NCBI GenBank assembly: GCA_034440155.1
Contig: JAWXBN010000040.1
Location: 1 to 57,018 of the forward strand
DNA from: Verrucomicrobiota bacterium
GTDB taxonomy: Bacteria > Verrucomicrobiota > Verrucomicrobiia > JAWXBN01
DNA: 57,018 bases
Direction: 5' to 3'
Shown here: positions 1 to 57,018 of the stretch, piece after piece
Position numbering within the stretch: the stretch's first letter is position 1
Layout: each line of letters starts with the position of its first letter
The notes under the pieces: generated by a model
Told to the model about the DNA's origin: nothing
Database searches by the model: none
The model's input: the letters and a program-made list of their open reading frames with translations, nothing else
Translations under genes and position numbers: made by a program

Positions 1-220
1 CACGGACACATCCGGCGTTTGGCAACCGGGCCGGTCGCCCTACAGAAAAGCCCGCCCAACCAGCGTGTAGGGCAAGCGGCCCTGCTTGCCACAGGCCAGA
101 GTTTCACGGACGCATCCGACATTCGGCAACCGGGCCGGTCGCCCTACAGGAAAGCCTGCCCCTCCAGCGTGTAGGGCAAGCGGCCCTACTTGCCTGGGCA
201 AGCGGGAGCCTGCCCCTCCC
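1..220. repeat. Intergenic tandem repeat, period about 104 bp
   Basis: Two direct copies begin at positions 1 and 105 and share most bases, including the strings GGCAACCGGGCCGGTCGCCC and GTAGGGCAAGCGGCCCT. Each copy also holds a short hairpin; in the first, GGCAAGC pairs with GCTTGCC at 71-90. A third, shorter copy lies at 8865-8901. No gene is credible here; the reading frames crossing it are repeats with no family resemblance. It looks like a dispersed, hairpin-forming intergenic element. The left edge may continue beyond the window. Confidence 0.7.
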
Positions 221-314
221 GTTAGGGACACGATGAGGCGATTATCTTTCGATTTTATGTGGAAATCACATATTCCCGATTGAAAAAAAACGGGGGAATG
301 AATACCTTTGGGGG

Positions 315-968
315 ATGATGAACCCCATTTCCAATGAACAACTCCTCGATCAATTAAACTGGCGTTACGCCACGAAACGTTTTGATGCGACAAAAAAAAT
401 CCCGGATGTCACTTGGGACACATTGGAAGAAGCGCTGATCCTGACTCCTTCCTCGTACGGCCTGCAACCGTGGAAATTCTTTGTGATTACCGATCCGGAG
501 GTGAAGGCCAAGCTCCAGCCCCATTCCTGGAACCAGCCCCAAGTCACTGAGTCTTCCCATTATGTGGTTTTTGCCATCATGAAAAACATGGGCGAAGAAC
601 ACGCGCTGCGTTTTGTGGAGTCCATGGCCAAAACGCGTAATATGCCGCTGGAAAGCCTGAATTTTTACCGCGACATGATATTAAAGGATGTGATCAATGG
701 CCCTCGCAGCCTCATCGTCAATCAATGGGCAGCCCGCCAGGTTTATATTGCCCTCGGGAATTTCATGACAGCCGCCGCTATGTTAGGAATCGACACATGC
801 CCGATGGAAGGAATCGAGCCACCCAAATATGACGAGATCCTGGGGCTCCCTGCTAAAGGGTATGCGACCATCGTCGCCTGTGCCGCCGGTCACCGTAATC
901 CTGAAGATAAATATGCGACCCAGGCCAAGGTCCGTTTTCCCGCCAGCGAATTGATCGAACACATTTAA
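315..968 (+). CDS. Nitroreductase family NAD(P)H oxidoreductase
   Basis: This 217-residue protein has the usual length of an NfsB-type nitroreductase, a dimeric flavoenzyme that uses FMN and NAD(P)H to reduce nitro compounds or quinones in the cytoplasm. The N-terminal RYATKRFD at residues 17-24 and SSYGLQPWKF at 46-55 match the FMN-phosphate and substrate-side motifs of the family. The C-terminal part, with GLPAKGYATIVACAAGHR, matches the last strand and tail. There are two adjacent ATG codons (315 and 318) after a G-rich stretch, and either may be used. The gene stands alone; its neighbour is on the other strand. The physiological substrate cannot be told from sequence. Confidence 0.88.
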   Translation: MMNPISNEQLLDQLNWRYATKRFDATKKIPDVTWDTLEEALILTPSSYGLQPWKFFVITDPEVKAKLQPHSWNQPQVTESSHYVVFAIMKNMGEEHALRFVESMAKTRNMPLESLNFYRDMILKDVINGPRSLIVNQWAARQVYIALGNFMTAAAMLGIDTCPMEGIEPPKYDEILGLPAKGYATIVACAAGHRNPEDKYATQAKVRFPASELIEHI

Positions 969-977
969 GCAATTTGC
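969..977. repeat. Iterated 9-bp palindrome GCAAWTTGC (first of 28 copies)
   Basis: This copy starts on the base after the nitroreductase stop codon. By eye I find 28 exact copies of GCAAATTGC or its complement GCAATTTGC, starting at 969, 2077, 3947, 4978, 6137, 6339, 7210, 7851, 8209, 9056, 9918, 11870, 15292, 15765, 15852, 16608, 19261, 19311, 22943, 25203, 25561, 25937, 28935, 40361, 49732, 52121, 52334 and 54565. Fifteen read with A and thirteen with T at the centre, so there is no strand bias. Most are inside genes in different frames; 969 and 9056 are intergenic. Chance predicts about 0.4 in this length. Confidence 0.85.
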
Positions 978-1045
978 ACCGGATAACCATTTAGTTTGCG
1001 CAGGATCAGTAATGCCTATCCCGGAGGGAAGAGGGGGAAACAGAG

Positions 1046-2128
1046 TTAATCTTCTAGCTCATCCGCATCATTCGCTTTGAGAGCGGGCTCACGCGCAGGG
1101 GTCTTTTGACCTTGCCAGAGGATGACAAAGACTCCGGCAAGGATCATGAGCATACAACCGATGATCCGCAGGGTGAGTGCCTCATCCAAGATCAGCCATC
1201 CGGCGAAAACCGCCACGACGGGAGACACGTAAAACTTTGTGGTGACTAGTGAGGCGGGCAAATAACGCAAGAGCCAATTCATAGCCGTGAAAGCGCAGAG
1301 GGAATGGATAAAAAGCAGGAAACAAAATGCCCCGATGACCGGGCCGGTAAAGGCGGCAGCGTTGATTTCAGAGAGTTCATTTAGGCATAAGCCTAAGACA
1401 AGTAAATAGGCTCCACCGATGATCATCTGATAGGATATGGCTGTGAAGATCGAAGGGCACGGGGGCCAATGCCGGACAATCAGGGTCCCGATGGCAAAAA
1501 GAAGGGCCGACATGACCAAAAGCGTCGTTCCAAAAGGGTGCGCCCCTGCCGCCGCCGGGTCGAGCTGGGGCGCGATCATGTAAATGACCCCAAAGGCACC
1601 GAGTAAAAGTCCGATAAGCATCCGGCGGTTGATTTTCTCGCCATGTGGACGGAGGGTCTCGAGGATGGCCACCCAGAGGGGAACCGAGGCTTTGATCACG
1701 GCGGCCATGCCGGAGGGAACCCCGTTTTTTTCGCCCGCTGTGACGAGGCCGACCCCACCCACAAAAAGGAAAAGGCTCGAAAGCGCCGCTTTACTGAGAC
1801 CACTCTTAGAAATGGCGAGCGATTGTCCACGGAGAAGTTGCCAGGAGAATAGGATCAATCCCGCGAGGATGACATGAGCCCCTGCAAAAATAAAAGGAGG
1901 CATGGTCTCCACTCCGACACGGATCGCGAGGAAATTAAATCCGTAACCCACATACACGATGCCAAAAGCCAGCACAAAGGCCCACGTGGGGGGGCGTTTT
2001 CCGGTGGTTAACGGAGGTGGTGTGGAGCTGGTGATATTCATAAGGGCTCTGGATGGACGCGCGACCTGATTGCCCCGCAAATTGCATGGAAATAAATCCG
2101 AAAGCAAGCCGGATTTCACTGGGACCAT
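1046..2128 (-). CDS. EamA/DMT-superfamily transporter
   Basis: The protein has about ten hydrophobic segments arranged as two EamA repeats, as in drug/metabolite exporters such as RhaT or YdcZ relatives. The first repeat begins near PTWAFVLAFGIVYVGYGFN and the second after SIFTAISYQM. The C-terminal tail is charged and cytoplasmic. Such proteins sit in the inner membrane and usually export amino acids or metabolites; the substrate is unknown. Two starts are possible. ATG at 2128 has a good upstream GGGAGAG and gives 360 residues. ATG at 2041 (MNITSS) gives 331 residues and starts closer to the first membrane segment, as is usual for the family. A GCAAATTGC copy lies between the two starts. 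Confidence 0.85.
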   Translation of the reverse strand: MVPVKSGLLSDLFPCNLRGNQVARPSRALMNITSSTPPPLTTGKRPPTWAFVLAFGIVYVGYGFNFLAIRVGVETMPPFIFAGAHVILAGLILFSWQLLRGQSLAISKSGLSKAALSSLFLFVGGVGLVTAGEKNGVPSGMAAVIKASVPLWVAILETLRPHGEKINRRMLIGLLLGAFGVIYMIAPQLDPAAAGAHPFGTTLLVMSALLFAIGTLIVRHWPPCPSIFTAISYQMIIGGAYLLVLGLCLNELSEINAAAFTGPVIGAFCFLLFIHSLCAFTAMNWLLRYLPASLVTTKFYVSPVVAVFAGWLILDEALTLRIIGCMLMILAGVFVILWQGQKTPAREPALKANDADELED

Positions 2129-2164
2129 TTACCGGCTCTCCCGAGTCCTCATATAACACTTCGC

Positions 2165-2207
2165 AAAAAAAATCCCCCCTGTCCGGAGATGGATCGGGGG
2201 GGGGATT
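2165..2207 (-). terminator. Rho-independent terminator of the DUF5684 gene
   Basis: Read on the minus strand, AATCCCCCC is followed by a loop and GGGGGGATT, then a run of T. It lies just downstream of the gene ending at 2238. The G/C tract at 2196-2204 forms one arm. Confidence 0.75.
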
Positions 2208-2237
2208 ATTCAAATGGATCAAAGACTCACCGCGTAA

Positions 2238-2924
2238 CTAGGCGCCCATGTATTCTGCATCACCAAAGGCGAGAACCGGGAAGAAAATAATGGGTAACAA
2301 GATGAGCCCGATTGCGAATCCGGTTCCTTTTCCAAAGGCCTTAGCGATTGATACTACGAGAATAATCGCTACGAAAAAATTCACAAAAGGGATAAAGAAA
2401 AGAATGACCCACCATACGGGTTTACCGCAGATTTCACAGTAAACGACGATATTATAGATAGGGATGAGTGAGGCCCAACCGGGTTTACCCGCTTTGACAA
2501 ACACTTTCCATCCAGACACGATTAAAACGATGAAGATGAGCAGGAATACGATGATTGCGACCAAACCACCCACTGCACCAGCTGCGCCGATGGCTTGATT
2601 TGCGGTGTCTCCGGTTTGTTCCACCACGACGAGTTCTTCTTGAGAGGCTGGTGACTCGCTCGCATCAGGTGCGGTGACTTCTTCGGTTTGGGTTTCCTGG
2701 ATCACAGTCGTCTCGGAGGGGGTGGATTCTTCCGTGGTTTGGCTTTCTGTCGCCACAGCTTCACCAAGAGCAGGACTTTCTGTCGCCACAGCTTCACCAG
2801 GAGCAGGACTTTCTGTCGCCGCGGTTTCGGTCGCAGGGGTTTGTTCTGTTTGAGCTTTTACGACGGGGTTAAAAGCCAATAGGCCAAGCATGGACAAGAT
2901 AAAAATCAGGTTTTTTATTTTCAT
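2238..2924 (-). CDS. DUF5684-type membrane protein with signal peptide
   Basis: The chosen start (MKIKNLIFIL) begins a clear signal peptide ending near KAQTEQ, giving about 228 residues; an upstream in-frame ATG at 3077 would put a non-hydrophobic leader in front of it and is unlikely. Residues about 25-100 are a low-complexity Thr/Glu/Ala/Ser linker with a duplicated 11-residue unit. The C-terminal half has several membrane segments and the sequence GKPGWASLIPIYN, the hallmark of the DUF5684 / signal-peptidase-like membrane family common in PVC bacteria. It ends close to a strong terminator. No catalytic residues are apparent and the function is unknown. The linker may be repeat-variable in length. 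Confidence 0.75.
   Translation of the reverse strand: MKIKNLIFILSMLGLLAFNPVVKAQTEQTPATETAATESPAPGEAVATESPALGEAVATESQTTEESTPSETTVIQETQTEEVTAPDASESPASQEELVVVEQTGDTANQAIGAAGAVGGLVAIIVFLLIFIVLIVSGWKVFVKAGKPGWASLIPIYNIVVYCEICGKPVWWVILFFIPFVNFFVAIILVVSIAKAFGKGTGFAIGLILLPIIFFPVLAFGDAEYMGA
2743..2820. repeat. 33-bp in-frame tandem repeat
   Basis: Two nearly identical 33-bp units (2743-2775 and 2776-2808, one difference at AAGAG/AGGAG) and the first 12 bases of a third encode the Ala-Thr-Glu-Ser-Pro linker of the DUF5684 protein. Its length is a multiple of three, so unit gain or loss would keep the frame. Confidence 0.85.
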
Positions 2925-3119
2925 ATAACGATAGAGGCTCCAGTTTCCAGAGGTTGAGGTGAGGCCCAATATTCTTTTGCCTTTTTCAAAAAAGCGAGAT
3001 TTTTTTTTCAAGACGTGAGCAAAATCCCTGTCACTCAGATAGAAAATAATACTTCCTCCTTTATCTGGATTCAACAAAAGGATTTCCTCGACTTTTGCGG
3101 GGTGAGTAGAGCAAAGTAG

Positions 3120-5669
3120 ATGACTTGTATGATATTTCGGCTACCTAAACCGATTGAGGATGCTATCCTTAAAAGGCCGCTCATGATGGGGTCTTTGATT
3201 GCCGTTTGTCTCGGGTTGATCCCCATTTATTTTTGGCCTACCGATAATCTGGTGCTTTTAGGAGCGAGTCTCGTAATAGCCTTTTTTGTTTCTCTTTTAG
3301 TTTACCGGTTAATCTATCTTTTACACCGTAGCCAGCTTCAAGAAATTGAAAAGACACAGTTGCTTAAACGGATCCAGAGGTCGGAACGCGAGCTTTTCAG
3401 TTTTATTGACTCGGCCAATGTGATCCTGATTGTCGCTGATGAATCTGGCACGGTCGGACTGTGTAATTTCACCATGCAGAAATACACCGGTTACACACCG
3501 GATTATCTGAAGGGGAAAGTTTGGTGGAAAGAATTCCTCATCCCTGATGAGCAGATGGTGACTATCGAGAAAGTTTTTGTCGGCCGCAAGTCTGTGGAAA
3601 ACCTCGAGACCCAGATCATTACGGCCAACGGCGAAAAGCGGTATATCATCTGGAATATCGGGCCGTCCACGACCGACCAGGGATTCCAGTTTGTCTGTGT
3701 GGGCCGTGATGTGACGGAACGCAAACTTAATGCGACCGCCTTGCGCCTGACCGAGGAAAGATTCCAAATCCTTTTCGAGGAAATGAAAGAAGGTGTCATC
3801 GCCACGGACACAAAGGGTTATATCACGCAGATAAATACCGCCGCCCGCCTAATCCTGCGTTTACCGAAAGGAAAAATCGAAGGACGCGCCATGAAAGATA
3901 TTTTCCCCGCCTTAGTCCGGGAAAATGGCGAGCCCTTGCCCATGGAGCAATTTGCCCCGTTTGTTTCCTTGCATGATCAATATTCCCTGTACGGGTATGT
4001 CGTCGGGCTGGCTAATCCCCCACATGACACGGTTTGGATTTATGGGTCTAGCGGAGTATTAAATATTAATGATGAATTCTTGGGGTTGATCATCACCTTC
4101 TCGGATATCACCCCGATCAAACAAGCTGAGGCCGATGTCAGTCGCAGCCGGGAGTCCCTCAGGCAAATCATCCTGAATATGCAGAGCGGGGTGATCTTGT
4201 GTAATAACCAGAACAAGGTGGAGGTGTGTAACCCCCAATTCCTCAAGATGTGGAATTTCTCCGAGGACTGGATCGCAAAGAATCCTTCCTTCACGGAAGT
4301 AACCGCTCGGATCATGGGGGAGAGCCTGCAAAAACAAATAATTTCATCCCGTATCGATGCGGCCTTAAATAATCCGGGCTCCGAGCAATTTGAACTCCAG
4401 ATCAATGACTCCCTTTATGTGGAGTTTTTCACGACCCGGCTGGCTGACAATTACCGGCTCTGGACATTCCGAGATGTCAGCCAGGCAAGAATCCTGGAAA
4501 ACCAGCTCAGGCAAGCCCAGAAAATCGAAAGTGTCGGGCAATTAGCCGGGGGCCTCGCTCATGATTTTAATAATATCCTGACCGTGGTGAATGGTTATCT
4601 GGCATTAACTCTCGAACAAACCAGTGTCTCGGATAAAAGGCATTTACACCTGAGACGCACCCAGGACGCCCTCTCTCGCGCCGTCGGCATCACACGCAAA
4701 TTACTCACCTTTTCCCGGGGTGATGTTTTCCGCAAAGAAATCATTTCCCTGAATGACACCATCCGTGAATCCCTCGATTTCCTCTCACGATCGGTCCCCG
4801 GAAATATCAAAGTCCAGTACGGACTCACCGCCGGGGATAAAAAGATTTTCGGGGACAAAGGTGCCATGGATCAGATGATGGTGAATCTCTGCTTAAATGC
4901 CGTCGATGCCATGCCCCTGGGCGGAACCCTCAGCGTGACCACGGATTATTTGTCACTACCTGATGCGGAGCTCGCGCGCAAATTGCCCGGGGTCTCTCCC
5001 CACGGTTACATCCGGTGGTCGGTCAAAGACAATGGTACGGGCATCCCGCCTGCGATCATTAACCGTATTTTCGAACCCTTCTACACGACCAAACAGAATA
5101 AGAGCGGCACGGGCCTGGGCTTGGCGATGGTTTACGGGATTTGCCGTTCGCACGGGGGTCTCGTCGAGGTGGACAGTGTCCAGGACCAGGGGACGGTATT
5201 TATAATCTACCTGCCCGTGACCAATGAAAAAACCATTGAAGAAACAGAGACCTTGCCAGCGGTGCAGGCGGATTATTCGGGGCTCAAGAATAAAATTATT
5301 CTACTGGTGGACGATGAAGACATGGTTTTGGAAATGGTCAGCGATTTGCTTGAGGATAAGGGGATCATTGTTTACCAAGCCATTAACGGTATGGAGGCCC
5401 TCGAGTTATTCCGAAAACTCGGGCCAAAAATCGACCTTATCGTCACGGACATGGTCATGCCCGGCATGAGTGGGCTCGAGTTAATCGATCAAATCCGTTC
5501 GATCAATCCCCGCATGGGCATTATCGTCACCAGCGGATACACGATCCAGGAGCAAAAGGATGAACTCGAAAAACGCGGCATCCAGTCTTTCCTCCTCAAA
5601 CCCTACGCACCCAACCAACTCTTTAAGTTATTGCAGGATTATTTTGCCGAATCCTCCCACATGGACTAA
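3120..5669 (+). CDS. Hybrid sensor histidine kinase with three PAS domains and a receiver
   Basis: This 849-residue protein has two N-terminal membrane segments (about residues 20-65) and then three PAS domains starting near residues 90, 211 and 342, the first and second closed by DVTERK and DITPIKQAE. The H-box GGLAHDFNN carries the phosphorylated histidine H481. The ATPase domain has the N-box (LCLNAVDAM, about 590), the G1 box DNGTGIP and G2 box GTGLGL (about 663). A C-terminal receiver has the acidic pair D731/D732 and phospho-acceptor D777 (VTDMVMPG). The HDFNN type of H-box is usual in soluble-style hybrid kinases. There is no separate regulator or output gene next to it, so the partner and the signal are unknown. 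The gene is transcribed towards bioA but the two need not be related. Confidence 0.93.
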   Translation: MTCMIFRLPKPIEDAILKRPLMMGSLIAVCLGLIPIYFWPTDNLVLLGASLVIAFFVSLLVYRLIYLLHRSQLQEIEKTQLLKRIQRSERELFSFIDSANVILIVADESGTVGLCNFTMQKYTGYTPDYLKGKVWWKEFLIPDEQMVTIEKVFVGRKSVENLETQIITANGEKRYIIWNIGPSTTDQGFQFVCVGRDVTERKLNATALRLTEERFQILFEEMKEGVIATDTKGYITQINTAARLILRLPKGKIEGRAMKDIFPALVRENGEPLPMEQFAPFVSLHDQYSLYGYVVGLANPPHDTVWIYGSSGVLNINDEFLGLIITFSDITPIKQAEADVSRSRESLRQIILNMQSGVILCNNQNKVEVCNPQFLKMWNFSEDWIAKNPSFTEVTARIMGESLQKQIISSRIDAALNNPGSEQFELQINDSLYVEFFTTRLADNYRLWTFRDVSQARILENQLRQAQKIESVGQLAGGLAHDFNNILTVVNGYLALTLEQTSVSDKRHLHLRRTQDALSRAVGITRKLLTFSRGDVFRKEIISLNDTIRESLDFLSRSVPGNIKVQYGLTAGDKKIFGDKGAMDQMMVNLCLNAVDAMPLGGTLSVTTDYLSLPDAELARKLPGVSPHGYIRWSVKDNGTGIPPAIINRIFEPFYTTKQNKSGTGLGLAMVYGICRSHGGLVEVDSVQDQGTVFIIYLPVTNEKTIEETETLPAVQADYSGLKNKIILLVDDEDMVLEMVSDLLEDKGIIVYQAINGMEALELFRKLGPKIDLIVTDMVMPGMSGLELIDQIRSINPRMGIIVTSGYTIQEQKDELEKRGIQSFLLKPYAPNQLFKLLQDYFAESSHMD

Positions 5670-5682
5670 AACGGAAAAAGTG

Positions 5683-7026
5683 ATGAGTTTTGATCCCTTA
5701 CAAACAGCCGACAGGAATTATTCTTGGCACCCTTTCACCAGTAGCGATGACGATTTGGGCGCTGGGCCGCTGGTGATTGTCCGCGGTGAAGGGGAATACC
5801 TCTGGGACAGCCGGGGAAATCGTTACCTCGACGGGAATTCCTCAATCTGGTGCAATTTACACGGGCACAACCATCCGCGGTTAAATCGCGCCCTCCGGGA
5901 TCAACTCGCTAAAATCGCGCACAGTTCTTTCCTTGGGCACTCTAATGAACCCGCCTCTCTCCTAGCGAAAGAACTCATCGACACCCTCCACGGTCCGGCA
6001 CCCCTCGGATTCCCCGGATCCGTGGATCGTCGCCATCTGCCCTCGCGTGTATTTTTCAGCGACAACGGGTCCTGCGCAAATGAAATCGCGGCAAAGATGG
6101 CCGTTCAATATTTCGGGATGACCGGCCAGCCACAACGCAAATTGCTCGTGGCCTTTGCAAATGCTTATCACGGTGACACCATGCTCAATGTCAGCCTCGG
6201 GGGCGTGGGCACATTCAGCCGCCCGTATGAATCACTCATGCTCCGCCGGGAAGAGGACGGACACACCGCAGACTCTCCACAGGTTATCTTGGTGGAGGAT
6301 GCTGCGGAGTTTTCCACCCTCGCCGAGACACGGGGCGCGCAAATTGCTGCGGTTTTCTTGGAGAGTTCTCTCCATGGTGCCGGCGGAATGTTACCCCACG
6401 CCCCGGGATTCATGACGCAAGTTGCTCAAGGGGCGCGTACTTGCGGGGCATTATTGATCATGGATGAGGTGCTCGCGGGTTTTGGGCGGACGGGGCATTT
6501 CCTGGGTTGTTATGCCGGGGGATTTGCCCCCGACTTTATCACGTTGTCAAAGGGATTAACGGGAGGGTACATGCCCTTGGCCATTACCCTCGCGCCGGAA
6601 CATGTTTATGAGGCTTTCAGCGGGGATTATTACAGCGGACGTTTGCTTTATCATGGGCACACTTATACCGCCCATCCGCTGGGCTGTGCCGTGGCTCGGG
6701 AGAATTTAAAGATTTTCCAAGAGGAGGATATTCTCGCACAGGTAGCGCAGAAAATCCCGTTGCTGGAATCCGGCCTCGCCCGCTTGGGCAAATCCCCCGG
6801 CGTCAAAGAGGTGCGATCCATCGGATTGATCGGTGCTGTGGAGATGATCCCGGACAAATGCCGCGGTGACCGGGCCCGCGCCATTTGTTTGGCCGCCCGC
6901 GCTTACGGACTGCTGACCCGTCCGGTCGGGGATTCTATAGTCCTGATGCCGCCCTACTGCATTTCCCCTGAAAACCTCACGTTGCTTTTTGAAGCACTGG
7001 AAAAAGCGATTGATTCCATTACCTAG
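5683..7026 (+). CDS. bioA: Adenosylmethionine-8-amino-7-oxononanoate aminotransferase
   Basis: The enzyme transfers the amino group of S-adenosylmethionine to 7-keto-8-aminopelargonate in biotin synthesis, using PLP. The 447-residue form begins at MSFDPLQTADRNYSWHPFTS; the WHPF signature near the start is typical of BioA. Other landmarks are the DEVLAGFGRTG segment and the PLP lysine K290 in ITLSKGLTGGYMPL. I chose ATG 5683 (with GTG 5680 just before it), because the longer reading frame runs into the preceding kinase gene in another frame. A GGAAAAAG sequence precedes it. No other biotin genes are in the window, so the pathway must be scattered. Two GCAAATTGC copies lie inside. Confidence 0.9.
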   Translation: MSFDPLQTADRNYSWHPFTSSDDDLGAGPLVIVRGEGEYLWDSRGNRYLDGNSSIWCNLHGHNHPRLNRALRDQLAKIAHSSFLGHSNEPASLLAKELIDTLHGPAPLGFPGSVDRRHLPSRVFFSDNGSCANEIAAKMAVQYFGMTGQPQRKLLVAFANAYHGDTMLNVSLGGVGTFSRPYESLMLRREEDGHTADSPQVILVEDAAEFSTLAETRGAQIAAVFLESSLHGAGGMLPHAPGFMTQVAQGARTCGALLIMDEVLAGFGRTGHFLGCYAGGFAPDFITLSKGLTGGYMPLAITLAPEHVYEAFSGDYYSGRLLYHGHTYTAHPLGCAVARENLKIFQEEDILAQVAQKIPLLESGLARLGKSPGVKEVRSIGLIGAVEMIPDKCRGDRARAICLAARAYGLLTRPVGDSIVLMPPYCISPENLTLLFEALEKAIDSIT

Positions 7027-7039
7027 AATGATCTACTCT

Positions 7040-7049
7040 GGGGGGGGGG
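7040..7049. repeat. Intergenic run of ten G
   Basis: The 103-bp gap between bioA and kdsD contains ten consecutive G on the plus strand. Comparable runs lie at 2196-2204, 8966-8975 and 9067-9073. All are outside genes. Confidence 0.8.
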
Positions 7050-7129
7050 ATCTTGCCTTACGGATCATTTGCCCTTCCGGGAAAATGGCTATTGAAGCGC
7101 GGGATGTATTTTGAGAGAGTGTGAGGTCT

Positions 7130-8098
7130 ATGACAGCCATCCAGAAAGCCCGTCGGGTCTTTGATATTGAAATCTCCGCTTTGCGTGCCGTTCGTGCACA
7201 GATCGACGAGCAATTTGCGCGGGCTGCTGAAGTCTTGGTCGAGACCTTGAATAAAAAGGGGAAGATTATCGTCATCGGTGTCGGCAAAAGCGGCAATATC
7301 GGGACCAAAGTCGCTGCGACCTTGACCAGTACAGGCTCGACCAGTGTCTTGCTCAGTCCTTCCGACGCTTTACACGGGGATCTCGGTATCGTCAATGACG
7401 GTGACGCTGTCCTGGCCCTGAGTTATTCGGGGGAGACCGAGGAGCTCGTCCGTATCCTGCCCGCGCTCAAACGTTTTAAGGTCAAAATCATCGCCATTAC
7501 CGCATCGACCCGTTCGTCCTTGGCTAAACACAGTGATGTCGTGCTTTGTGCGAAGGTGCCAAAGGAAGCTTGCCCATTTAATCTCGCTCCGACCTCCAGC
7601 ACCACAGCCATGCTTGTCCTCGGCGATGCTCTTGCCATGACCGTTTTACAAATCCGTGGGTTTAAGGAAAAGGATTTTGCTCGGTTCCACCCCGGTGGCT
7701 CCATAGGGCGTACTCTTTTGAATAAAGTCACCGACATCATGCGCACCGGCAAAAAAATGGCCTCGACGAAATCTGGGGTCACCGTAAAAACCGCCCTCGC
7801 GGCCATGATCCGGGCCAAATGCGGGTCGGTCTGCATTATCGATGCACGCGGCAAATTGCTCGGGGTCTTCACCGACGGGGATCTCCGGCGGCATTTTTCT
7901 GATGAAGACCTCATGACCCGAAAAATCGATGATGTCATGACTCGCCGCCCGATTACCATCCGGGATAATGCCTTGGCCGCCGAAGCCCTGAAAATTTTCG
8001 ATGAGCACACTATTGACGATTTGGTGGTTGTCGATAAGCTGGGTCGTCCTGTCGGACTGATTGATTCCCAGGATTTACCAAAACTCAAAGTTCTTTAA
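7130..8098 (+). CDS. kdsD: Arabinose-5-phosphate isomerase (SIS plus two CBS domains)
   Basis: KdsD converts ribulose 5-phosphate to arabinose 5-phosphate, the first step toward the Kdo sugar of lipopolysaccharide. The 322-residue protein has an N-terminal SIS domain (GVGKSGNIGTKVAATLTSTG; LHGDLGIV; SYSGETEEL) and two C-terminal CBS domains (from about residues 205 and 270; MTRRPITI begins the second). HPGGSIGR matches the conserved end of the SIS domain. ATG 7130 is preferred to GTG 7121, which lies only one base after the GAGAGAG sequence. The downstream gene efp starts 16 bases after the stop. Its presence supports a Gram-negative outer membrane. Confidence 0.93.
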   Translation: MTAIQKARRVFDIEISALRAVRAQIDEQFARAAEVLVETLNKKGKIIVIGVGKSGNIGTKVAATLTSTGSTSVLLSPSDALHGDLGIVNDGDAVLALSYSGETEELVRILPALKRFKVKIIAITASTRSSLAKHSDVVLCAKVPKEACPFNLAPTSSTTAMLVLGDALAMTVLQIRGFKEKDFARFHPGGSIGRTLLNKVTDIMRTGKKMASTKSGVTVKTALAAMIRAKCGSVCIIDARGKLLGVFTDGDLRRHFSDEDLMTRKIDDVMTRRPITIRDNALAAEALKIFDEHTIDDLVVVDKLGRPVGLIDSQDLPKLKVL

Positions 8099-8114
8099 AG
8101 GATGCAAAAAAAGT

Positions 8115-8675
8115 ATGGCTATTCAAGCAAATGACGTGCGTAAAGGCATGGCGATCAAGTATAATAATGACGTCTGCATGGTTCTCGAAACAACCCACCG
8201 TACCCCGGGCAATTTGCGCGCTTTTGTCCAAGCGACCATCCGTAGTTTAAAGACGAATAAATCCAGCGATATCCGCTTTAGCTCCACCGAAAAGGTCGAA
8301 GTCGTCGATGTCTCCCGCTCTAAATATGAATTCAGCTACATGGACGCTGAAGCCTTTGTTTTTACTGAACCCACCACTTTCGAGACGATTACCCTCCAGC
8401 CTGACATGGTCGGTGATGCGAAAAACTTTATCACGGACAATCAATCTGTCGAAGTCACCTTTGTCGAAGACATTCCTGTCATCATCGAGCTGCCTCCCAC
8501 CGTTTCTCTCAAAGTCACTGAATCCGCCGACGGCGTCAAAGGGGACTCCGCTAATAACGTCATGAAACCGGCCAAACTCGAAACGGGCATTTCCATCCAA
8601 GTCCCTCTTTTTATTAAAGAAGGCGAGATTATCAAAGTCGATACACGCACAGGTGATTACGTCAGCCGCGCATAA
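8115..8675 (+). CDS. efp: Elongation factor P with TPGNLR loop
   Basis: EF-P binds the ribosome between the P and E sites and relieves stalling at proline runs. The 186-residue protein has the three family domains (KOW-like, then two OB folds) and the C-terminal signature ending GEIIKVDTRTGDYVSR. ATG 8115 is chosen because MAIQANDVRKGM is the usual N-terminus; an upstream in-frame start would overlap kdsD. The loop that in E. coli carries the modified lysine (PGKGQAF, K34) reads TPGNLRAF here, with N33 at the lysine position. Modification at that residue by lysylation or rhamnosylation is therefore impossible. The codons of this loop contain a GCAATTTGC copy (8209-8217). A strong terminator follows. 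Confidence 0.93.
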   Translation: MAIQANDVRKGMAIKYNNDVCMVLETTHRTPGNLRAFVQATIRSLKTNKSSDIRFSSTEKVEVVDVSRSKYEFSYMDAEAFVFTEPTTFETITLQPDMVGDAKNFITDNQSVEVTFVEDIPVIIELPPTVSLKVTESADGVKGDSANNVMKPAKLETGISIQVPLFIKEGEIIKVDTRTGDYVSRA

Positions 8676-8710
8676 TCAATAGTGATAACCGCAGTCTCTA
8701 TCTTTTATTA

Positions 8711-8746
8711 ACCCGCAGGAAGTTATCAGTGTCCTGCGGGTTTTTT
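8711..8746 (+). terminator. Rho-independent terminator after efp
   Basis: ACCCGCAGGA (8711-8720) pairs with TCCTGCGGGT (8732-8741), loop of 11 bases, followed by five more T. It closes the kdsD-efp unit. Confidence 0.9.
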
Positions 8747-9090
8747 ACTGCTCCGATAAAAAGTAAACAAGCCTCGACCCCTGGATATAGGTTTATCCAA
8801 GGGTATCTTCACGACGAAGATCACGAAAGATACGAATGAGGAGGAGTTTTTTCCGAATGGAGGGACATCCGGCGTTTGGCAACGGGGCTCGGTCGCCCTA
8901 CGACTCAGTACCTAGCACTTAGAAACTTAGCACCTAATATCTAGAACATTCTCCTCCTCCATGCCGGGGGGGGGGAGGAATCTCGACCCCTTAGTTTAAA
9001 AAAAATCTATGTTCATCGCTGAAATCTGTGGATAAATATCCGTATTTCTCTTCTGGCAATTTGCGCGGGGGGGATTCATGATCGGTCGTC
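8747..9090. other. Gene-free spacer between efp and lpdA
   Basis: About 340 bases without a believable reading frame. It holds a short copy of the window-start repeat (8865-8901), a ten-G run (8966-8975), a seven-G run (9067-9073) and one GCAATTTGC copy (9056-9064). I see no convincing promoter, although the lpdA promoter should lie here. Confidence 0.6.
8865..8901. repeat. Third, partial copy of the window-start repeat
   Basis: ACATCCGGCGTTTGGCAAC is identical to the start of the first copy at 8-26, and the sequence continues with a near-match ending GGTCGCCCTAC. Only about 37 bases are shared. Confidence 0.75.
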
Positions 9091-10461
9091 GTGAACGATA
9101 CTTATGATCTCATCGTGATTGGCGGGGGCCCTGCGGGTTATACAGGGGCGATCCGGGCGGCGCAACTGGGCAAACGGGTCGCACTCATCGAAAAGGAACG
9201 TGCCGGGGGCACTTGCCTGAACTGGGGTTGTATCCCGACCAAATCCCTGATCCGGAATGCCGAGGTTTATGCTCTGGTGAAAAAAGCGGCGGATTTCGGA
9301 ATCCAAACCGGGGAGGTGAGTGTGGACTGGACGAAGATCATCGCCCGCAGTCGGGGAGTCTCCGACCGCATCGCCAAGGGGCTGGAATTCCTTTTCAAGA
9401 AAAACAAGATCGGTTATTTCACCGGCGAGGCGAAGCTACTCCCAGACAGAAAAATCAGGCTCGGGGATCAAACTCTCACCGCAGAGAAAATCCTGCTCGC
9501 CACCGGGGCACGCTCCAAGCTCATCCCCGGTTTCGTCCCGGATGGCCGGCAATTACTCACGAGCCGCGAGGCCATGGTCATACCTGAAAAACCTGAGTCT
9601 ATCCTGATCATCGGTGGGGGCGCGATCGGGGTGGAGTTTGCCTATTTCTTTCATACCTTCGGCAGTAAAGTCACGCTGGCCGAGGCCCTCCCCACGATCC
9701 TGCCCCGCGAAGACCGCGAGATCTCCGCTGAGCTGGCCAAGATTTTCACCCGCGGGGGTATGACGATCCTGCCGGAAACAAAAATCGAAAAAATCGAAAA
9801 ACTTTTCGACGGGGTCGCAGTGACATTCTCCGGTAAAAAGGCATTCACAGAAAAATTCCAAACGGTCCTCTGCGCAGTCGGGGTGGAGGCGAATCTTGAT
9901 TTTCTGGGCGACCCCGCGCAAATTGCGCTGGAAAAAGGATTTGTAAAAACCGGGGACGATTATCAAACGAGTCTGCCGGGAGTGTATGCCGCGGGGGATT
10001 TAATCGGGCCGCCGTGGCTCGCGCACGTGGCCGCTTACGAGGCGATCCAAGCTGTCGAAGGCATTTTCACCGAGCACGTACCCAGACGCGCTAGGGTATT
10101 CCCCGGCTGCACGTATTGCCACCCGCAGGTCGCCAGTGTCGGGCTCACCGAGGAAGAATGCAAATTACACGGGCTCTCCTACCGGGCCGGAAAATATCCT
10201 TTCCTCGCCTCCGGCAAAGCCCTCGCCACTGGTGAGAATACCGGATTCGTCAAAGTCCTCCGCGAGGAGCCCGGCGGCAAATTACTCGGCTGCCACATTA
10301 TCGGAGGAGAAGCCACCGAGATCATCTCCGAGATGGCCCTCGCGATTAATCTCGATCTCACCGCCCACGACATCACCTCCACGATCCACGCCCACCCCAC
10401 CCTCAGCGAAATCATCCTGGAGGCCACCGAGATGTCCTCGGGCCGAGCGATTCATGGATAG
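9091..10461 (+). CDS. lpdA: Dihydrolipoyl dehydrogenase (E3)
   Basis: E3 reoxidises dihydrolipoyl groups of the 2-oxoacid dehydrogenase and glycine cleavage complexes, passing electrons to NAD+. The 456-residue protein shows the FAD motif GGGPAG (11-16), the redox pair C42 and C47 in GGTCLNWGCIPTK, a NAD-binding GGGAIG in the middle, and the C-terminal HAHPTLSE (433-440) with the catalytic histidine H435 and its glutamate E440. It starts with GTG at 9091; the ATG at 9078 is out of frame. The lipoyl synthase gene lipA lies downstream, which supports the lipoyl role, but a toxin-antitoxin pair separates them. No E1 or E2 subunit genes are nearby. Confidence 0.93.
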   Translation: MNDTYDLIVIGGGPAGYTGAIRAAQLGKRVALIEKERAGGTCLNWGCIPTKSLIRNAEVYALVKKAADFGIQTGEVSVDWTKIIARSRGVSDRIAKGLEFLFKKNKIGYFTGEAKLLPDRKIRLGDQTLTAEKILLATGARSKLIPGFVPDGRQLLTSREAMVIPEKPESILIIGGGAIGVEFAYFFHTFGSKVTLAEALPTILPREDREISAELAKIFTRGGMTILPETKIEKIEKLFDGVAVTFSGKKAFTEKFQTVLCAVGVEANLDFLGDPAQIALEKGFVKTGDDYQTSLPGVYAAGDLIGPPWLAHVAAYEAIQAVEGIFTEHVPRRARVFPGCTYCHPQVASVGLTEEECKLHGLSYRAGKYPFLASGKALATGENTGFVKVLREEPGGKLLGCHIIGGEATEIISEMALAINLDLTAHDITSTIHAHPTLSEIILEATEMSSGRAIHG

Positions 10462-10502
10462 ATCCCCTACCCTCGCGCGGAGCCACAAATAACGGGTTTG
10501 AC

Positions 10503-10531
10503 TTGAAAATCGGGAGCATACGGACTATGAT
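10503..10531 (+). promoter_or_regulatory. Sigma-70-like promoter for the toxin-antitoxin pair
   Basis: TTGAAA (10503-10508), a 17-base spacer and TATGAT (10526-10531). The antitoxin ATG lies six bases after the -10 box, at about the expected transcription start, so the message may be leaderless. No ribosome-binding sequence is seen. Prediction by eye only. Confidence 0.55.
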
Positions 10532-10537
10532 CACACC

Positions 10538-10729
10538 ATGACGACCGCCCAAATCATTAAAGAAATCAAAGCCTTGAGTCCGGAGGAAAAAAATAAGATC
10601 TCCCAGTTCCTCCAAGATTCCACAGGTGATAAAATGACTGTAACTTTCGCTGATAGCGAGTGTGTCCAAAAGCAAGGGGAATTACTCTTGAAAAAACATT
10701 TTGAACTCTTCAGGCGTCTGGCCCAATGA
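10538..10729 (+). CDS. Small antitoxin of a Doc-type module
   Basis: This 63-residue protein begins MTTAQIIKEIKALSPEEKNK, which resembles the short helical antitoxins that accompany Doc or PIN toxins in many bacteria. Its stop codon overlaps the ATG of the next gene in the sequence ATGA (10726-10729), a sign of coupled translation. No DNA-binding fold is obvious; the first part looks helical and the tail basic. The role is inferred from size, order and overlap rather than from a strong family match. It could neutralise or regulate the Doc-like protein. Confidence 0.65.
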   Translation: MTTAQIIKEIKALSPEEKNKISQFLQDSTGDKMTVTFADSECVQKQGELLLKKHFELFRRLAQ

Positions 10730-11112
10730 CATCTCCAAAATTTTTGTCGTCTGAATATATTCTAAAATTACACCATCAAGCTGTTGAAGCGCACGGTGGC
10801 ATGCATGGTCTAAGGGACGGGAACGGTTTTCTATCGGCAGCTAACCAACCGATCAATGCGCATTTATATACCTCAGCTGATCATTTTGAAATTGCGGCGG
10901 CTTCCACATTTCACTGGGCAGAATCACAATGTTTTATTGACGGAAGTAAACGGGTAGCCATCCTCAGTGCTTTGACTTATTTGGCCATCAATCATATTCA
11001 TATCATGGTCGATGAAAATATACTTTACGATGCCATGATCGCCCTTGCTGAAAAGCGGTTGGACAAACCCGGTTTAGCCGTCATCCTGCGGAAGTCATGT
11101 CCCTCATCATGA
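10726..11112 (+). CDS. Doc-like (Fic/Doc family) protein with altered active-site motif
   Basis: The 128-residue protein has the length and landmarks of death-on-curing toxins, which in phage P1 phosphorylate EF-Tu. GGMHGLRDGNGFLSAANQP (24-42) matches the N-terminal Doc segment. The Fic core, normally HxFxxxNKR, reads Q68-C-F70-I-D72-G-S74-K75-R76. Thus the catalytic histidine is Gln (CAA) and the following Asn is Ser (AGT), each one base from the expected codon. A catalytically dead or changed protein is likely. It overlaps the antitoxin by four bases and ends in TCATGA, whose ATG is a possible start of lipA. Confidence 0.82.
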   Translation: MTSPKFLSSEYILKLHHQAVEAHGGMHGLRDGNGFLSAANQPINAHLYTSADHFEIAAASTFHWAESQCFIDGSKRVAILSALTYLAINHIHIMVDENILYDAMIALAEKRLDKPGLAVILRKSCPSS

Positions 11113-11987
11113 ATCAAACCAGCCCCGCCACGAGTCTAGCACGGAAGCCCGAATGGCTGAAGGTCAGGCTGGGGCGTGATACGGTATCCGGACAGATCAA
11201 AAGTCTGATGGAGCACCAGAGTCTCCACACAGTCTGCGAGAGTGCGCAGTGCCCGAACCGGGGTGAGTGCTGGGCGCGCGGCACGGCGACGATCATGATC
11301 CTCGGGGATATCTGCACACGCTCATGTGGATTTTGCGCGGTCAAAACCGGACGCCCCACGGAGCTCGACCTCGATGAACCCCGCCGCGTGGCTGAATCGG
11401 TCAAATCCATGAAACTGCGCCATGTGGTGATCACCTCCGTAGCGAGGGATGAACTCGCCGATGGCGGCGCTTCAGTCTGGGCGGACACGATCCGTGCCGT
11501 CCGCGCAAATGTCCCGGGCATCCGGATCGAGGTGCTGATTCCTGATATGAAAGGTCTCACCAGAGACATCGACACCATCCTCGACGCACACCCGGATATT
11601 TTGAATCACAATGTCGAAACGGTTCCCCGCCTCCACAAACTCGTGCGGCCACAGGCGAAATATGAACGTTCCTTGGGCGTCCTCGAATACGCCAAGAGCC
11701 GGGGATTTGTGACCAAGTCGAGCGTCATGCTCGGTCTGGGTGAAGAATCTGATGAACTCGCGGAGGTCCTGCGCCATTTGCGCGGGATCGATACGGACAT
11801 CCTCACCCTCGGCCAATACCTCCAACCTTCCCGTAACCACCTGCCCGTGGCCCAATGGGTGAGCCCGGAGCAATTTGCCCACTGGAAAGAATTTGCGCTC
11901 GGCCTCGGGTTCCGCCATGTCGAGAGCGGCCCTCTCGTTCGCAGTTCCTACCACGCCGACGAAAATCCGATCGGACGGATATCGTAG
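11097..11987 (+). CDS. lipA: Lipoyl synthase (radical SAM)
   Basis: LipA inserts two sulfurs into octanoyl groups on lipoyl domains, using SAM and two 4Fe-4S clusters. The auxiliary cluster motif is C47, C52, C58 (CESAQCPNRGEC) and the radical SAM motif C73, C77, C80 (CTRSCGFC). GLGEESDEL and LGQYLQPS are further family signatures, and the length (297 with this start) is usual. Two starts are possible: ATG 11097, inside the doc gene, and ATG 11109, which overlaps the doc stop as ATGA; both keep the same frame. The gene is likely read through from the lpdA or toxin-antitoxin promoters. A GCAATTTGC copy lies at 11870. Confidence 0.95.
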   Translation: MSLIMNQTSPATSLARKPEWLKVRLGRDTVSGQIKSLMEHQSLHTVCESAQCPNRGECWARGTATIMILGDICTRSCGFCAVKTGRPTELDLDEPRRVAESVKSMKLRHVVITSVARDELADGGASVWADTIRAVRANVPGIRIEVLIPDMKGLTRDIDTILDAHPDILNHNVETVPRLHKLVRPQAKYERSLGVLEYAKSRGFVTKSSVMLGLGEESDELAEVLRHLRGIDTDILTLGQYLQPSRNHLPVAQWVSPEQFAHWKEFALGLGFRHVESGPLVRSSYHADENPIGRIS

Positions 11988-12020
11988 AGACTTTTGCTTT
12001 CCGCCCCTTTTGACGTGGGC

Positions 12021-13223
12021 CTAAAAAATACGTTGGACTCCTGGGAGTCTCCGAGCGAGGAGGGCGGTGAGGGCACTCGCCAAAAGGGCTCCCGCAAAAA
12101 CGATGCAGAATTTCGCCCAGGAACTCCATGCTGTTTGCGGGAGCAAAAAGTATTGAATCCAAATGACAAAGGGATAGTGCACGAGATAAATCAAAAAGGC
12201 ATTCACAGAAAAGAAATCCATGAGCCGTGAGGGATGATTCATAAAACGCCTGAAAAAACCGATCAGCCCCAGACTCGTGAGGACACAGATCATGGCAAAT
12301 AGTCCCGAAGAAACGGTATCCCGCATGGTTTGACCACCCCATGCCCGCCAACCTTCCTCAGGAGAACCGGATAAACGAACCTTCAAAATAAAAAGCCCGA
12401 GGGCCAAGGCCAATAACCATACGTAGGAACGTGACACAAAGCTTTCAGGCCCAAAAATCTTTGCCTGAGAAAGCCCTCGTTGCCCAATAACCGCGCCCAT
12501 CAGGAAAAATAGGAAATAGAGGCCCGCCCGGTTAACCTGTATCCACAGTGGACCCCCTAATGAAATCCAGCCTGATGCCGATGGAGAAGGACGGATCAGG
12601 GAGGCAAAAACATACACCAGCAGGGATAAAAAAATCATGACCACCACCGCTTGGCATCCCTCCCCTTGGCGAACCGAGAAACGGTGTAGGGCAGCCAATA
12701 ACCCTGAAAACCATTGAGCCAAGGGAATCACCACGATACTGAAAGCTAATAACACCCAGAGGAACCATGCCGGCCCGGGAATCCAGCCATTCCGGAAAAA
12801 CTCGCCGAGACAGTAATTCCAGAACGACACTTGATGGCCGGTCACTAGGTAACTGGGGTAATAGGCGACCGGGGCAATGATAATCACTCCGATGAGAAAG
12901 GGGATACCAAGGCGGATCACACGGTCTTTCAGGAAAACCCATGGCCCTTTCTTCTGTAAACTCGGGAAAGTGAATATCCCTGAAATAAAAAACATGAGGG
13001 ACATGAAGAAAATATCATTAAATGCTTGGAAATAATAAAACCATTGATTACGAACCACATCCACGACCGGAGCCGAAGAAAAAAGGTAATTTGTATAATT
13101 ATATGAGGCAGAACTCATATAGGCCAGGGAGGAATGGTGAGCGACCACCAAGATAATAATAAAGGCCTTAAGATAATCCAGAAAGAGGATCCGCTGGTCC
13201 GGCTGGGCGAATACTGGATTCAT
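12021..13223 (-). CDS. Acyltransferase 3 (OafA-like) membrane protein
   Basis: The 400-residue protein starts with LDYLKAFIIILVVAHHSSL, the first membrane helix of acyltransferase 3 proteins, where the histidine pair is part of the likely active site. About ten hydrophobic helices follow, and no periplasmic SGNH domain is attached. Members transfer acetyl or other acyl groups to O-antigen, peptidoglycan, membrane glucans or small molecules at the inner membrane. The sequence gives no way to pick the acceptor. It lies tail to tail with lipA, 33 bases apart, and its neighbour downstream in this strand is unrelated. Confidence 0.85.
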   Translation of the reverse strand: MNPVFAQPDQRILFLDYLKAFIIILVVAHHSSLAYMSSASYNYTNYLFSSAPVVDVVRNQWFYYFQAFNDIFFMSLMFFISGIFTFPSLQKKGPWVFLKDRVIRLGIPFLIGVIIIAPVAYYPSYLVTGHQVSFWNYCLGEFFRNGWIPGPAWFLWVLLAFSIVVIPLAQWFSGLLAALHRFSVRQGEGCQAVVVMIFLSLLVYVFASLIRPSPSASGWISLGGPLWIQVNRAGLYFLFFLMGAVIGQRGLSQAKIFGPESFVSRSYVWLLALALGLFILKVRLSGSPEEGWRAWGGQTMRDTVSSGLFAMICVLTSLGLIGFFRRFMNHPSRLMDFFSVNAFLIYLVHYPFVIWIQYFLLPQTAWSSWAKFCIVFAGALLASALTALLARRLPGVQRIF

Positions 13224-13266
13224 CAGTGCTCCCTCTTAATCATAAATAGACATCCTGATTTTACGG

Positions 13267-13857
13267 TTATTTCGAGGGTACCCCGGGTATCTTCATGCCA
13301 GCGGGCATCGTCATCTTGATAAATCCTGCTGGAGGGACAAAAAGTCCAGCAGGTTGCGGACCTTCTATAAAATTCGTCCAGTCACTGGTCATCTTTCCGT
13401 CAGCCGACTGGATTCGGACGATAAACTGGGTTTCTTTGCTGACATAACCAAAAACTTCCACGCCCCCATTGGTAAATTTATATTTGTCACAAGCGATGCC
13501 ATTAACCGTTTCTTCCCCGACCTTTTCGATCTTTGAATTAATATCTGGTAAAGCTTTGAGTGGATCTTTTTTGGGATCCATCGGCATTTCCATATACATC
13601 TTTTGATCGACCATGATGTTGTATATCTTTTTTTGATCCGGGCGGACAATCGTAATCATCTTCATACCCCGCGGCGATATCTCCACCCGTACTTTGCCAT
13701 CATCCGTATACATTTTTGTCGTAAAGTCTTCCGGTTGACCACTTATCGTGGTCTTTTGATCCACCGAAAAGGCTTTAGGGATATTAAACGGCGGTGTCTG
13801 GGCATTCATACCCAGTGTCAGGACAAATAAGAAAAGAAGTGTGATCAGGTTTTTCAT
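13267..13857 (-). CDS. Secreted DUF4412-like protein
   Basis: The start MKNLITLLFLFVLTLGMNAQ gives a clean signal peptide; a longer reading frame from 13902 adds 15 residues with no hydrophobic core. The mature part (about 175 residues) is soluble and basic, with the strand-rich pattern of DUF4412 proteins: YTDDGKVRVEISPRG, PDQKKIYNIMVDQKMYMEM, GIACDKYKFTNGG. Such proteins are periplasmic or outer-membrane associated, often with the fold of LolA/LolB, and are of unknown function. The family assignment rests on motif spacing rather than a search. No operon partner is evident; the acyltransferase gene ends 43 bases before this gene ends. Confidence 0.7.
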   Translation of the reverse strand: MKNLITLLFLFVLTLGMNAQTPPFNIPKAFSVDQKTTISGQPEDFTTKMYTDDGKVRVEISPRGMKMITIVRPDQKKIYNIMVDQKMYMEMPMDPKKDPLKALPDINSKIEKVGEETVNGIACDKYKFTNGGVEVFGYVSKETQFIVRIQSADGKMTSDWTNFIEGPQPAGLFVPPAGFIKMTMPAGMKIPGVPSK

Positions 13858-14608
13858 AGAGGAATAGTGATTAAAAAGTTTTTGGCGTTTAAACACGGGC
13901 AAATTGGGTGATAATGAACTTTAAATCAACTGAAATCCATGGAGGATGAAGGCCATTGCCTTTTTTCGCCTGTAATTACCAAAAAAGCCGCACAGAATAG
14001 TTAGGCCAAAAATAATTTTTAATTCGATACTCGTACTTATTGAGAAGAAGCCTTCTGCGACGAACTCAGACCAGAAAGATACCGATTCTTTAAGTCAGGA
14101 AGCCTTCCCACACTGCTTTGATTAATGCTGACATAAGCGATCTCGACCCAAAGCCGCCCGCATCTGAAGGTAAAAATATCAGTTCTTAATCCACATATAT
14201 ATATCCTGTTGATTAAAAGAATCTTAACGATACACCAAAATCTTCTATGAAATCTATATATGAGGCGACTGAGAATCAGCAAATTCATAGTTGCGTTTTT
14301 ACACTTTAATAAAATCGTTTAAACATGAGCAACTTATGAAAGTTAATAACGAAAAAGCGTAAAAATGGGCGTTATCCTAGATGTCGATAATTAAATTTTT
14401 TTATTGGCACAAGATGTAGGGGGTGTATTTCAGATCAATACTATTAGCGGACATCACTCAAATATTATCCCTTGAATAAATTGAATCCGCGTACAAAATA
14501 TCAGTCGAAATAAGAACACGGCAAAAAGGATCGGCTGGATGGAGGTTGATCCTAACACAAAGGGAATGCGTTATGTGTATTCCCCTAACAATAATAAGAG
14601 GAGGTCTT
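13858..14608. other. Long AT-rich gene-free region
   Basis: Roughly 750 bases hold no convincing gene. The reading frame at 14037-14288 (minus strand) has no family-like pattern and is rich in unusual residues. A 20-base motif beginning CGTTTAAACAYGRGCAA occurs near 13887 and again near 14319 (17 of 20 bases alike). The region probably holds divergent promoters for the DUF4412 gene and the 3D-domain gene, perhaps a regulatory RNA; I see no clear terminator or riboswitch fold. Confidence 0.5.
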
Positions 14609-15196
14609 ATGAAAAAAATCACCCTGTTCGTGATCACTACAATATTAAGTCTTGGTTTTGTGCAAATGGCTCAGGCCGTCAAACAGATTGAAACCAAAAT
14701 TACGAAAGAAAAGAAAGAGCAATGGGTCGTCACAGCCTATTCCAGTAGTTATAAGTGTAATGGAAAATGGGGAGCCGTCGCTGCTGATGGTGGAGACCCC
14801 CTCCAATGGGGTATGATTGCCGCTGATTGGTCAGTCCTTCCCCCCGGGACAAAAGTCAGGATTGAAGGGTTTGGAGACCAAGTCTTTGTGGTTCGTGATA
14901 AAGGCCGTTTGATCAAAGGCCGTAAGATCGACCTTTATATCCCGCATATCTCGGATAAACAACTGGGTAGGTGGGGCCGTCAAAAGCTCCGTATTGAGGT
15001 GATCAATGAAAATCAAAAGATCGCTAAAAAGATTGACGCTGCCGATCATTCCCTTTTCCAAAGGTATGCCTTTATCCCCCCTAAAAAGAATCTGCCTGGA
15101 GTAGTCGGGGTCGAAGATGTCGCTATCCAAGAAAATGTTGACTCTATAGAAAATTCTCAATCTTCTGTTCGCAAAATTCTCAAAATGCGTAATTAA
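14609..15196 (+). CDS. 3D-domain (RlpA/DPBB-like) secreted protein
   Basis: A near-perfect ribosome-binding sequence (AGGAGG at 14598-14603) precedes ATG 14609, so this start is preferred to the in-frame ATG at 14546. The first 24 residues form a signal peptide (MKKITLFVITTILSLGFVQM). The mature part has a double-psi beta-barrel 3D domain: TAYSSSYKCNGKWG, then MIAADWSVLPPGTKVRIEG and VVRDKGRLIKGRKIDLYI, where aspartates of the 3D signature are present. Such domains bind or cleave peptidoglycan glycan strands. The 195-residue protein has a charged C-terminal tail of unknown role. It sits 6 bases upstream of the M3 peptidase gene, perhaps in one transcript. Confidence 0.82.
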   Translation: MKKITLFVITTILSLGFVQMAQAVKQIETKITKEKKEQWVVTAYSSSYKCNGKWGAVAADGGDPLQWGMIAADWSVLPPGTKVRIEGFGDQVFVVRDKGRLIKGRKIDLYIPHISDKQLGRWGRQKLRIEVINENQKIAKKIDAADHSLFQRYAFIPPKKNLPGVVGVEDVAIQENVDSIENSQSSVRKILKMRN

Positions 15197-15202
15197 TAGG
15201 GG

Positions 15203-16939
15203 ATGACACAATCAGCCGCTTTCGATTCCGCACTCAAACCTTATCGTCAGCGGCAATTTGTCCCCGCGCAAATCGACCTAGGCTCATGGGAGCAAATTGC
15301 CCCTCTTTTCGACTCACTCGAAAAACAATTTGCATCGGTGGACTCCCTCTGCACTCTCGAGCAATGGCTAGACCGCTGGAGTGAACTCTCCGCGGCCCTC
15401 TCCGAGGAGAATAGCCGCCGTTACATCTCAATGACATGCCAGACTGATGATCCGGCGCGCGAAAAGTGTTATCTCGATTTCATCGAAAAAATCGATCCGA
15501 ACCTCAAATCGGCGAATTTCAAACTGACCAAACTCCTCAGTGCATCTCCGCTCAAAAAGCAACTCCCGGCGCAGCGTTACTCCACCCACATCCGTAGCGT
15601 GGATAATTATGTAGAACTCTTTCGGGAAGAGAATATCCCGGTGGAAACCGAAATCGCCAAGCTCTCCCAGTCTTACCAAAAAACAATCGGCGCCATGACG
15701 GTTAATTATCAGGGCGAAGAAAAAACCCTGACACAAATGTCTCGCCTGCTCGAAGAGCCTGAACGCAAATTGCGCGAGGAAGCTTGGACCCTCATCGCCG
15801 GGCGGCGTTTGCAGGATACGGACTCTCTCGATCAGGCTTTTGATGACTTGCGCAAATTGCGCGCACAAATCGCGCGTAATAGTGGCTTTGAGAATTTCCG
15901 GGATTACACCTTTCGGAATTTCGAGCGCTTCGATTATACCCCGGCAGATTGTGAGGCTTTTCACGAGGCTGTTGCGGAATGTTTTGTCCCCATCGCACGG
16001 GAACTCCAAACAAAACGTGCTGAGAAAATGGGTTTGGACAAATTACGCCCGTGGGATTTATCCGTGGACCCGGACAATCTTGCGCCATTAAAACCCTTTA
16101 CAACAGCGGATGATTTCCTTGAAAAGGCTGACCGAGTATTTGCACGCCTAGATAAAGGCCTCCAAGAGGAATTCCAAATCCTTGTCCGGAACAATTTGCT
16201 CGACTTAGAAAATCGTAAGGGCAAAGCCCCGGGTGGATACCAGTCCACCTTGTCGGAATCCCGGCTGCCCTTTATTTTTATGAATGCCGTGGGTGTCCAA
16301 CGCGACGTGGAAACCTTGGTCCATGAGGCCGGTCACGCTTTTCACGCCCTCGCCACACGCGAAGAAGACCTGTATTTCCTGCGCGGGGCTCCGATTGAAT
16401 TCTGCGAGGTCGCCTCCATGAGTATGGAGCTCCTGACCAGTTCATTTCTGGAAGAGTTCTATTCCCCCGATGAAGCTAAACGCGCACGCAAGGTTCATCT
16501 GGAGGGGATCATCAAAGTATTCCCGTGGATCGCACAAGTCGATGCTTTCCAGCACTGGATATACACACACCCGGACCATACGGTCGAGGAACGCCGTGCG
16601 GCCTGGCGCAAATTGCACGCGCGTTTCGGCGGGATCGAGGATTATTCGGGCTTTGAACCAGCCCTCGAATCTGCATGGCACCGCCAACTCCATATTTTTG
16701 AATATCCCTTTTATTATATTGAATACGGGATTGCCCAGCTCGGCGCGCTCCAAGTCTGGCAGAATTACCGCCGTGACCCCCGGAAAGCCTTGGCTGACTA
16801 TAAATCAGGTTTATCCCTCGGATCAAAAGCGACATTACCCGACCTCTTTAAGGCCGTTGGAGCAAAGTTCGACTTTTCAAAATCCGCCATTGCTCCACTC
16901 GCACAATTTGTGCGGGATGAATTAAACGCACTGGAGTAA
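15203..16939 (+). CDS. M3-family oligoendopeptidase
   Basis: The 578-residue zinc metallopeptidase resembles PepF-type oligoendopeptidases, which degrade short peptides in the cytoplasm. The zinc site is HEAGH (H374, E375, H378), with E402 in CEVASMSMELL as the third ligand. The flanking sequence FIFMNAVGVQRDVETLVHEAG and the C-terminal YPFYYIEYGIAQLGALQVW are typical of this family. There is no signal peptide. It starts six bases after the 3D-domain gene. Four GCAAATTGC copies, the densest set in any gene, lie inside at 15292, 15765, 15852 and 16608. Confidence 0.93.
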   Translation: MTQSAAFDSALKPYRQRQFVPAQIDLGSWEQIAPLFDSLEKQFASVDSLCTLEQWLDRWSELSAALSEENSRRYISMTCQTDDPAREKCYLDFIEKIDPNLKSANFKLTKLLSASPLKKQLPAQRYSTHIRSVDNYVELFREENIPVETEIAKLSQSYQKTIGAMTVNYQGEEKTLTQMSRLLEEPERKLREEAWTLIAGRRLQDTDSLDQAFDDLRKLRAQIARNSGFENFRDYTFRNFERFDYTPADCEAFHEAVAECFVPIARELQTKRAEKMGLDKLRPWDLSVDPDNLAPLKPFTTADDFLEKADRVFARLDKGLQEEFQILVRNNLLDLENRKGKAPGGYQSTLSESRLPFIFMNAVGVQRDVETLVHEAGHAFHALATREEDLYFLRGAPIEFCEVASMSMELLTSSFLEEFYSPDEAKRARKVHLEGIIKVFPWIAQVDAFQHWIYTHPDHTVEERRAAWRKLHARFGGIEDYSGFEPALESAWHRQLHIFEYPFYYIEYGIAQLGALQVWQNYRRDPRKALADYKSGLSLGSKATLPDLFKAVGAKFDFSKSAIAPLAQFVRDELNALE

Positions 16940-16945
16940 CCCTTG

Positions 16946-17134
16946 ATGAAAAATCCCAGTATCATCGTTTTTAGCGCGCTCGTCATCGGTGAAACCACCG
17001 CTTTCACACTTTATTTCCTATTCGACATGCACAAAATCGTCGGTATTCCCATTTCCATCCTGATTCTCTCCACCAGCCTCTTGGCCACACTCCTCGCCGG
17101 TTGGATTATTTTTAAACGGTTAGAAAAGAAGTAA
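16946..17134 (+). CDS. Small two-helix membrane protein
   Basis: This 62-residue protein (MKNPSIIVF...) has two hydrophobic stretches separated by FDMHKIVGIPISI and a basic tail FKRLEKK. ATG 16946 is used rather than the TTG at 16943; a GGAG lies upstream at 16932-16935. It follows the M3 peptidase gene by six bases and may be co-transcribed. I do not recognise a family. Confidence 0.6.
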   Translation: MKNPSIIVFSALVIGETTAFTLYFLFDMHKIVGIPISILILSTSLLATLLAGWIIFKRLEKK

Positions 17135-17146
17135 TCATCCGCCGAA

Positions 17147-17563
17147 CTATCTTAATTTGAGGAGTCCAATTAATTCCTCTGGCGACATACTCCTGATTTT
17201 AGATTTCCTAAAGTCTTTAGGATTCCTTGTAACGATCAAATCCACTCCGATGATAAAACCTGATTCGTCCAAAACAGCATGCTCGAAGTCAGGCATTTTA
17301 CTGGATAATGCATGCTCTAACACAACCCGGTTAACACCACTAACCCCAAAGATGGATAAGAGCTTCTTTAATTCCTTATGAATGGTTTGCGCCCCCAAAA
17401 CTTTATTCCCTAGATAAAAGAGAGTCGTCAGCGTCGTTGCGCATAAATATCCCTCGTACCTCCCTTGTTCCGCAGCTCCCCGTATCACCATCGATTCATC
17501 CACAAAAGGCCTGCGATCCATCCACACATCCAAAATAATATTTGTATCCACAAGGACCTTCAT
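17147..17563 (-). CDS. PIN-domain toxin (VapC-like)
   Basis: The 138-residue protein has the PIN fold landmarks: VDTNIILD at 4-11 with the first catalytic aspartate, DFEHAVLDES in the middle and VTRNPKDF near the end. PIN toxins are Mg2+-dependent ribonucleases that often cut tRNA or rRNA. This subtype usually follows a DUF6364 antitoxin, and a relic of one overlaps its start in the sequence ATGA. The toxin reading frame is intact while the antitoxin is frameshifted, so toxicity must be low, neutralised by the fragment, or the toxin not expressed. Confidence 0.85.
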   Translation of the reverse strand: MKVLVDTNIILDVWMDRRPFVDESMVIRGAAEQGRYEGYLCATTLTTLFYLGNKVLGAQTIHKELKKLLSIFGVSGVNRVVLEHALSSKMPDFEHAVLDESGFIIGVDLIVTRNPKDFRKSKIRSMSPEELIGLLKLR

Positions 17564-17807
17564 AAATATTTTTTCTCCAGATATTTTTTATAATCACCTC
17601 TGGATAAGCGGCTTTTTGCGATTATTCCCCGCATTGATTTTGTTACGGGCGGGGTATCTCCTCGTGAGTTTTCTGTATGTTATCCGACAAAAGGGACAGA
17701 AAATAGTCCTCGACCATCTGAGACACGGACTTACCCCGTTCATTGGCCATGGCTTTTGCTTTCCTGATAAGATCCTCCTCGACACTCAAAGTGAGTTTTG
17801 TATTCAT
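17560..17807 (-). pseudogene. DUF6364-type antitoxin broken by a one-base frameshift
   Basis: Read from ATG 17807, the product is MNTKLTLSVEED..., with a ribbon-helix-helix-like N-terminus, stopping after 54 residues at 17643. In the next frame the sequence continues with PVTKSMRGIIAKSR and YKKYLEKKYL to a TGA that overlaps the PIN gene start at 17560-17563. These two parts together make one normal antitoxin of about 80 residues. Eight bases lie where nine are needed, in a C-rich stretch, so one base seems lost. It could be a true mutation, a slippage site or a sequencing error. A short internal ATG at 17634 could make the 24-residue tail alone. Confidence 0.75.
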
Positions 17808-17881
17808 ACGTATAATATATTTTTTTTGTGTAGGTATGCTAATTGATTATACGGGCACCTACCGTTCCTCAAAGCAGGCAT

Positions 17882-17916
17882 AAAAAAAACCGCACAGGCG
17901 GCGATGCCAGTGCGGT
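17882..17916 (-). terminator. Rho-independent terminator after the Spy-like gene
   Basis: On the minus strand ACCGCAC (17910-17916 complement) pairs with GTGCGGT (17889-17895 complement) and is followed by a run of T. It lies 24 bases past the gene end. Confidence 0.85.
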
Positions 17917-17939
17917 GGGAAAAATCTCGCTTGGTAAAA

Positions 17940-18410
17940 TTACTTTTTAGCGGGAGCAGCGGGGGTCGACTCGCCATTATCAGCTGCCTTGCTGTCCTGG
18001 GCTTTTTTAGCGGCCCATTCGGCTCGTTTAGCTTCAAATTTCGCCTTACGCTCGGCCTTCATCTGGTCGAATTGTTTTTGTTGTTCCGGAGTCAGGAGAG
18101 CTTTCATCTTTGGTTCATAAGACTCACGGACAGCCTTCATTTGTTCGCGCTTTTGTGTCTTGTTCAGGGATTCGTTATTTTTGATTTCCTTCATCTTGGC
18201 GCGTTGCTCTTCCATGATGGGTTTTATCTTGGTTTTTTGTTCATCCGTGAGGCCGAGTTTTTCAGCCATCTTATTACCGCCCTCTCCCTTTTTCGTTTTA
18301 GCGGCAGCACCGTCGGTTGGTTTTTGTGTACCCTCAGCGCGCAAGGCCATAGGTGAAATCAGGAGGGTTAAGCTACCGATCGCCAGAAGTGTATTTCTCA
18401 GAGTATTCAT
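17940..18410 (-). CDS. Spy/CpxP-like periplasmic protein
   Basis: The product has a signal peptide (MNTLRNTLLAIGSLTLLISP...LRA), then about 130 charged, helical residues with LTDEQKTKIK and LTPEQQKQFDQM, the LTxxQ repeats of Spy and CpxP-like chaperones or metal-binding proteins. The tail is rich in Ala, Lys and Pro. Four ATGs in a row occur; the fourth (18410) is used because the AAGGA lies nine bases before it. Such proteins act in the periplasm, often as stress chaperones. It lies downstream of the molybdoenzyme gene's end on the same strand and might share transcription, which is not proven. A terminator follows. Confidence 0.72.
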   Translation of the reverse strand: MNTLRNTLLAIGSLTLLISPMALRAEGTQKPTDGAAAKTKKGEGGNKMAEKLGLTDEQKTKIKPIMEEQRAKMKEIKNNESLNKTQKREQMKAVRESYEPKMKALLTPEQQKQFDQMKAERKAKFEAKRAEWAAKKAQDSKAADNGESTPAAPAKK

Positions 18411-18483
18411 CATCATCATTCCTTTTTATATTGTTCATTACCACAGACGCCGTGGGAGAGAAAATCGTTACGCAAATTTAAAA

Positions 18484-20718
18484 TTATTTTTTTCCGACCA
18501 AGGATTCAATCTCGACATAAGCATTATAATCAGGGACCCCACCACCCACATCCACGGCCCCTCGTTTAATGATAATATTACCCTCGGGCCAGTGAACCTG
18601 TAGATTCCCGGGAAGGATATCACAATAAAACACATGCCCATCCATGACCCCAGTGTCATTTTTTAACCGGATAGGATCACCATTTTTCAAATGATACTTG
18701 GCAGCATCATCCGGATTGATAAAGACGGCATCTCGTTGAGCTCCGGTAATCGGATCGACCTCGGCATAGATGAGGGAGTTAAATTGTTTCCCGCGGCGGG
18801 TGCTACATTTATAGACACCTTCCTTGCGTTGTAACACGGGTAATTCCACAGACCTTAAATGCGCTTTACCATCATCAGTCCCAAAAACACCATTTTCGCA
18901 AATGCGTGTGCCTCCATACTGGACCATCTCGCCGGTCTTTGATAATTTCTCGATACCGGCATAAAAAGGAACCACACGGGCGATCTCCTCACGCATTTCC
19001 TGGCCGGAGCGGCAACCAAAGACATCCTTCAACCCGGGCATTACCTTCAGTGCCAAGTCCCGCAAGATAATCCATTCCGCCCGGGCTTCCCCGACTTGCC
19101 GGGGGATCTCCGGCGAGAAAGCGATGCGCCTTTCCGTCGTGGTCGAGGTCCCTCCATCGGTTTGCTCGAAACGGGTTTGTGCAGGCAAAAGGATGACTTC
19201 ATCCTTGGGCTCGATAAACATCATGTCTGTCAAAATCACATCCTGATGCACACGCAACGGGCAATTTGCCAGAGCTTTCGTGACATATTTGGGTTCAGGA
19301 AGATTCCGGAGCAAATTGCCCCCGAGCATGTAAAAAAGATCGAGCTCGCCACGGTCGCAAGCTTCCACCATTTCTGTCGTGGTCAACCCCGATTTATCCG
19401 GAACGGGGAATCCGTATTGCGAGGAAAGTTCCTTTGCCGTCACGGGATTGATGGGTACACCTCCCGGGAATGCAGTAGAATAGGCCCCCATTTCCGCGCC
19501 TCCCTGCACACTGGAATGCCCACGAATCGGCATAAGCCCGTTTTTCTCACGTCCCACGTAACCGCGGGCGAGTCCGAGATTCAAAACCATTTGGACGGCA
19601 TCCGCCCCGAATGCGTGTTGGGTGATGCCCATGCTCCAGATAAAAACGGCATTTTTGGCGTTTTTTAGCATCAAGGCAAATTCACGCATCCCGTCACGGT
19701 CAATACCGCACTGACTCTCAAGTACCGCCATATCCTGCGAGAATGCCGCCTGCTTTAATTCCTCAAATCCAGACGTATGATTGCGGATAAACTCCTCATT
19801 ACACCAGCCTTCCTCAATCAATATCCTGAGCACACCGTAAATAAAGGCAATGTCCCCACCCGTCTGGATCGGGTAAAAATAATCCGTCAAAGGAGATCCG
19901 AAAACCGCACTCTCCGGGGTGGACGGCACCCAGTAACGGCGCATACCGGGCTCCAAATAAGGATTCACCATGACAATCTTTGTCCCCTGGCATTTGGCCT
20001 CGTGTAGATACTTTGTAGCGACAGGCTGGTCATTGGAGGGGTTACTCCCCCAAAAAACAATCAGGTCAGTCCCGTACCAGTCGGTATAGGAACACGTACT
20101 GGCAGAATATCCCAAAGTTTTTTTCATCGCCGATGTGCTGGGGGAATGGCACAGGCGCGCCGCGTTATCGACATTACTTGTCCCCATGGCGCGGGCCGCT
20201 TTTTGGGCCATGTAATAAATCTCATTTGTCACCCCGCGCGAGGTCACAAAATATGCGGTACGATCGGGAGTCGTGGAGTGAATCCGGGAGACTATCCTTT
20301 CATAAGCTTCATCCCAGGAAATACGGCTGAATCCTTTTTCACCTTTTTTACGGATCATGGGATAAGCTAGGCGACCCAGACCGCGGAGTGCGACATTATC
20401 CATTTCCTCTAAGACGGATACATCCTTCAAAAGCTCGTGGTCGAGCGGACCGATCGTATTCAGGCGCAGGAGATTCAGGCGCGTCAGGCAAAGGTGTACG
20501 CCTTTAATGGTCCAGTCATGCAATCCCGCGACCCCGAGGGCACACCCGTCACAGACACCACGGGTCAGGATTTTGTAGGCGTAAGGCAGATTGTCTTTAT
20601 TTTTCCAGACAATATCCACCATGCTGGTGAAATGTTTTGGTTTGTCGCGTCCAATCCCAAAAGGGATCAGATTTAGCATTTTCTCTTTGAATGATCTTTT
20701 TACTTGGTAACGACTCAT
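18484..20718 (-). CDS. FdhF/YdeP-type molybdopterin oxidoreductase
   Basis: The 744-residue protein belongs to the molybdopterin oxidoreductase superfamily. The N-terminal RGVCDGCALG segment is typical of the YdeP-like branch, which is related to formate dehydrogenase alpha but with an uncertain iron-sulfur site. Later landmarks are FWGSNPSNDQP, GGNLLRNLPEP and the C-terminal domain with FINPDDAAKYHLKNGDPIRL, which binds the cofactor. It lacks a Tat signal, so it is probably cytoplasmic. The substrate is unknown; members have been linked to acid resistance or formate chemistry. No subunit, cofactor-insertion or transport gene is next to it. Two GCAAWTTGC copies lie close together at 19261 and 19311. 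Confidence 0.86.
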   Translation of the reverse strand: MSRYQVKRSFKEKMLNLIPFGIGRDKPKHFTSMVDIVWKNKDNLPYAYKILTRGVCDGCALGVAGLHDWTIKGVHLCLTRLNLLRLNTIGPLDHELLKDVSVLEEMDNVALRGLGRLAYPMIRKKGEKGFSRISWDEAYERIVSRIHSTTPDRTAYFVTSRGVTNEIYYMAQKAARAMGTSNVDNAARLCHSPSTSAMKKTLGYSASTCSYTDWYGTDLIVFWGSNPSNDQPVATKYLHEAKCQGTKIVMVNPYLEPGMRRYWVPSTPESAVFGSPLTDYFYPIQTGGDIAFIYGVLRILIEEGWCNEEFIRNHTSGFEELKQAAFSQDMAVLESQCGIDRDGMREFALMLKNAKNAVFIWSMGITQHAFGADAVQMVLNLGLARGYVGREKNGLMPIRGHSSVQGGAEMGAYSTAFPGGVPINPVTAKELSSQYGFPVPDKSGLTTTEMVEACDRGELDLFYMLGGNLLRNLPEPKYVTKALANCPLRVHQDVILTDMMFIEPKDEVILLPAQTRFEQTDGGTSTTTERRIAFSPEIPRQVGEARAEWIILRDLALKVMPGLKDVFGCRSGQEMREEIARVVPFYAGIEKLSKTGEMVQYGGTRICENGVFGTDDGKAHLRSVELPVLQRKEGVYKCSTRRGKQFNSLIYAEVDPITGAQRDAVFINPDDAAKYHLKNGDPIRLKNDTGVMDGHVFYCDILPGNLQVHWPEGNIIIKRGAVDVGGGVPDYNAYVEIESLVGKK

Positions 20719-20838
20719 AGGTGGATAAATACTCTGACATCCTCCGCACCCACCCTCAAGCGAGAAAATCCTGTATTTTTAAAAAAACTCCTCTTTTCTT
20801 CTATCATCTACAGATACGTCCAGGATACACGGCCGTCA

Positions 20839-21942
20839 TTACACGATTACTTTTTTGAGCTCGTCAATAAACCGTGCATTTTGCTCGGGTGTCCCGACAG
20901 TAACCCGGATATATTCAGGGAGCTGGTAGCTGGTCAAATCACGGACGATGACCCCGGATTTCTGGAGTTCCAGAAACACTTTTTTTCCCGCACCGCAGCC
21001 CCCGACTTTGACCATGATAAAATTCCCGCCACTGGGGACGTATTCGAGTTTCATCTGCGCAAATTCTCCTTCGAGGAATTTGCGGCCGCTGTCGGTAATT
21101 TCTTTTGTCTTGCGCTGGTGCTCCTCGTCTCCGAGTCCGGCCAAAGCACCTGCCTGCGCGATGGCATTTGCATTAAATGGTTGGCGGGTTTTCTGCAGGA
21201 CCTCGACCAATTCCTTCGGCCCCAAGCCATAACCAATCCGTAGGGCGGCGAGACCTTGGATTTTCGAGAAAGTCCGCATGAGAATAACATTCGGATATTT
21301 CCGGATCAAATCGACTGTGCGCGGGGGCTGGTCGAGGAATTCATAATAAGCCTCATCAATAACGACCACAATATGCGGCGGGATCGCCGCCACGCAGTCG
21401 AATATCTCCTGCTCGGAGCAAACTGCGCCGGTCGGATTATTGGGGGTGGTGATAAAAAAGAGTTTTGTTTTGGGTGTGATGGCCGCGACCATGGCTTTAA
21501 GGTCATGGCGGAACTCTGGGTCGGGGACTTCAATCGTATTTGCCCCACTCATTTGGGCGATGATAGGGTAAACGGCAAAAGCGTGGCGGGCGGCAATGAT
21601 ATCGTCGCCGGGACGCAGGAAAGCTTTTCCGAGGAATTCCAGAATCTCATTTGAGCCATTACCCAAAATGACATTGCCGATTTCTAAGGAGAATTTTTCC
21701 GCAATCGCCGTGCGGAGATGAAAACCACCGCCGTCAGGATAAAGCTCGGCTTTTTCGATGGCCTGTTGCATGGCCGCTTTGGCTTTTGGTGAAGGCCCTA
21801 GAGGATTTTCATTCGAGGCAAGTTTGATAATGGATTTCGGGTCGAGTCCCCATTCCCGCGCTACATCATCTATTGGTTTTCCGGGTTCATAGGGCACGAG
21901 GTCACGGATATAAGACGGGGCTTGGTTAGTAACGGAATTCAT
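20839..21942 (-). CDS. hisC: Histidinol-phosphate aminotransferase
   Basis: The enzyme makes histidinol phosphate from imidazole acetol phosphate with glutamate, using PLP. The 367-residue protein has the fold-type I landmarks: LASNENPLGPSPKA (41-54), NNPTG (168-172), D196 in IDEAYYEF, and the PLP lysine K227 in RTFSKIQG. The last segment VTVGTPEQNARFIDEL is usual for HisC. The close relative aromatic aminotransferase cannot be wholly excluded from sequence alone. It lies beside no other his gene. It is transcribed in the same direction as the carbonic anhydrase gene upstream, 59 bases away, without sign of a shared operon. Confidence 0.9.
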   Translation of the reverse strand: MNSVTNQAPSYIRDLVPYEPGKPIDDVAREWGLDPKSIIKLASNENPLGPSPKAKAAMQQAIEKAELYPDGGGFHLRTAIAEKFSLEIGNVILGNGSNEILEFLGKAFLRPGDDIIAARHAFAVYPIIAQMSGANTIEVPDPEFRHDLKAMVAAITPKTKLFFITTPNNPTGAVCSEQEIFDCVAAIPPHIVVVIDEAYYEFLDQPPRTVDLIRKYPNVILMRTFSKIQGLAALRIGYGLGPKELVEVLQKTRQPFNANAIAQAGALAGLGDEEHQRKTKEITDSGRKFLEGEFAQMKLEYVPSGGNFIMVKVGGCGAGKKVFLELQKSGVIVRDLTSYQLPEYIRVTVGTPEQNARFIDELKKVIV

Positions 21943-22001
21943 AAGACCAGACAGGATTCCCTATTTTGGTAAGGAAATCAATCCTCACTTGTAGGGGTTA
22001 C

Positions 22002-22688
22002 TCAAAAAAAATGCACTTTCCCGGTTTTCACGTCATAGATCGCGCCGACGATGGCTATTTTTTTCTCTTCTTCCAATCCCTTGATGATAGGACTCTGTGA
22101 ACGCATCTGCTTAATCATCCGTTTAACATTCTCATAAGCGACTGCCTCGACAAAAGTTTTATTTTTGTCATTCCTCGGTTCGATATTTTTCGGTACATCT
22201 TTGATTGCGGGTTTGATTTGATTAAGAAGACCTGTGAGATTTCCCATTTTCACCCCGGCAATGGCCCCTTTAACCGCACCACAATCGGTATGGCCGAGGA
22301 CCACGATCAACTTACTGCCGACGACCTTTGTCGAATATTCCACACTGCCCAAAATATCATCATTAATGACCGGCCCGGCCACACGGGCATTCAATATATC
22401 GCCGATGGTCTGGTCAAAAACCAATTCCGCAGGCACACGCGAGTCGATACATCCGATGACTACGGCAAAAGGATATTGCGCGCCGGAGGTAACCTTTACA
22501 TTTTTTAAATAATCGTATTGCTCGCCATCGCCCTGGAGAAACCGGTTATTCCCCGTTTTTAATCGTTCTAGGGCTTGTGTTGTGGTCATCGTTTGTTGCT
22601 TCTCCTGCGTCATGATAGCGCTGAGTGATGAGGTAAAAAGGATACCGCTGATGACGGCCGTAAAGAAGGTTTTGGTAGAGGGGATCAT
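22002..22688 (-). CDS. Beta-type carbonic anhydrase with signal peptide
   Basis: This enzyme interconverts CO2 and bicarbonate. The zinc ligands and catalytic pair are clear: C80, D82 and R84 in GCIDSRVP, with H133 and C136 in GHTDCGAV. The N-terminal MIPSTKTFFTAVISGILFTS looks like a signal peptide or anchor, so the enzyme may be periplasmic. ATG 22688 is chosen over a GTG at 22715. The region upstream holds a near-palindrome (22692-22713). Secreted beta carbonic anhydrases are found in several Gram-negative bacteria and may supply CO2 or pH control in the envelope. Confidence 0.88.
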   Translation of the reverse strand: MIPSTKTFFTAVISGILFTSSLSAIMTQEKQQTMTTTQALERLKTGNNRFLQGDGEQYDYLKNVKVTSGAQYPFAVVIGCIDSRVPAELVFDQTIGDILNARVAGPVINDDILGSVEYSTKVVGSKLIVVLGHTDCGAVKGAIAGVKMGNLTGLLNQIKPAIKDVPKNIEPRNDKNKTFVEAVAYENVKRMIKQMRSQSPIIKGLEEEKKIAIVGAIYDVKTGKVHFF

Positions 22689-22691
22689 GAA

Positions 22692-22713
22692 GGGAAAGAT
22701 TATAATCTTCCCC
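22692..22713. promoter_or_regulatory. 22-bp near-perfect palindrome upstream of carbonic anhydrase gene
   Basis: GGGAAAGATTA is followed by TAATCTTCCCC; the arms differ by one base. It sits just before the start codon of the carbonic anhydrase gene and could be an operator or a folded leader. There is no further support. Confidence 0.35.
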
Positions 22714-22866
22714 ACTATTCTTCAAGAAAACGATTTTGAAAAATACATCGATCCACGTAAATGATTGTGTTTCCGGGCACAGTCAATCGAGGACTCTTCC
22801 TCGTCATGATTGATTGATCGAACCCCGGCACGCGGACTTTGATGGTGTTATTCACCCGCCGCGAAG

Positions 22867-24528
22867 TCACTTCCCCGGTGTCGCAGGCAGGCCGACGGCA
22901 TTCACCTGATAGCGGGCATAAAGGGCTGCGTCATGTTGTTGGGCAATTTGCTGCATGGCTGCTTCCATTTGATTATAAAGTTCTGTCTGGTAACGGTTCG
23001 CGGCTGCATTCGCAGCCTTTTGCGCAGTGGACGTGACTTGTTTTTCAGCGGCGGCCCGGCGTCGGATTTGTTGTTGGTAATAGGATTGCTGTTGGCGGTA
23101 AGCATTTTCTTCATCCATGGACCCTTTGATTAATCCACCAATGAGTCCTGCCACAAACCCGGCACCGGCACCTATGGCCGCACCCTCTCCCCCGCCTGCC
23201 AACGCCCCGATTCCTGCCCCGAGTCCGGCACCAGCCGCTGCCCCTATACCCGTGGTCGTCGGAGTCCCGCTACCCGCTCCGCCATGGGTTTTGCGGGGGG
23301 CACTCGGGATGGGGACATTTTCCTGAACATAAGCTTTTGCCTGGGTTTGGGCTTGTGACTGGGCTTGTTTACGGTAACTGGAGACTGATTCATTAACTTG
23401 TTTGAATTGGGTCGCGAGCCCTTCAAAGGCCTGTTGTCTCTGGGTGATCATCACCATGAGTTCGGATTCCGGACGCAGGACAGGGGCAGGGTTTTTACCC
23501 GACTCTTGATAAAGCCGGAATTCGAACTGCGGATCGCGCTGGTAGGCAATCGCGTCCGCATCGAGGATTTTCCATGTCCCGTCGGCTTTTGAAGCGAGAT
23601 TAACCGTCCAAGGGAATGTCACCTGCTCATTAGCCTTTAATACAAGTGTCTTATACTCGGGCGAATACATTTTTCCTGCTGGCAAATCCAAGGCATAAAT
23701 CAAGTATTTAGAATAACGATTAGCCAACTGCGCATTTTTCTCATCAGTCTGCCCAAAGACAACGGGGACCAGATAGAGCGCCTCTTTGCTCTCCAAAGTC
23801 ACCATGTATTGAACTGATACGCCGTCGGGTTTTTTCTGGAAAGAAACCGGATTAATATGGGTACATTTTAATTGGGAGGGAAGTCGGCGGTTCATGGCAG
23901 CCAAAGCCGCCGAAGTGTCGGGCAGGTTAGCGAACCGATCCCAAACCCCGATTTTAGATGGGGAAACCTGGTTTGTGGGGGACATCGTCTTCGGGTCTTG
24001 AAGCTTTGCAGACGGGTTCTGGGCCTGTCCGAGCAGGGCGATCATGCCTTCATGCCACTGCCGGTAGGACGTATTAAATTTTTGATCGTTTTTAATCTCG
24101 TCATCGGCTGTGGAACTCGGAGCTTTGGCGGAACGATAAACAAAGTACCCGGCACCGGACAAAAATAGTAACCCGACAATCACCAGTAAAACGACGATCG
24201 GCACCATAAGATTCATCCCCTTTTTAGTAGGGACTTCTGACGGGGCTTTTTTAGGCAGGACGGGGGCCGAGGGTAATTTGCCAAATACGGGTTTGGGTGT
24301 CTCGACTGCGCCTGTGGCACTTGATTGGCCGGATTTCTCCGGGACACCTGCGGATGGGGCTTGTGCGGGGAATTTAATCTCTTCCCAATATTTCCACTCC
24401 ATGTCACCGTCCCGACGGACCTTGGTTTTATCGTCGATGGCCCCGATTTTACAGCGGTGTTCAAGCTCCTCAAAAGTAAAAGGGCCTTGAAGCCGTCCAT
24501 CCGGGTCGGCGTAGGAAAATTTCTTCAT
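22867..24528 (-). CDS. GYF_2-domain membrane protein with glycine zipper
   Basis: The chosen start MKKFSYADPDGRLQGPFTFE opens directly into a GYF_2 (DUF4339) domain, with residues about 3-48 ending MEWKYWEE. A Pro-rich linker follows, then one membrane helix (MVPIVVLLVIVGLLFLSGAG, about residues 110-130) and a region of about 250 residues with DSR-like fold pattern. Near the C-terminus is a glycine zipper of about 50 residues (GAAAGAGLGAGIGALAGGGE), then a Gln-rich coiled coil that ends LPATPGK. Glycine zippers insert in or associate with membranes. GYF_2 domains usually bind proline-rich peptides. The combination suggests an envelope scaffold, but the function is unknown. Upstream residues of the longer frame (from 24576) look non-coding. 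Confidence 0.72.
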   Translation of the reverse strand: MKKFSYADPDGRLQGPFTFEELEHRCKIGAIDDKTKVRRDGDMEWKYWEEIKFPAQAPSAGVPEKSGQSSATGAVETPKPVFGKLPSAPVLPKKAPSEVPTKKGMNLMVPIVVLLVIVGLLFLSGAGYFVYRSAKAPSSTADDEIKNDQKFNTSYRQWHEGMIALLGQAQNPSAKLQDPKTMSPTNQVSPSKIGVWDRFANLPDTSAALAAMNRRLPSQLKCTHINPVSFQKKPDGVSVQYMVTLESKEALYLVPVVFGQTDEKNAQLANRYSKYLIYALDLPAGKMYSPEYKTLVLKANEQVTFPWTVNLASKADGTWKILDADAIAYQRDPQFEFRLYQESGKNPAPVLRPESELMVMITQRQQAFEGLATQFKQVNESVSSYRKQAQSQAQTQAKAYVQENVPIPSAPRKTHGGAGSGTPTTTGIGAAAGAGLGAGIGALAGGGEGAAIGAGAGFVAGLIGGLIKGSMDEENAYRQQQSYYQQQIRRRAAAEKQVTSTAQKAANAAANRYQTELYNQMEAAMQQIAQQHDAALYARYQVNAVGLPATPGK

Positions 24529-24588
24529 CCTCAAAGAATAAGCTGGAAATCCTGAAAAATTCAATTCCAATACCAAAATACCCTTTCC

Positions 24589-25413
24589 ATGAAAAAAAAT
24601 GATTTAATCGACCTGATGACTTCCCTCGGGCTACGCGCCACCAAAACGCGTGGTCAGAATTTCCTTTTGGACGAAGGCGTACTCACACAAATCGCCCAAG
24701 CCGCCCAGATCATCCCCGGGGAACGGCTGATTGAAGTCGGGCCGGGGTTTGGCACACTGACTGATAGCCTGCTCGCACAAAATGCACCCGTGACCACGAT
24801 CGAGCTGGACCGCGGACTGGCAGGTTATCTGCGTCAAAAATATGCGGATCGGCCCGAACTCGAACTGATCGAAGGGGATGCCTTGGAGCTTCTGCCTGCG
24901 CAATTCGTGCGGTACCCTGGGGCACGGTTCGTCGCCAATATCCCTTATAATATCACCACCCCGATTTTGGAGATCCTTTGTCAGACAACGCCTCCACCGC
25001 AAACAGTTATTTTAACGGTTCAGAAAGAACTCGCTGAAAGACTTTCGGCCAAACCCCGGACAAAAGCGTATGGGGCCATGACCGTGATGATTCAATGGCG
25101 TTTCAGGGTGGAATACCTTTTTACACTCAAAGGTGCCCAGTTTTTTCCCGCCCCAGACGTGGACTCAGCCGTGATCAGGCTGAGCCCCTCAGACCATGCC
25201 GGGCAAATTGCTGCGGAGGATCATAAGGCCTTTGACCGCCTTGTCCGGACGGGTTTTTCGCAACGACGCAAAATGCTCCGCAAAATCCTCCCTCAAATCA
25301 CTCCCAAAGATATCGAAGCCACCTTGAGCGCCCTCGGTCTTAATCCCCTCGCGAGGGCCGAGGAATTAGGCCTCGAGGATTGGTTTAAACTCTTTAATAA
25401 ACTAAAAGAATAA
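24589..25413 (+). CDS. rsmA: 16S rRNA dimethyladenosine transferase
   Basis: RsmA (KsgA) adds two methyl groups to each of A1518 and A1519 of 16S rRNA late in small-subunit assembly. The 274-residue protein shows GQNFLLDE (22-29), the SAM motif EVGPGFGTLT (49-58), the acidic IELDRG, and the target-base motif NIPY (117-120). The C-terminal KMLRKILP part matches the RNA-binding end of the family. It is divergent from the GYF gene with a 60-base gap, and the NUDIX gene follows in the same direction. Confidence 0.95.
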   Translation: MKKNDLIDLMTSLGLRATKTRGQNFLLDEGVLTQIAQAAQIIPGERLIEVGPGFGTLTDSLLAQNAPVTTIELDRGLAGYLRQKYADRPELELIEGDALELLPAQFVRYPGARFVANIPYNITTPILEILCQTTPPPQTVILTVQKELAERLSAKPRTKAYGAMTVMIQWRFRVEYLFTLKGAQFFPAPDVDSAVIRLSPSDHAGQIAAEDHKAFDRLVRTGFSQRRKMLRKILPQITPKDIEATLSALGLNPLARAEELGLEDWFKLFNKLKE

Positions 25414-25466
25414 TCAACCCAAACGACCCGTATGGACACGGACCGTAAAATCTTTCTAGAAAAAAT

Positions 25467-25997
25467 ATGAGTGACCTCCAGCAAACCACCGAGATTTTTG
25501 ATGTCGTCGATGAAAATGACGAAGTCATCGGCCAAGCCCCGAGACCCGATGTGCATGCACGCAAATTGCACCACCGCGCTATTCATATCTTTGTGTGGAA
25601 TTCCAAGGGCGAACTTTTCCTGCAATTCCGTTCACGCCTAAAAAAGAATCATCCCCAGACATGGGACAGCTCCTGCAGCGGTCATCTATCCACCGGTCAG
25701 GATTATTATGAAGCCGCCATCCGTGAACTCGAAGAGGAAATCGGACTGGATGAAACACAGACCAAGGCTATCCGTCCGGTCTTTAAGGTAAAATCGTGCC
25801 CGGAGACTGAGCAGGAACACGTCTGGCTATATGAAATGGTCCATGACGGCCCATTTCAGTTACAAGCCGAGGAAATCGAAGATGGCCGTTTTTTTTCACA
25901 AAATGATATTCAAAAAATGATCTCTGAAAATCCCGTGCAATTTGCCCCCTCATTTGTTTACATTTGGAATCTTTACCTAAGGCAACAAAAAAGTTAG
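25467..25997 (+). CDS. NUDIX hydrolase (IPP-isomerase-like branch)
   Basis: The 176-residue protein has a Nudix box ending RELEEEIGL with the metal-binding glutamates. The family pattern GX5EX7REUXEEXGU is met except at one place: the first Glu is Gln in HLSTGQDYYEAAI. GHLSTG is typical of the Idi-like branch (YfcD and relatives), which hydrolyses a nucleoside diphosphate-linked substrate or isomerises IPP. VDENDEVIGQAPR also fits this branch. The substrate is unknown. Two GCAAWTTGC copies lie near the start and end of the gene (25561 and 25937). It sits 53 bases downstream of rsmA and is probably in the same unit. Confidence 0.82.
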   Translation: MSDLQQTTEIFDVVDENDEVIGQAPRPDVHARKLHHRAIHIFVWNSKGELFLQFRSRLKKNHPQTWDSSCSGHLSTGQDYYEAAIRELEEEIGLDETQTKAIRPVFKVKSCPETEQEHVWLYEMVHDGPFQLQAEEIEDGRFFSQNDIQKMISENPVQFAPSFVYIWNLYLRQQKS

Positions 25998-26052
25998 CCA
26001 AGAGCCTTGGGATTCGTTACGGTTCTGCTACATTTTATAATAATCATAATCT

Positions 26053-26775
26053 ATGTCGCGGGCCGTCAGCAAAAAGAATATCTTTAAGAAATCCCATCCC
26101 CTTGTGGTCGGGAGTGTGACGACATTTGAGGGGTTACAGATTGCCTCCCAAGCAACAACAAAAGACTGTGATATCATAGAAGTACGGCTGGACCTAATGC
26201 CGAAATCACTCTTGAGCCATTTTACCCAGTTATGCAAATTACTCGAAGTCATTAAGTTACCCATACTTGCGACTTTGCGGTCTAACCAAGAAGGGGGAAA
26301 GTGTACTTGGCCCCTGAATTGGAGATTGGGTTTTCTGGAGATGATTCTTCCCCATGTGGATTTAATTGATTTGGAACTTTTTGCTGTAGCTAATGACCCG
26401 GGGAAAATCGCCTCATTCCGTAATCTGGGAAAAATCATCATCCTGTCCTATCACGATTTTGAAAAATTACCGCAAAACCAGTTTATCCAGAAAAAAATAG
26501 ATGAAATGTTTAAGGCCGGGGCGGACATTGCCAAGGTCGCAGGATTCATCAAGTCCCGTAAGGAATTAACCCGTATACTCTCGCTCATGGAAAAGCAACA
26601 GAAACCAGTTTCCCTCATGGGCATGGGCGCGTATGCGACCGAATCGCGTGTCGGACTGGCCAAGAGGGGTTCCCTCTTGAACTATGGATACATCGATCAA
26701 CCAGCCGCACCGGGCCAAATCCGCGGGGCTGACCTTTTGAAGAAAATCCGGCAAACGAGGCACCCCGGAAAATGA
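26053..26775 (+). CDS. aroD: 3-dehydroquinate dehydratase, type I
   Basis: The enzyme removes water from 3-dehydroquinate in the shikimate pathway through a Schiff base. The catalytic pair H134 (LSYHDF) and K161 (IAKVAGF) is present, as are the early EVRLD (43-47) and the closing GYIDQPAAPGQ. Length 240 is close to the usual 230-250. The gene is transcribed in the same direction as the NUDIX gene, and its stop codon overlaps the next gene start as ATGA (26772-26775), so translation of the two is probably coupled. Confidence 0.93.
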   Translation: MSRAVSKKNIFKKSHPLVVGSVTTFEGLQIASQATTKDCDIIEVRLDLMPKSLLSHFTQLCKLLEVIKLPILATLRSNQEGGKCTWPLNWRLGFLEMILPHVDLIDLELFAVANDPGKIASFRNLGKIIILSYHDFEKLPQNQFIQKKIDEMFKAGADIAKVAGFIKSRKELTRILSLMEKQQKPVSLMGMGAYATESRVGLAKRGSLLNYGYIDQPAAPGQIRGADLLKKIRQTRHPGK

Positions 26776-28055
26776 GACAAACCTCATCCCCTCGCATTTC
26801 TAAGGTTACGCCCGTTTTGCTAATGACAATTATTCCCTTGGCATTATTCCTTTGTGTCGCCGGCATCCTGCGGGCTGGAGATTATTATGTATTCGAGCTG
26901 AAGGACGGGATGATCGTGAGGGGGGCGATTGTATCGGAAAATAAAGATTTTTTTACTGTTAACCTTGAAGAATCTAACGGAGTCGAAGGTCAAACACAAA
27001 TCACCAAATCCCATATTGCAAAAAAAACAAAGATTTCTGACGACGAGATTGCTTTCAAAAAACTGCCCAAGCTCGTGATCCACCCGCGCCATTCCTATAG
27101 CTTAAAGGAATATAATAACCTGATCGAGGCTGCTGAAGATTTCATCACGGCTTACCCTCAATCACCCATGATCCCCGGTATCACTCAGGCACTTGCCCCC
27201 GTCAAAGAGGAGCAGCTCAGGGTCTCAAGAGGAGAGATCAAAACGGGAGGCGAATGGCTTTCCCCTACGGAAGCCACATTTATCTCCTATGACATAAAGG
27301 CTAATCTCCTCTATGATGAATTGTTAGATCACCAGCAAAAAAATAATTTTTCCGAGGTGAAACGGGTGTTTGTAGAACTTGAGAAAAAATATCCTGCCTC
27401 GATCGCCTATTATCAATCAGGGTCACAAATGATTGAGTGGCTGGATAAACAAATTAAGAGCAAACAAATCGAGATCGCCGCTGTCGACGGCAAGATCGTA
27501 AGCTTAGAAAAAAGCAAGGCGGAGAATAACACCCGGATTAACGAAGCCAAGGCCAAGGCCTCGTCAGCATCCTCCCCAAACTACGCTGCCACCCTCAAAA
27601 GCCAGATCAATGTCATGCAAGGTATGGTCAATAAAATCAATACTGACATTAAAACTATCCAAAACCAGGTCGCATCAACAAAACTGGCAATGGGGGATTA
27701 TCAGGCCGAACTGACCCGGCTACAACAAACCCCTTTCGACCAACTCAGCAAACAAGGCAACTTCATCAAACAAATGGAATTAAAATTCAGATCAGGAAAA
27801 ATGAGTGAAGTCAAAAATATGCTTAACCTGCCCGAACTCCAAAAATTTGAACGCACAAGGAATATCAATAACCTGCTAGGAAATCACGATAAAATCCTCC
27901 AGGAAATGAAAAGCGAAATAAACGCCAAAAATTTTGATGCGGCCATCGAAACCGGTAACAACGGACTCAAAGAATTTCCGGGTTCTGACCAGATCACCGC
28001 ATTGATCGAAGAAGCAAGGACTGCCCGGAGTTCAACCGCAGGGATCCAAAACTAG
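26772..28055 (+). CDS. Envelope protein with signal peptide and long coiled coil
   Basis: I do not recognise a family. The 427-residue protein begins with a hydrophobic segment (LLMTIIPLALFLCVAGILRA) that looks like a signal peptide, then YYVFELKDGMIVRGAIVSEN, the pattern of a small beta domain seen at the start of proteins that sense or process polymer. Residues about 100-200 are mixed helical, and 200-380 form a long coiled coil rich in Gln, Lys and Glu. The end resembles a TPR-like helical pair (NFDAAIETGNNGLKEFPGSD). It overlaps aroD by four bases and meets tyrS tail to tail with stop codons overlapping at 28052-28055. Function unknown. Confidence 0.65.
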   Translation: MRQTSSPRISKVTPVLLMTIIPLALFLCVAGILRAGDYYVFELKDGMIVRGAIVSENKDFFTVNLEESNGVEGQTQITKSHIAKKTKISDDEIAFKKLPKLVIHPRHSYSLKEYNNLIEAAEDFITAYPQSPMIPGITQALAPVKEEQLRVSRGEIKTGGEWLSPTEATFISYDIKANLLYDELLDHQQKNNFSEVKRVFVELEKKYPASIAYYQSGSQMIEWLDKQIKSKQIEIAAVDGKIVSLEKSKAENNTRINEAKAKASSASSPNYAATLKSQINVMQGMVNKINTDIKTIQNQVASTKLAMGDYQAELTRLQQTPFDQLSKQGNFIKQMELKFRSGKMSEVKNMLNLPELQKFERTRNINNLLGNHDKILQEMKSEINAKNFDAAIETGNNGLKEFPGSDQITALIEEARTARSSTAGIQN

Positions 28056-29227
28056 CTGATTTTTACGGCATGCGTCTTATCAAGACGGAGGATCGATCCT
28101 GATTTGAGGTTCACTTTTAATGTAGGGTCGGTTATTTTCTCACCGTCGATCTGTACGGATCCCTGTAATATCAGTTTACGAATATCGCCACGGGATTTTT
28201 TCAGGGAAAAAACTGTATGATAGGCATGCTCCACTAGTTCCAAGACCGCCAAACTTGTGGTCGGGTTGATCATTTCAGGCAGATCCGCCGAGGCAAGGTC
28301 TTTTTTTGAAAAACGGGTTTCAAAATCCATTAACGCCGCGTCTGCCTCTATGATTCCATGATATTTTGCGCAAATAGCATGGGCGAGGCATTTTTTATTC
28401 TTCATGGGATGCTCTAGCGCTGGCATGGAACCCCCCGTTAATAATGGATACCAACGTTCCATTAAGTCATCAGAAATGGACATGGCTTTACCGAACATAC
28501 TTTGGGGAGACTCGGCCACGCCGATATAATTATCGAGTGACTTACTCATTTTTTGAACCCCATCAAGGCCTTCGAGGATAGGCATGACTAGGACGACTTG
28601 TGAGGATTGTCCATCATCCCGCTGGAGATCCCTTCCCACGAGGTTATTAAATAACTGGTCATTACCGCCGAGCTCGACATCAGAACGGATCATGACCGAG
28701 TCATGACCTTGCATGAGAGGATACTGGAACTCCGTCAGGGTGATACTAATGCCGGACTCAAAACGTTTCTTGAAATCATCCCGTTCCATCATCCGGGCCA
28801 CATTCATTTGACCATTCAGCTTGAGGACATCGGCGTAAGTCATCTTCGAAAACCACTCGCTATTATGGCGTATCTCCGTTTTCTCGGGGTCGATTATTTT
28901 AAATATCTGCTCCTGATATGTCCGGGCATTCCGCGCAATTTGCTCGGGCTCAAGGGCCGGCCGTGTCTTCGAACGCCCTGTGGGATCACCAATCAAGGCT
29001 GTATAATCACCGATAATAATCACCGCTTGGTGGCCCAAATCCTGGAATTGGCGTATTTTGCCGAGGATAAGCGCATGACCAAGATGGATGTCCGGAGAAC
29101 TGGGATCAAAACCCAACTTCACCCGTAACGGCCTGTTTTCCTTGAGTTTCTCAAGGAGTTCATTTTCCGAAATAATCGCAGTCGCTCCGGAGCGTAAAAT
29201 ATCAAATTGTTCTTGTGGTGACTTCAT
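28052..29227 (-). CDS. tyrS: Tyrosyl-tRNA synthetase
   Basis: The enzyme charges tRNA-Tyr. It has the class I HIGH-type motif HLGH in FDPSSPDIHLGHALIL and the KMSKS motif VQKMSKSLDN. The C-terminal part has an S4 RNA-binding domain (ILQGSVQIDGEKITDPTLKV). The LGFDPSSPDIHLGH style suggests the TyrZ-like branch. I chose ATG 29227 (MKSPQEQFD) because the longer frame, from 29266, runs into the start of the next gene on the plus strand. The 391-residue length is normal. Its end overlaps the end of the coiled-coil gene. Confidence 0.95.
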   Translation of the reverse strand: MKSPQEQFDILRSGATAIISENELLEKLKENRPLRVKLGFDPSSPDIHLGHALILGKIRQFQDLGHQAVIIIGDYTALIGDPTGRSKTRPALEPEQIARNARTYQEQIFKIIDPEKTEIRHNSEWFSKMTYADVLKLNGQMNVARMMERDDFKKRFESGISITLTEFQYPLMQGHDSVMIRSDVELGGNDQLFNNLVGRDLQRDDGQSSQVVLVMPILEGLDGVQKMSKSLDNYIGVAESPQSMFGKAMSISDDLMERWYPLLTGGSMPALEHPMKNKKCLAHAICAKYHGIIEADAALMDFETRFSKKDLASADLPEMINPTTSLAVLELVEHAYHTVFSLKKSRGDIRKLILQGSVQIDGEKITDPTLKVNLKSGSILRLDKTHAVKIS

Positions 29228-29274
29228 AAACGGAATCGGCTTATCATGAGTCTTGGCAAGTGACAATCACATTT

Positions 29275-30387
29275 ATGACTTTTGATCAATTACAGGTAAC
29301 ATTCGCCCATCATTGGCTCATGAGCATGCGCGGAGGGGAAAAAACCCTTGAGGCGATGGCCGGGCTTTTCCCGGATGCTCCCATTCATGCCATCGCTGGG
29401 ATTTCAGCTAATCTCTCCGAGGGATTAAAGAAACATGCCATTGAATATTCCCTCATCCAGAAGCTGCCCGGTTCCCCCCGTTTTTTTAGAGCTTACCTCC
29501 CGTTTTTTCCTACAGCAATCGGACGGATGAGTTTGCCAGCCAGCGATTTGCTCATTTCCAGTGATGCCAATCTGATTAAAGGTGTCAAGAAACCTGCGGG
29601 CAGTTTCCACCTTTGTTACTGCTATAGTCCCCCCCGATATTTATGGATGATGCAGGATATTTATCTGGCTTCCCTGCCCATTATTTACCGTTCATTCGCG
29701 AAGAGGATTTTTTCCCGTCTTCGGGAGTATGATTTTAAGGCCGCCCAGACCCCTGATTCATTTGTCGCTATCTCAAATGCTGTATCCCGTCGCATTGAAG
29801 AGTATTATCAGAGGCCTACCGATGCGGTTATCCATCCACCGGTGGATATTCATGAGTGCCATGCTCATGCAAAACGGGAATCATTTTATCTGGTCGTCAG
29901 TGAGTTAACCCCTTATAAACGCGTCGATATCGCCGTCAAAGCCTGTTCGGAGCTCAAAAAATCATTAGTCGTGATTGGTCAAGGGGGAGAACTTAACCGT
30001 TTAAAGAAAATGGCCGGCCCACTCGTGACATTCATGGGCTGGCAAAAGAATCACACTGTCCGCGCGTTAATGGCTAGGGCCAAGGCCTTCTTATTCCCTG
30101 GTGAAGAAGATTTCGGAATAGCCCCGGTGGAAGCCATGGCCAGCGGTGCTCCCGTGATTGCTTTCGGGCGGGGGGGGATACTAGATACGGTTATAGACGG
30201 GAAAACCGGTATTTTGTTTTCCCACCAATCATCCGAATCAATGGTGAGTGCGATTGAAAAATTTGAGAAGATGGCTGGAGAATTCTCCCCCGAACTCCTT
30301 CGCAGCCACACGAAACAATTTGCGCGGTCGGAATTCCAAAAAAAGCTTCGCCATTTTATCAAGAACAGACTAAATCTTAGCGATTAA
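29275..30387 (+). CDS. Glycosyltransferase family 4 (WbaZ-like)
   Basis: The 370-residue protein has the GT-B fold of family 4 transferases. It starts VTFAHHWLMSMRGGEKTLEA, with the acceptor-side motif RGGEK seen in mannosyl and rhamnosyl transferases. The donor-binding segment is FPGEEDFGIAPVEAMASGAP, with the EX7E pair. It probably adds a sugar to a lipid-linked glycan on the cytoplasmic side. ATG 29275 is chosen instead of GTG 29260. It is the first gene of the glycan island, facing the opposite way to tyrS, and the next gene follows after 7 bases. Confidence 0.86.
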   Translation: MTFDQLQVTFAHHWLMSMRGGEKTLEAMAGLFPDAPIHAIAGISANLSEGLKKHAIEYSLIQKLPGSPRFFRAYLPFFPTAIGRMSLPASDLLISSDANLIKGVKKPAGSFHLCYCYSPPRYLWMMQDIYLASLPIIYRSFAKRIFSRLREYDFKAAQTPDSFVAISNAVSRRIEEYYQRPTDAVIHPPVDIHECHAHAKRESFYLVVSELTPYKRVDIAVKACSELKKSLVVIGQGGELNRLKKMAGPLVTFMGWQKNHTVRALMARAKAFLFPGEEDFGIAPVEAMASGAPVIAFGRGGILDTVIDGKTGILFSHQSSESMVSAIEKFEKMAGEFSPELLRSHTKQFARSEFQKKLRHFIKNRLNLSD

Positions 30388-30394
30388 CCGTCTT

Positions 30395-31789
30395 ATGAGA
30401 TTGTCCCAAAGAGAATTAGAGCCTGTGCTGATGCTTGTGGATACGGTGATGTGCCTTTTGGGTATCAGTCTCGCCTTTTTCCTCAGGGCATCTGACATCT
30501 CATTTACAGACCAGATTCCTGTCCAAGCCAACTACGCACTTTTATCCACAGTCATGACGGTCATTATTTTATTTTCATTAAAGATTTCTAGTCTCTACAG
30601 GCTTGAATTCATGTCCGGGAGGTCAATGTTACTACCGAAATTATTTATATCCACCTGTGCCGCATTGGCCGCCCTGTTTACACTGGCCTTTTTCATCCGG
30701 ACACAACAACAAGCCTATTCACGCGGGTTCCTCATTTTATCAGTATTCACTATCTCATTCATGCTCTTTGTAGGTCGTTACTCTATTTGCGCCATTCAAA
30801 GGAAATGGTCTCTTTTCAGTAAAAGAAAAACCCTGATTGTCGGATGGAGCCCGATGACTGACCGTTTAGCTGAATCCATGATCAATAGCCGCTTCCCCAT
30901 GATGGAACTTTCCGGCATCCTTACGCTCCAAGTCTGGCAAATCCCTGATGAATACCAGGAATATCATCTGGGCTCCTATGATGAATATCAAAAATCCCTT
31001 ATTATAAAACCAATCGACCAAGTCCTCATCCTTACGTCCCAAATCCCCCCCCAGCAATGTATTGAATTCTGTCGTTATGCTGACCAGAAACTCATTAAAA
31101 TCGGACTGATTCCCGACCCCCTCGAGATCATGCTCGGGCGGATGGAACTCTCCAATATCGAAGGAGTGCCTGTTCTTGCCGTTACGAACTTGCCCTTGGA
31201 TAAACTCTCAAACCGTATCATTAAACGGGTGGTCGATCTTATCGGTGGGATCACCGGACTCTTACTAAGTATTATTCCCTCCCTGATTATTTCCCTTTTT
31301 ATCAAAGCAGATTCCGCCGGACCGGTGATTTTTGGGCAGGAGCGGGTCGGTCGAGGTGGGAAAAAATTTATCATGTATAAATTTCGTTCCATGAGGTTCG
31401 GAGCTGAACAACAGGATTCAGAAGCTGGGTTGGGTGTCGACAATGACCCCCGCATCACAAAACTCGGTGATATGCTCAGGAAGTGGAACTTGGATGAATT
31501 GCCCCAATTCTGGAATGTGATTAAAGGGGAAATGAGCTTGGTCGGCCCTCGCCCCGAGCGGACCTATTTTGTCGATCTTTTCAAGGAAAAGGTGCCCCAT
31601 TACATGCCTCGTCATATTTATAAACCGGGTATAACCGGTCTAGCCCAAGTGCGCGGGCACCGCGGGAATACCTCTTTGGAAAAGAGGATCGAGGCGGATC
31701 TTGAGTACTTCGAAAATTGGTCGGTATGGTTGGATATAAAAATCATCCTTTTGACACTCACCCAATATTTTGGACATTATGAAAATTAA
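30395..31789 (+). CDS. Polyprenyl-phosphate sugar-1-phosphate transferase
   Basis: This 464-residue protein starts chains of exopolysaccharide or O-antigen by moving a sugar phosphate from a nucleotide sugar to undecaprenyl phosphate. It has about four N-terminal membrane helices, a CoA-binding-like middle domain (RKTLIVGWSPMTDRL), a fifth membrane helix and the C-terminal transferase domain with MYKFRSMR, ELPQFWNVIKG and SLVGPRPE, which hold the catalytic residues. That arrangement is that of PglC/WbaP-type proteins with a five-helix N-terminus. It overlaps the start of the next gene by 11 bases. It is likely the first committed step for the glycan built here. Confidence 0.92.
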   Translation: MRLSQRELEPVLMLVDTVMCLLGISLAFFLRASDISFTDQIPVQANYALLSTVMTVIILFSLKISSLYRLEFMSGRSMLLPKLFISTCAALAALFTLAFFIRTQQQAYSRGFLILSVFTISFMLFVGRYSICAIQRKWSLFSKRKTLIVGWSPMTDRLAESMINSRFPMMELSGILTLQVWQIPDEYQEYHLGSYDEYQKSLIIKPIDQVLILTSQIPPQQCIEFCRYADQKLIKIGLIPDPLEIMLGRMELSNIEGVPVLAVTNLPLDKLSNRIIKRVVDLIGGITGLLLSIIPSLIISLFIKADSAGPVIFGQERVGRGGKKFIMYKFRSMRFGAEQQDSEAGLGVDNDPRITKLGDMLRKWNLDELPQFWNVIKGEMSLVGPRPERTYFVDLFKEKVPHYMPRHIYKPGITGLAQVRGHRGNTSLEKRIEADLEYFENWSVWLDIKIILLTLTQYFGHYEN

Positions 31790-33800
31790 CGGGGATTTCA
31801 AAACGCTGCGACTCCCGGATCTTTTGTTTATTGTCCTCACAAGCATTCTATTTCTGGGATACTGGTTATCTTATCTATTTGCTGATTACTCCGATTTATA
31901 CGGGACAAATTATTACCCAGGACTCCTTAACTATGAATTTTTTGCCCAGTTATTCACTGTACTGCTAAGCCTCTTGGTTTTATTCCGTATTCTCCTTTCG
32001 AAGGAGCCTCGGCAACTTCCGAGTGGCACCAAGTTTTTTCTCCTGTTTTTATCCCTCTACATTGGATGGACCCTTCTGTCTACAGTATGGTCGATCAAGG
32101 CAGGCTTTGGGTGGAAGGAAATCAGGGTTTGGCTCGGATACTTGCCGCTGGCCTTTGCCTTGACGATTTGTTTGGGAGAATTTCAGCAAATCAAACGGGC
32201 CGTTATAACGCTTATCGCGGCACAGGTCGCCTGCATATCCATGGTCGTCATCTATGCCTATTATGCCAACGGCTGCTACGTCCCTTATATCACATTCTAC
32301 CTGAACCGTTCCCTCTTAGGAGAGATGATCATCGTGGCCATACCCCTTTTAGCCGCTTACGGGTTACTGCAGAATAATGGTTACCATGTATTTTTGAGGG
32401 TCTGTGCGATTCTCGGGTATATCTCGGTACTGATTATGGCCCAGAGAGCTCCATTATATGCATTATGGATCACACTCATAGTGTCCGTGATATTAGGTTA
32501 CATCAAATATCCAAACTACCGGAAAAAACTTATCCTCTTTTGGGGCATTCTCTGTTTAGCGACGGTCTTTTATCTTACCCCCAGCAAATTGACGGGAGGA
32601 CTCGAAAACTGGGACTCTTCTCGGAGAGCCTATAATATTGACCAGGCCAAAGACACATTTCATTACCGGATCAATGGTGTCCTCGTATCTTTTTTTCAAT
32701 GGAAAGATAATTGGCTCTTCGGCACAGGCCAAGGAACATATCCCTTGGTTTTTCCTGAATATTCAAAGGCGATTGTTGATGCAGGATTCCAGAAATATGC
32801 AAAAAAAACCGAAGATAAACAAATCTCACGCGCCCATTGTGAACCCGCACAAGTTGCGGGCGAATTAGGCATCATTGGCCTCACCCTCTGGGCCGTATTT
32901 TTTGTTTTTTTCCCCCTTCGCTTATCATACGCAGGATGGAAACAAAATAACATTGTGCTTTTGGTGGGGAGCTGGGGCTTACTTGCGATCACAATCAGCG
33001 GACTGGCCAGTTCTTTCAGTCCCCGGCTTGTGACGACCGGAATGTGGTATGTCATTGCGGGCGTATTAATATCGGCAGAATGGAAACTCCCCGCTTCACT
33101 CCTAAAAAACAGCCACTTAAAACTTTTATCGGTTCTGGCTGTAGGCGTGTCATGCCTCGTTCTGTTCTCTACCATGAAAACCCAGCGTCTTTTGAATTAT
33201 TTCTATCTCATTCAAATCAGCAAAAAGCTGCCACAAGCCACTTATTCTAAAGAACTTAATAAGTATAAACAACTCGTCACGGCAGACCCTTATTATCATT
33301 ATTTTTATTTTGCAATCGCCAATGCCATGGCCGAGCACGGTAATCTTAAACAGCCTGAATCTTCCCATTTCTGGCGTGAAGCCCAAGATTTAGGACTTTT
33401 CTCATCAAATCTCCTGGCGAGTGAAGCTTTCTCCCTTTATCTACAAGGCAAAAGGGATGATGCGCTGTCCCGCATCGATGAGGGACTCCATATTTTCCCA
33501 GACTCATGGTTTTTATTCACAATAAAAGCTGCCATTCAGGAAAACGAGTCATTACCGGCTAATTCCCAGACTTGGCAACAAGCTTTAAATCTTCATCCTG
33601 AAGCTACCCGTGTTACCCAAAAAGTATTTAAAGAAATGTTTACCGGAAAAAAACAAGGGATCACGTATCAGGAACTTTATGAAATCCCTACGGGATATTA
33701 CGGGCCCCTCTCAGTATATTATTTTAATACCCATCCCAAAAACAAAAAACTCCCCAGTTTATTTAATGACGGAACAAGCAATCCTTGGGAAAGTCCATGA
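31779..33800 (+). CDS. O-antigen ligase/polymerase-like protein with TPR-like tail
   Basis: The 673-residue protein has about ten membrane helices with the Wzy_C/WaaL pattern in the middle: GTGQGTYPLVFPEY and ISRAHCEPAQVAGELGIIGL, where the conserved histidine and glutamine or glutamate of the periplasmic loop sit. A soluble C-terminal part of about 200 residues holds TPR-like helical pairs. This architecture is used by O-antigen ligases (WaaL), Wzy polymerases and protein O-oligosaccharyltransferases (PglL). ATG 31779 is used; it overlaps the end of the previous gene. The four bases at its end (33797-33800) overlap a second gene of the same kind. Confidence 0.82.
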   Translation: MKINGDFKTLRLPDLLFIVLTSILFLGYWLSYLFADYSDLYGTNYYPGLLNYEFFAQLFTVLLSLLVLFRILLSKEPRQLPSGTKFFLLFLSLYIGWTLLSTVWSIKAGFGWKEIRVWLGYLPLAFALTICLGEFQQIKRAVITLIAAQVACISMVVIYAYYANGCYVPYITFYLNRSLLGEMIIVAIPLLAAYGLLQNNGYHVFLRVCAILGYISVLIMAQRAPLYALWITLIVSVILGYIKYPNYRKKLILFWGILCLATVFYLTPSKLTGGLENWDSSRRAYNIDQAKDTFHYRINGVLVSFFQWKDNWLFGTGQGTYPLVFPEYSKAIVDAGFQKYAKKTEDKQISRAHCEPAQVAGELGIIGLTLWAVFFVFFPLRLSYAGWKQNNIVLLVGSWGLLAITISGLASSFSPRLVTTGMWYVIAGVLISAEWKLPASLLKNSHLKLLSVLAVGVSCLVLFSTMKTQRLLNYFYLIQISKKLPQATYSKELNKYKQLVTADPYYHYFYFAIANAMAEHGNLKQPESSHFWREAQDLGLFSSNLLASEAFSLYLQGKRDDALSRIDEGLHIFPDSWFLFTIKAAIQENESLPANSQTWQQALNLHPEATRVTQKVFKEMFTGKKQGITYQELYEIPTGYYGPLSVYYFNTHPKNKKLPSLFNDGTSNPWESP

Positions 33801-35743
33801 ATCTAGCCCTGCCATACTCTGATAAAGTAATCCCTGCGGTACTTTGTTGTCTGGTCGTCGGGCTCTTTTGGTTTTCACCGCCTGATTTGGTCTGGAGGAT
33901 TGCTGACGTGGGTGAATCCCAAGTCATTCGTGAGACCATATTGGCCTTGGTCTTGGCCTCGTTATCCGTGTACATCCTCGCCATTAGGCAGGCACGGCGC
34001 AAATTGTTTGGAATATTTCAGCAACCCTCCTTCCGGAATGCGGTCATATTCGGCTTAGCCATCCTTATTTGGCAATGGGTGAGTCTGCTGGTGAATGGGC
34101 ACACGGTTGCAGGAACTTCTTATTGTATTCTTTGGTTAGGCTATCTATCCCTCTTTATTTTCACAAAACTTGCTTTCGATGGGAAAATCCAATATCAGAA
34201 AAATGTTCTTGTGATTATCTCGTTATCCACACTAGCGGCATCGATTTACCTGCTCTTAAAATCCATCGAAAATAATTTATACTGTCCAAACATTCTACTC
34301 AACACCGTACGCCTGAGTGCTGGTGAATACCTCGTGCCAGGATGGGCAATCATTACCGGGCTCTTCTTATATGCTGAGTCCACCCGCCAAAAAGCCCTGT
34401 GGGGGGGAGGTTTATTTTTTGCGACATTAGCGATCTTCCAAACATCCCACCGCTCCCCCATTTTAGGAATCGTATTTTCTCTGGCCTGTCTTCTTTTTCT
34501 TGGATACAGACAGCACCAACTCAAACAAAGATGGAAAGCTTGGACCATATTCTTTTTAATCATCATCTCTACAATCACCATACAGATGCTCTCCTATACT
34601 GCGCTAAAGGGGATGGATACTAATGTGACCATTCAAAAGCGCCTCATGAAAAACGAGGAGGGTTCGATCGGTTACCGTCTGTTTTTAATGCGTGTCTGTA
34701 TGAATATGTTTATGAATAATCCCATTGCTGGTGTGGGGACAGGAGCTTTTGGAAAAAATTATTTCCCTAACCAAGTGGCATTATCAGCTTCACCCGGTTA
34801 TTCCCAAATCGCTCCCACACTCTCAACTCTCGGCGCGGAGAGGGCTCATAATGAATTCTTTCAGATCCTGGCGGAAAATGGGGCCATTGGCCTGATTCTC
34901 TGCGGTTGTTTCATCGGGGTAGTTTTATTCTCTTCTCGCAAACTCGGAACCGGCCACTCGGGCCCCGTTTCCAATATGATCCTTTCCGCCCTCATTGGTT
35001 TTTTGGCTTCTAGTCTTACCAGTGGATTTTCTTGGCGCTGGGCATCAAATGGTTCTTTGTTCTTTTTGATTCTCGGCTTGTGGACTTGTCACACGAACAT
35101 AAAACGGGAAGCCCCTTCATCTTCCCTGCCAAAACTGATGATAACCTTTGGGGTATTTGTTTCTATCTTCTTAGTGATAGGAACTCTCTATCAAATCAAA
35201 AAAACAATCTCTCAACTTGATTATGCAAAGGGTTTTGTACTCTCGACCCATGATTCAAATATCCAAGCCATTGAATGCCTGAACAACTCTTTGAGTATCA
35301 ATCCTGAAAATTGGCGGGCCGCATTTTTACGGGGAAAATTGTTTCTTTCCCAAAATGAAAAACCAAAAGCATTGGAGTCATTCACCCTTGCCGCCCAAAA
35401 TAGAATTAATGGGGTAGATCACCTCGTGATTCTTGCCCGTCTCCATGAGTCCACTGACCAGCCCTCCGATAATCAAAAAATTAAAAGTCTTTATGGACAG
35501 GCCTTATCAGCGTATCCGCATTCACCTTTACTTAAGCTTTTTTATGCTGATTATCTAGTAAATAGAGGGGACCTCAAAAAAGCAAAAATTCTTGCTGAAC
35601 AAGCGAAAATTGAAGATCCTGAACTCTATAGTGCTGCCAAAAAGTACTTCACAGGACGAGCCGATGAAGGCCGTCAACTTTTAATACAATCAAATAAAAT
35701 CGAGATAATGAATACCTTTGAAACACTTTTTCTCTCTAAGTGA
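33797..35743 (+). CDS. Second O-antigen ligase/polymerase-like protein with TPR-like tail
   Basis: This 648-residue paralogue has the same layout as the gene before it: membrane helices, a central loop with GVGTGAFGKNYFPNQVALS and AERAHNEFFQILAENGAIGL, and a C-terminal TPR-like region (NSLSINPENWRAAFLRGKLF). The HNEFFQILAENG segment is a clear Wzy_C signature. The start at ATG 33797 overlaps the preceding stop as ATGA, so the two are translationally coupled. A polymerase plus a ligase, or two ligases for different acceptors, are both possible. A pseudopilin gene follows after 116 bases. Confidence 0.84.
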   Translation: MNLALPYSDKVIPAVLCCLVVGLFWFSPPDLVWRIADVGESQVIRETILALVLASLSVYILAIRQARRKLFGIFQQPSFRNAVIFGLAILIWQWVSLLVNGHTVAGTSYCILWLGYLSLFIFTKLAFDGKIQYQKNVLVIISLSTLAASIYLLLKSIENNLYCPNILLNTVRLSAGEYLVPGWAIITGLFLYAESTRQKALWGGGLFFATLAIFQTSHRSPILGIVFSLACLLFLGYRQHQLKQRWKAWTIFFLIIISTITIQMLSYTALKGMDTNVTIQKRLMKNEEGSIGYRLFLMRVCMNMFMNNPIAGVGTGAFGKNYFPNQVALSASPGYSQIAPTLSTLGAERAHNEFFQILAENGAIGLILCGCFIGVVLFSSRKLGTGHSGPVSNMILSALIGFLASSLTSGFSWRWASNGSLFFLILGLWTCHTNIKREAPSSSLPKLMITFGVFVSIFLVIGTLYQIKKTISQLDYAKGFVLSTHDSNIQAIECLNNSLSINPENWRAAFLRGKLFLSQNEKPKALESFTLAAQNRINGVDHLVILARLHESTDQPSDNQKIKSLYGQALSAYPHSPLLKLFYADYLVNRGDLKKAKILAEQAKIEDPELYSAAKKYFTGRADEGRQLLIQSNKIEIMNTFETLFLSK

Positions 35744-35767
35744 CCTGCTGTCAATGAGATATTTATG

Positions 35768-35796
35768 TTGACTTATCTGATGATTTTAACCATTAT
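35768..35796 (+). promoter_or_regulatory. Possible promoter upstream of the pseudopilin gene
   Basis: TTGACT (35768-35773), a 17-base spacer, then CATTAT (35791-35796), which matches the -10 consensus at four of six bases. The start of the pilin gene is about 64 bases downstream of the -10 box. Seen by eye only. Confidence 0.4.
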
Positions 35797-35859
35797 CTAA
35801 TAGTTATAGCTAATAATATAGCCATACATAAACATAAAAAAACAAACAGGACTAAACAT

Positions 35860-36258
35860 ATGAAGAACAAACAATCAGGGTTCACGCTCGTCGAAATCAT
35901 GATCGTGGTAGCAATCATCGCATTGCTCGCAGCGATCGCCGTGCCGAACTTCCTTCGCGCACGTCAACGTTCATTGGCCACATCCGTTAAAAATGATATC
36001 CGTATCATTGAATCGGCTGCAGACCAATATGCCATTGAAAGTGGTCTATCTGGTACTGCTAATATCTTATGGACAAGTATCACTGGTTACTTCAAAACAG
36101 GCAGCAAAATCGCTTCTGGGCAGTCTGCTATATCCGGAATGGATTTCTCCGCCCAATATTCATCGATTCCGGTTGGATCAAAACTCTCTGCTACAACAGC
36201 CATTAGAGCTGAATTCGCAGATACATCGATTATTCCTGTTTCTTTCTGGAATGATTAA
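35860..36258 (+). CDS. Type IV pilin-like / type II secretion pseudopilin
   Basis: The 132-residue protein has a short leader ending in QSG, with FTLVEIMIVVAIIALLAAIA next: the prepilin peptidase cuts after G and E5 of the mature form is present. After the helix comes VPNFLRARQRS, the pattern of pseudopilins common in PVC bacteria. The mature head is short, about 95 residues, and rich in Ser, Ala and Thr (SGLSGTANILWTSITGYF...), thus holding possible O-glycosylation sites. Small size suggests a major pseudopilin or surface fibre subunit. Assembly genes are not in the window. It has its own terminator, and sits directly after the two Wzy_C genes. Confidence 0.85.
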   Translation: MKNKQSGFTLVEIMIVVAIIALLAAIAVPNFLRARQRSLATSVKNDIRIIESAADQYAIESGLSGTANILWTSITGYFKTGSKIASGQSAISGMDFSAQYSSIPVGSKLSATTAIRAEFADTSIIPVSFWND

Positions 36259-36280
36259 TATAAATACACATTACTACAAA

Positions 36281-36308
36281 AAACCCCAGCAATTGCTGGG
36301 GTTTTTTT
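36281..36308 (+). terminator. Rho-independent terminator after the pilin gene
   Basis: AAACCCCAGC (36281-36290) pairs with GCTGGGGTTT around an AATT loop, followed by a T run. It ends 22 bases or so past the pilin stop. Confidence 0.92.
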
Positions 36309-36526
36309 ATGTTTATAACTCTCCGATAATTTCAAATAGAGGGGTTCATCTAGGCAGATCATTATACTTTCGGTAACTGAAAAATTATAAATTCGTGATT
36401 TCCTGAATCAAAATATGGCTTTAACATGTGTCCTTGCTGAAGATATGGAAATCTGGCATAATTGCACCTAGGATAGTAATAACTTTCCAATCATTTGAGC
36501 ACTTTGAAAAGATAATAAATAAATTC

Positions 36527-38041
36527 ATGAATCAGAATAAATTGATTGTTTTATCTATAGTTATTTTCACTGCGACCTTCATTCAATGGCTACCAACAAC
36601 AGGTTTTGGCTTTATCAATTTTGATGACCCAAGATTCATTGAAGAGAATCCCTTGATCTATTTGCACCCTCTAAAAACTTTTTATCATTCTATTACCACT
36701 GTCGTCATGTCTAATTGGATACCATTGACGTTTGCGAGTTTTTCCTTGGACTATCATCTATACGGACTTAATGCGCCAGGATTCCATCTTACTAATATTA
36801 TTTTTCATGCATGTAATGCAGTTCTGGTTTTTTATATATTTTTCATTCTTTTGGAAAAGTTTTATCCTCAAAGTAATAAGTCCTATCTTAATGCAATATT
36901 TGCAGCCATATCATCATTGTTATGGGCGAACCATCCATTTAGGGTAGAAGCCGTAGCATGGGTTTCAGCCCGTAAAGATGTTCTATTTATGTTTTTTTGT
37001 CTGTTCAGCATTATTTTTTATCTTAAGTACATATCGAATCTTCTTAAATCAAAAACTGATTCTTTTCTACTAAATCGCTTTTACTTATTATCCATCTTAA
37101 TGATGATATTATCATTATTATCAAAAGGAATGGCCGTCACACTTCCCTTTGTATTTCTTATTGTCGATTATCTATATAAAAGGAACGATTATAAGAGAGC
37201 CATAATGGAAAAGATTCCCTTCTTTATATTATCTGTCTTATTTTCATACATTCAAATATTAACAAGACCAACCACTTTACCTGATACTAACGAATTAAGT
37301 TTATCCATTCGAATTATCAATGCTTGCTCTGGACTTGGTTTTTACCTTGAAAAGACCTTATTTCCTCTCAACTTGGTTCCGGTTTACTATTATGAAGGTC
37401 ATAAACCTGATTATTTTATCTATATTTTTATTTCCGGTCTGGCATCCGTGTTACTTTTAACAATACTGTTTCTGAAAGGAAACCGTTTTGTTAAGGCATC
37501 TGTTATATTTTATATTATCACTTTATTGCCAGTAATCGGAATTATGCAAACTTGGATTCAAGAATATGCTGATCGTTTTTCTTATTTTCCGACTTTACCG
37601 TTATATCTTGGTTTTGGAATCGCAGGTATTAAACTCGTCCATTACATATCCTCTCCTCGGATGAAAGTGAGAACTGTAACGAACAATCATTTCATACTCT
37701 GTGCTAAATATAAAATTTTATTATTATCATCCGTCATTTTTTTTATCTATACATTTCTTTGTTCTAAACAAATTATGTTATGGGAAACCCCCTATACTTT
37801 GTGGAATCATCAGATAAACGTTCGTCCACACCCACTGCCCTATCTCGTACTCGGAGATTATTCAATGACGCAAAAGAATCCACAGAAAGCCTTAGATTAT
37901 TATACTCGAGGATACCAAAGTTACCCCCAATCAACATTGTTTTTGCCACGCATCTCTATCGTAAAAAAACTTTTAAACAATCATCAAGATAATGTGGTAA
38001 AAGAGATTGATAGTAAATTACTACAGCCCCATAATAATTAA
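36527..38041 (+). CDS. TMTC-like (DUF1736) multi-pass membrane protein, copy 1
   Basis: The 504-residue protein has about ten membrane helices and the pattern of the bacterial DUF1736/TMTC-like family: FGFINFDDPRFIEENP with the acidic pair, NWIPLTFASFSLDYHLYGLN, HLTNIIFHACNAVLVF and WANHPFRVEAVAWVSARKDVLF. Eukaryotic TMTC proteins are O-mannosyltransferases of the GT-C type; the bacterial ones are mostly untested. The C-terminal end has a short TPR-like stretch (PQKALDYYTRGYQSYPQS). ATG 36527 is used; the reading frame extends back to 36428 but this part is not like the family. The gene is AT-rich. A closely similar gene lies at 42295. Confidence 0.78.
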   Translation: MNQNKLIVLSIVIFTATFIQWLPTTGFGFINFDDPRFIEENPLIYLHPLKTFYHSITTVVMSNWIPLTFASFSLDYHLYGLNAPGFHLTNIIFHACNAVLVFYIFFILLEKFYPQSNKSYLNAIFAAISSLLWANHPFRVEAVAWVSARKDVLFMFFCLFSIIFYLKYISNLLKSKTDSFLLNRFYLLSILMMILSLLSKGMAVTLPFVFLIVDYLYKRNDYKRAIMEKIPFFILSVLFSYIQILTRPTTLPDTNELSLSIRIINACSGLGFYLEKTLFPLNLVPVYYYEGHKPDYFIYIFISGLASVLLLTILFLKGNRFVKASVIFYIITLLPVIGIMQTWIQEYADRFSYFPTLPLYLGFGIAGIKLVHYISSPRMKVRTVTNNHFILCAKYKILLLSSVIFFIYTFLCSKQIMLWETPYTLWNHQINVRPHPLPYLVLGDYSMTQKNPQKALDYYTRGYQSYPQSTLFLPRISIVKKLLNNHQDNVVKEIDSKLLQPHNN

Positions 38042-38049
38042 TCACTACT

Positions 38050-38829
38050 ATGTTTAAGTCTCCTAAAAATAATGCCTTAATCGATGAAATAAGAGATTTC
38101 ACTAACTTAAACGAATTATTAAAAATACATGACAGGGCATGGCATGATAGACCATTATTAAGAGAAACTTATTATCACTTTTTCAGTCTGATTAAAGATG
38201 AAATACACAAAATACAAGGAGGAACAATATTGGAAGTTGGTTCGGGTATATCAAAAATCAAAGATATTATTCCTCAGTGTGTTACCTCAGATTATTCAAA
38301 AACAGTTTATGCGGATAAAATCGAAAATGTTTATGGACTGTCGTACTCTGATGGTAGTTTATCTACAGTTATAATGGTCGATGTTTTTCATCATTTAAAG
38401 TACCCCTATTGTGCATTATCTGAAATATATAATAAACTTTTGCCCTCTGGAAAACTAATTATATTGGAACCGGCTATGAGTTTATTGGGAAAATTTATCT
38501 ATGGGCATTTTCATCATGAACCGCTCGGGCTTAACTTAACTATTGATAGAAATGCCGTTATTGGAAAAACATCCCAATTAGAATATTATGCTGCACAAGG
38601 GAACGCTTGGAGAATTTTCCAAAAGAATGAATATCATGACACATTTGAAGAGTGGAGTAGAATTAATGTAAAATTGCTTGTCGCAGCGGATTATATGGTA
38701 TCTGGAGGATTCACAGGAAGGAAACTCTTTCCTTGGAAAAGTGCGGCTTTTCTGCGTGCGATTGAAAAAATCCCACACTTTTTCAAAAAGTTAATTGCAA
38801 CACGCATGCTCATTGTCATGACAAAATGA
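38050..38829 (+). CDS. SAM-dependent methyltransferase
   Basis: The 259-residue class I methyltransferase has the SAM motif ILEVGSGISKIKDI (about 60-73) and VDVFHHLKYP (about 110-120), where the acidic residue and loop of the Methyltransf_11-type fold sit, with LLPSGKLIILEPA. It starts 8 bases after the TMTC-like gene. The sequence is AT-rich (17 G/C of 60 bases at 38041-38100). The acceptor is unknown; a sugar hydroxyl or a lipid-linked precursor would fit this neighbourhood. The C-terminal half has no recognisable feature. Confidence 0.8.
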   Translation: MFKSPKNNALIDEIRDFTNLNELLKIHDRAWHDRPLLRETYYHFFSLIKDEIHKIQGGTILEVGSGISKIKDIIPQCVTSDYSKTVYADKIENVYGLSYSDGSLSTVIMVDVFHHLKYPYCALSEIYNKLLPSGKLIILEPAMSLLGKFIYGHFHHEPLGLNLTIDRNAVIGKTSQLEYYAAQGNAWRIFQKNEYHDTFEEWSRINVKLLVAADYMVSGGFTGRKLFPWKSAAFLRAIEKIPHFFKKLIATRMLIVMTK

Positions 38830-38830
38830 T

Positions 38831-40252
38831 ATGCACGTGATGAATCGAAATATTAAATTATCTGCGTATCTTAACAAGATTTCGAAGCACTATAACCAGT
38901 TATCATCCCCTCCTCCATATTTAAGTTATTATTACAGACAATTGATTGCTCAATACTATAAACGACTTATTCATCATGAGCATGACATACTTGAAATTGG
39001 GTCAGGACAAGGTTTACTTTTAAAGTTACTGTCCTACAAAAGAATGAGTGGAGTGGACATCTCAGAAACACAAGTTGATATTGCCAAAAAGAAAATACCT
39101 GATGGGCGCTTTTATTGTCAGGCGGCAGAATATTTAAATTTAGATGGTAAATTTGATGTAATACTCATTTCTGATACATTAAATTATGTAGGTGATATAC
39201 AGTTGTTATTACAATCACTTCACAGTATGAGTCATTCAAATACCAGATTAATGATCAATTCTGTTAACACACTTTGGTATCCGCTCATCAATCTAGCTAA
39301 TCATTTAGGTTTAAAAAATCCAGAACCACCCGGCAACTGGTTAAGTGTGAATGATGTGCTAAATTTACTCAATCTCTCTGACTGGGAAAATGTTACCATC
39401 GAGAACCGGATACTCATGCCATTGCCTGTTATTGGCCCTATACTCAACCGGTGGATCGCACCTCTACTCCAGCATTTCTGTTTGACGACATTCATCGTAT
39501 GTCGCCCGCGTATTCCGTTTTACACCCGTAAAGAGTATTCTGTGACTGTAATTGTACCTGCCCGAAATGAAGCGGGGAATATCTGTTCCGCCGTTGAACG
39601 AATCCCTGTCATGGGCACTCGATCCGAAGTGATTTTTATCGAAGGCAACTCCACAGACAATACTTGGGAAGAAATTCAAAAGAATCTAGATAAAAGGAAT
39701 GATTTAACAGTATCGTCCATGAAACAGACGGGCAAGGGAAAAGCTAATGCCGTGCGTGAGGCAATTGCCAAGGCTACGGGGGATGTCATTATGATCCTGG
39801 ATGCTGATTTGACTGTGGCTCCAGAAGACCTCCCGAAGTTTTACGAACTCTTGGCGACTGGAAAAGCTGAATTTGCCAACGGGGTACGCCTTGTTTATCC
39901 GATGGACAACCACGCCATGCGGTTCCTGAATATGTGTGCAAATAAATTTTTCAGTATTGGATTCAGTTGGATTCTGGGTCAACCCGTTAAAGACACATTA
40001 TGTGGAACAAAAGTTTTTTTCAGGGAGTCCTATTTAGACTTTGCCAAAGATGAGGCAGACCTCAGACTGAAAGATCCCTTTGGTGATTTTGAGTTCCTGT
40101 ACTTTGCACGGCAGAAAAACTTAAAAATCTTGGATATTCCCATCCGTTACCATGACAGGGTTTATGGGCAAACCAATATCAACCGCTGGAGGCATGGCTG
40201 GATGCTCCTCAAAATGCTTGTATACGGAGCACTCCGTTTTAAATTCATTTAA
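38831..40252 (+). CDS. Fusion of a methyltransferase and a DPM1-like glycosyltransferase
   Basis: This 473-residue protein joins two modules. Residues 1-230 are a SAM-methyltransferase (DILEIGSGQGLLLKLL; ISDTLNYVGD). Residues from about 237 are a GT2 domain, with TVIVPARNEAGNICSAVERI, then GNSTDNTWEEI, GKGKANAVREAIAKATGD, and the acidic metal site LDADLTV near 323. The PVKDTLCGTKVFFRESYL part resembles polyprenyl-phosphate mannose/glucose synthases, but the usual C-terminal membrane helices are missing. The N-terminal part is AT-rich and the GT part less so, with the change near 39.5 kb. The two domains may couple methylation with sugar transfer. No start closer than MNRN at 38840 would lose a domain. 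Confidence 0.85.
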   Translation: MHVMNRNIKLSAYLNKISKHYNQLSSPPPYLSYYYRQLIAQYYKRLIHHEHDILEIGSGQGLLLKLLSYKRMSGVDISETQVDIAKKKIPDGRFYCQAAEYLNLDGKFDVILISDTLNYVGDIQLLLQSLHSMSHSNTRLMINSVNTLWYPLINLANHLGLKNPEPPGNWLSVNDVLNLLNLSDWENVTIENRILMPLPVIGPILNRWIAPLLQHFCLTTFIVCRPRIPFYTRKEYSVTVIVPARNEAGNICSAVERIPVMGTRSEVIFIEGNSTDNTWEEIQKNLDKRNDLTVSSMKQTGKGKANAVREAIAKATGDVIMILDADLTVAPEDLPKFYELLATGKAEFANGVRLVYPMDNHAMRFLNMCANKFFSIGFSWILGQPVKDTLCGTKVFFRESYLDFAKDEADLRLKDPFGDFEFLYFARQKNLKILDIPIRYHDRVYGQTNINRWRHGWMLLKMLVYGALRFKFI

Positions 40253-40257
40253 TCATT

Positions 40258-40914
40258 ATGTCCCCAACAACCACGTTAGTTATAAATGAAATCTATCACA
40301 GTATCCAAGGCGAAAGCACTTGGGCGGGACTGCCCTGTGTCTTTGTCCGATTGACCGCATGCAATTTGCGTTGCAGTTACTGTGACACATCCTATGCCTT
40401 TTATGAGGGGAAAAAAACCGGTTTACCAGAGGTTCAGGAAAAGATTCTATCATTTAATTGTTCACTTGTGGAAGTCACTGGTGGAGAACCCCTTTTACAA
40501 AAAAACGTCCTTGAATTAATGGGAAATCTCTGTGAAGCGGGAAAAACTGTCCTGATAGAAACAAGTGGTTCGATTGATATTTCGCCGATCGACCCCCGTG
40601 TTCATATTATTATGGATCTTAAATGCCCCTCAAGCGGAGAATCCGCAAAGAATCTTTACGCCAATATTGCTTTTCTCGCCAAAAAAGACGAGTTGAAGTT
40701 TGTTATCGGTTCTCGGGAGGACTATGAATGGGCGAGGGAACAGATTGATTTCTGGAAACTACCGGACAAGGTAGGGACTATATTATTTTCGCCCATTTTC
40801 GGTAAAATTGATCCGAAAGAGATTGTTGAGTGGATTCTTGCAGACGACTTGCCTGTGCGTTTTCAACTCCAGCTTCACAAATTCATTTGGCCCCCTAATC
40901 AAAAAGGAGTTTGA
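40258..40914 (+). CDS. queE: 7-carboxy-7-deazaguanine synthase
   Basis: QueE is a radical SAM enzyme that turns 6-carboxytetrahydropterin into 7-carboxy-7-deazaguanine on the route to queuosine. The 218-residue protein has the GE-rich start NEIYHSIQGEST (10-21), the cluster motif C35, C39, C42 (CNLRCSYC), the TGGEPLLQ segment and the end LQLHKFIWPPNQKGV. It follows the fusion gene by five bases and precedes the aminotransferase by nine. Other queuosine genes are not in the window. A GCAATTTGC copy overlaps the codons of the first cluster cysteine and is the only full copy in this 20-kb island. Confidence 0.93.
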   Translation: MSPTTTLVINEIYHSIQGESTWAGLPCVFVRLTACNLRCSYCDTSYAFYEGKKTGLPEVQEKILSFNCSLVEVTGGEPLLQKNVLELMGNLCEAGKTVLIETSGSIDISPIDPRVHIIMDLKCPSSGESAKNLYANIAFLAKKDELKFVIGSREDYEWAREQIDFWKLPDKVGTILFSPIFGKIDPKEIVEWILADDLPVRFQLQLHKFIWPPNQKGV

Positions 40915-40923
40915 CCAGAAGCC

Positions 40924-42285
40924 ATGCTCCCAAAAATCAAAACATCCATACCGGGACCCCTCTCAAAAAAACTTGCACTCAAGTTAAGAAAATATGAGTC
41001 GCGTAATATTACATTTGTCAGTAAGGGTTTCCCTGTCTTCTGGAGCAAAGCTAAAAATGCAAATATCTGGGATGTTGACGGGAACCGCTATGTTGATTTC
41101 ACATCTGCATTTGGAGTGGCGACCCTTGGACACACAAACCCCCAAATAACTGGCGACCTGCGACTCCAAAGCAGGGACTTGGTCCATGCGATGGGGGATG
41201 TCCATCCCTCTGAATTAAAAGTGACACTCTGTCAAAAACTCTCTGAAATCACTTTTGAAAAATGGACTCGCGGGTCTAACTCGAAGATTCATGGAAAAAC
41301 CATTCTTTGTAATTCCGGTTTCGAGGCGGTAGAAGCTGCTTTAAAAACAGCTCATCTATTGACCGGGAAAAAACGTGTTCTGGCTTTTTCCGGTAGTTAT
41401 CACGGTTTAGGTTTTGGGGCCTTGGATGTGACAGGCTGGCCAGAATTCCGCAGTCCCTTCAAAAAGATTATAGCAGATTTTGCAGATTTCCTGCCTTATC
41501 CACAAGGACACCATTGCTCCATTGGAAAAAAGCCAACTTACTCGACTAATGATTTTATGAATGAATTTTTCAAAAAGATTGAAAGATTATTAAAAAAATC
41601 GCTCACAGGCGCAATTATTGTTGAGCCGATCCAAGGGAGGGGGGGCGAGGTCATTCCTCCCGTATGGTTTTTACCCCTGCTCCGGACGATGGCGGATAAA
41701 TATCAAATACCCTTGATTTTTGATGAGATTTACACTGGTTTCAACCGCACGGGATCGTTTTTTGCTTGTGAGGATTGTGATGGCCAAACAGTCGTTCCTG
41801 ATATGATTTGCCTGGGCAAATCCCTTACAGGTGGTTTGCCATTATCAGCATGTGTGGGTAAGGCGCCTCTAATGGATCAGGCGTGGCCGGAATCGACCGG
41901 CGAAGCACTTCATACCAGCACTTTTTTAGGCAATCCCATTGCCTGTGCCATGGCATTAAAAAGCATTACGCTCCATCGTGACCCGGTTATCCTGAAACAA
42001 ATTGCCCATACGGCGGAGCTCCTCAGGGATTCCATGACAAAAATTAATGAACTATCTTTTACAGGCGATGTCAGGGGAAAAGGCTTAATGTGGGGAATCG
42101 AGATTGTTAATGAGAAGGGGACTCCTGCCCCCTCCAAAGCTGTGGAGATTATGATGGAGGGATTACAAAAGGGTTATATCCTCCTAAATGGCGGCTTGAA
42201 ACATAATGTGATTAGCCTGAGCCCTCCCTATAACATTCATCCCCAGGCATTAACCGGATTTTCAGAGTTTCTCAAAGGAATCTAA
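40924..42285 (+). CDS. Class III PLP aminotransferase
   Basis: The 453-residue protein is a fold-type I, class III aminotransferase of the GabT/ArgD/glutamate-semialdehyde group. It has VDGNRYVDFTSAFGVATLGH, the loop SGFEAVEAALKTAHLLTGK, the SYHGLGFGALDVTG segment, the aspartate DEIYTGFNRTG and the PLP lysine K299 in CLGKSLTGGLPLSA. The substrate is unknown. In this setting it could make an amino sugar or amino acid substituent of the glycan, or work on a queuosine-side or unrelated amine. It is close to queE (nine bases apart) but the pairing need not be functional. Confidence 0.85.
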   Translation: MLPKIKTSIPGPLSKKLALKLRKYESRNITFVSKGFPVFWSKAKNANIWDVDGNRYVDFTSAFGVATLGHTNPQITGDLRLQSRDLVHAMGDVHPSELKVTLCQKLSEITFEKWTRGSNSKIHGKTILCNSGFEAVEAALKTAHLLTGKKRVLAFSGSYHGLGFGALDVTGWPEFRSPFKKIIADFADFLPYPQGHHCSIGKKPTYSTNDFMNEFFKKIERLLKKSLTGAIIVEPIQGRGGEVIPPVWFLPLLRTMADKYQIPLIFDEIYTGFNRTGSFFACEDCDGQTVVPDMICLGKSLTGGLPLSACVGKAPLMDQAWPESTGEALHTSTFLGNPIACAMALKSITLHRDPVILKQIAHTAELLRDSMTKINELSFTGDVRGKGLMWGIEIVNEKGTPAPSKAVEIMMEGLQKGYILLNGGLKHNVISLSPPYNIHPQALTGFSEFLKGI

Positions 42286-42294
42286 ATCACACAG

Positions 42295-43917
42295 ATGCCA
42301 TCAAAAAATAGGATTTTAAGGCTGCCCTGTATCGGATTGTCCGTGATCATGCTCATCTGTCTGGGCTCGATATATGCACAAACCATTTTTTTTGATTTTG
42401 TTAATTTGGACGATCTTCCATTAATTCTGGAAAATCCACATCTAAAAGAACTTAGCTGGGAAAATATAAAATGGTATTTTACAGGATCCCTTTATGGAAA
42501 CTGGATCCCCCTGACAAATCTCTCATTTGCTATTCTTTACCAGCTCTTTAAATTTAATCCCCTTCCCTACCATCTACTCAATACCCTCCTCCATGTGTGT
42601 AATACCTTCATTGTCTGGCGTCTCATTTACCTTTTATTTGAAATATCTATTCCCCGTATTAACCACACAAAAATAATTATCATCGCGTCATGGGCAGGTG
42701 CCTTGTTCTGGGGAATCCACCCACTCAGGGTGGAATCTGTCGCCTGGGTCATCGAGTTAAAAGATGTCCTCTTTACTTTTTTCTACCTTCTGTCCATACA
42801 CTCTTACTTATTATACCTCCATCACCTAAAACTACATGGTGCCCCAAGGAATTATTATGCGGACAGGCATTATCTCTTTTGTTTCGCATTCTTCATTCTG
42901 AGTGGACTCTCAAAACCCATGGCTATCACACTGCCTGTCTGCCTATTATTACTTGATTGTGCCATGGCACGTCGTGATTGGATTCTTATCGTCCGCGAAA
43001 AGATTCCCCTGTTTTTTTTCTCACTATTCATCTGTCTCATGACATTGGCTGCTACAGCAGAAATGAGGCCGGATTTTAATGATGTTACTCTTTTTGACCG
43101 TCTCATTACGGGGTTCTACGGACTCGGATTTTATTTCGAAAAAACTCTTTTCCCCGTTAAGTTAGCAGTCATCTATCATTACGGCATGGCAGACCCTACT
43201 GTTCGCGAACTCGTTGTAATCAGTGGAGTAGCCTCAGGACTCCTGTTTTTTTTAGTGCTCAAACTGGCCAATCGGACATCCCGGTTAGCACTGGCATTTT
43301 ATGTCATTACTCTCTCCCCTGTACTTGGATTTTTCCAAATCGGATCCCAAGAGGTAGCCGACCGTTTTTCTTATTTGCCATCGGTCGTATTTTCCTTAGC
43401 CATCGGGTACTTTTTTATTCGTGCATTTGATTCAGAATTTCTCGCCACTCGCAAGAGGTTTGCCTCCGTCCTACTCTTATCTTCAGGACTTTGCATCACG
43501 GTCCTTCTGTGCACATTGTCACATGCCCAAGCCCATATCTGGAGAAACTCTTTTTCTCTGTGGACACACCAATTATCAATCCGGCCAGATGCAAAAGCAT
43601 TATTCTCTCTAACTAAATTCTTTTACAATAAACATGATTACCACAGGGCATCAATTTATTCCATGGAGGGAACACGCCTTTTTCCTGAGAATGAAGATTT
43701 CCTGATTTATTCGGCCATATGTCATTTCATATTAGGAGCTTATGACCAGGCTTACGTCTACAGCCAAAAGTCTCTCGATCTAAATCCCCATTCTCTTGAA
43801 GCACTGAGAATCAAATATGTCCTTGAGAAAAACTCAGAAGTAAAAGCCTCTCTTACCAGAAAGATTTTATACTTGGAAAGTTTCTATCGCAGTAAGCAGC
43901 CTAAATCCTTTAAATGA
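42295..43917 (+). CDS. TMTC-like (DUF1736) multi-pass membrane protein, copy 2
   Basis: The 540-residue protein is a paralogue of the gene at 36527. It shares FFDFVNLDDLPLILENPHL with the acidic pair, GNWIPLTNLSFAILYQLFKF, LLNTLLHVCNTFIVW and WGIHPLRVESVAWVIELKDVLF. About ten membrane helices are seen. The C-terminal part again looks TPR-like (YDQAYVYSQKSLDLNPHSLE). It starts nine bases after the aminotransferase gene. As with the other copy, a GT-C type activity is inferred from its family, and no enzymatic test is known to me for bacterial members. GC content here is a little higher than in copy 1. Confidence 0.8.
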   Translation: MPSKNRILRLPCIGLSVIMLICLGSIYAQTIFFDFVNLDDLPLILENPHLKELSWENIKWYFTGSLYGNWIPLTNLSFAILYQLFKFNPLPYHLLNTLLHVCNTFIVWRLIYLLFEISIPRINHTKIIIIASWAGALFWGIHPLRVESVAWVIELKDVLFTFFYLLSIHSYLLYLHHLKLHGAPRNYYADRHYLFCFAFFILSGLSKPMAITLPVCLLLLDCAMARRDWILIVREKIPLFFFSLFICLMTLAATAEMRPDFNDVTLFDRLITGFYGLGFYFEKTLFPVKLAVIYHYGMADPTVRELVVISGVASGLLFFLVLKLANRTSRLALAFYVITLSPVLGFFQIGSQEVADRFSYLPSVVFSLAIGYFFIRAFDSEFLATRKRFASVLLLSSGLCITVLLCTLSHAQAHIWRNSFSLWTHQLSIRPDAKALFSLTKFFYNKHDYHRASIYSMEGTRLFPENEDFLIYSAICHFILGAYDQAYVYSQKSLDLNPHSLEALRIKYVLEKNSEVKASLTRKILYLESFYRSKQPKSFK

Positions 43918-44027
43918 TCAAGTTAATCCACCATTTAACAATGAAAGGCAAGCATCATAAAGATGATTCAACTCACGGTTATACTTCGCACTTGAATCCA
44001 CCATTCTAAATACTGTATATTCTATTA

Positions 44028-44984
44028 ATGTTAAAGAAGGAGCTCCCATTACTCTCTATTGTTATTCCCCTATACAATGAGCAAGATGTATTACCCCTCC
44101 TAATTCAAAAGATCTATGATTTCAAATCACATTTTGATTCACCTCTTGAATTCATCATCGTCAATGATGGCAGCAAAGATAATACATCAACTTTACTTGA
44201 CCAGCTGTCAGAGAATCTGCCGACATTAAAAGTATTACACCTTAGCCGTAATTTTGGACATCAGATTGCCCTTACCGCTGGTATTGATTATTCCACTGGT
44301 GAATATGTAGTTGTTATGGATGGAGATTTGCAAGACCCGTTTGACATGATATTACCTATGATGCAAAAAGCCCAAGAAGAGGGCTATGATATTGTACTCG
44401 CTAGAAGACGATTAAGAGATGGCGAGACACTCTTCAAGCTTTTTACTGCAAAAATATTTTATTGGATAATGAAAAAAGTTATACAGGCAGAACTCCCATC
44501 AAATGTTGGGGATTTTAGATTAATGAATCGCAAATCAATTGATGCCTTGAAGGAAATGAAAGAACTCCACAGGTTTTTAAGGGGCATGGTTGTTTGGATT
44601 GGATTTAAGCAGGCAATTCTTGATTTCGACCGACCTAGCCGCCCCATAGGTAAAAGCAAATATCCATTAATTAAAATGTTGTCCTTTTCCTGGAATGCAA
44701 TTACCTCGTTTTCTACATTTCCTCTCTATATCGTGATGAGCTCAGGATGTTTGGTAGTAATACTAGGTATCAGTTATTCTCTTTTGACTCTTTATAAGTC
44801 TCTCATACTGAAAATTACAGTACCAGGATGGGCTTCACTTGTGATTTTGCTTTGCATATTCTCAGGGGTGATTTTAGTGTCTCTCGGAATCGTAGGACTC
44901 TATGTGGGAAAGATTTTTGAACAAGTAAAAGGACGTCCACTTTATTTGCTTTCAGACACAAGGAATATAACTAGTGAAAAATAA
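44028..44984 (+). CDS. GT2 family polyprenyl-phosphate sugar synthase (DPM1/GtrB-like)
   Basis: The 318-residue protein starts SIVIPLYNEQDVLPLL (10-25), has the metal-binding MDGDLQDP, the GIDYSTGEYVVVMDGDLQ segment, and two C-terminal membrane helices (about residues 230-260 and 268-295). This is the layout of GtrB or ArnC proteins, which make polyprenyl-phosphate-glucose, mannose or aminoarabinose as donors for membrane GT-C transferases. The island has several such GT-C candidates. It overlaps the start of the next gene by 11 bases (44974-44984). The region is AT-rich. Confidence 0.88.
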   Translation: MLKKELPLLSIVIPLYNEQDVLPLLIQKIYDFKSHFDSPLEFIIVNDGSKDNTSTLLDQLSENLPTLKVLHLSRNFGHQIALTAGIDYSTGEYVVVMDGDLQDPFDMILPMMQKAQEEGYDIVLARRRLRDGETLFKLFTAKIFYWIMKKVIQAELPSNVGDFRLMNRKSIDALKEMKELHRFLRGMVVWIGFKQAILDFDRPSRPIGKSKYPLIKMLSFSWNAITSFSTFPLYIVMSSGCLVVILGISYSLLTLYKSLILKITVPGWASLVILLCIFSGVILVSLGIVGLYVGKIFEQVKGRPLYLLSDTRNITSEK

Positions 44985-45783
44985 ATACGGCATTCAAAAA
45001 ATTAGTTCAGAAGCTGATTTCCACGATCGTTGGGCTTCAGAAATTAATGAGGAGGAAATTGATGTAATTTCATCCTTCACAGGATCTACAAGTCCCGAAA
45101 ACAGATATCTAATTTCATTTTTGGGAAATCTTCAAGGCAAACGTATTTTAGAATTAGGTTGTGGTGCTGGAGAAAACAGCATCTATTTTGCACTTCAGGG
45201 AGCAAATGTTACTGCCACGGACATTTCTGAAGGAATGTTAGAAAAAACAAATCGTTTAGCTAAAAAATATGGCGTTAAAATCGATACCCACAAGATGGAT
45301 GCAATGAATATCACATTTGAGAATGATGCTTTCGATGTAGTCTATGCAGCCAATACTTTACACCATGTAGATACACCTACTGCGATCCATGAAATTCACC
45401 GCGTACTCAAACCTGGAGGATTTATGTGCACTTGGGACCCATTGTGCCATAATCCAATCATTAATATATACAGGAGAATGGCTACAAAAGTACGTACAAT
45501 TGATGAACATCCGCTTTCCATCAATATCATTGATTCTATCCGGGCAAAGTTCAGCCATCTAGATTATGAAACTTTTTGGTTTTTTAGTTTGTGGATTTTT
45601 TTACGTTTCTACCTTATTGAAAAAATCCATCCAAACGATCAAAGATATTGGAAGAAAATCGTATTGGAAGAAAAACGTTTACGTCCACTCTATTATAAAC
45701 TTGAGCGATTTGATCTTCTCGTTAAAAAAATACCATTTGTTAAACGTTTCGGTTGGAACATAGCATTGGCTGCAAGAAAGTAG
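44974..45783 (+). CDS. SAM-dependent methyltransferase (second)
   Basis: The 269-residue protein starts with GTG at 44974, inside the end of the GT2 gene. It carries the class I motif GKRILELGCGAGENSIYFALQG (about 55-75), ATDISEGMLE and YAANTLHHVDTPTAIHEIHRVLKPGG, typical of the Methyltransf_11/25 fold. A stretch of about 100 residues after this has aromatic-rich helices (FWFFSLWIFLRFYL) that may be a membrane-facing segment. The acceptor is unknown. A lipid-linked or glycan substrate fits the neighbourhood. Confidence 0.83.
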   Translation: MKNKYGIQKISSEADFHDRWASEINEEEIDVISSFTGSTSPENRYLISFLGNLQGKRILELGCGAGENSIYFALQGANVTATDISEGMLEKTNRLAKKYGVKIDTHKMDAMNITFENDAFDVVYAANTLHHVDTPTAIHEIHRVLKPGGFMCTWDPLCHNPIINIYRRMATKVRTIDEHPLSINIIDSIRAKFSHLDYETFWFFSLWIFLRFYLIEKIHPNDQRYWKKIVLEEKRLRPLYYKLERFDLLVKKIPFVKRFGWNIALAARK

Positions 45784-45856
45784 TGACAATATTTCGCGTG
45801 TAGTACATTTTGCGAAAGGTATGCGTAGAAAATAGACATATTCACAATAATACCCA

Positions 45857-47452
45857 CTATTTGAAGGTCGCATCTCTAGTGTTTGTTATAGGTTCCCAAA
45901 TGGTAATACTAATTTCACCAGAACCAAATAAACTTCTATTTCTCCAGTATGAATAATGGAAAGGAATAAAGTATGTCCGATTTGAACGATAATTCGCCAT
46001 TAATGCATCCTGAATATTTTTCGGCATTAAGGACGGGTAACTACTTTCAACAAAGGCTTTTTCATAGACCTTGTTTTTTATATTTTCTATAATCCCGTGT
46101 TCAAATTTTGAAACAATAAGCCGTTCATTAATAAATTGGTTCTCACTGGAATTGATCAATGGTGAATAAAAATATTCGGTAGACCCAGCATTATAAATGT
46201 CAGCTTGTGTAGTTAATGAATAATAAGCCAAACTAGAGCACAAAAGTGATTTATCATTAATTAAACTTCTGATTTCTTCATCATACTGTTGAGAATATAC
46301 GGGCACATTTGGCATATCCATTTGCAGAAAAACTATATAAAAAGTGAGAATAAGTTTTCCAAGAAGACGATTATATTTATCAGAAAAGTAAATACTCGTG
46401 ACTATCAACACGGGAGAACAAAGCTGAATAAAGTATATCAGATAATTGCCAGTATTTCTACTGAGCCAAATACTCGCACAACAGAGAAAAATAAAAATGA
46501 TAATAATGTAATATAAACTATTATAAATTCCGTAACTTTTGGAATAGAATTTACTTTTCCAGTGGCGTAATAAAATCCTTCCACTGATACCTCTGTTCAC
46601 TTTTACATAAATTAAATATAATCCACATATTAAAATCACTATTAATCCCCAATGAATAACAACATAATCTCTTATTTGTGGAATTAAATGGGCTGTCGAA
46701 GCCTCATTTGTATTTAAGTGTATTTGTATGGTCGAGTAGAAATATGCCGGCCATTGACTTTGAAAAAATATGCCGGTTAATATCAATAATAATATACTAC
46801 AGATCAAATATATTATCGCATTAATTCTCTGTCCTACACACAAAAGACCCATTGTCACAGCTGGCATGAAAAGACCGAAATAGGGTTTTGTATAGAATGC
46901 TGCTACTCCTAAAATAACGCTCAAAAGGAGTACTTTTATTCGGTTTTGATGAAATCCTGCTAAATAGATGCTCGACCAAAAAAAGAGAGCGCCTAGATAA
47001 TCAGGCCTTGCCGCATTGGAATATTGTCCGACTAAAATCGCATAAAGAATACAACTTGCTGCTATCGTATAAACCAGAGACACATGCAGCCTTCTGATCA
47101 CAGTCCAGGTAAGGAGAGTAAGGAGCAAGATTGATATAGCAGTGACTGTTCTATGAACGAGAAAAGTATTCCCAAAAATAAGGGCAAAACATGCAGAAAC
47201 CAGATTATAACCCAACCCATAGACATTTAAATATAAAGGTAAAAACTCTTTTTGATATGGACTATAACCATCCAATATGATCCCTGTCACCAAAGGCATT
47301 AGCCCTTCCCTAATCTCAAGGGGCAATGGTGTCGTAATCAATTTATATTGAAGAATTAATGAAGAGAAGGCCAATAAAACTGCTGCACTTATTAATCCAA
47401 AGTCTATAATACGAGAGTATTTTGATAGTATTCCTACAATATTTTTATGCAT
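45857..47452 (-). CDS. Multi-pass membrane glycosyltransferase-like protein (GT-C type)
   Basis: The 531-residue protein, starting at ATG 47452 (MHKNIVGILSK), has about ten membrane helices in the first 380 residues and a soluble end of about 150 residues. The first periplasmic loop holds LEIREGLMPLVTGIILDG and YSPYQKEFLPLYLNVYG, with an acidic residue and a Tyr-Gly pattern like that of GT39/GT83 proteins and many uncharacterised GT-C proteins. I infer transfer from a lipid-phosphate sugar, without proof. It runs against the other island genes and is separated from the Dabb gene by 22 bases. It is AT-rich. The longer frame to 47518 is unlikely. Confidence 0.68.
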   Translation of the reverse strand: MHKNIVGILSKYSRIIDFGLISAAVLLAFSSLILQYKLITTPLPLEIREGLMPLVTGIILDGYSPYQKEFLPLYLNVYGLGYNLVSACFALIFGNTFLVHRTVTAISILLLTLLTWTVIRRLHVSLVYTIAASCILYAILVGQYSNAARPDYLGALFFWSSIYLAGFHQNRIKVLLLSVILGVAAFYTKPYFGLFMPAVTMGLLCVGQRINAIIYLICSILLLILTGIFFQSQWPAYFYSTIQIHLNTNEASTAHLIPQIRDYVVIHWGLIVILICGLYLIYVKVNRGISGRILLRHWKSKFYSKSYGIYNSLYYIIIIFIFLCCASIWLSRNTGNYLIYFIQLCSPVLIVTSIYFSDKYNRLLGKLILTFYIVFLQMDMPNVPVYSQQYDEEIRSLINDKSLLCSSLAYYSLTTQADIYNAGSTEYFYSPLINSSENQFINERLIVSKFEHGIIENIKNKVYEKAFVESSYPSLMPKNIQDALMANYRSNRTYFIPFHYSYWRNRSLFGSGEISITIWEPITNTRDATFK

Positions 47453-47474
47453 ATTTTTACCGCAATAAGCAGCC

Positions 47475-47777
47475 CTAAATCCCTGCACTGATTTCAAAAT
47501 CAAGAGCCATGCGGTCAATTGTATTTGGCTTGATAATATCCTCTACATACTTGAGGTGAATAGCGTCATCGCGATAAAGAGCCAGCCTCTCCATGCTCTC
47601 CAAGTCTAGTGAGAGGAAAAATTGCCAAGGGCTTTTCTGGTCGGCATTTTTACCGACCCTTAAATTGCTCACGCCCTGGATTTTTAGAAGCCTAATACGG
47701 GTTTCGATAATCATCTCTTCGACTTTATCAGGGCTGGTATTCTCTTTAATTTTAAAAAATATAACATGGTGAATCAT
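47475..47777 (-). CDS. Dabb-domain (stress-responsive A/B barrel) protein
   Basis: The 100-residue protein MIHHVIFFKIKENTSPDKVE is a single ferredoxin-like A/B barrel of the Dabb family, which forms dimers. Members occur in stress responses and in some aromatic-compound enzymes. No catalytic residue stands out. ATG 47777 is used; the TTG at 47783 would add two residues. It lies beside the membrane glycosyltransferase gene and may not be linked to it in function. Confidence 0.8.
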   Translation of the reverse strand: MIHHVIFFKIKENTSPDKVEEMIIETRIRLLKIQGVSNLRVGKNADQKSPWQFFLSLDLESMERLALYRDDAIHLKYVEDIIKPNTIDRMALDFEISAGI

Positions 47778-47817
47778 AGACAATACCCTTTTAAAAAAAA
47801 ATTATAAAATCCAGAGA

Positions 47818-48597
47818 TCAAGCTCTCATGGCAGAATCAAGGACATCATTTTCATCATTATCCTGCTGATTCTGTTTCTTGAAATCCACTTTTTGCACAC
47901 TCTTGATATTCACATACCCATTGATGGCCGCCCCGGGCTCTGCATCCACGGCTCCAGCAACGATATCACCGTCGATTTGCGCTGATGCAGCCAAATAAAT
48001 ACGACCCTCGACAATCATTTTACCTTTTACTTTACCGTAGATCTCCGCATTTTTAACTTCCATCATGCGGTCAACATGGAAAGTCGCCCCCTCTAAGACT
48101 TTAAGGGTTTGGGCTTTTAAATGTCCGAAAAATGTCGCCGATGGATGCAGCTCAAAAACACCTTCACAGGAAATATCCTTTGTTGAGACCTTCCCCCGTA
48201 TGTCAGCCGAACCCACTGCCACTTTCTCCCCCACCAGACGACCTTTCACCCCGACATAGAGATGGCCTTTGGTTTCAATATTGCGCGCGCATATCCCCTC
48301 CACACTGTAATCATTCATATCAATATTATGACCACAGTGAAAACAAATGGCTGAAAGTTGTTTATCAGAGACCTCGAGTTGTTGGTGGCAAGCAAAACAC
48401 TCTACACTACGTTTTTCATTTTTTTTCGCGCGCTTGTGGTGTGGCTCGACCCGGAGGGCGGAGCTTGGCTTAAAATAGCCGCCACAACCTTTACAAACTG
48501 TGGAGATACAATCCTTCGGCTCCGACTGATGTGCCCCACAATGAGGGCATATCACGTCGATTGCTTTTTTTGAACGCCAGAAGAAAAGATCAACCAT
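47818..48597 (-). CDS. Bactofilin fused to two zinc ribbons
   Basis: The 259-residue protein begins with two zinc-ribbon modules: C17, C20, C35, C38 and C67, C70, C85, C88. Then comes a bactofilin domain (from about residue 95) with the repeating short strands VGVKGRLVGEKVAVGSAD, VKGKMIVEGRIYLAASA and INGYVNIKSV that build its beta helix. Bactofilins polymerise without nucleotides and serve as scaffolds for cell shape, stalks or envelope machinery. The ribbons could bind nucleic acid or another protein and would link the scaffold to it. It lies 28 bases downstream of a second, plain bactofilin gene, in the same direction. Confidence 0.82.
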   Translation of the reverse strand: MVDLFFWRSKKAIDVICPHCGAHQSEPKDCISTVCKGCGGYFKPSSALRVEPHHKRAKKNEKRSVECFACHQQLEVSDKQLSAICFHCGHNIDMNDYSVEGICARNIETKGHLYVGVKGRLVGEKVAVGSADIRGKVSTKDISCEGVFELHPSATFFGHLKAQTLKVLEGATFHVDRMMEVKNAEIYGKVKGKMIVEGRIYLAASAQIDGDIVAGAVDAEPGAAINGYVNIKSVQKVDFKKQNQQDNDENDVLDSAMRA

Positions 48598-48625
48598 TGT
48601 TTGTGCGCTTAGTTACAAGTAATCT

Positions 48626-49054
48626 TTATTTACCCGTAGCAGGTGTGGCAAATACGGACTTCCTGTCTTGTTCAGAATTTCCACTTGTCCCACCTGAAGG
48701 TTTGATGCCGCCAAGTGCACCTTTATTGGGCGTGACTTCGGATTTACCGACAATTGTAGCACCCTCTTCAATGACCAAACGGGTGGCTTTAATGTCGCCG
48801 AGAAGTTGGGCTTTGGCTTTTAATTCCGCACGCTCTGTGACGGTAATATTTCCATTGACTTTGCCCATGACGATAACAGACTTGGTTTTGATCTCACCTG
48901 TCACTACAGCATTTTCAGCAATAGTCAGGAGACCCGCTTCGGAGATGATTTCTCCTTCCACCTTTCCGTCCAAGGTCAGGTCAGCAGCGAACTTGATTGT
49001 TCCTTTAATTTCAATATCAGTCGCAAGATAATTTTTGTTCAATTCGGGAGGCAT
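48626..49054 (-). CDS. Bactofilin
   Basis: The 142-residue protein is a typical polymer-forming bactofilin: a short unstructured N-terminus (MPPELNKNYLATDIEIKG), a beta-helix core (TLDGKVEGEIISEAGLLTIA and VTERAELKAKAQLLGDIKA) and a Pro/Gly/Ser tail. It has no membrane helix. It probably co-polymerises with or recruits the zinc-ribbon bactofilin encoded right after it, and both would act as an envelope scaffold. The divergently oriented zinc-ribbon gene starts about 160 bases upstream. Confidence 0.9.
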   Translation of the reverse strand: MPPELNKNYLATDIEIKGTIKFAADLTLDGKVEGEIISEAGLLTIAENAVVTGEIKTKSVIVMGKVNGNITVTERAELKAKAQLLGDIKATRLVIEEGATIVGKSEVTPNKGALGGIKPSGGTSGNSEQDRKSVFATPATGK

Positions 49055-49215
49055 AAATTTAGATTTTCCTTTGAGTAATTTTCTAGCATTTTTGTTAATT
49101 CACTTTGAACCATGTGTCAAGGTGATAAAGCCCTAAATCTCAAACTCTTAAACAATATTTTTCTCTTTACATGTAAAAAGTTGTAAAAGTTTCCTAAAAT
49201 GGCTAATATTTTGAC

Positions 49216-49437
49216 ATGTCTAACCCAAAGCGGGCTGCACAAGCTGCAAAAATCATTGCGACCCCACAAAATTACAAGGTTTGTGAGGGCTGCGAGTCTA
49301 TTGTAGGTGAAAGTGCGGCTTTCTGCCCAAATTGTAATGGTTACCGTTTTGACTCCGCTGCCGACAGGGTCGTAGCCCAAGCAAAATTACTCGCCACCCG
49401 TGACCGCACCTCGGTTCTCTTAAGCGACTTGGACTGA
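49216..49437 (+). CDS. Small zinc-ribbon protein
   Basis: The 73-residue protein has one zinc ribbon: C23, C26 (CEGC), C37 and C40 (CPNC), then NGYRFDSAADRVVAQAKLLATRD. It resembles short PVC-group zinc-ribbon proteins of unknown role, perhaps binding RNA or DNA. It starts 11 bases before the PHP gene and likely shares its transcript. Confidence 0.72.
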   Translation: MSNPKRAAQAAKIIATPQNYKVCEGCESIVGESAAFCPNCNGYRFDSAADRVVAQAKLLATRDRTSVLLSDLD

Positions 49438-49448
49438 TTTTTGCCGCC

Positions 49449-50147
49449 GTGTGGAAAATTGAATTTCATTCCCATTGTAACGAAGACCCGAAAGATTACA
49501 TATCCTATTCGGCTGAAGATCTTATTAACGTTTGTATCTCCCACGGTTACCACGGTCTCGCTATTACCATGCACGGTTCATTACTGACCCGGCAGGCCGC
49601 TTACGATTATGCTCGGAGTAAAAATTTCCTACTGATTCCTGGAATCGAGAAGTGGATCGAAGGCAAAGAAGTCCTGCTCTATAACGTCACGGAGCAGGAA
49701 GTCTCCGGAAAAATGGATTTTAATGCCCTGCGCAATTTGCGTGAAAAAAGGGGAAATGAAATTTTCGTGATGGCACCCCATCCTTACTTTCCGGGGAAAC
49801 AATGCCTCCACCACAAACTCACTGATCATATCGACCTCTTCGACGCTATCGAACACTGTAATTTTTATTTAAGCCCGCTTAATTTTAACCGTAAAGCCGT
49901 GCGAGTGGCCCGGCGATACAATAAACCCATCGTCGCAACCGGTGACATCCACCATCTGCCAAACCTTAACCGGAGCTATTGCCTTGTTGATTCCCCGGAA
50001 CTTTCCATCCCCTCCATTTTTAATTCCCTCCGTGAAAATAAAATCACTAATACCCACCGCCCTATCCATGTGCATGAGTTAACCGCCGGAATCACCGGAA
50101 TGATCCACGATAAAATCCGGCGTGTGCTGGGTGTTCCTAACCATTAA
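49449..50147 (+). CDS. PHP-domain phosphoesterase
   Basis: The 232-residue protein carries PHP landmarks: H7 and H9 in FHSHCNEDP, GYHGLAITMHG, APHPYF and the ATGDIHHLP segment, which bind three metals in other members. PHP proteins hydrolyse phosphate esters (histidinol phosphate, nucleotides, RNA or DNA ends). The substrate is unknown. The start is GTG at 49449, 11 bases after the zinc-ribbon gene. An ABC exporter gene follows after 23 bases. A GCAATTTGC copy is at 49732. Confidence 0.85.
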   Translation: MWKIEFHSHCNEDPKDYISYSAEDLINVCISHGYHGLAITMHGSLLTRQAAYDYARSKNFLLIPGIEKWIEGKEVLLYNVTEQEVSGKMDFNALRNLREKRGNEIFVMAPHPYFPGKQCLHHKLTDHIDLFDAIEHCNFYLSPLNFNRKAVRVARRYNKPIVATGDIHHLPNLNRSYCLVDSPELSIPSIFNSLRENKITNTHRPIHVHELTAGITGMIHDKIRRVLGVPNH

Positions 50148-50170
50148 AAACAATACTTGATCCGTTTCCC

Positions 50171-51949
50171 ATGGCCTCCTTGAAAACATCCCCTATCATC
50201 CGTGTCCTCTCTTATGCAAAAGGTCACAAACGAATGGTCGTCTTGACCCTTTTTTGCGCCCTGACCACGACCGTGATGGGTTTTGTCTATCCTAATGTCA
50301 CGGAGATCATGATCGACCGTGTCATCCGTGCAAAAGAATATCACTTATTCATCCCGATCCTTGCCGCAGCCTTCGGCGCCTTTCTCCTCAGTGACATCAT
50401 GAACGGACTGAGGATTATTTTTAATAACACTCTGGAACAACGCATCGCCGCCGATTTGCGCTTAGACCTTTATGCGAAGCTCCAGAAATTCTCCGTGAAA
50501 TATTTTGACGAGCGCAGCACCGGCCAGATCATGACCAGGATGCAAGATGACGTCGTTAATCTCGAACGCGTCCTGGTCGATGGGACCGAACAAGGATTAG
50601 TCCTCGCTCTCCAGATACTCGGGGTCGGGGCCATGCTTTTCCTGACTAACTGGACATTAGCCCTCTACGCCATGATCCCCATGCCTTTTCTGGCGCTCGC
50701 TGTGGCATGGTATACAAAACGGGCCCATAAGCTTTACTCGCTCAACGCCAAAAAACGCGATAACCTCGCCTCCCTCCTCCATGATAATATCCAGGGCATG
50801 CGCCAAATCAAAACCTTCGGGCGCGAGGATTATGAAATTAAACGTTTTGGTGAACGCCTCAAACAGTATTTCCAGGTCGTCCTCAAGCTGATGAAAACCT
50901 GGGCGATTTATTCCCCTCTGACAAATTTCATCCGTTCAACCGGCCTGGTCATCATTCTCGGGATCGGATCAAAATACGTCATGGACGGACGGATGGAAGT
51001 CGGCCAGCTCGTTAAATTCCTACTTTTCCTGAATATGTTTTATGAACCAATCAATAGGCTCCATCCCCTTAACCAACTCCTCCAATCCGCTCGCGCTTCA
51101 GGAAAAAGAGTTTTTGAAATCCTCGACGAAAAACCCCAGATCGTTGACCAACCCACGGCAATCAGCCTTTTTGGGGATTTGGAAGTCGGCCCCACCACAA
51201 AAAACCCTTATGGCCGGGCAAAAGGGGACGTGCGGTTCAATGACGTTTCATTCAGTTATAACGAGGATAAACTCACTTTGCATGGCATCCATTTTACCGC
51301 CCACGCAGGTCAAACCATTGCTTTGGTCGGGCCCACAGGCGCCGGGAAATCCACACTGGTTAATTTACTCCCCCGTTTCCATGACGTGACCGGCGGTCAG
51401 ATCATGATCGATGGGAGGGATCACAGGGAATATACCCTCACCGCCCTGCGCCAGCAGATCGGTCTGGTCTCACAAGAACCTTTCCTCTTTAACGGCACCA
51501 TCCGTGACAATGTCATGTATGGTCGCCTGGATGCCAGCGAGGAAGATTTATCCCGATCACTCAAAGACGCTAATGCTTTTGATTTCGCGATGGATTTCAC
51601 ACATAAACTCGACACGGTCGTCGGGGAACGCGGGGTCAAGCTCAGCGTCGGGGAAAAACAACGCCTTTCCATCGCCCGCGCCTTACTCAAAGATCCCCCC
51701 ATCCTGATCCTCGACGAGGCGACCGCTAGTGTGGATACAGTCACTGAAGCATTAATCCAAGAAGCCCTCCACAAGCTCATGCTCAACCGGACCACCTTTG
51801 TCATCGCCCACCGCCTCAGCACCATCAAACAAGCCGATATGATCCTCGTGATCGACGACGGTACGATCATTGAGCGCGGCACACATACGGAACTCCTCGC
51901 CCTCAAAGGCAAATACGCCCGCCTGATCGAAGTCCAAGCTTCGATTTAA
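50171..51949 (+). CDS. MsbA-like ABC exporter (membrane and ATPase domains fused)
   Basis: The 592-residue half-transporter has six membrane helices (about 20-310) and an ATPase domain with Walker A GPTGAGKST (387-395), the signature LSVGEKQRLSIARAL, Walker B ILILDEATASVD and the H-loop in FVIAHRLST. Two copies form the exporter. MsbA-type members flip lipid A or other lipids; related ones move glycolipids or peptides. The MsbA-like assignment is by architecture only. It may be in one unit with the zinc-ribbon and PHP genes, and it could export a glycolipid from the island. Confidence 0.92.
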   Translation: MASLKTSPIIRVLSYAKGHKRMVVLTLFCALTTTVMGFVYPNVTEIMIDRVIRAKEYHLFIPILAAAFGAFLLSDIMNGLRIIFNNTLEQRIAADLRLDLYAKLQKFSVKYFDERSTGQIMTRMQDDVVNLERVLVDGTEQGLVLALQILGVGAMLFLTNWTLALYAMIPMPFLALAVAWYTKRAHKLYSLNAKKRDNLASLLHDNIQGMRQIKTFGREDYEIKRFGERLKQYFQVVLKLMKTWAIYSPLTNFIRSTGLVIILGIGSKYVMDGRMEVGQLVKFLLFLNMFYEPINRLHPLNQLLQSARASGKRVFEILDEKPQIVDQPTAISLFGDLEVGPTTKNPYGRAKGDVRFNDVSFSYNEDKLTLHGIHFTAHAGQTIALVGPTGAGKSTLVNLLPRFHDVTGGQIMIDGRDHREYTLTALRQQIGLVSQEPFLFNGTIRDNVMYGRLDASEEDLSRSLKDANAFDFAMDFTHKLDTVVGERGVKLSVGEKQRLSIARALLKDPPILILDEATASVDTVTEALIQEALHKLMLNRTTFVIAHRLSTIKQADMILVIDDGTIIERGTHTELLALKGKYARLIEVQASI

Positions 51950-51963
51950 TTTCCCGTAGAGTG

Positions 51964-52129
51964 GCAATTCGCCCCTGCGGGGCCCGCCGTAAAGCAAGAC
52001 TGATGATAGGAACAACGGGGAAACTCACGCAATTTGTCCGGAGGTAAACCCCAAACTCACACAATTTGCGCAGGGACAGGGAATCATGGCGTTTGGACAG
52101 CCATTTCCGGATTCATCTACGCAATTTGC
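51964..52129. repeat. Cluster of GCAAWTTGC and near-copies
   Basis: Within 166 bases between the exporter and the transpeptidase are GCAATTCGC (51964), GCAATTTGT (52029), CAATTTGC (52062, preceded by A) and one exact GCAATTTGC (52121). The last is in the end of the transpeptidase gene. The others lie in the intergenic spacer, which holds no reading frame. Confidence 0.7.
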
Positions 52130-52608
52130 ACCATATCCCCGGGTGTGACCCATTGGAATAAGGTCAAGATGTCATGATTCGTCAGCCGGATACAACCGTG
52201 TGAAGATGGGGTTCCAATCAATGACTCTTGGTTAGTACCGTGGAAATAGATATAGCGCTCCATGGTATTGGCATTTTGCAGCTCTAGGCCTTGGAGCCAG
52301 AGGATCCGGGTCAGGATCAGATCCTCATCCGGAGCAAATTGCGCGGGAGATCCAGCCGACCAGATTTGTCCCGTCCACTCTCGGCCTTTGAGGACTGCGC
52401 CGAGGGGTAACCCTTCCCCCATTTTCTGGGCTACCACAAAAAGCCCCGTGGGTGTCTTGAAACTTCCTTCTTCACTGCCAAGACCAAATCTCGAGGTGGC
52501 TACAGGCAAACGGAGGAAAACCACCCCTTGCGGATCACGTACCTCGACTGTTTGCGAGGTCACATTGACAAGGATTTTTATGACTTGAGGGTTTTGCGTG
52601 GAAGACAT
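52117..52608 (-). CDS. L,D-transpeptidase (YkuD domain)
   Basis: The 163-residue protein has the YkuD core with the HGTN start of the active-site segment at 123-126 and SSHGCIRLTN, where C139 is the catalytic cysteine and H137 its partner; H123 is the upstream histidine. Such enzymes form 3-3 crosslinks in peptidoglycan or attach proteins to it. There is no signal peptide with this start; an upstream ATG at 52638 would add ten residues, still not a clear signal. It could therefore be a cytoplasmic amidase-like member or use another export route. The gene faces the exporter. Confidence 0.85.
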   Translation of the reverse strand: MSSTQNPQVIKILVNVTSQTVEVRDPQGVVFLRLPVATSRFGLGSEEGSFKTPTGLFVVAQKMGEGLPLGAVLKGREWTGQIWSAGSPAQFAPDEDLILTRILWLQGLELQNANTMERYIYFHGTNQESLIGTPSSHGCIRLTNHDILTLFQWVTPGDMVQIA

Positions 52609-52705
52609 AGTCTTGATTGTTAGAACAAATCCGGTCATTCTTCACGTGCAAAATGGTGGAATAAATTATTCCCCGTCCTGAATCGACTAATACACCTATA
52701 TACTC

Positions 52706-53713
52706 ATGAAAAAAACAAACCTTCACATCGCCATCGTCGGAGCCACGGGAGCCGTGGGTATCGACATGATTGAAACCCTTGAACGCCGCAAATTCCCTGT
52801 CGGCAAGCTCACCCTGCTCGCATCCGCCAGGTCCGCCGGAAAAAAGCTCAAATTCAAAGGTCAAGACATCACGGTGGAGGAATTAAAACCCTCCTCATTT
52901 GAAGGAGTGGATATCGCCCTTTTCAGTGCCGGGGGCGAGATTTCAAAAGAATATGCCCCCATCGCAGTAAAAGCCGGGGCTGTGGTGGTGGATAATTCCA
53001 GCGCATTCCGCATGGATGATTCAGTCCCCTTGGTCGTGCCTGAAATCAACGGGGCTGCTGTCGCCGGGCACAAAGGCATTCTTGCGAATCCGAACTGCAC
53101 CACAGCCATCACATTAATGGCGGTTCATCCCCTCCACAAAGCTTTCGGCCTCAAAAAGCTCATTATCTCGACCTACCAAGCCGCAAGCGGCGCAGGGGCC
53201 CAGGCGATGGAAGAGCTTAAATCACAAATTGCCGAAATCGCCCAAGGCAAAACCCCGACTGTAAAAGTCCTGCCCAAACAAATTGCTTACAATGTCGTGC
53301 CCCAAGTCGACGTCTTTCTGGAAGATGGTTACACCAAGGAAGAGATGAAGCTCCAGAATGAAGGCCGTAAAATCATGGGCCTGCCTGGATTAAAAGCCAC
53401 CGCCACTTGTGTGCGCGTGCCTGTCCTGCGCGCCCACTCCGTCAGTGTCACTGCGGAATTTGAAAAGCCCGTAACTGTAGCTGCAGCCCGTGAGGTATTA
53501 GCGAATGCCCCGGGGATCGAGTTAATTGATGATCCTGCAAATAAAGTATATCCGATGCCCATCGAATATTCCGGGAAAGATAATTGTGCTGTCGGACGTA
53601 TCCGCAAGGATTTAGTTTTTGATAACGGCCTGACTTTCTGGGTCGTCGGCGACCAGCTCCTCAAAGGTGCCGCGCTCAATGCCGTGCAAATCGCCGAGGA
53701 ATTGATTGCGTGA
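52706..53713 (+). CDS. asd: Aspartate-semialdehyde dehydrogenase
   Basis: The enzyme reduces aspartyl phosphate to the semialdehyde, the branch point to lysine, diaminopimelate, threonine and methionine. The 335-residue protein has GATGAVG (12-18) for NADP, the catalytic C131 in NPNCTTAIT and the substrate-binding VPEINGA. It starts at ATG 52706, 97 bases upstream of nothing on the same strand. Its stop overlaps the start of the next gene (53710-53713), suggesting coupled translation. Diaminopimelate supply for peptidoglycan fits the transpeptidase next door. Confidence 0.95.
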   Translation: MKKTNLHIAIVGATGAVGIDMIETLERRKFPVGKLTLLASARSAGKKLKFKGQDITVEELKPSSFEGVDIALFSAGGEISKEYAPIAVKAGAVVVDNSSAFRMDDSVPLVVPEINGAAVAGHKGILANPNCTTAITLMAVHPLHKAFGLKKLIISTYQAASGAGAQAMEELKSQIAEIAQGKTPTVKVLPKQIAYNVVPQVDVFLEDGYTKEEMKLQNEGRKIMGLPGLKATATCVRVPVLRAHSVSVTAEFEKPVTVAAAREVLANAPGIELIDDPANKVYPMPIEYSGKDNCAVGRIRKDLVFDNGLTFWVVGDQLLKGAALNAVQIAEELIA

Positions 53714-55023
53714 GGATATCCTCCCTGCTGATGATAACGGGTGTTTTCATTTCACTCCTCGCACAAGGCCAAGAGCAAACGCCTCCCCTCGTGCCAGAAA
53801 GCCAAGGACCCTCCGCAGAGGTCTCTGCACCGGAGGGAAAAGAGTCGGAATTCAACAAGCTGAAGGCTCTGAATCAAAATATTTGGTTTGAAGAAAAATT
53901 CTGGGAACAGGATGCCGGCCAGTTGGCCCGGCAAATGGGATTATCCCCGGAATCCCAAACCAAATATCTGAGTTCCTATAGGAGTTATCAGACGACAGGA
54001 CTCGAAATTGCGGGAATCAAACCCTTCATGGCCTCAGTCTATGGTGACCCCACGCACCCGACTGAATTAAATCTCATCTTCATGAATCAGGGGGATTTCT
54101 TTGGTGATATCCCCATTACCGCCGACAGACAAAAGGTCATCTATGAACAGGAAGCGGCGTTCAAAAAAGAAATCTCTTCACAGGAAAAATCATTACTTGA
54201 TAGATTAACGGCTGCATTGGGCAATCCAAAACAATCCTCTTTCGGTGTCGGTTCACTCAAGGAAAAAGTTTACCGCTGGGATAACGGTACCATTGCCATT
54301 TTACTCTGTGTCCAGCCGGAGAAATATATCGCCTTGCGGATCTGGCCAAAAAATACCGCCGACGCCCAAGGACGTCCGCGAGATAAAACAACGGATGCTG
54401 ACCTAAAAATCCTTCTCAAATTAAATGTGGAAAAACGGGACAATGGGGATGTGATCATCAGCCAGATTCCCATGATAGACCAGGGGCCTAAAGGTTATTG
54501 TGCCCCAGCGACCTATGAACGAGTCCTCCGGTATCTGGGGCTCAATGTCGATCTTTATACGCTTGCAAATTGCGGGGGGACAGAAAGGGGTGGGGGAACG
54601 TATACGGACAATCTTGCTAAAGCCATAGATGATCTCCTGAGCCGTTCAGGAAGGGATATGGAAAAGAATATCCCGCTGAATTTTAACGAAATCACAAAAT
54701 GGATCGATCAAGGCATTCCCCTGATTTGGAGCGTTTACGTGACCTCGGAAATCGAAATTCAAAGTAACCAATTCACCATCGAAAGGGCATCAAAAGGCCA
54801 AAAGGAATGGGCTTCATCTATAAAAAAATACCGTTTACCTGTTGGATTCCAACCTGACATACAGGGAGGCCATATCCGGATCATCGTCGGTTATAATAAA
54901 GCTTCTGGTGAAATCTGTTATTCAGATTCCTGGGGACCAGATTATTCTCAACGGTGGATACCTTGGGAAGCGGGAAGAGCCATCTCTCAGGGATCCAAAG
55001 CCATTCAAGCCATCAAATGGTGA
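53710..55023 (+). CDS. Secreted C39-like cysteine protease
   Basis: The 437-residue protein has a signal peptide-like start (MRISSLLMITGVFISLLAQG) and a C-terminal papain-like domain of the C39 type. The cysteine C264 (QGPKGYCAPATYERV), histidine H388 (GGHIRIIVGYN) and acidic D406 (CYSDSWG) form the triad. The middle region of about 200 residues is of unknown type. Related proteins cleave double-glycine leaders or other peptides. The start codon is GTG at 53710, overlapping the asd stop. It may be translated at lower level. The link to asd is by position only. Confidence 0.78.
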   Translation: MRISSLLMITGVFISLLAQGQEQTPPLVPESQGPSAEVSAPEGKESEFNKLKALNQNIWFEEKFWEQDAGQLARQMGLSPESQTKYLSSYRSYQTTGLEIAGIKPFMASVYGDPTHPTELNLIFMNQGDFFGDIPITADRQKVIYEQEAAFKKEISSQEKSLLDRLTAALGNPKQSSFGVGSLKEKVYRWDNGTIAILLCVQPEKYIALRIWPKNTADAQGRPRDKTTDADLKILLKLNVEKRDNGDVIISQIPMIDQGPKGYCAPATYERVLRYLGLNVDLYTLANCGGTERGGGTYTDNLAKAIDDLLSRSGRDMEKNIPLNFNEITKWIDQGIPLIWSVYVTSEIEIQSNQFTIERASKGQKEWASSIKKYRLPVGFQPDIQGGHIRIIVGYNKASGEICYSDSWGPDYSQRWIPWEAGRAISQGSKAIQAIKW

Positions 55024-55073
55024 ATTTGCGGGACTCTATGAACCCCATCAGGATAAAAAAACCTCTATCCTGT

Positions 55074-55262
55074 TTACTGGGAACCTTGCACCATGTTACC
55101 CATCCCACCGCTTCCTTCCCATTTCTGGGGGCGGTTCCAAGGAATGGAAGACACATTGTTTCCATTGCCTGCGGGTTCGTCCTTCGTGCTGCTACAGCCG
55201 GTAAAAACAGCAGGTAGCGAAATAAAAAGGCAAATAAGAATAATTCTAGTTGTTGTTTTCAT
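55074..55262 (-). CDS. Small lipoprotein with IPWNRPQ tail
   Basis: The 62-residue protein has a lipoprotein signal peptide with the lipobox FTGC (cysteine about 23), then a short Ser/Asn linker and SSIPWNRPQKWEGSGGMG. Small lipoproteins ending in this pattern are common in verrucomicrobial genomes, to my knowledge, and have no assigned function. It lies 18 bases downstream of the coiled-coil gene, in the same direction and likely in its transcript. Confidence 0.7.
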   Translation of the reverse strand: MKTTTRIILICLFISLPAVFTGCSSTKDEPAGNGNNVSSIPWNRPQKWEGSGGMGNMVQGSQ

Positions 55263-55280
55263 AGGGGAATAAATGGGTTG

Positions 55281-56072
55281 TTAGAATATCACAATATCAC
55301 CAGGCTGGATGTCCAGCACTTTTGTTTGTCCGGCGCCCTGCATCGCTGCATCCGTGACAGCCACAATATCAGCAACACTGGAATTCCTCTCTACTGTCCT
55401 GATTTTCACCCGGCCCATCAAGACATTTCCACGATAAAGAAGCATTTGGACACCTTCAACAACTTTTTGTTTATCACCAATATCCACCACTACAAAATTC
55501 CAATCGGCATTAAATGAAACCACCTTGCCACGGGTTCCCACCGGCATCACACCTTGCTTGCGGCGTTCCTCTTTTTCGACAAGATCAGCCAAATCGGTTT
55601 TGGCCTTCTCTAATCCCTTCGTCAAGAGATCCTTTTCCTCGCCCAACATCTGGATCTGTTTTTCATATTCATCCTTTTGGGCTTGGACCTGCTCAGGGGT
55701 CATCCCGGAAAATTGTTCTTTGTAAGTATCGAATTCCGTTTTGACTTTATTTAGCTCTTCATCCTTACCGCCTAATTGAGTCTGTAATTCCGAAACCTTC
55801 TTTTGGGCTTCATCATATTCTTTTTTGGTTTTTGTAGCTAGGTCTGCAGCCGCCTGGACTTCGGATGTCTTTTGTTCCACTTCTTTTAATGCAGTCACCA
55901 CTTCTTCTGATTTTTTCTTAACCTCAGCCTCAGCTTGTTGTACCTGTGTGACTTTCTGGGCAATCGTTTGCGTATCCGCAGTCCGTTTGTTAAATACGAC
56001 GAAACTGAGGTATCCTGCGATGAGGACGAGAACCAGAGTAATGATGCTAAAAATCTTTCCAACTATCGACAT
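55281..56072 (-). CDS. Membrane-anchored coiled-coil protein
   Basis: The 263-residue protein has an N-terminal membrane helix (IFSIITLVLVLIAGYLSFVVF), a long coiled coil of about 140 residues rich in Glu, Lys and Gln, and a C-terminal beta domain of about 80 residues (GTRGKVVSFNADWNFVVVDI; GRVKIRTVERNSSVADIV; PGDIVIF). The layout is like that of periplasmic MreC-type or SPOR-neighbour scaffolds, but the domain order differs and no family is recognised with confidence. It may anchor an envelope complex. The small lipoprotein gene follows in the same direction. Confidence 0.65.
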   Translation of the reverse strand: MSIVGKIFSIITLVLVLIAGYLSFVVFNKRTADTQTIAQKVTQVQQAEAEVKKKSEEVVTALKEVEQKTSEVQAAADLATKTKKEYDEAQKKVSELQTQLGGKDEELNKVKTEFDTYKEQFSGMTPEQVQAQKDEYEKQIQMLGEEKDLLTKGLEKAKTDLADLVEKEERRKQGVMPVGTRGKVVSFNADWNFVVVDIGDKQKVVEGVQMLLYRGNVLMGRVKIRTVERNSSVADIVAVTDAAMQGAGQTKVLDIQPGDIVIF

Positions 56073-56155
56073 AAGAATTGTAAATGTAAATTTTTACATA
56101 TTTAAAAAACAAATCCCGAAGCCTGTCAACCTATTAAAAGATTTTACTTAAGCCC

Positions 56156-57018
56156 CTAAATTTCCAGCTGATATGGAAAATCTGATAAAAGGCGGTTCCC
56201 TTTGGAGGTTACTAAGGCAATGTCCTCAATCCGCACACCCCCGACTCCCCAATAATAAAGACCTGGTTCAACGGTAATGACTTGGCCGGGCTTGAATGTT
56301 GTCAGGCCAAAACGGGGGGATTCGTGGATTTCAAGGCCCACGCCATGGCCGGTCCCGTGGAAAAAACCACTTTGCCGACCTTTTTTTATTCCCGTGGGGA
56401 ACCCTTGCCGGGTAAAATATTCTTTAATTTCATCATGAATCTGCCGCCCATCGGCACCGGGGCGCATCTTGCGAAGGGCCATTTGCTGGCCTTCAAAAAC
56501 TGTTTGGTACATTTTTTTTACTTTTTCAGAGGCTTTGCCACGAACTACTGTCCGGGTCATATCCCCGAAATAACCGCTTTTCTGTTCACGCGGAAAAATA
56601 TCGAGAATGATCGTCTCATGCGGACGGAGTACACCAAATCCCCTTTCATGGGGGTCACACGCCTGATTTCCACCGGCGACAATCGTATGCGCGGGCAAAC
56701 CTCCCAGCCGGATGATGGTGGCATCAATCTCAGCGCGCACTCTTTCACTGGTTAATTTTTTCCCTTCAAAGGTAAGGGATTTGCGGACAATTTGCGCATT
56801 CCTGATCAAGTCGATTCCTGCCTTTAAGCCTGCCTCGGTCATCCGCAAGGCCCCTTCGACAGCCTTCACTTCTAGAGCACTTTTAAATTCCCGTTCGGGA
56901 AAAAGTTTATCCGTACTCACAAGCCAGATGTCCTGTTCATTGAGTTGCTCGGCCAAGCGAAGGGGGAAATCCGGCGGGACATGAATCTCGCGCAACTTGC
57001 GCTGGCGGAGCAAATAGG
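56156..57018 (-). CDS. M24-family metallopeptidase, N-terminus missing (Xaa-Pro aminopeptidase-like)
   Basis: The reading frame is open at the right edge of the window, so the start lies beyond it. About 287 residues are seen. The pita-bread metallopeptidase core is present: ILDIFPREQKSGYFGDMTRT with two metal aspartates, HGTGHGVGLEIHESPR with the metal histidine, VEPGLYYWGVGG and RIED with the two glutamates. M24 peptidases of this type cut X-Pro bonds and are related to methionine aminopeptidase. The N-terminal creatinase-like domain is only partly visible. A partial CAATTTGC motif occurs at 56788. Confidence 0.87.
   Translation of the reverse strand, partial: YLLRQRKLREIHVPPDFPLRLAEQLNEQDIWLVSTDKLFPEREFKSALEVKAVEGALRMTEAGLKAGIDLIRNAQIVRKSLTFEGKKLTSERVRAEIDATIIRLGGLPAHTIVAGGNQACDPHERGFGVLRPHETIILDIFPREQKSGYFGDMTRTVVRGKASEKVKKMYQTVFEGQQMALRKMRPGADGRQIHDEIKEYFTRQGFPTGIKKGRQSGFFHGTGHGVGLEIHESPRFGLTTFKPGQVITVEPGLYYWGVGGVRIEDIALVTSKGNRLLSDFPYQLEI

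Follow-up and report, generated by a model that had tools for sequence, protein, structure and literature searches.

A candidate pilin O-glycosylation module with TMTC-like GT-C proteins beside a probable Wzy-type polysaccharide locus in a Verrucomicrobiota bacterium

Gene content of the locus

The window analyzed here is a 57,018-nucleotide stretch of contig JAWXBN010000040.1 from an uncultured Verrucomicrobiota bacterium. All genes described below lie on its forward strand except the last. A block of four genes encodes a GT4 glycosyltransferase (29260..30387; PF00534, E 1.9e-27), a WcaJ-type polyprenyl sugar-phosphate transferase (30395..31789; PF02397, E 8e-65; TIGR03025, E 5e-114) and two Wzy_C proteins (31770..33800; PF04932, E 3e-12; and 33785..35743; PF04932, E 3e-19), the second with a C-terminal TPR region (TPR_19). 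These Pfam and NCBIfam matches bear out all four assignments of a sequence-only reading of this DNA. Its association of the Wzy_C proteins with PglL-type protein O-glycosylases found no support, with Pfam returning Wzy_C (and TPR) alone and NCBIfam giving no match to a PglL model. The block resembles Wzx/Wzy polysaccharide loci in combining an initiating enzyme of the WcaJ type with GT4 and Wzy_C genes, and differs from them in that none of the genes examined here was identified as a flippase, Wza or Wzc.

Next in order is a gene for a short type IV pilin or pseudopilin (35860..36258; PF07963, N_methyl, E 5e-10), a candidate glycosylation acceptor. The 132-residue protein is the top N_methyl match of the genome, and Ser and Thr make up 25% of the residues after its helix. 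PilB/PilT-type ATPases are encoded in the same genome, which counts in favor of a pilin-glycosylation module. The pilin gene is followed by an intrinsic terminator (36278..36307; a 13-pair stem and T run; -20.2 kcal/mol, z -4.9), and the presence of so strong a terminator between the pilin and the GT-C operon counts against such a module.

The downstream genes give the window the order pilin, TMTC-like GT-C protein (36527..38041), methyltransferase MT1 (38050..38829) and methyltransferase-GT2 (MT-GT2) fusion (38831..40252). A QueE-type radical SAM enzyme (40258..40914; TIGR04349, E 2e-85) and a class III aminotransferase (40924..42285; PF00202, E 6e-87), overlooked in the sequence-only reading, belong to the same tightly spaced gene run; they have no evident role in the operon and count against a pilin-glycosylation module. 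The run continues with a second TMTC-like protein (42295..43917), a predicted GtrB/ArnC/PgfS-like polyprenyl-phosphate sugar synthase (44028..44984) and methyltransferase MT3 (44974..45783).

A polytopic membrane protein is encoded on the reverse strand (45857..47518). It had been proposed as a further GT-C-like protein, an identity that remains unproven: its PMT_2 match is sub-threshold (E 1.2e-4; 22.8 bits against a cut-off of 26.1), a PDB sequence search gave no match, and the single-sequence structure model was unusable (pLDDT 42). Its one weak relative within the class has no Pfam match.

TMTC-like GT-C proteins

The two TMTC-like genes in the window are the only ones in this genome, and their products are 35% identical across the aligned part. 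The open reading frame of the first begins at 36428, and the ATG at 36527 agrees with the family. In an alignment of 50 family sequences, 14 columns are invariant, so the resemblance is not due to chance; 9 of the 50 relatives also match PMT_2. A PDB profile search with this alignment gave, among the matches listed, TPR-type proteins only, and fold comparison was therefore used. The AlphaFold2 model of 42295, which includes a C-terminal TPR region, has a pLDDT of 90.1 and a pTM of 0.90. Its top PDB match in Foldseek is ArnT (5f15; E 9e-4, probability 1.00), and Pmt4 is also among the matches. The predicted structure of 42295 is thus a GT-C fold, in keeping with what had been proposed from the letters.

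Several motif positions (DD, RKD, SKP and ADRxxY) are near-invariant in the family. Within the DD of the first outer loop, D39 is present in 49/50 and D40 in 48/50 relatives, and both window proteins have both residues. Motif M7 (ERxxY) is retained as DRxxY in both. In motif M4 (KE(T/Q)xxT) the lysine is retained and the glutamate is replaced by proline or glycine. Motif M3 (RxD) reads RKD in 36527 and LKD in 42295. The loss of the M3 arginine from 42295 counts against a pilin-glycosylation module.

TMTC_DUF1736 (PF08409), which human TMTCs match at E < 1e-30 (PMC7801869), has no match anywhere in this genome at E 0.1; two other genomes of the class contain matches above the cut-off. Because of its absence, TMTC proper was rejected as a class assignment, and 36527 and 42295 are called TMTC-like. 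The earlier claim of two TMTC-like proteins holds, though both lack this domain. They share with human TMTC1-4 O-mannosyltransferases a GT-C membrane part followed by C-terminal TPR, the loop 1 DD, the RxD (36527 only), the lysine of KE(T/Q)xxT and (D/E)RxxY, and differ from them in lacking TMTC_DUF1736, SHKSYRP and the glutamate of KE(T/Q)xxT. Profile-profile comparison of the TMTC-like family with another GT-C family (A3) gave a probability of only 9.7%, so that we count them as two distinct families within the GT-C/PMT_2 class.

GT2 enzymes and methyltransferases

The window encodes two GT2 enzymes, both of which had been described as DPM1-like. Of the two, only the C-terminal GT2 half of the 38831 fusion (PF00535, E 2e-23), a candidate donor-lipid enzyme, has DPMS as its best solved match (5mlz; E 2e-12 over 121 residues). 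The enzyme at 44028 is GtrB/ArnC/PgfS-like: it is similar over its full length (residues 9-311) to sll0501, a polyprenyl-phosphate sugar synthase in the PDB (E 2.8e-81), with further matches to ArnC (1e-37) and DPMS (2.5e-11), and which matches NF047588 at E 9e-76, under that model's cut-off. The suggested supply of polyprenyl-phosphate sugar to the GT-C proteins is therefore consistent with the kinds of GT2 found, GtrB-like and DPMS-like, while 44028 is not DPM1-specific.

Two or three methyltransferases had been noted, and three domains were found: MT1 (PF08241, E 2e-5), the N-terminal half of the 38831 fusion (PF13489, E 7e-12) and MT3 (PF13649, E 7e-26). Relatives of MT1 directly adjoin the MT-GT2 fusion and lie within 3 kb in 18/51 loci.

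Linkage to pilin genes in other genomes

The MT-GT2 fusion occurs in 50 of 388 genomes of the phylum. The linkage statistics cover MT-GT2 and TMTC-like genes. In 8/55 pilin clusters the fusion lies no more than 5 kb from a short type IV pilin gene, where 0.17 would be expected (P 1e-11); counted by family, it does so in 3 against 0.17 expected (P 7e-4). A PMT_2-type GT-C gene is present in all ten pilin-linked fusion loci (10/10). TMTC-like genes lie near pilins in 5/45 clusters against 0.81 expected (P 0.001), and in a multi-phylum set 6 of 10 pilins were within 1 kb, with P 0.0025 for TMTC-like linkage. Pilin, GT-C, MT1 and MT-GT2 genes are found together repeatedly across several families and genera. 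The sequence-only proposal that the nearby pilin is a substrate has thus gained evidence from gene linkage in other genomes, and the pilin may well be the acceptor. For the majority of TMTC-like genes, and for the majority of MT-GT2 genes, no pilin lies within 10 kb, which counts against a pilin-glycosylation module. The broader notion that bacterial TMTC-like genes always lie beside pilins is ruled out on the same grounds.

The GT4-WcaJ-Wzy-Wzy block was not seen in related pilin/GT-C loci, where relatives of the window's Wzy and WcaJ proteins were rarely seen whereas the pilin recurs; given how rapidly Wzy sequences diverge, this is a weak sequence test. Two neighboring systems are therefore a better reading than the single combined island first proposed, with 29260-35743 probably a Wzy-type polysaccharide locus separate from the glycosylation module beside it.

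A possible pilin O-glycosylation module and its alternatives

With moderate confidence, we read 35860-45783 as a pilin O-glycosylation module of the TfpW or Pgf kind. This reading draws on the computed fold of 42295, the GT-C/TMTC motifs, the GT2 families and the conserved proximity of pilin, GT-C and MT-GT2 genes, from which we infer a lipid donor, a methylated sugar, transfer to Ser/Thr and a pilin acceptor. The GT2 half of 38831 and GtrB-like 44028 would transfer sugar from a nucleotide sugar to polyprenyl phosphate at the inner membrane face, and the three methyltransferase domains (38050, the N-terminal half of 38831 and 44974) may methylate the lipid-linked sugar. A putative flippase would then turn the lipid-linked sugar over, and the TMTC-like proteins 36527 and 42295 would move it off the lipid onto Ser/Thr of an exported protein, with pilin 35860 the likeliest acceptor. 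The best match to a GtrA-type flippase (PF04138) in the whole genome scores 14.7 bits against a cut-off of 26.1, which counts against the module.

The same enzymes could instead form a Gtr-like three-component system, in which GT-C and GT2 proteins, acting outside the inner membrane, add a (methylated) side sugar to an O-antigen or exopolysaccharide that the WcaJ/Wzy block makes. Such systems are already established (PMC11127046) and likewise combine a GtrB-like synthase with a GT-C enzyme; here 44028 adjoins the GT-C genes, and WcaJ and the two Wzy_C genes lie immediately upstream. The sub-threshold GtrA and the recurrence of pilin, rather than Wzy/WcaJ, as the linked gene set the locus apart, and we consider this explanation unlikely. 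Less probable still is that the GT-C proteins act broadly, O-glycosylating many exported proteins, with the pilin at most one substrate and its position of minor importance. Some genomes carry 18-25 TMTC-like copies, and most such genes have no pilin close by, but pilin enrichment near TMTC-like and MT-GT2 genes exceeds expectation and this genome has its two copies in the window only. It is also conceivable, though highly improbable, that horizontally acquired low-GC cell-surface genes came to lie beside a pilin gene by accident, without joint function. The GC content of TMTC-like protein 1, MT1, MT3 and 45857 (0.33-0.36, against 0.43-0.51 for most neighbors) and the interruption of the run by QueE and the aminotransferase fit such an origin; the co-occurrence of pilin, GT-C, MT1 and MT-GT2 in several families and genera, unrelated lineages among them, argues against it.

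Comparison with known systems and implications

The pilin O-glycosylation reading has its closest parallels in two known systems. TfpW of Pseudomonas aeruginosa is described as a GT-C arabinosyltransferase acting on pilin (PMC11841053), and TfpW and TfpO, compared here by description, are membrane glycosyltransferases tied to a particular type IV pilin. As with TfpW, a GT-C gene adjoins a pilin gene (36527 and 35860), an arrangement that recurs in other genomes; the differences are that the GT-C proteins here are TMTC-like with a TPR tail, that an MT-GT2 fusion is present and that the pilin is a candidate substrate only. In Streptococcus mutans Pgf, the GT2 PgfS and PMT_2-type PgfM1 are encoded beside the surface protein they modify (PMC5856776), and the present locus similarly places a GT2 enzyme and PMT_2-type membrane proteins beside a surface-protein gene. 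It differs in that 44028 reaches 255 bits with the PgfS model, whose cut-off is 500, that the surface protein is a pilin and that methyltransferases are present.

If the module reading is true, pilin glycosylation of the TfpW kind extends to Verrucomicrobiota and other phyla, and the locus offers a bacterial comparison point for human TMTC enzymes. More tentatively, and on balance doubtfully, the locus may represent a widespread system in which interchangeable TMTC-like or PMT_2-type GT-C enzymes are dedicated to type IV pilins and fed with methylated polyprenyl-phosphate sugar by MT-GT2. Bacterial TMTC-like proteins would then gain a protein substrate; among open-licence papers, a literature search found none that assigns them a substrate or connects them with pilins. 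The recurring pilin/GT-C/methyltransferase/MT-GT2 arrangement suggests which protein may be the substrate and which enzyme may supply the donor, and offers a way to test this genetically. In one scan, bacterial TMTC-like proteins were found in many phyla, at no fewer than 592 places.

Two gene blocks between TyrRS and the bactofilins

The contig belongs to a 2.76 Mb, 97% complete assembly without close relatives in the genome set, its listed kin sharing class at most. The two blocks are flanked by a TyrRS gene (28052-29266, minus strand) on one side and a bactofilin gene pair on the other. Block A (29260-35743) encodes a GT4 enzyme, a WcaJ-type initiating enzyme, a Wzy_C protein and a Wzy_C-TPR protein. 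Block B (35860-45783) comprises, in order, a short pilin (35860-36258), TMTC-like 1 (36527-38041), the methyltransferase MT1 (38050-38829), a methyltransferase-GT2 fusion (MT-GT2; 38831-40252), QueE, a class III aminotransferase, TMTC-like 2 (42295-43917), a GtrB-like GT2 (44028-44984) and another methyltransferase (44974-45783). Intergenic gaps in 36527-43917 are about 1-10 bases, and a strong terminator lies directly 3' of the pilin gene. The gene list of the sequence-only reading overlooked QueE and the aminotransferase (40258-42285), which are placed within the operon of the TMTC-like genes, 5-10 bases from their neighbours, for no evident reason. One member of the adjoining bactofilin pair (47818-49054, minus strand) has a zinc-ribbon-like N-terminus. 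Genes in 36527-38829 and 44028-47518 have a GC content of 0.33-0.37, compared with 0.43-0.51 in their surroundings, which suggests that they were recently acquired.

Predicted fold and motifs of the TMTC-like proteins

TMTC-like 1 and 2 are mutually homologous and are the sole two copies in the genome. Alignments with 29 and 50 relatives reveal invariant or nearly invariant positions (DD, WxP, H, H, HPxxxE, RKD, SKP, P and ADRxxY) that correspond to motifs reported for human TMTCs (M1, M3, part of M4, and M7; PMC7801869). The AlphaFold2 model of TMTC-like 2 (pLDDT 90.1, pTM 0.90) has a GT-C fold, with ArnT as the best solved match (E 9e-4), Pmt4 also among the matches and TPR proteins matching its C-terminus; PMT_2 (Pfam) matches 9 of the 50 relatives. 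Predicted fold and motifs identify the TMTC-like proteins as GT-C enzymes. TMTC_DUF1736 is absent from both, and TMTC-like 2 has leucine for the M3 arginine (ELKD rather than ERKD) that 49 of 50 relatives keep. Filing the pair as TMTCs was therefore rejected and the earlier label "TMTC-like" kept. Owing to this substitution, the sugar preference or activity of TMTC-like 2 may differ. TMTC-like genes are much expanded in some genomes (25 matches in G020, 19 in G014 and 18 in G004), and tandem arrays occur, with seven genes in a Nitrospirae locus (L128).

Linkage of the fusion to pilin and GT-C genes

The main new evidence is the linkage between MT-GT2, pilin and GT-C genes. The fusion is present in 50 of 388 phylum genomes, nearly always single-copy and mostly at 36-53% identity. 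When relatives of the window pilin, identified by motif and by one query, were located in the genomes that carry it, 8 of 55 pilin clusters (34 genomes) lay within 5 kb of the fusion (0.17 expected; P = 1e-11). These genomes are related and not independent, although the linkage spans several families and at least two branches of the fusion tree; counted by family, the linkage occurs in three besides the window's own (P = 7e-4).

Every ORF was read in 51 fusion loci. An MT1-type methyltransferase lies within 3 kb of the fusion in 18, and a polytopic protein of 450-950 aa within 2.5 kb in 41 (background 34%). At least one member of a GT-C family, A3, occurs in all 10 fusion loci with a pilin nearby. 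An early loop of most A3 members contains a DE pair, and PMT_2 matches 13 of 17; sequence matches to A3 in the PDB were none. These proteins of about 600 aa, often in two copies, lie between the pilin and MT-GT2 genes in L204, L226, L239, L242, L243 and L246. A TMTC-like protein takes the place of A3 as the partner of MT-GT2 in L231-L234, L150, L183 and L146. On the fusion tree, where the window's MT-GT2 has its own long branch, the pilin-plus-A3 label needs three changes and the TMTC label three. From these partners and label changes, GT-C proteins seem to have been swapped while the candidate donor gene stayed the same.

Candidate donor enzymes and a proposed route to the pilin

The proposal of two DPM1-like GT2 modules fits one of them better than the other. 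In the fusion, a methyltransferase forms the N-terminal part and a GT2 the C-terminal part, and this GT2 matches DPMS best among solved proteins (E 2e-12); the GT2 at 44028 is closest, again among solved proteins, to GtrB sll0501 (E 2.8e-81), followed by ArnC (1e-37), and matches DPMS weakly. No GtrA flippase scored above cut-off in the whole genome, so the flipping step is without a candidate.

The main rival explanation is a Gtr-like three-component system decorating side chains of the neighbouring polysaccharide (PMC11127046). Against this reading, genes related to the window's Wzy and WcaJ rarely recur in related loci, a weak test; the pilin gene, in contrast, does recur. Pilin modification is the simplest model joining the parts: the GT2 would attach a sugar to polyprenyl phosphate, the methyltransferases would modify it, and the GT-C proteins would hand it on to the pilin. 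The GT-C proteins of block B would then act on a pilin in the manner of TfpW, a GT-C enzyme for which arabinosyltransferase activity on pilin has been described (PMC11841053). Block B would also resemble the Pgf system, whose GT2 and PMT_2-type membrane proteins are encoded adjoining their substrate gene (PMC5856776): here too, GT2 and GT-C genes adjoin that of the candidate substrate.

TMTC-like genes and pilins outside the fusion loci

Class-wide, 5 of the 45 pilin clusters have a TMTC-like gene within 5 kb (0.81 expected; P = 0.001). Among 80 multi-phylum loci selected by TMTC sequence only, six of ten major-type pilin genes fall in the first kilobase, which is 17% of the flank (P = 0.0025; by locus, five of nine, P = 0.009). 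That count set aside by eye a motif match within a TMTC ORF, two non-pilin-like matches in L163 and one in L161; when every motif match is counted and the boundary is set at 2 kb, these loci give only P = 0.04. Two pilins lie 110-700 bases upstream of the TMTC-like gene in L135, one lies 54 bases upstream in L178, with a GT2 downstream, and one lies 160 bases downstream in L176. Since most TMTC-like genes lack a neighbouring pilin, the pilin-linked role is one that the family has but not the sole one. Residues 27-109 of the window pilin also have a 40% identical counterpart elsewhere in the window's genome (contig C52, L095:1-2184): a domain close to the C-terminal end of a protein of 727 aa or more, in which the pilin N-terminal helix is missing.
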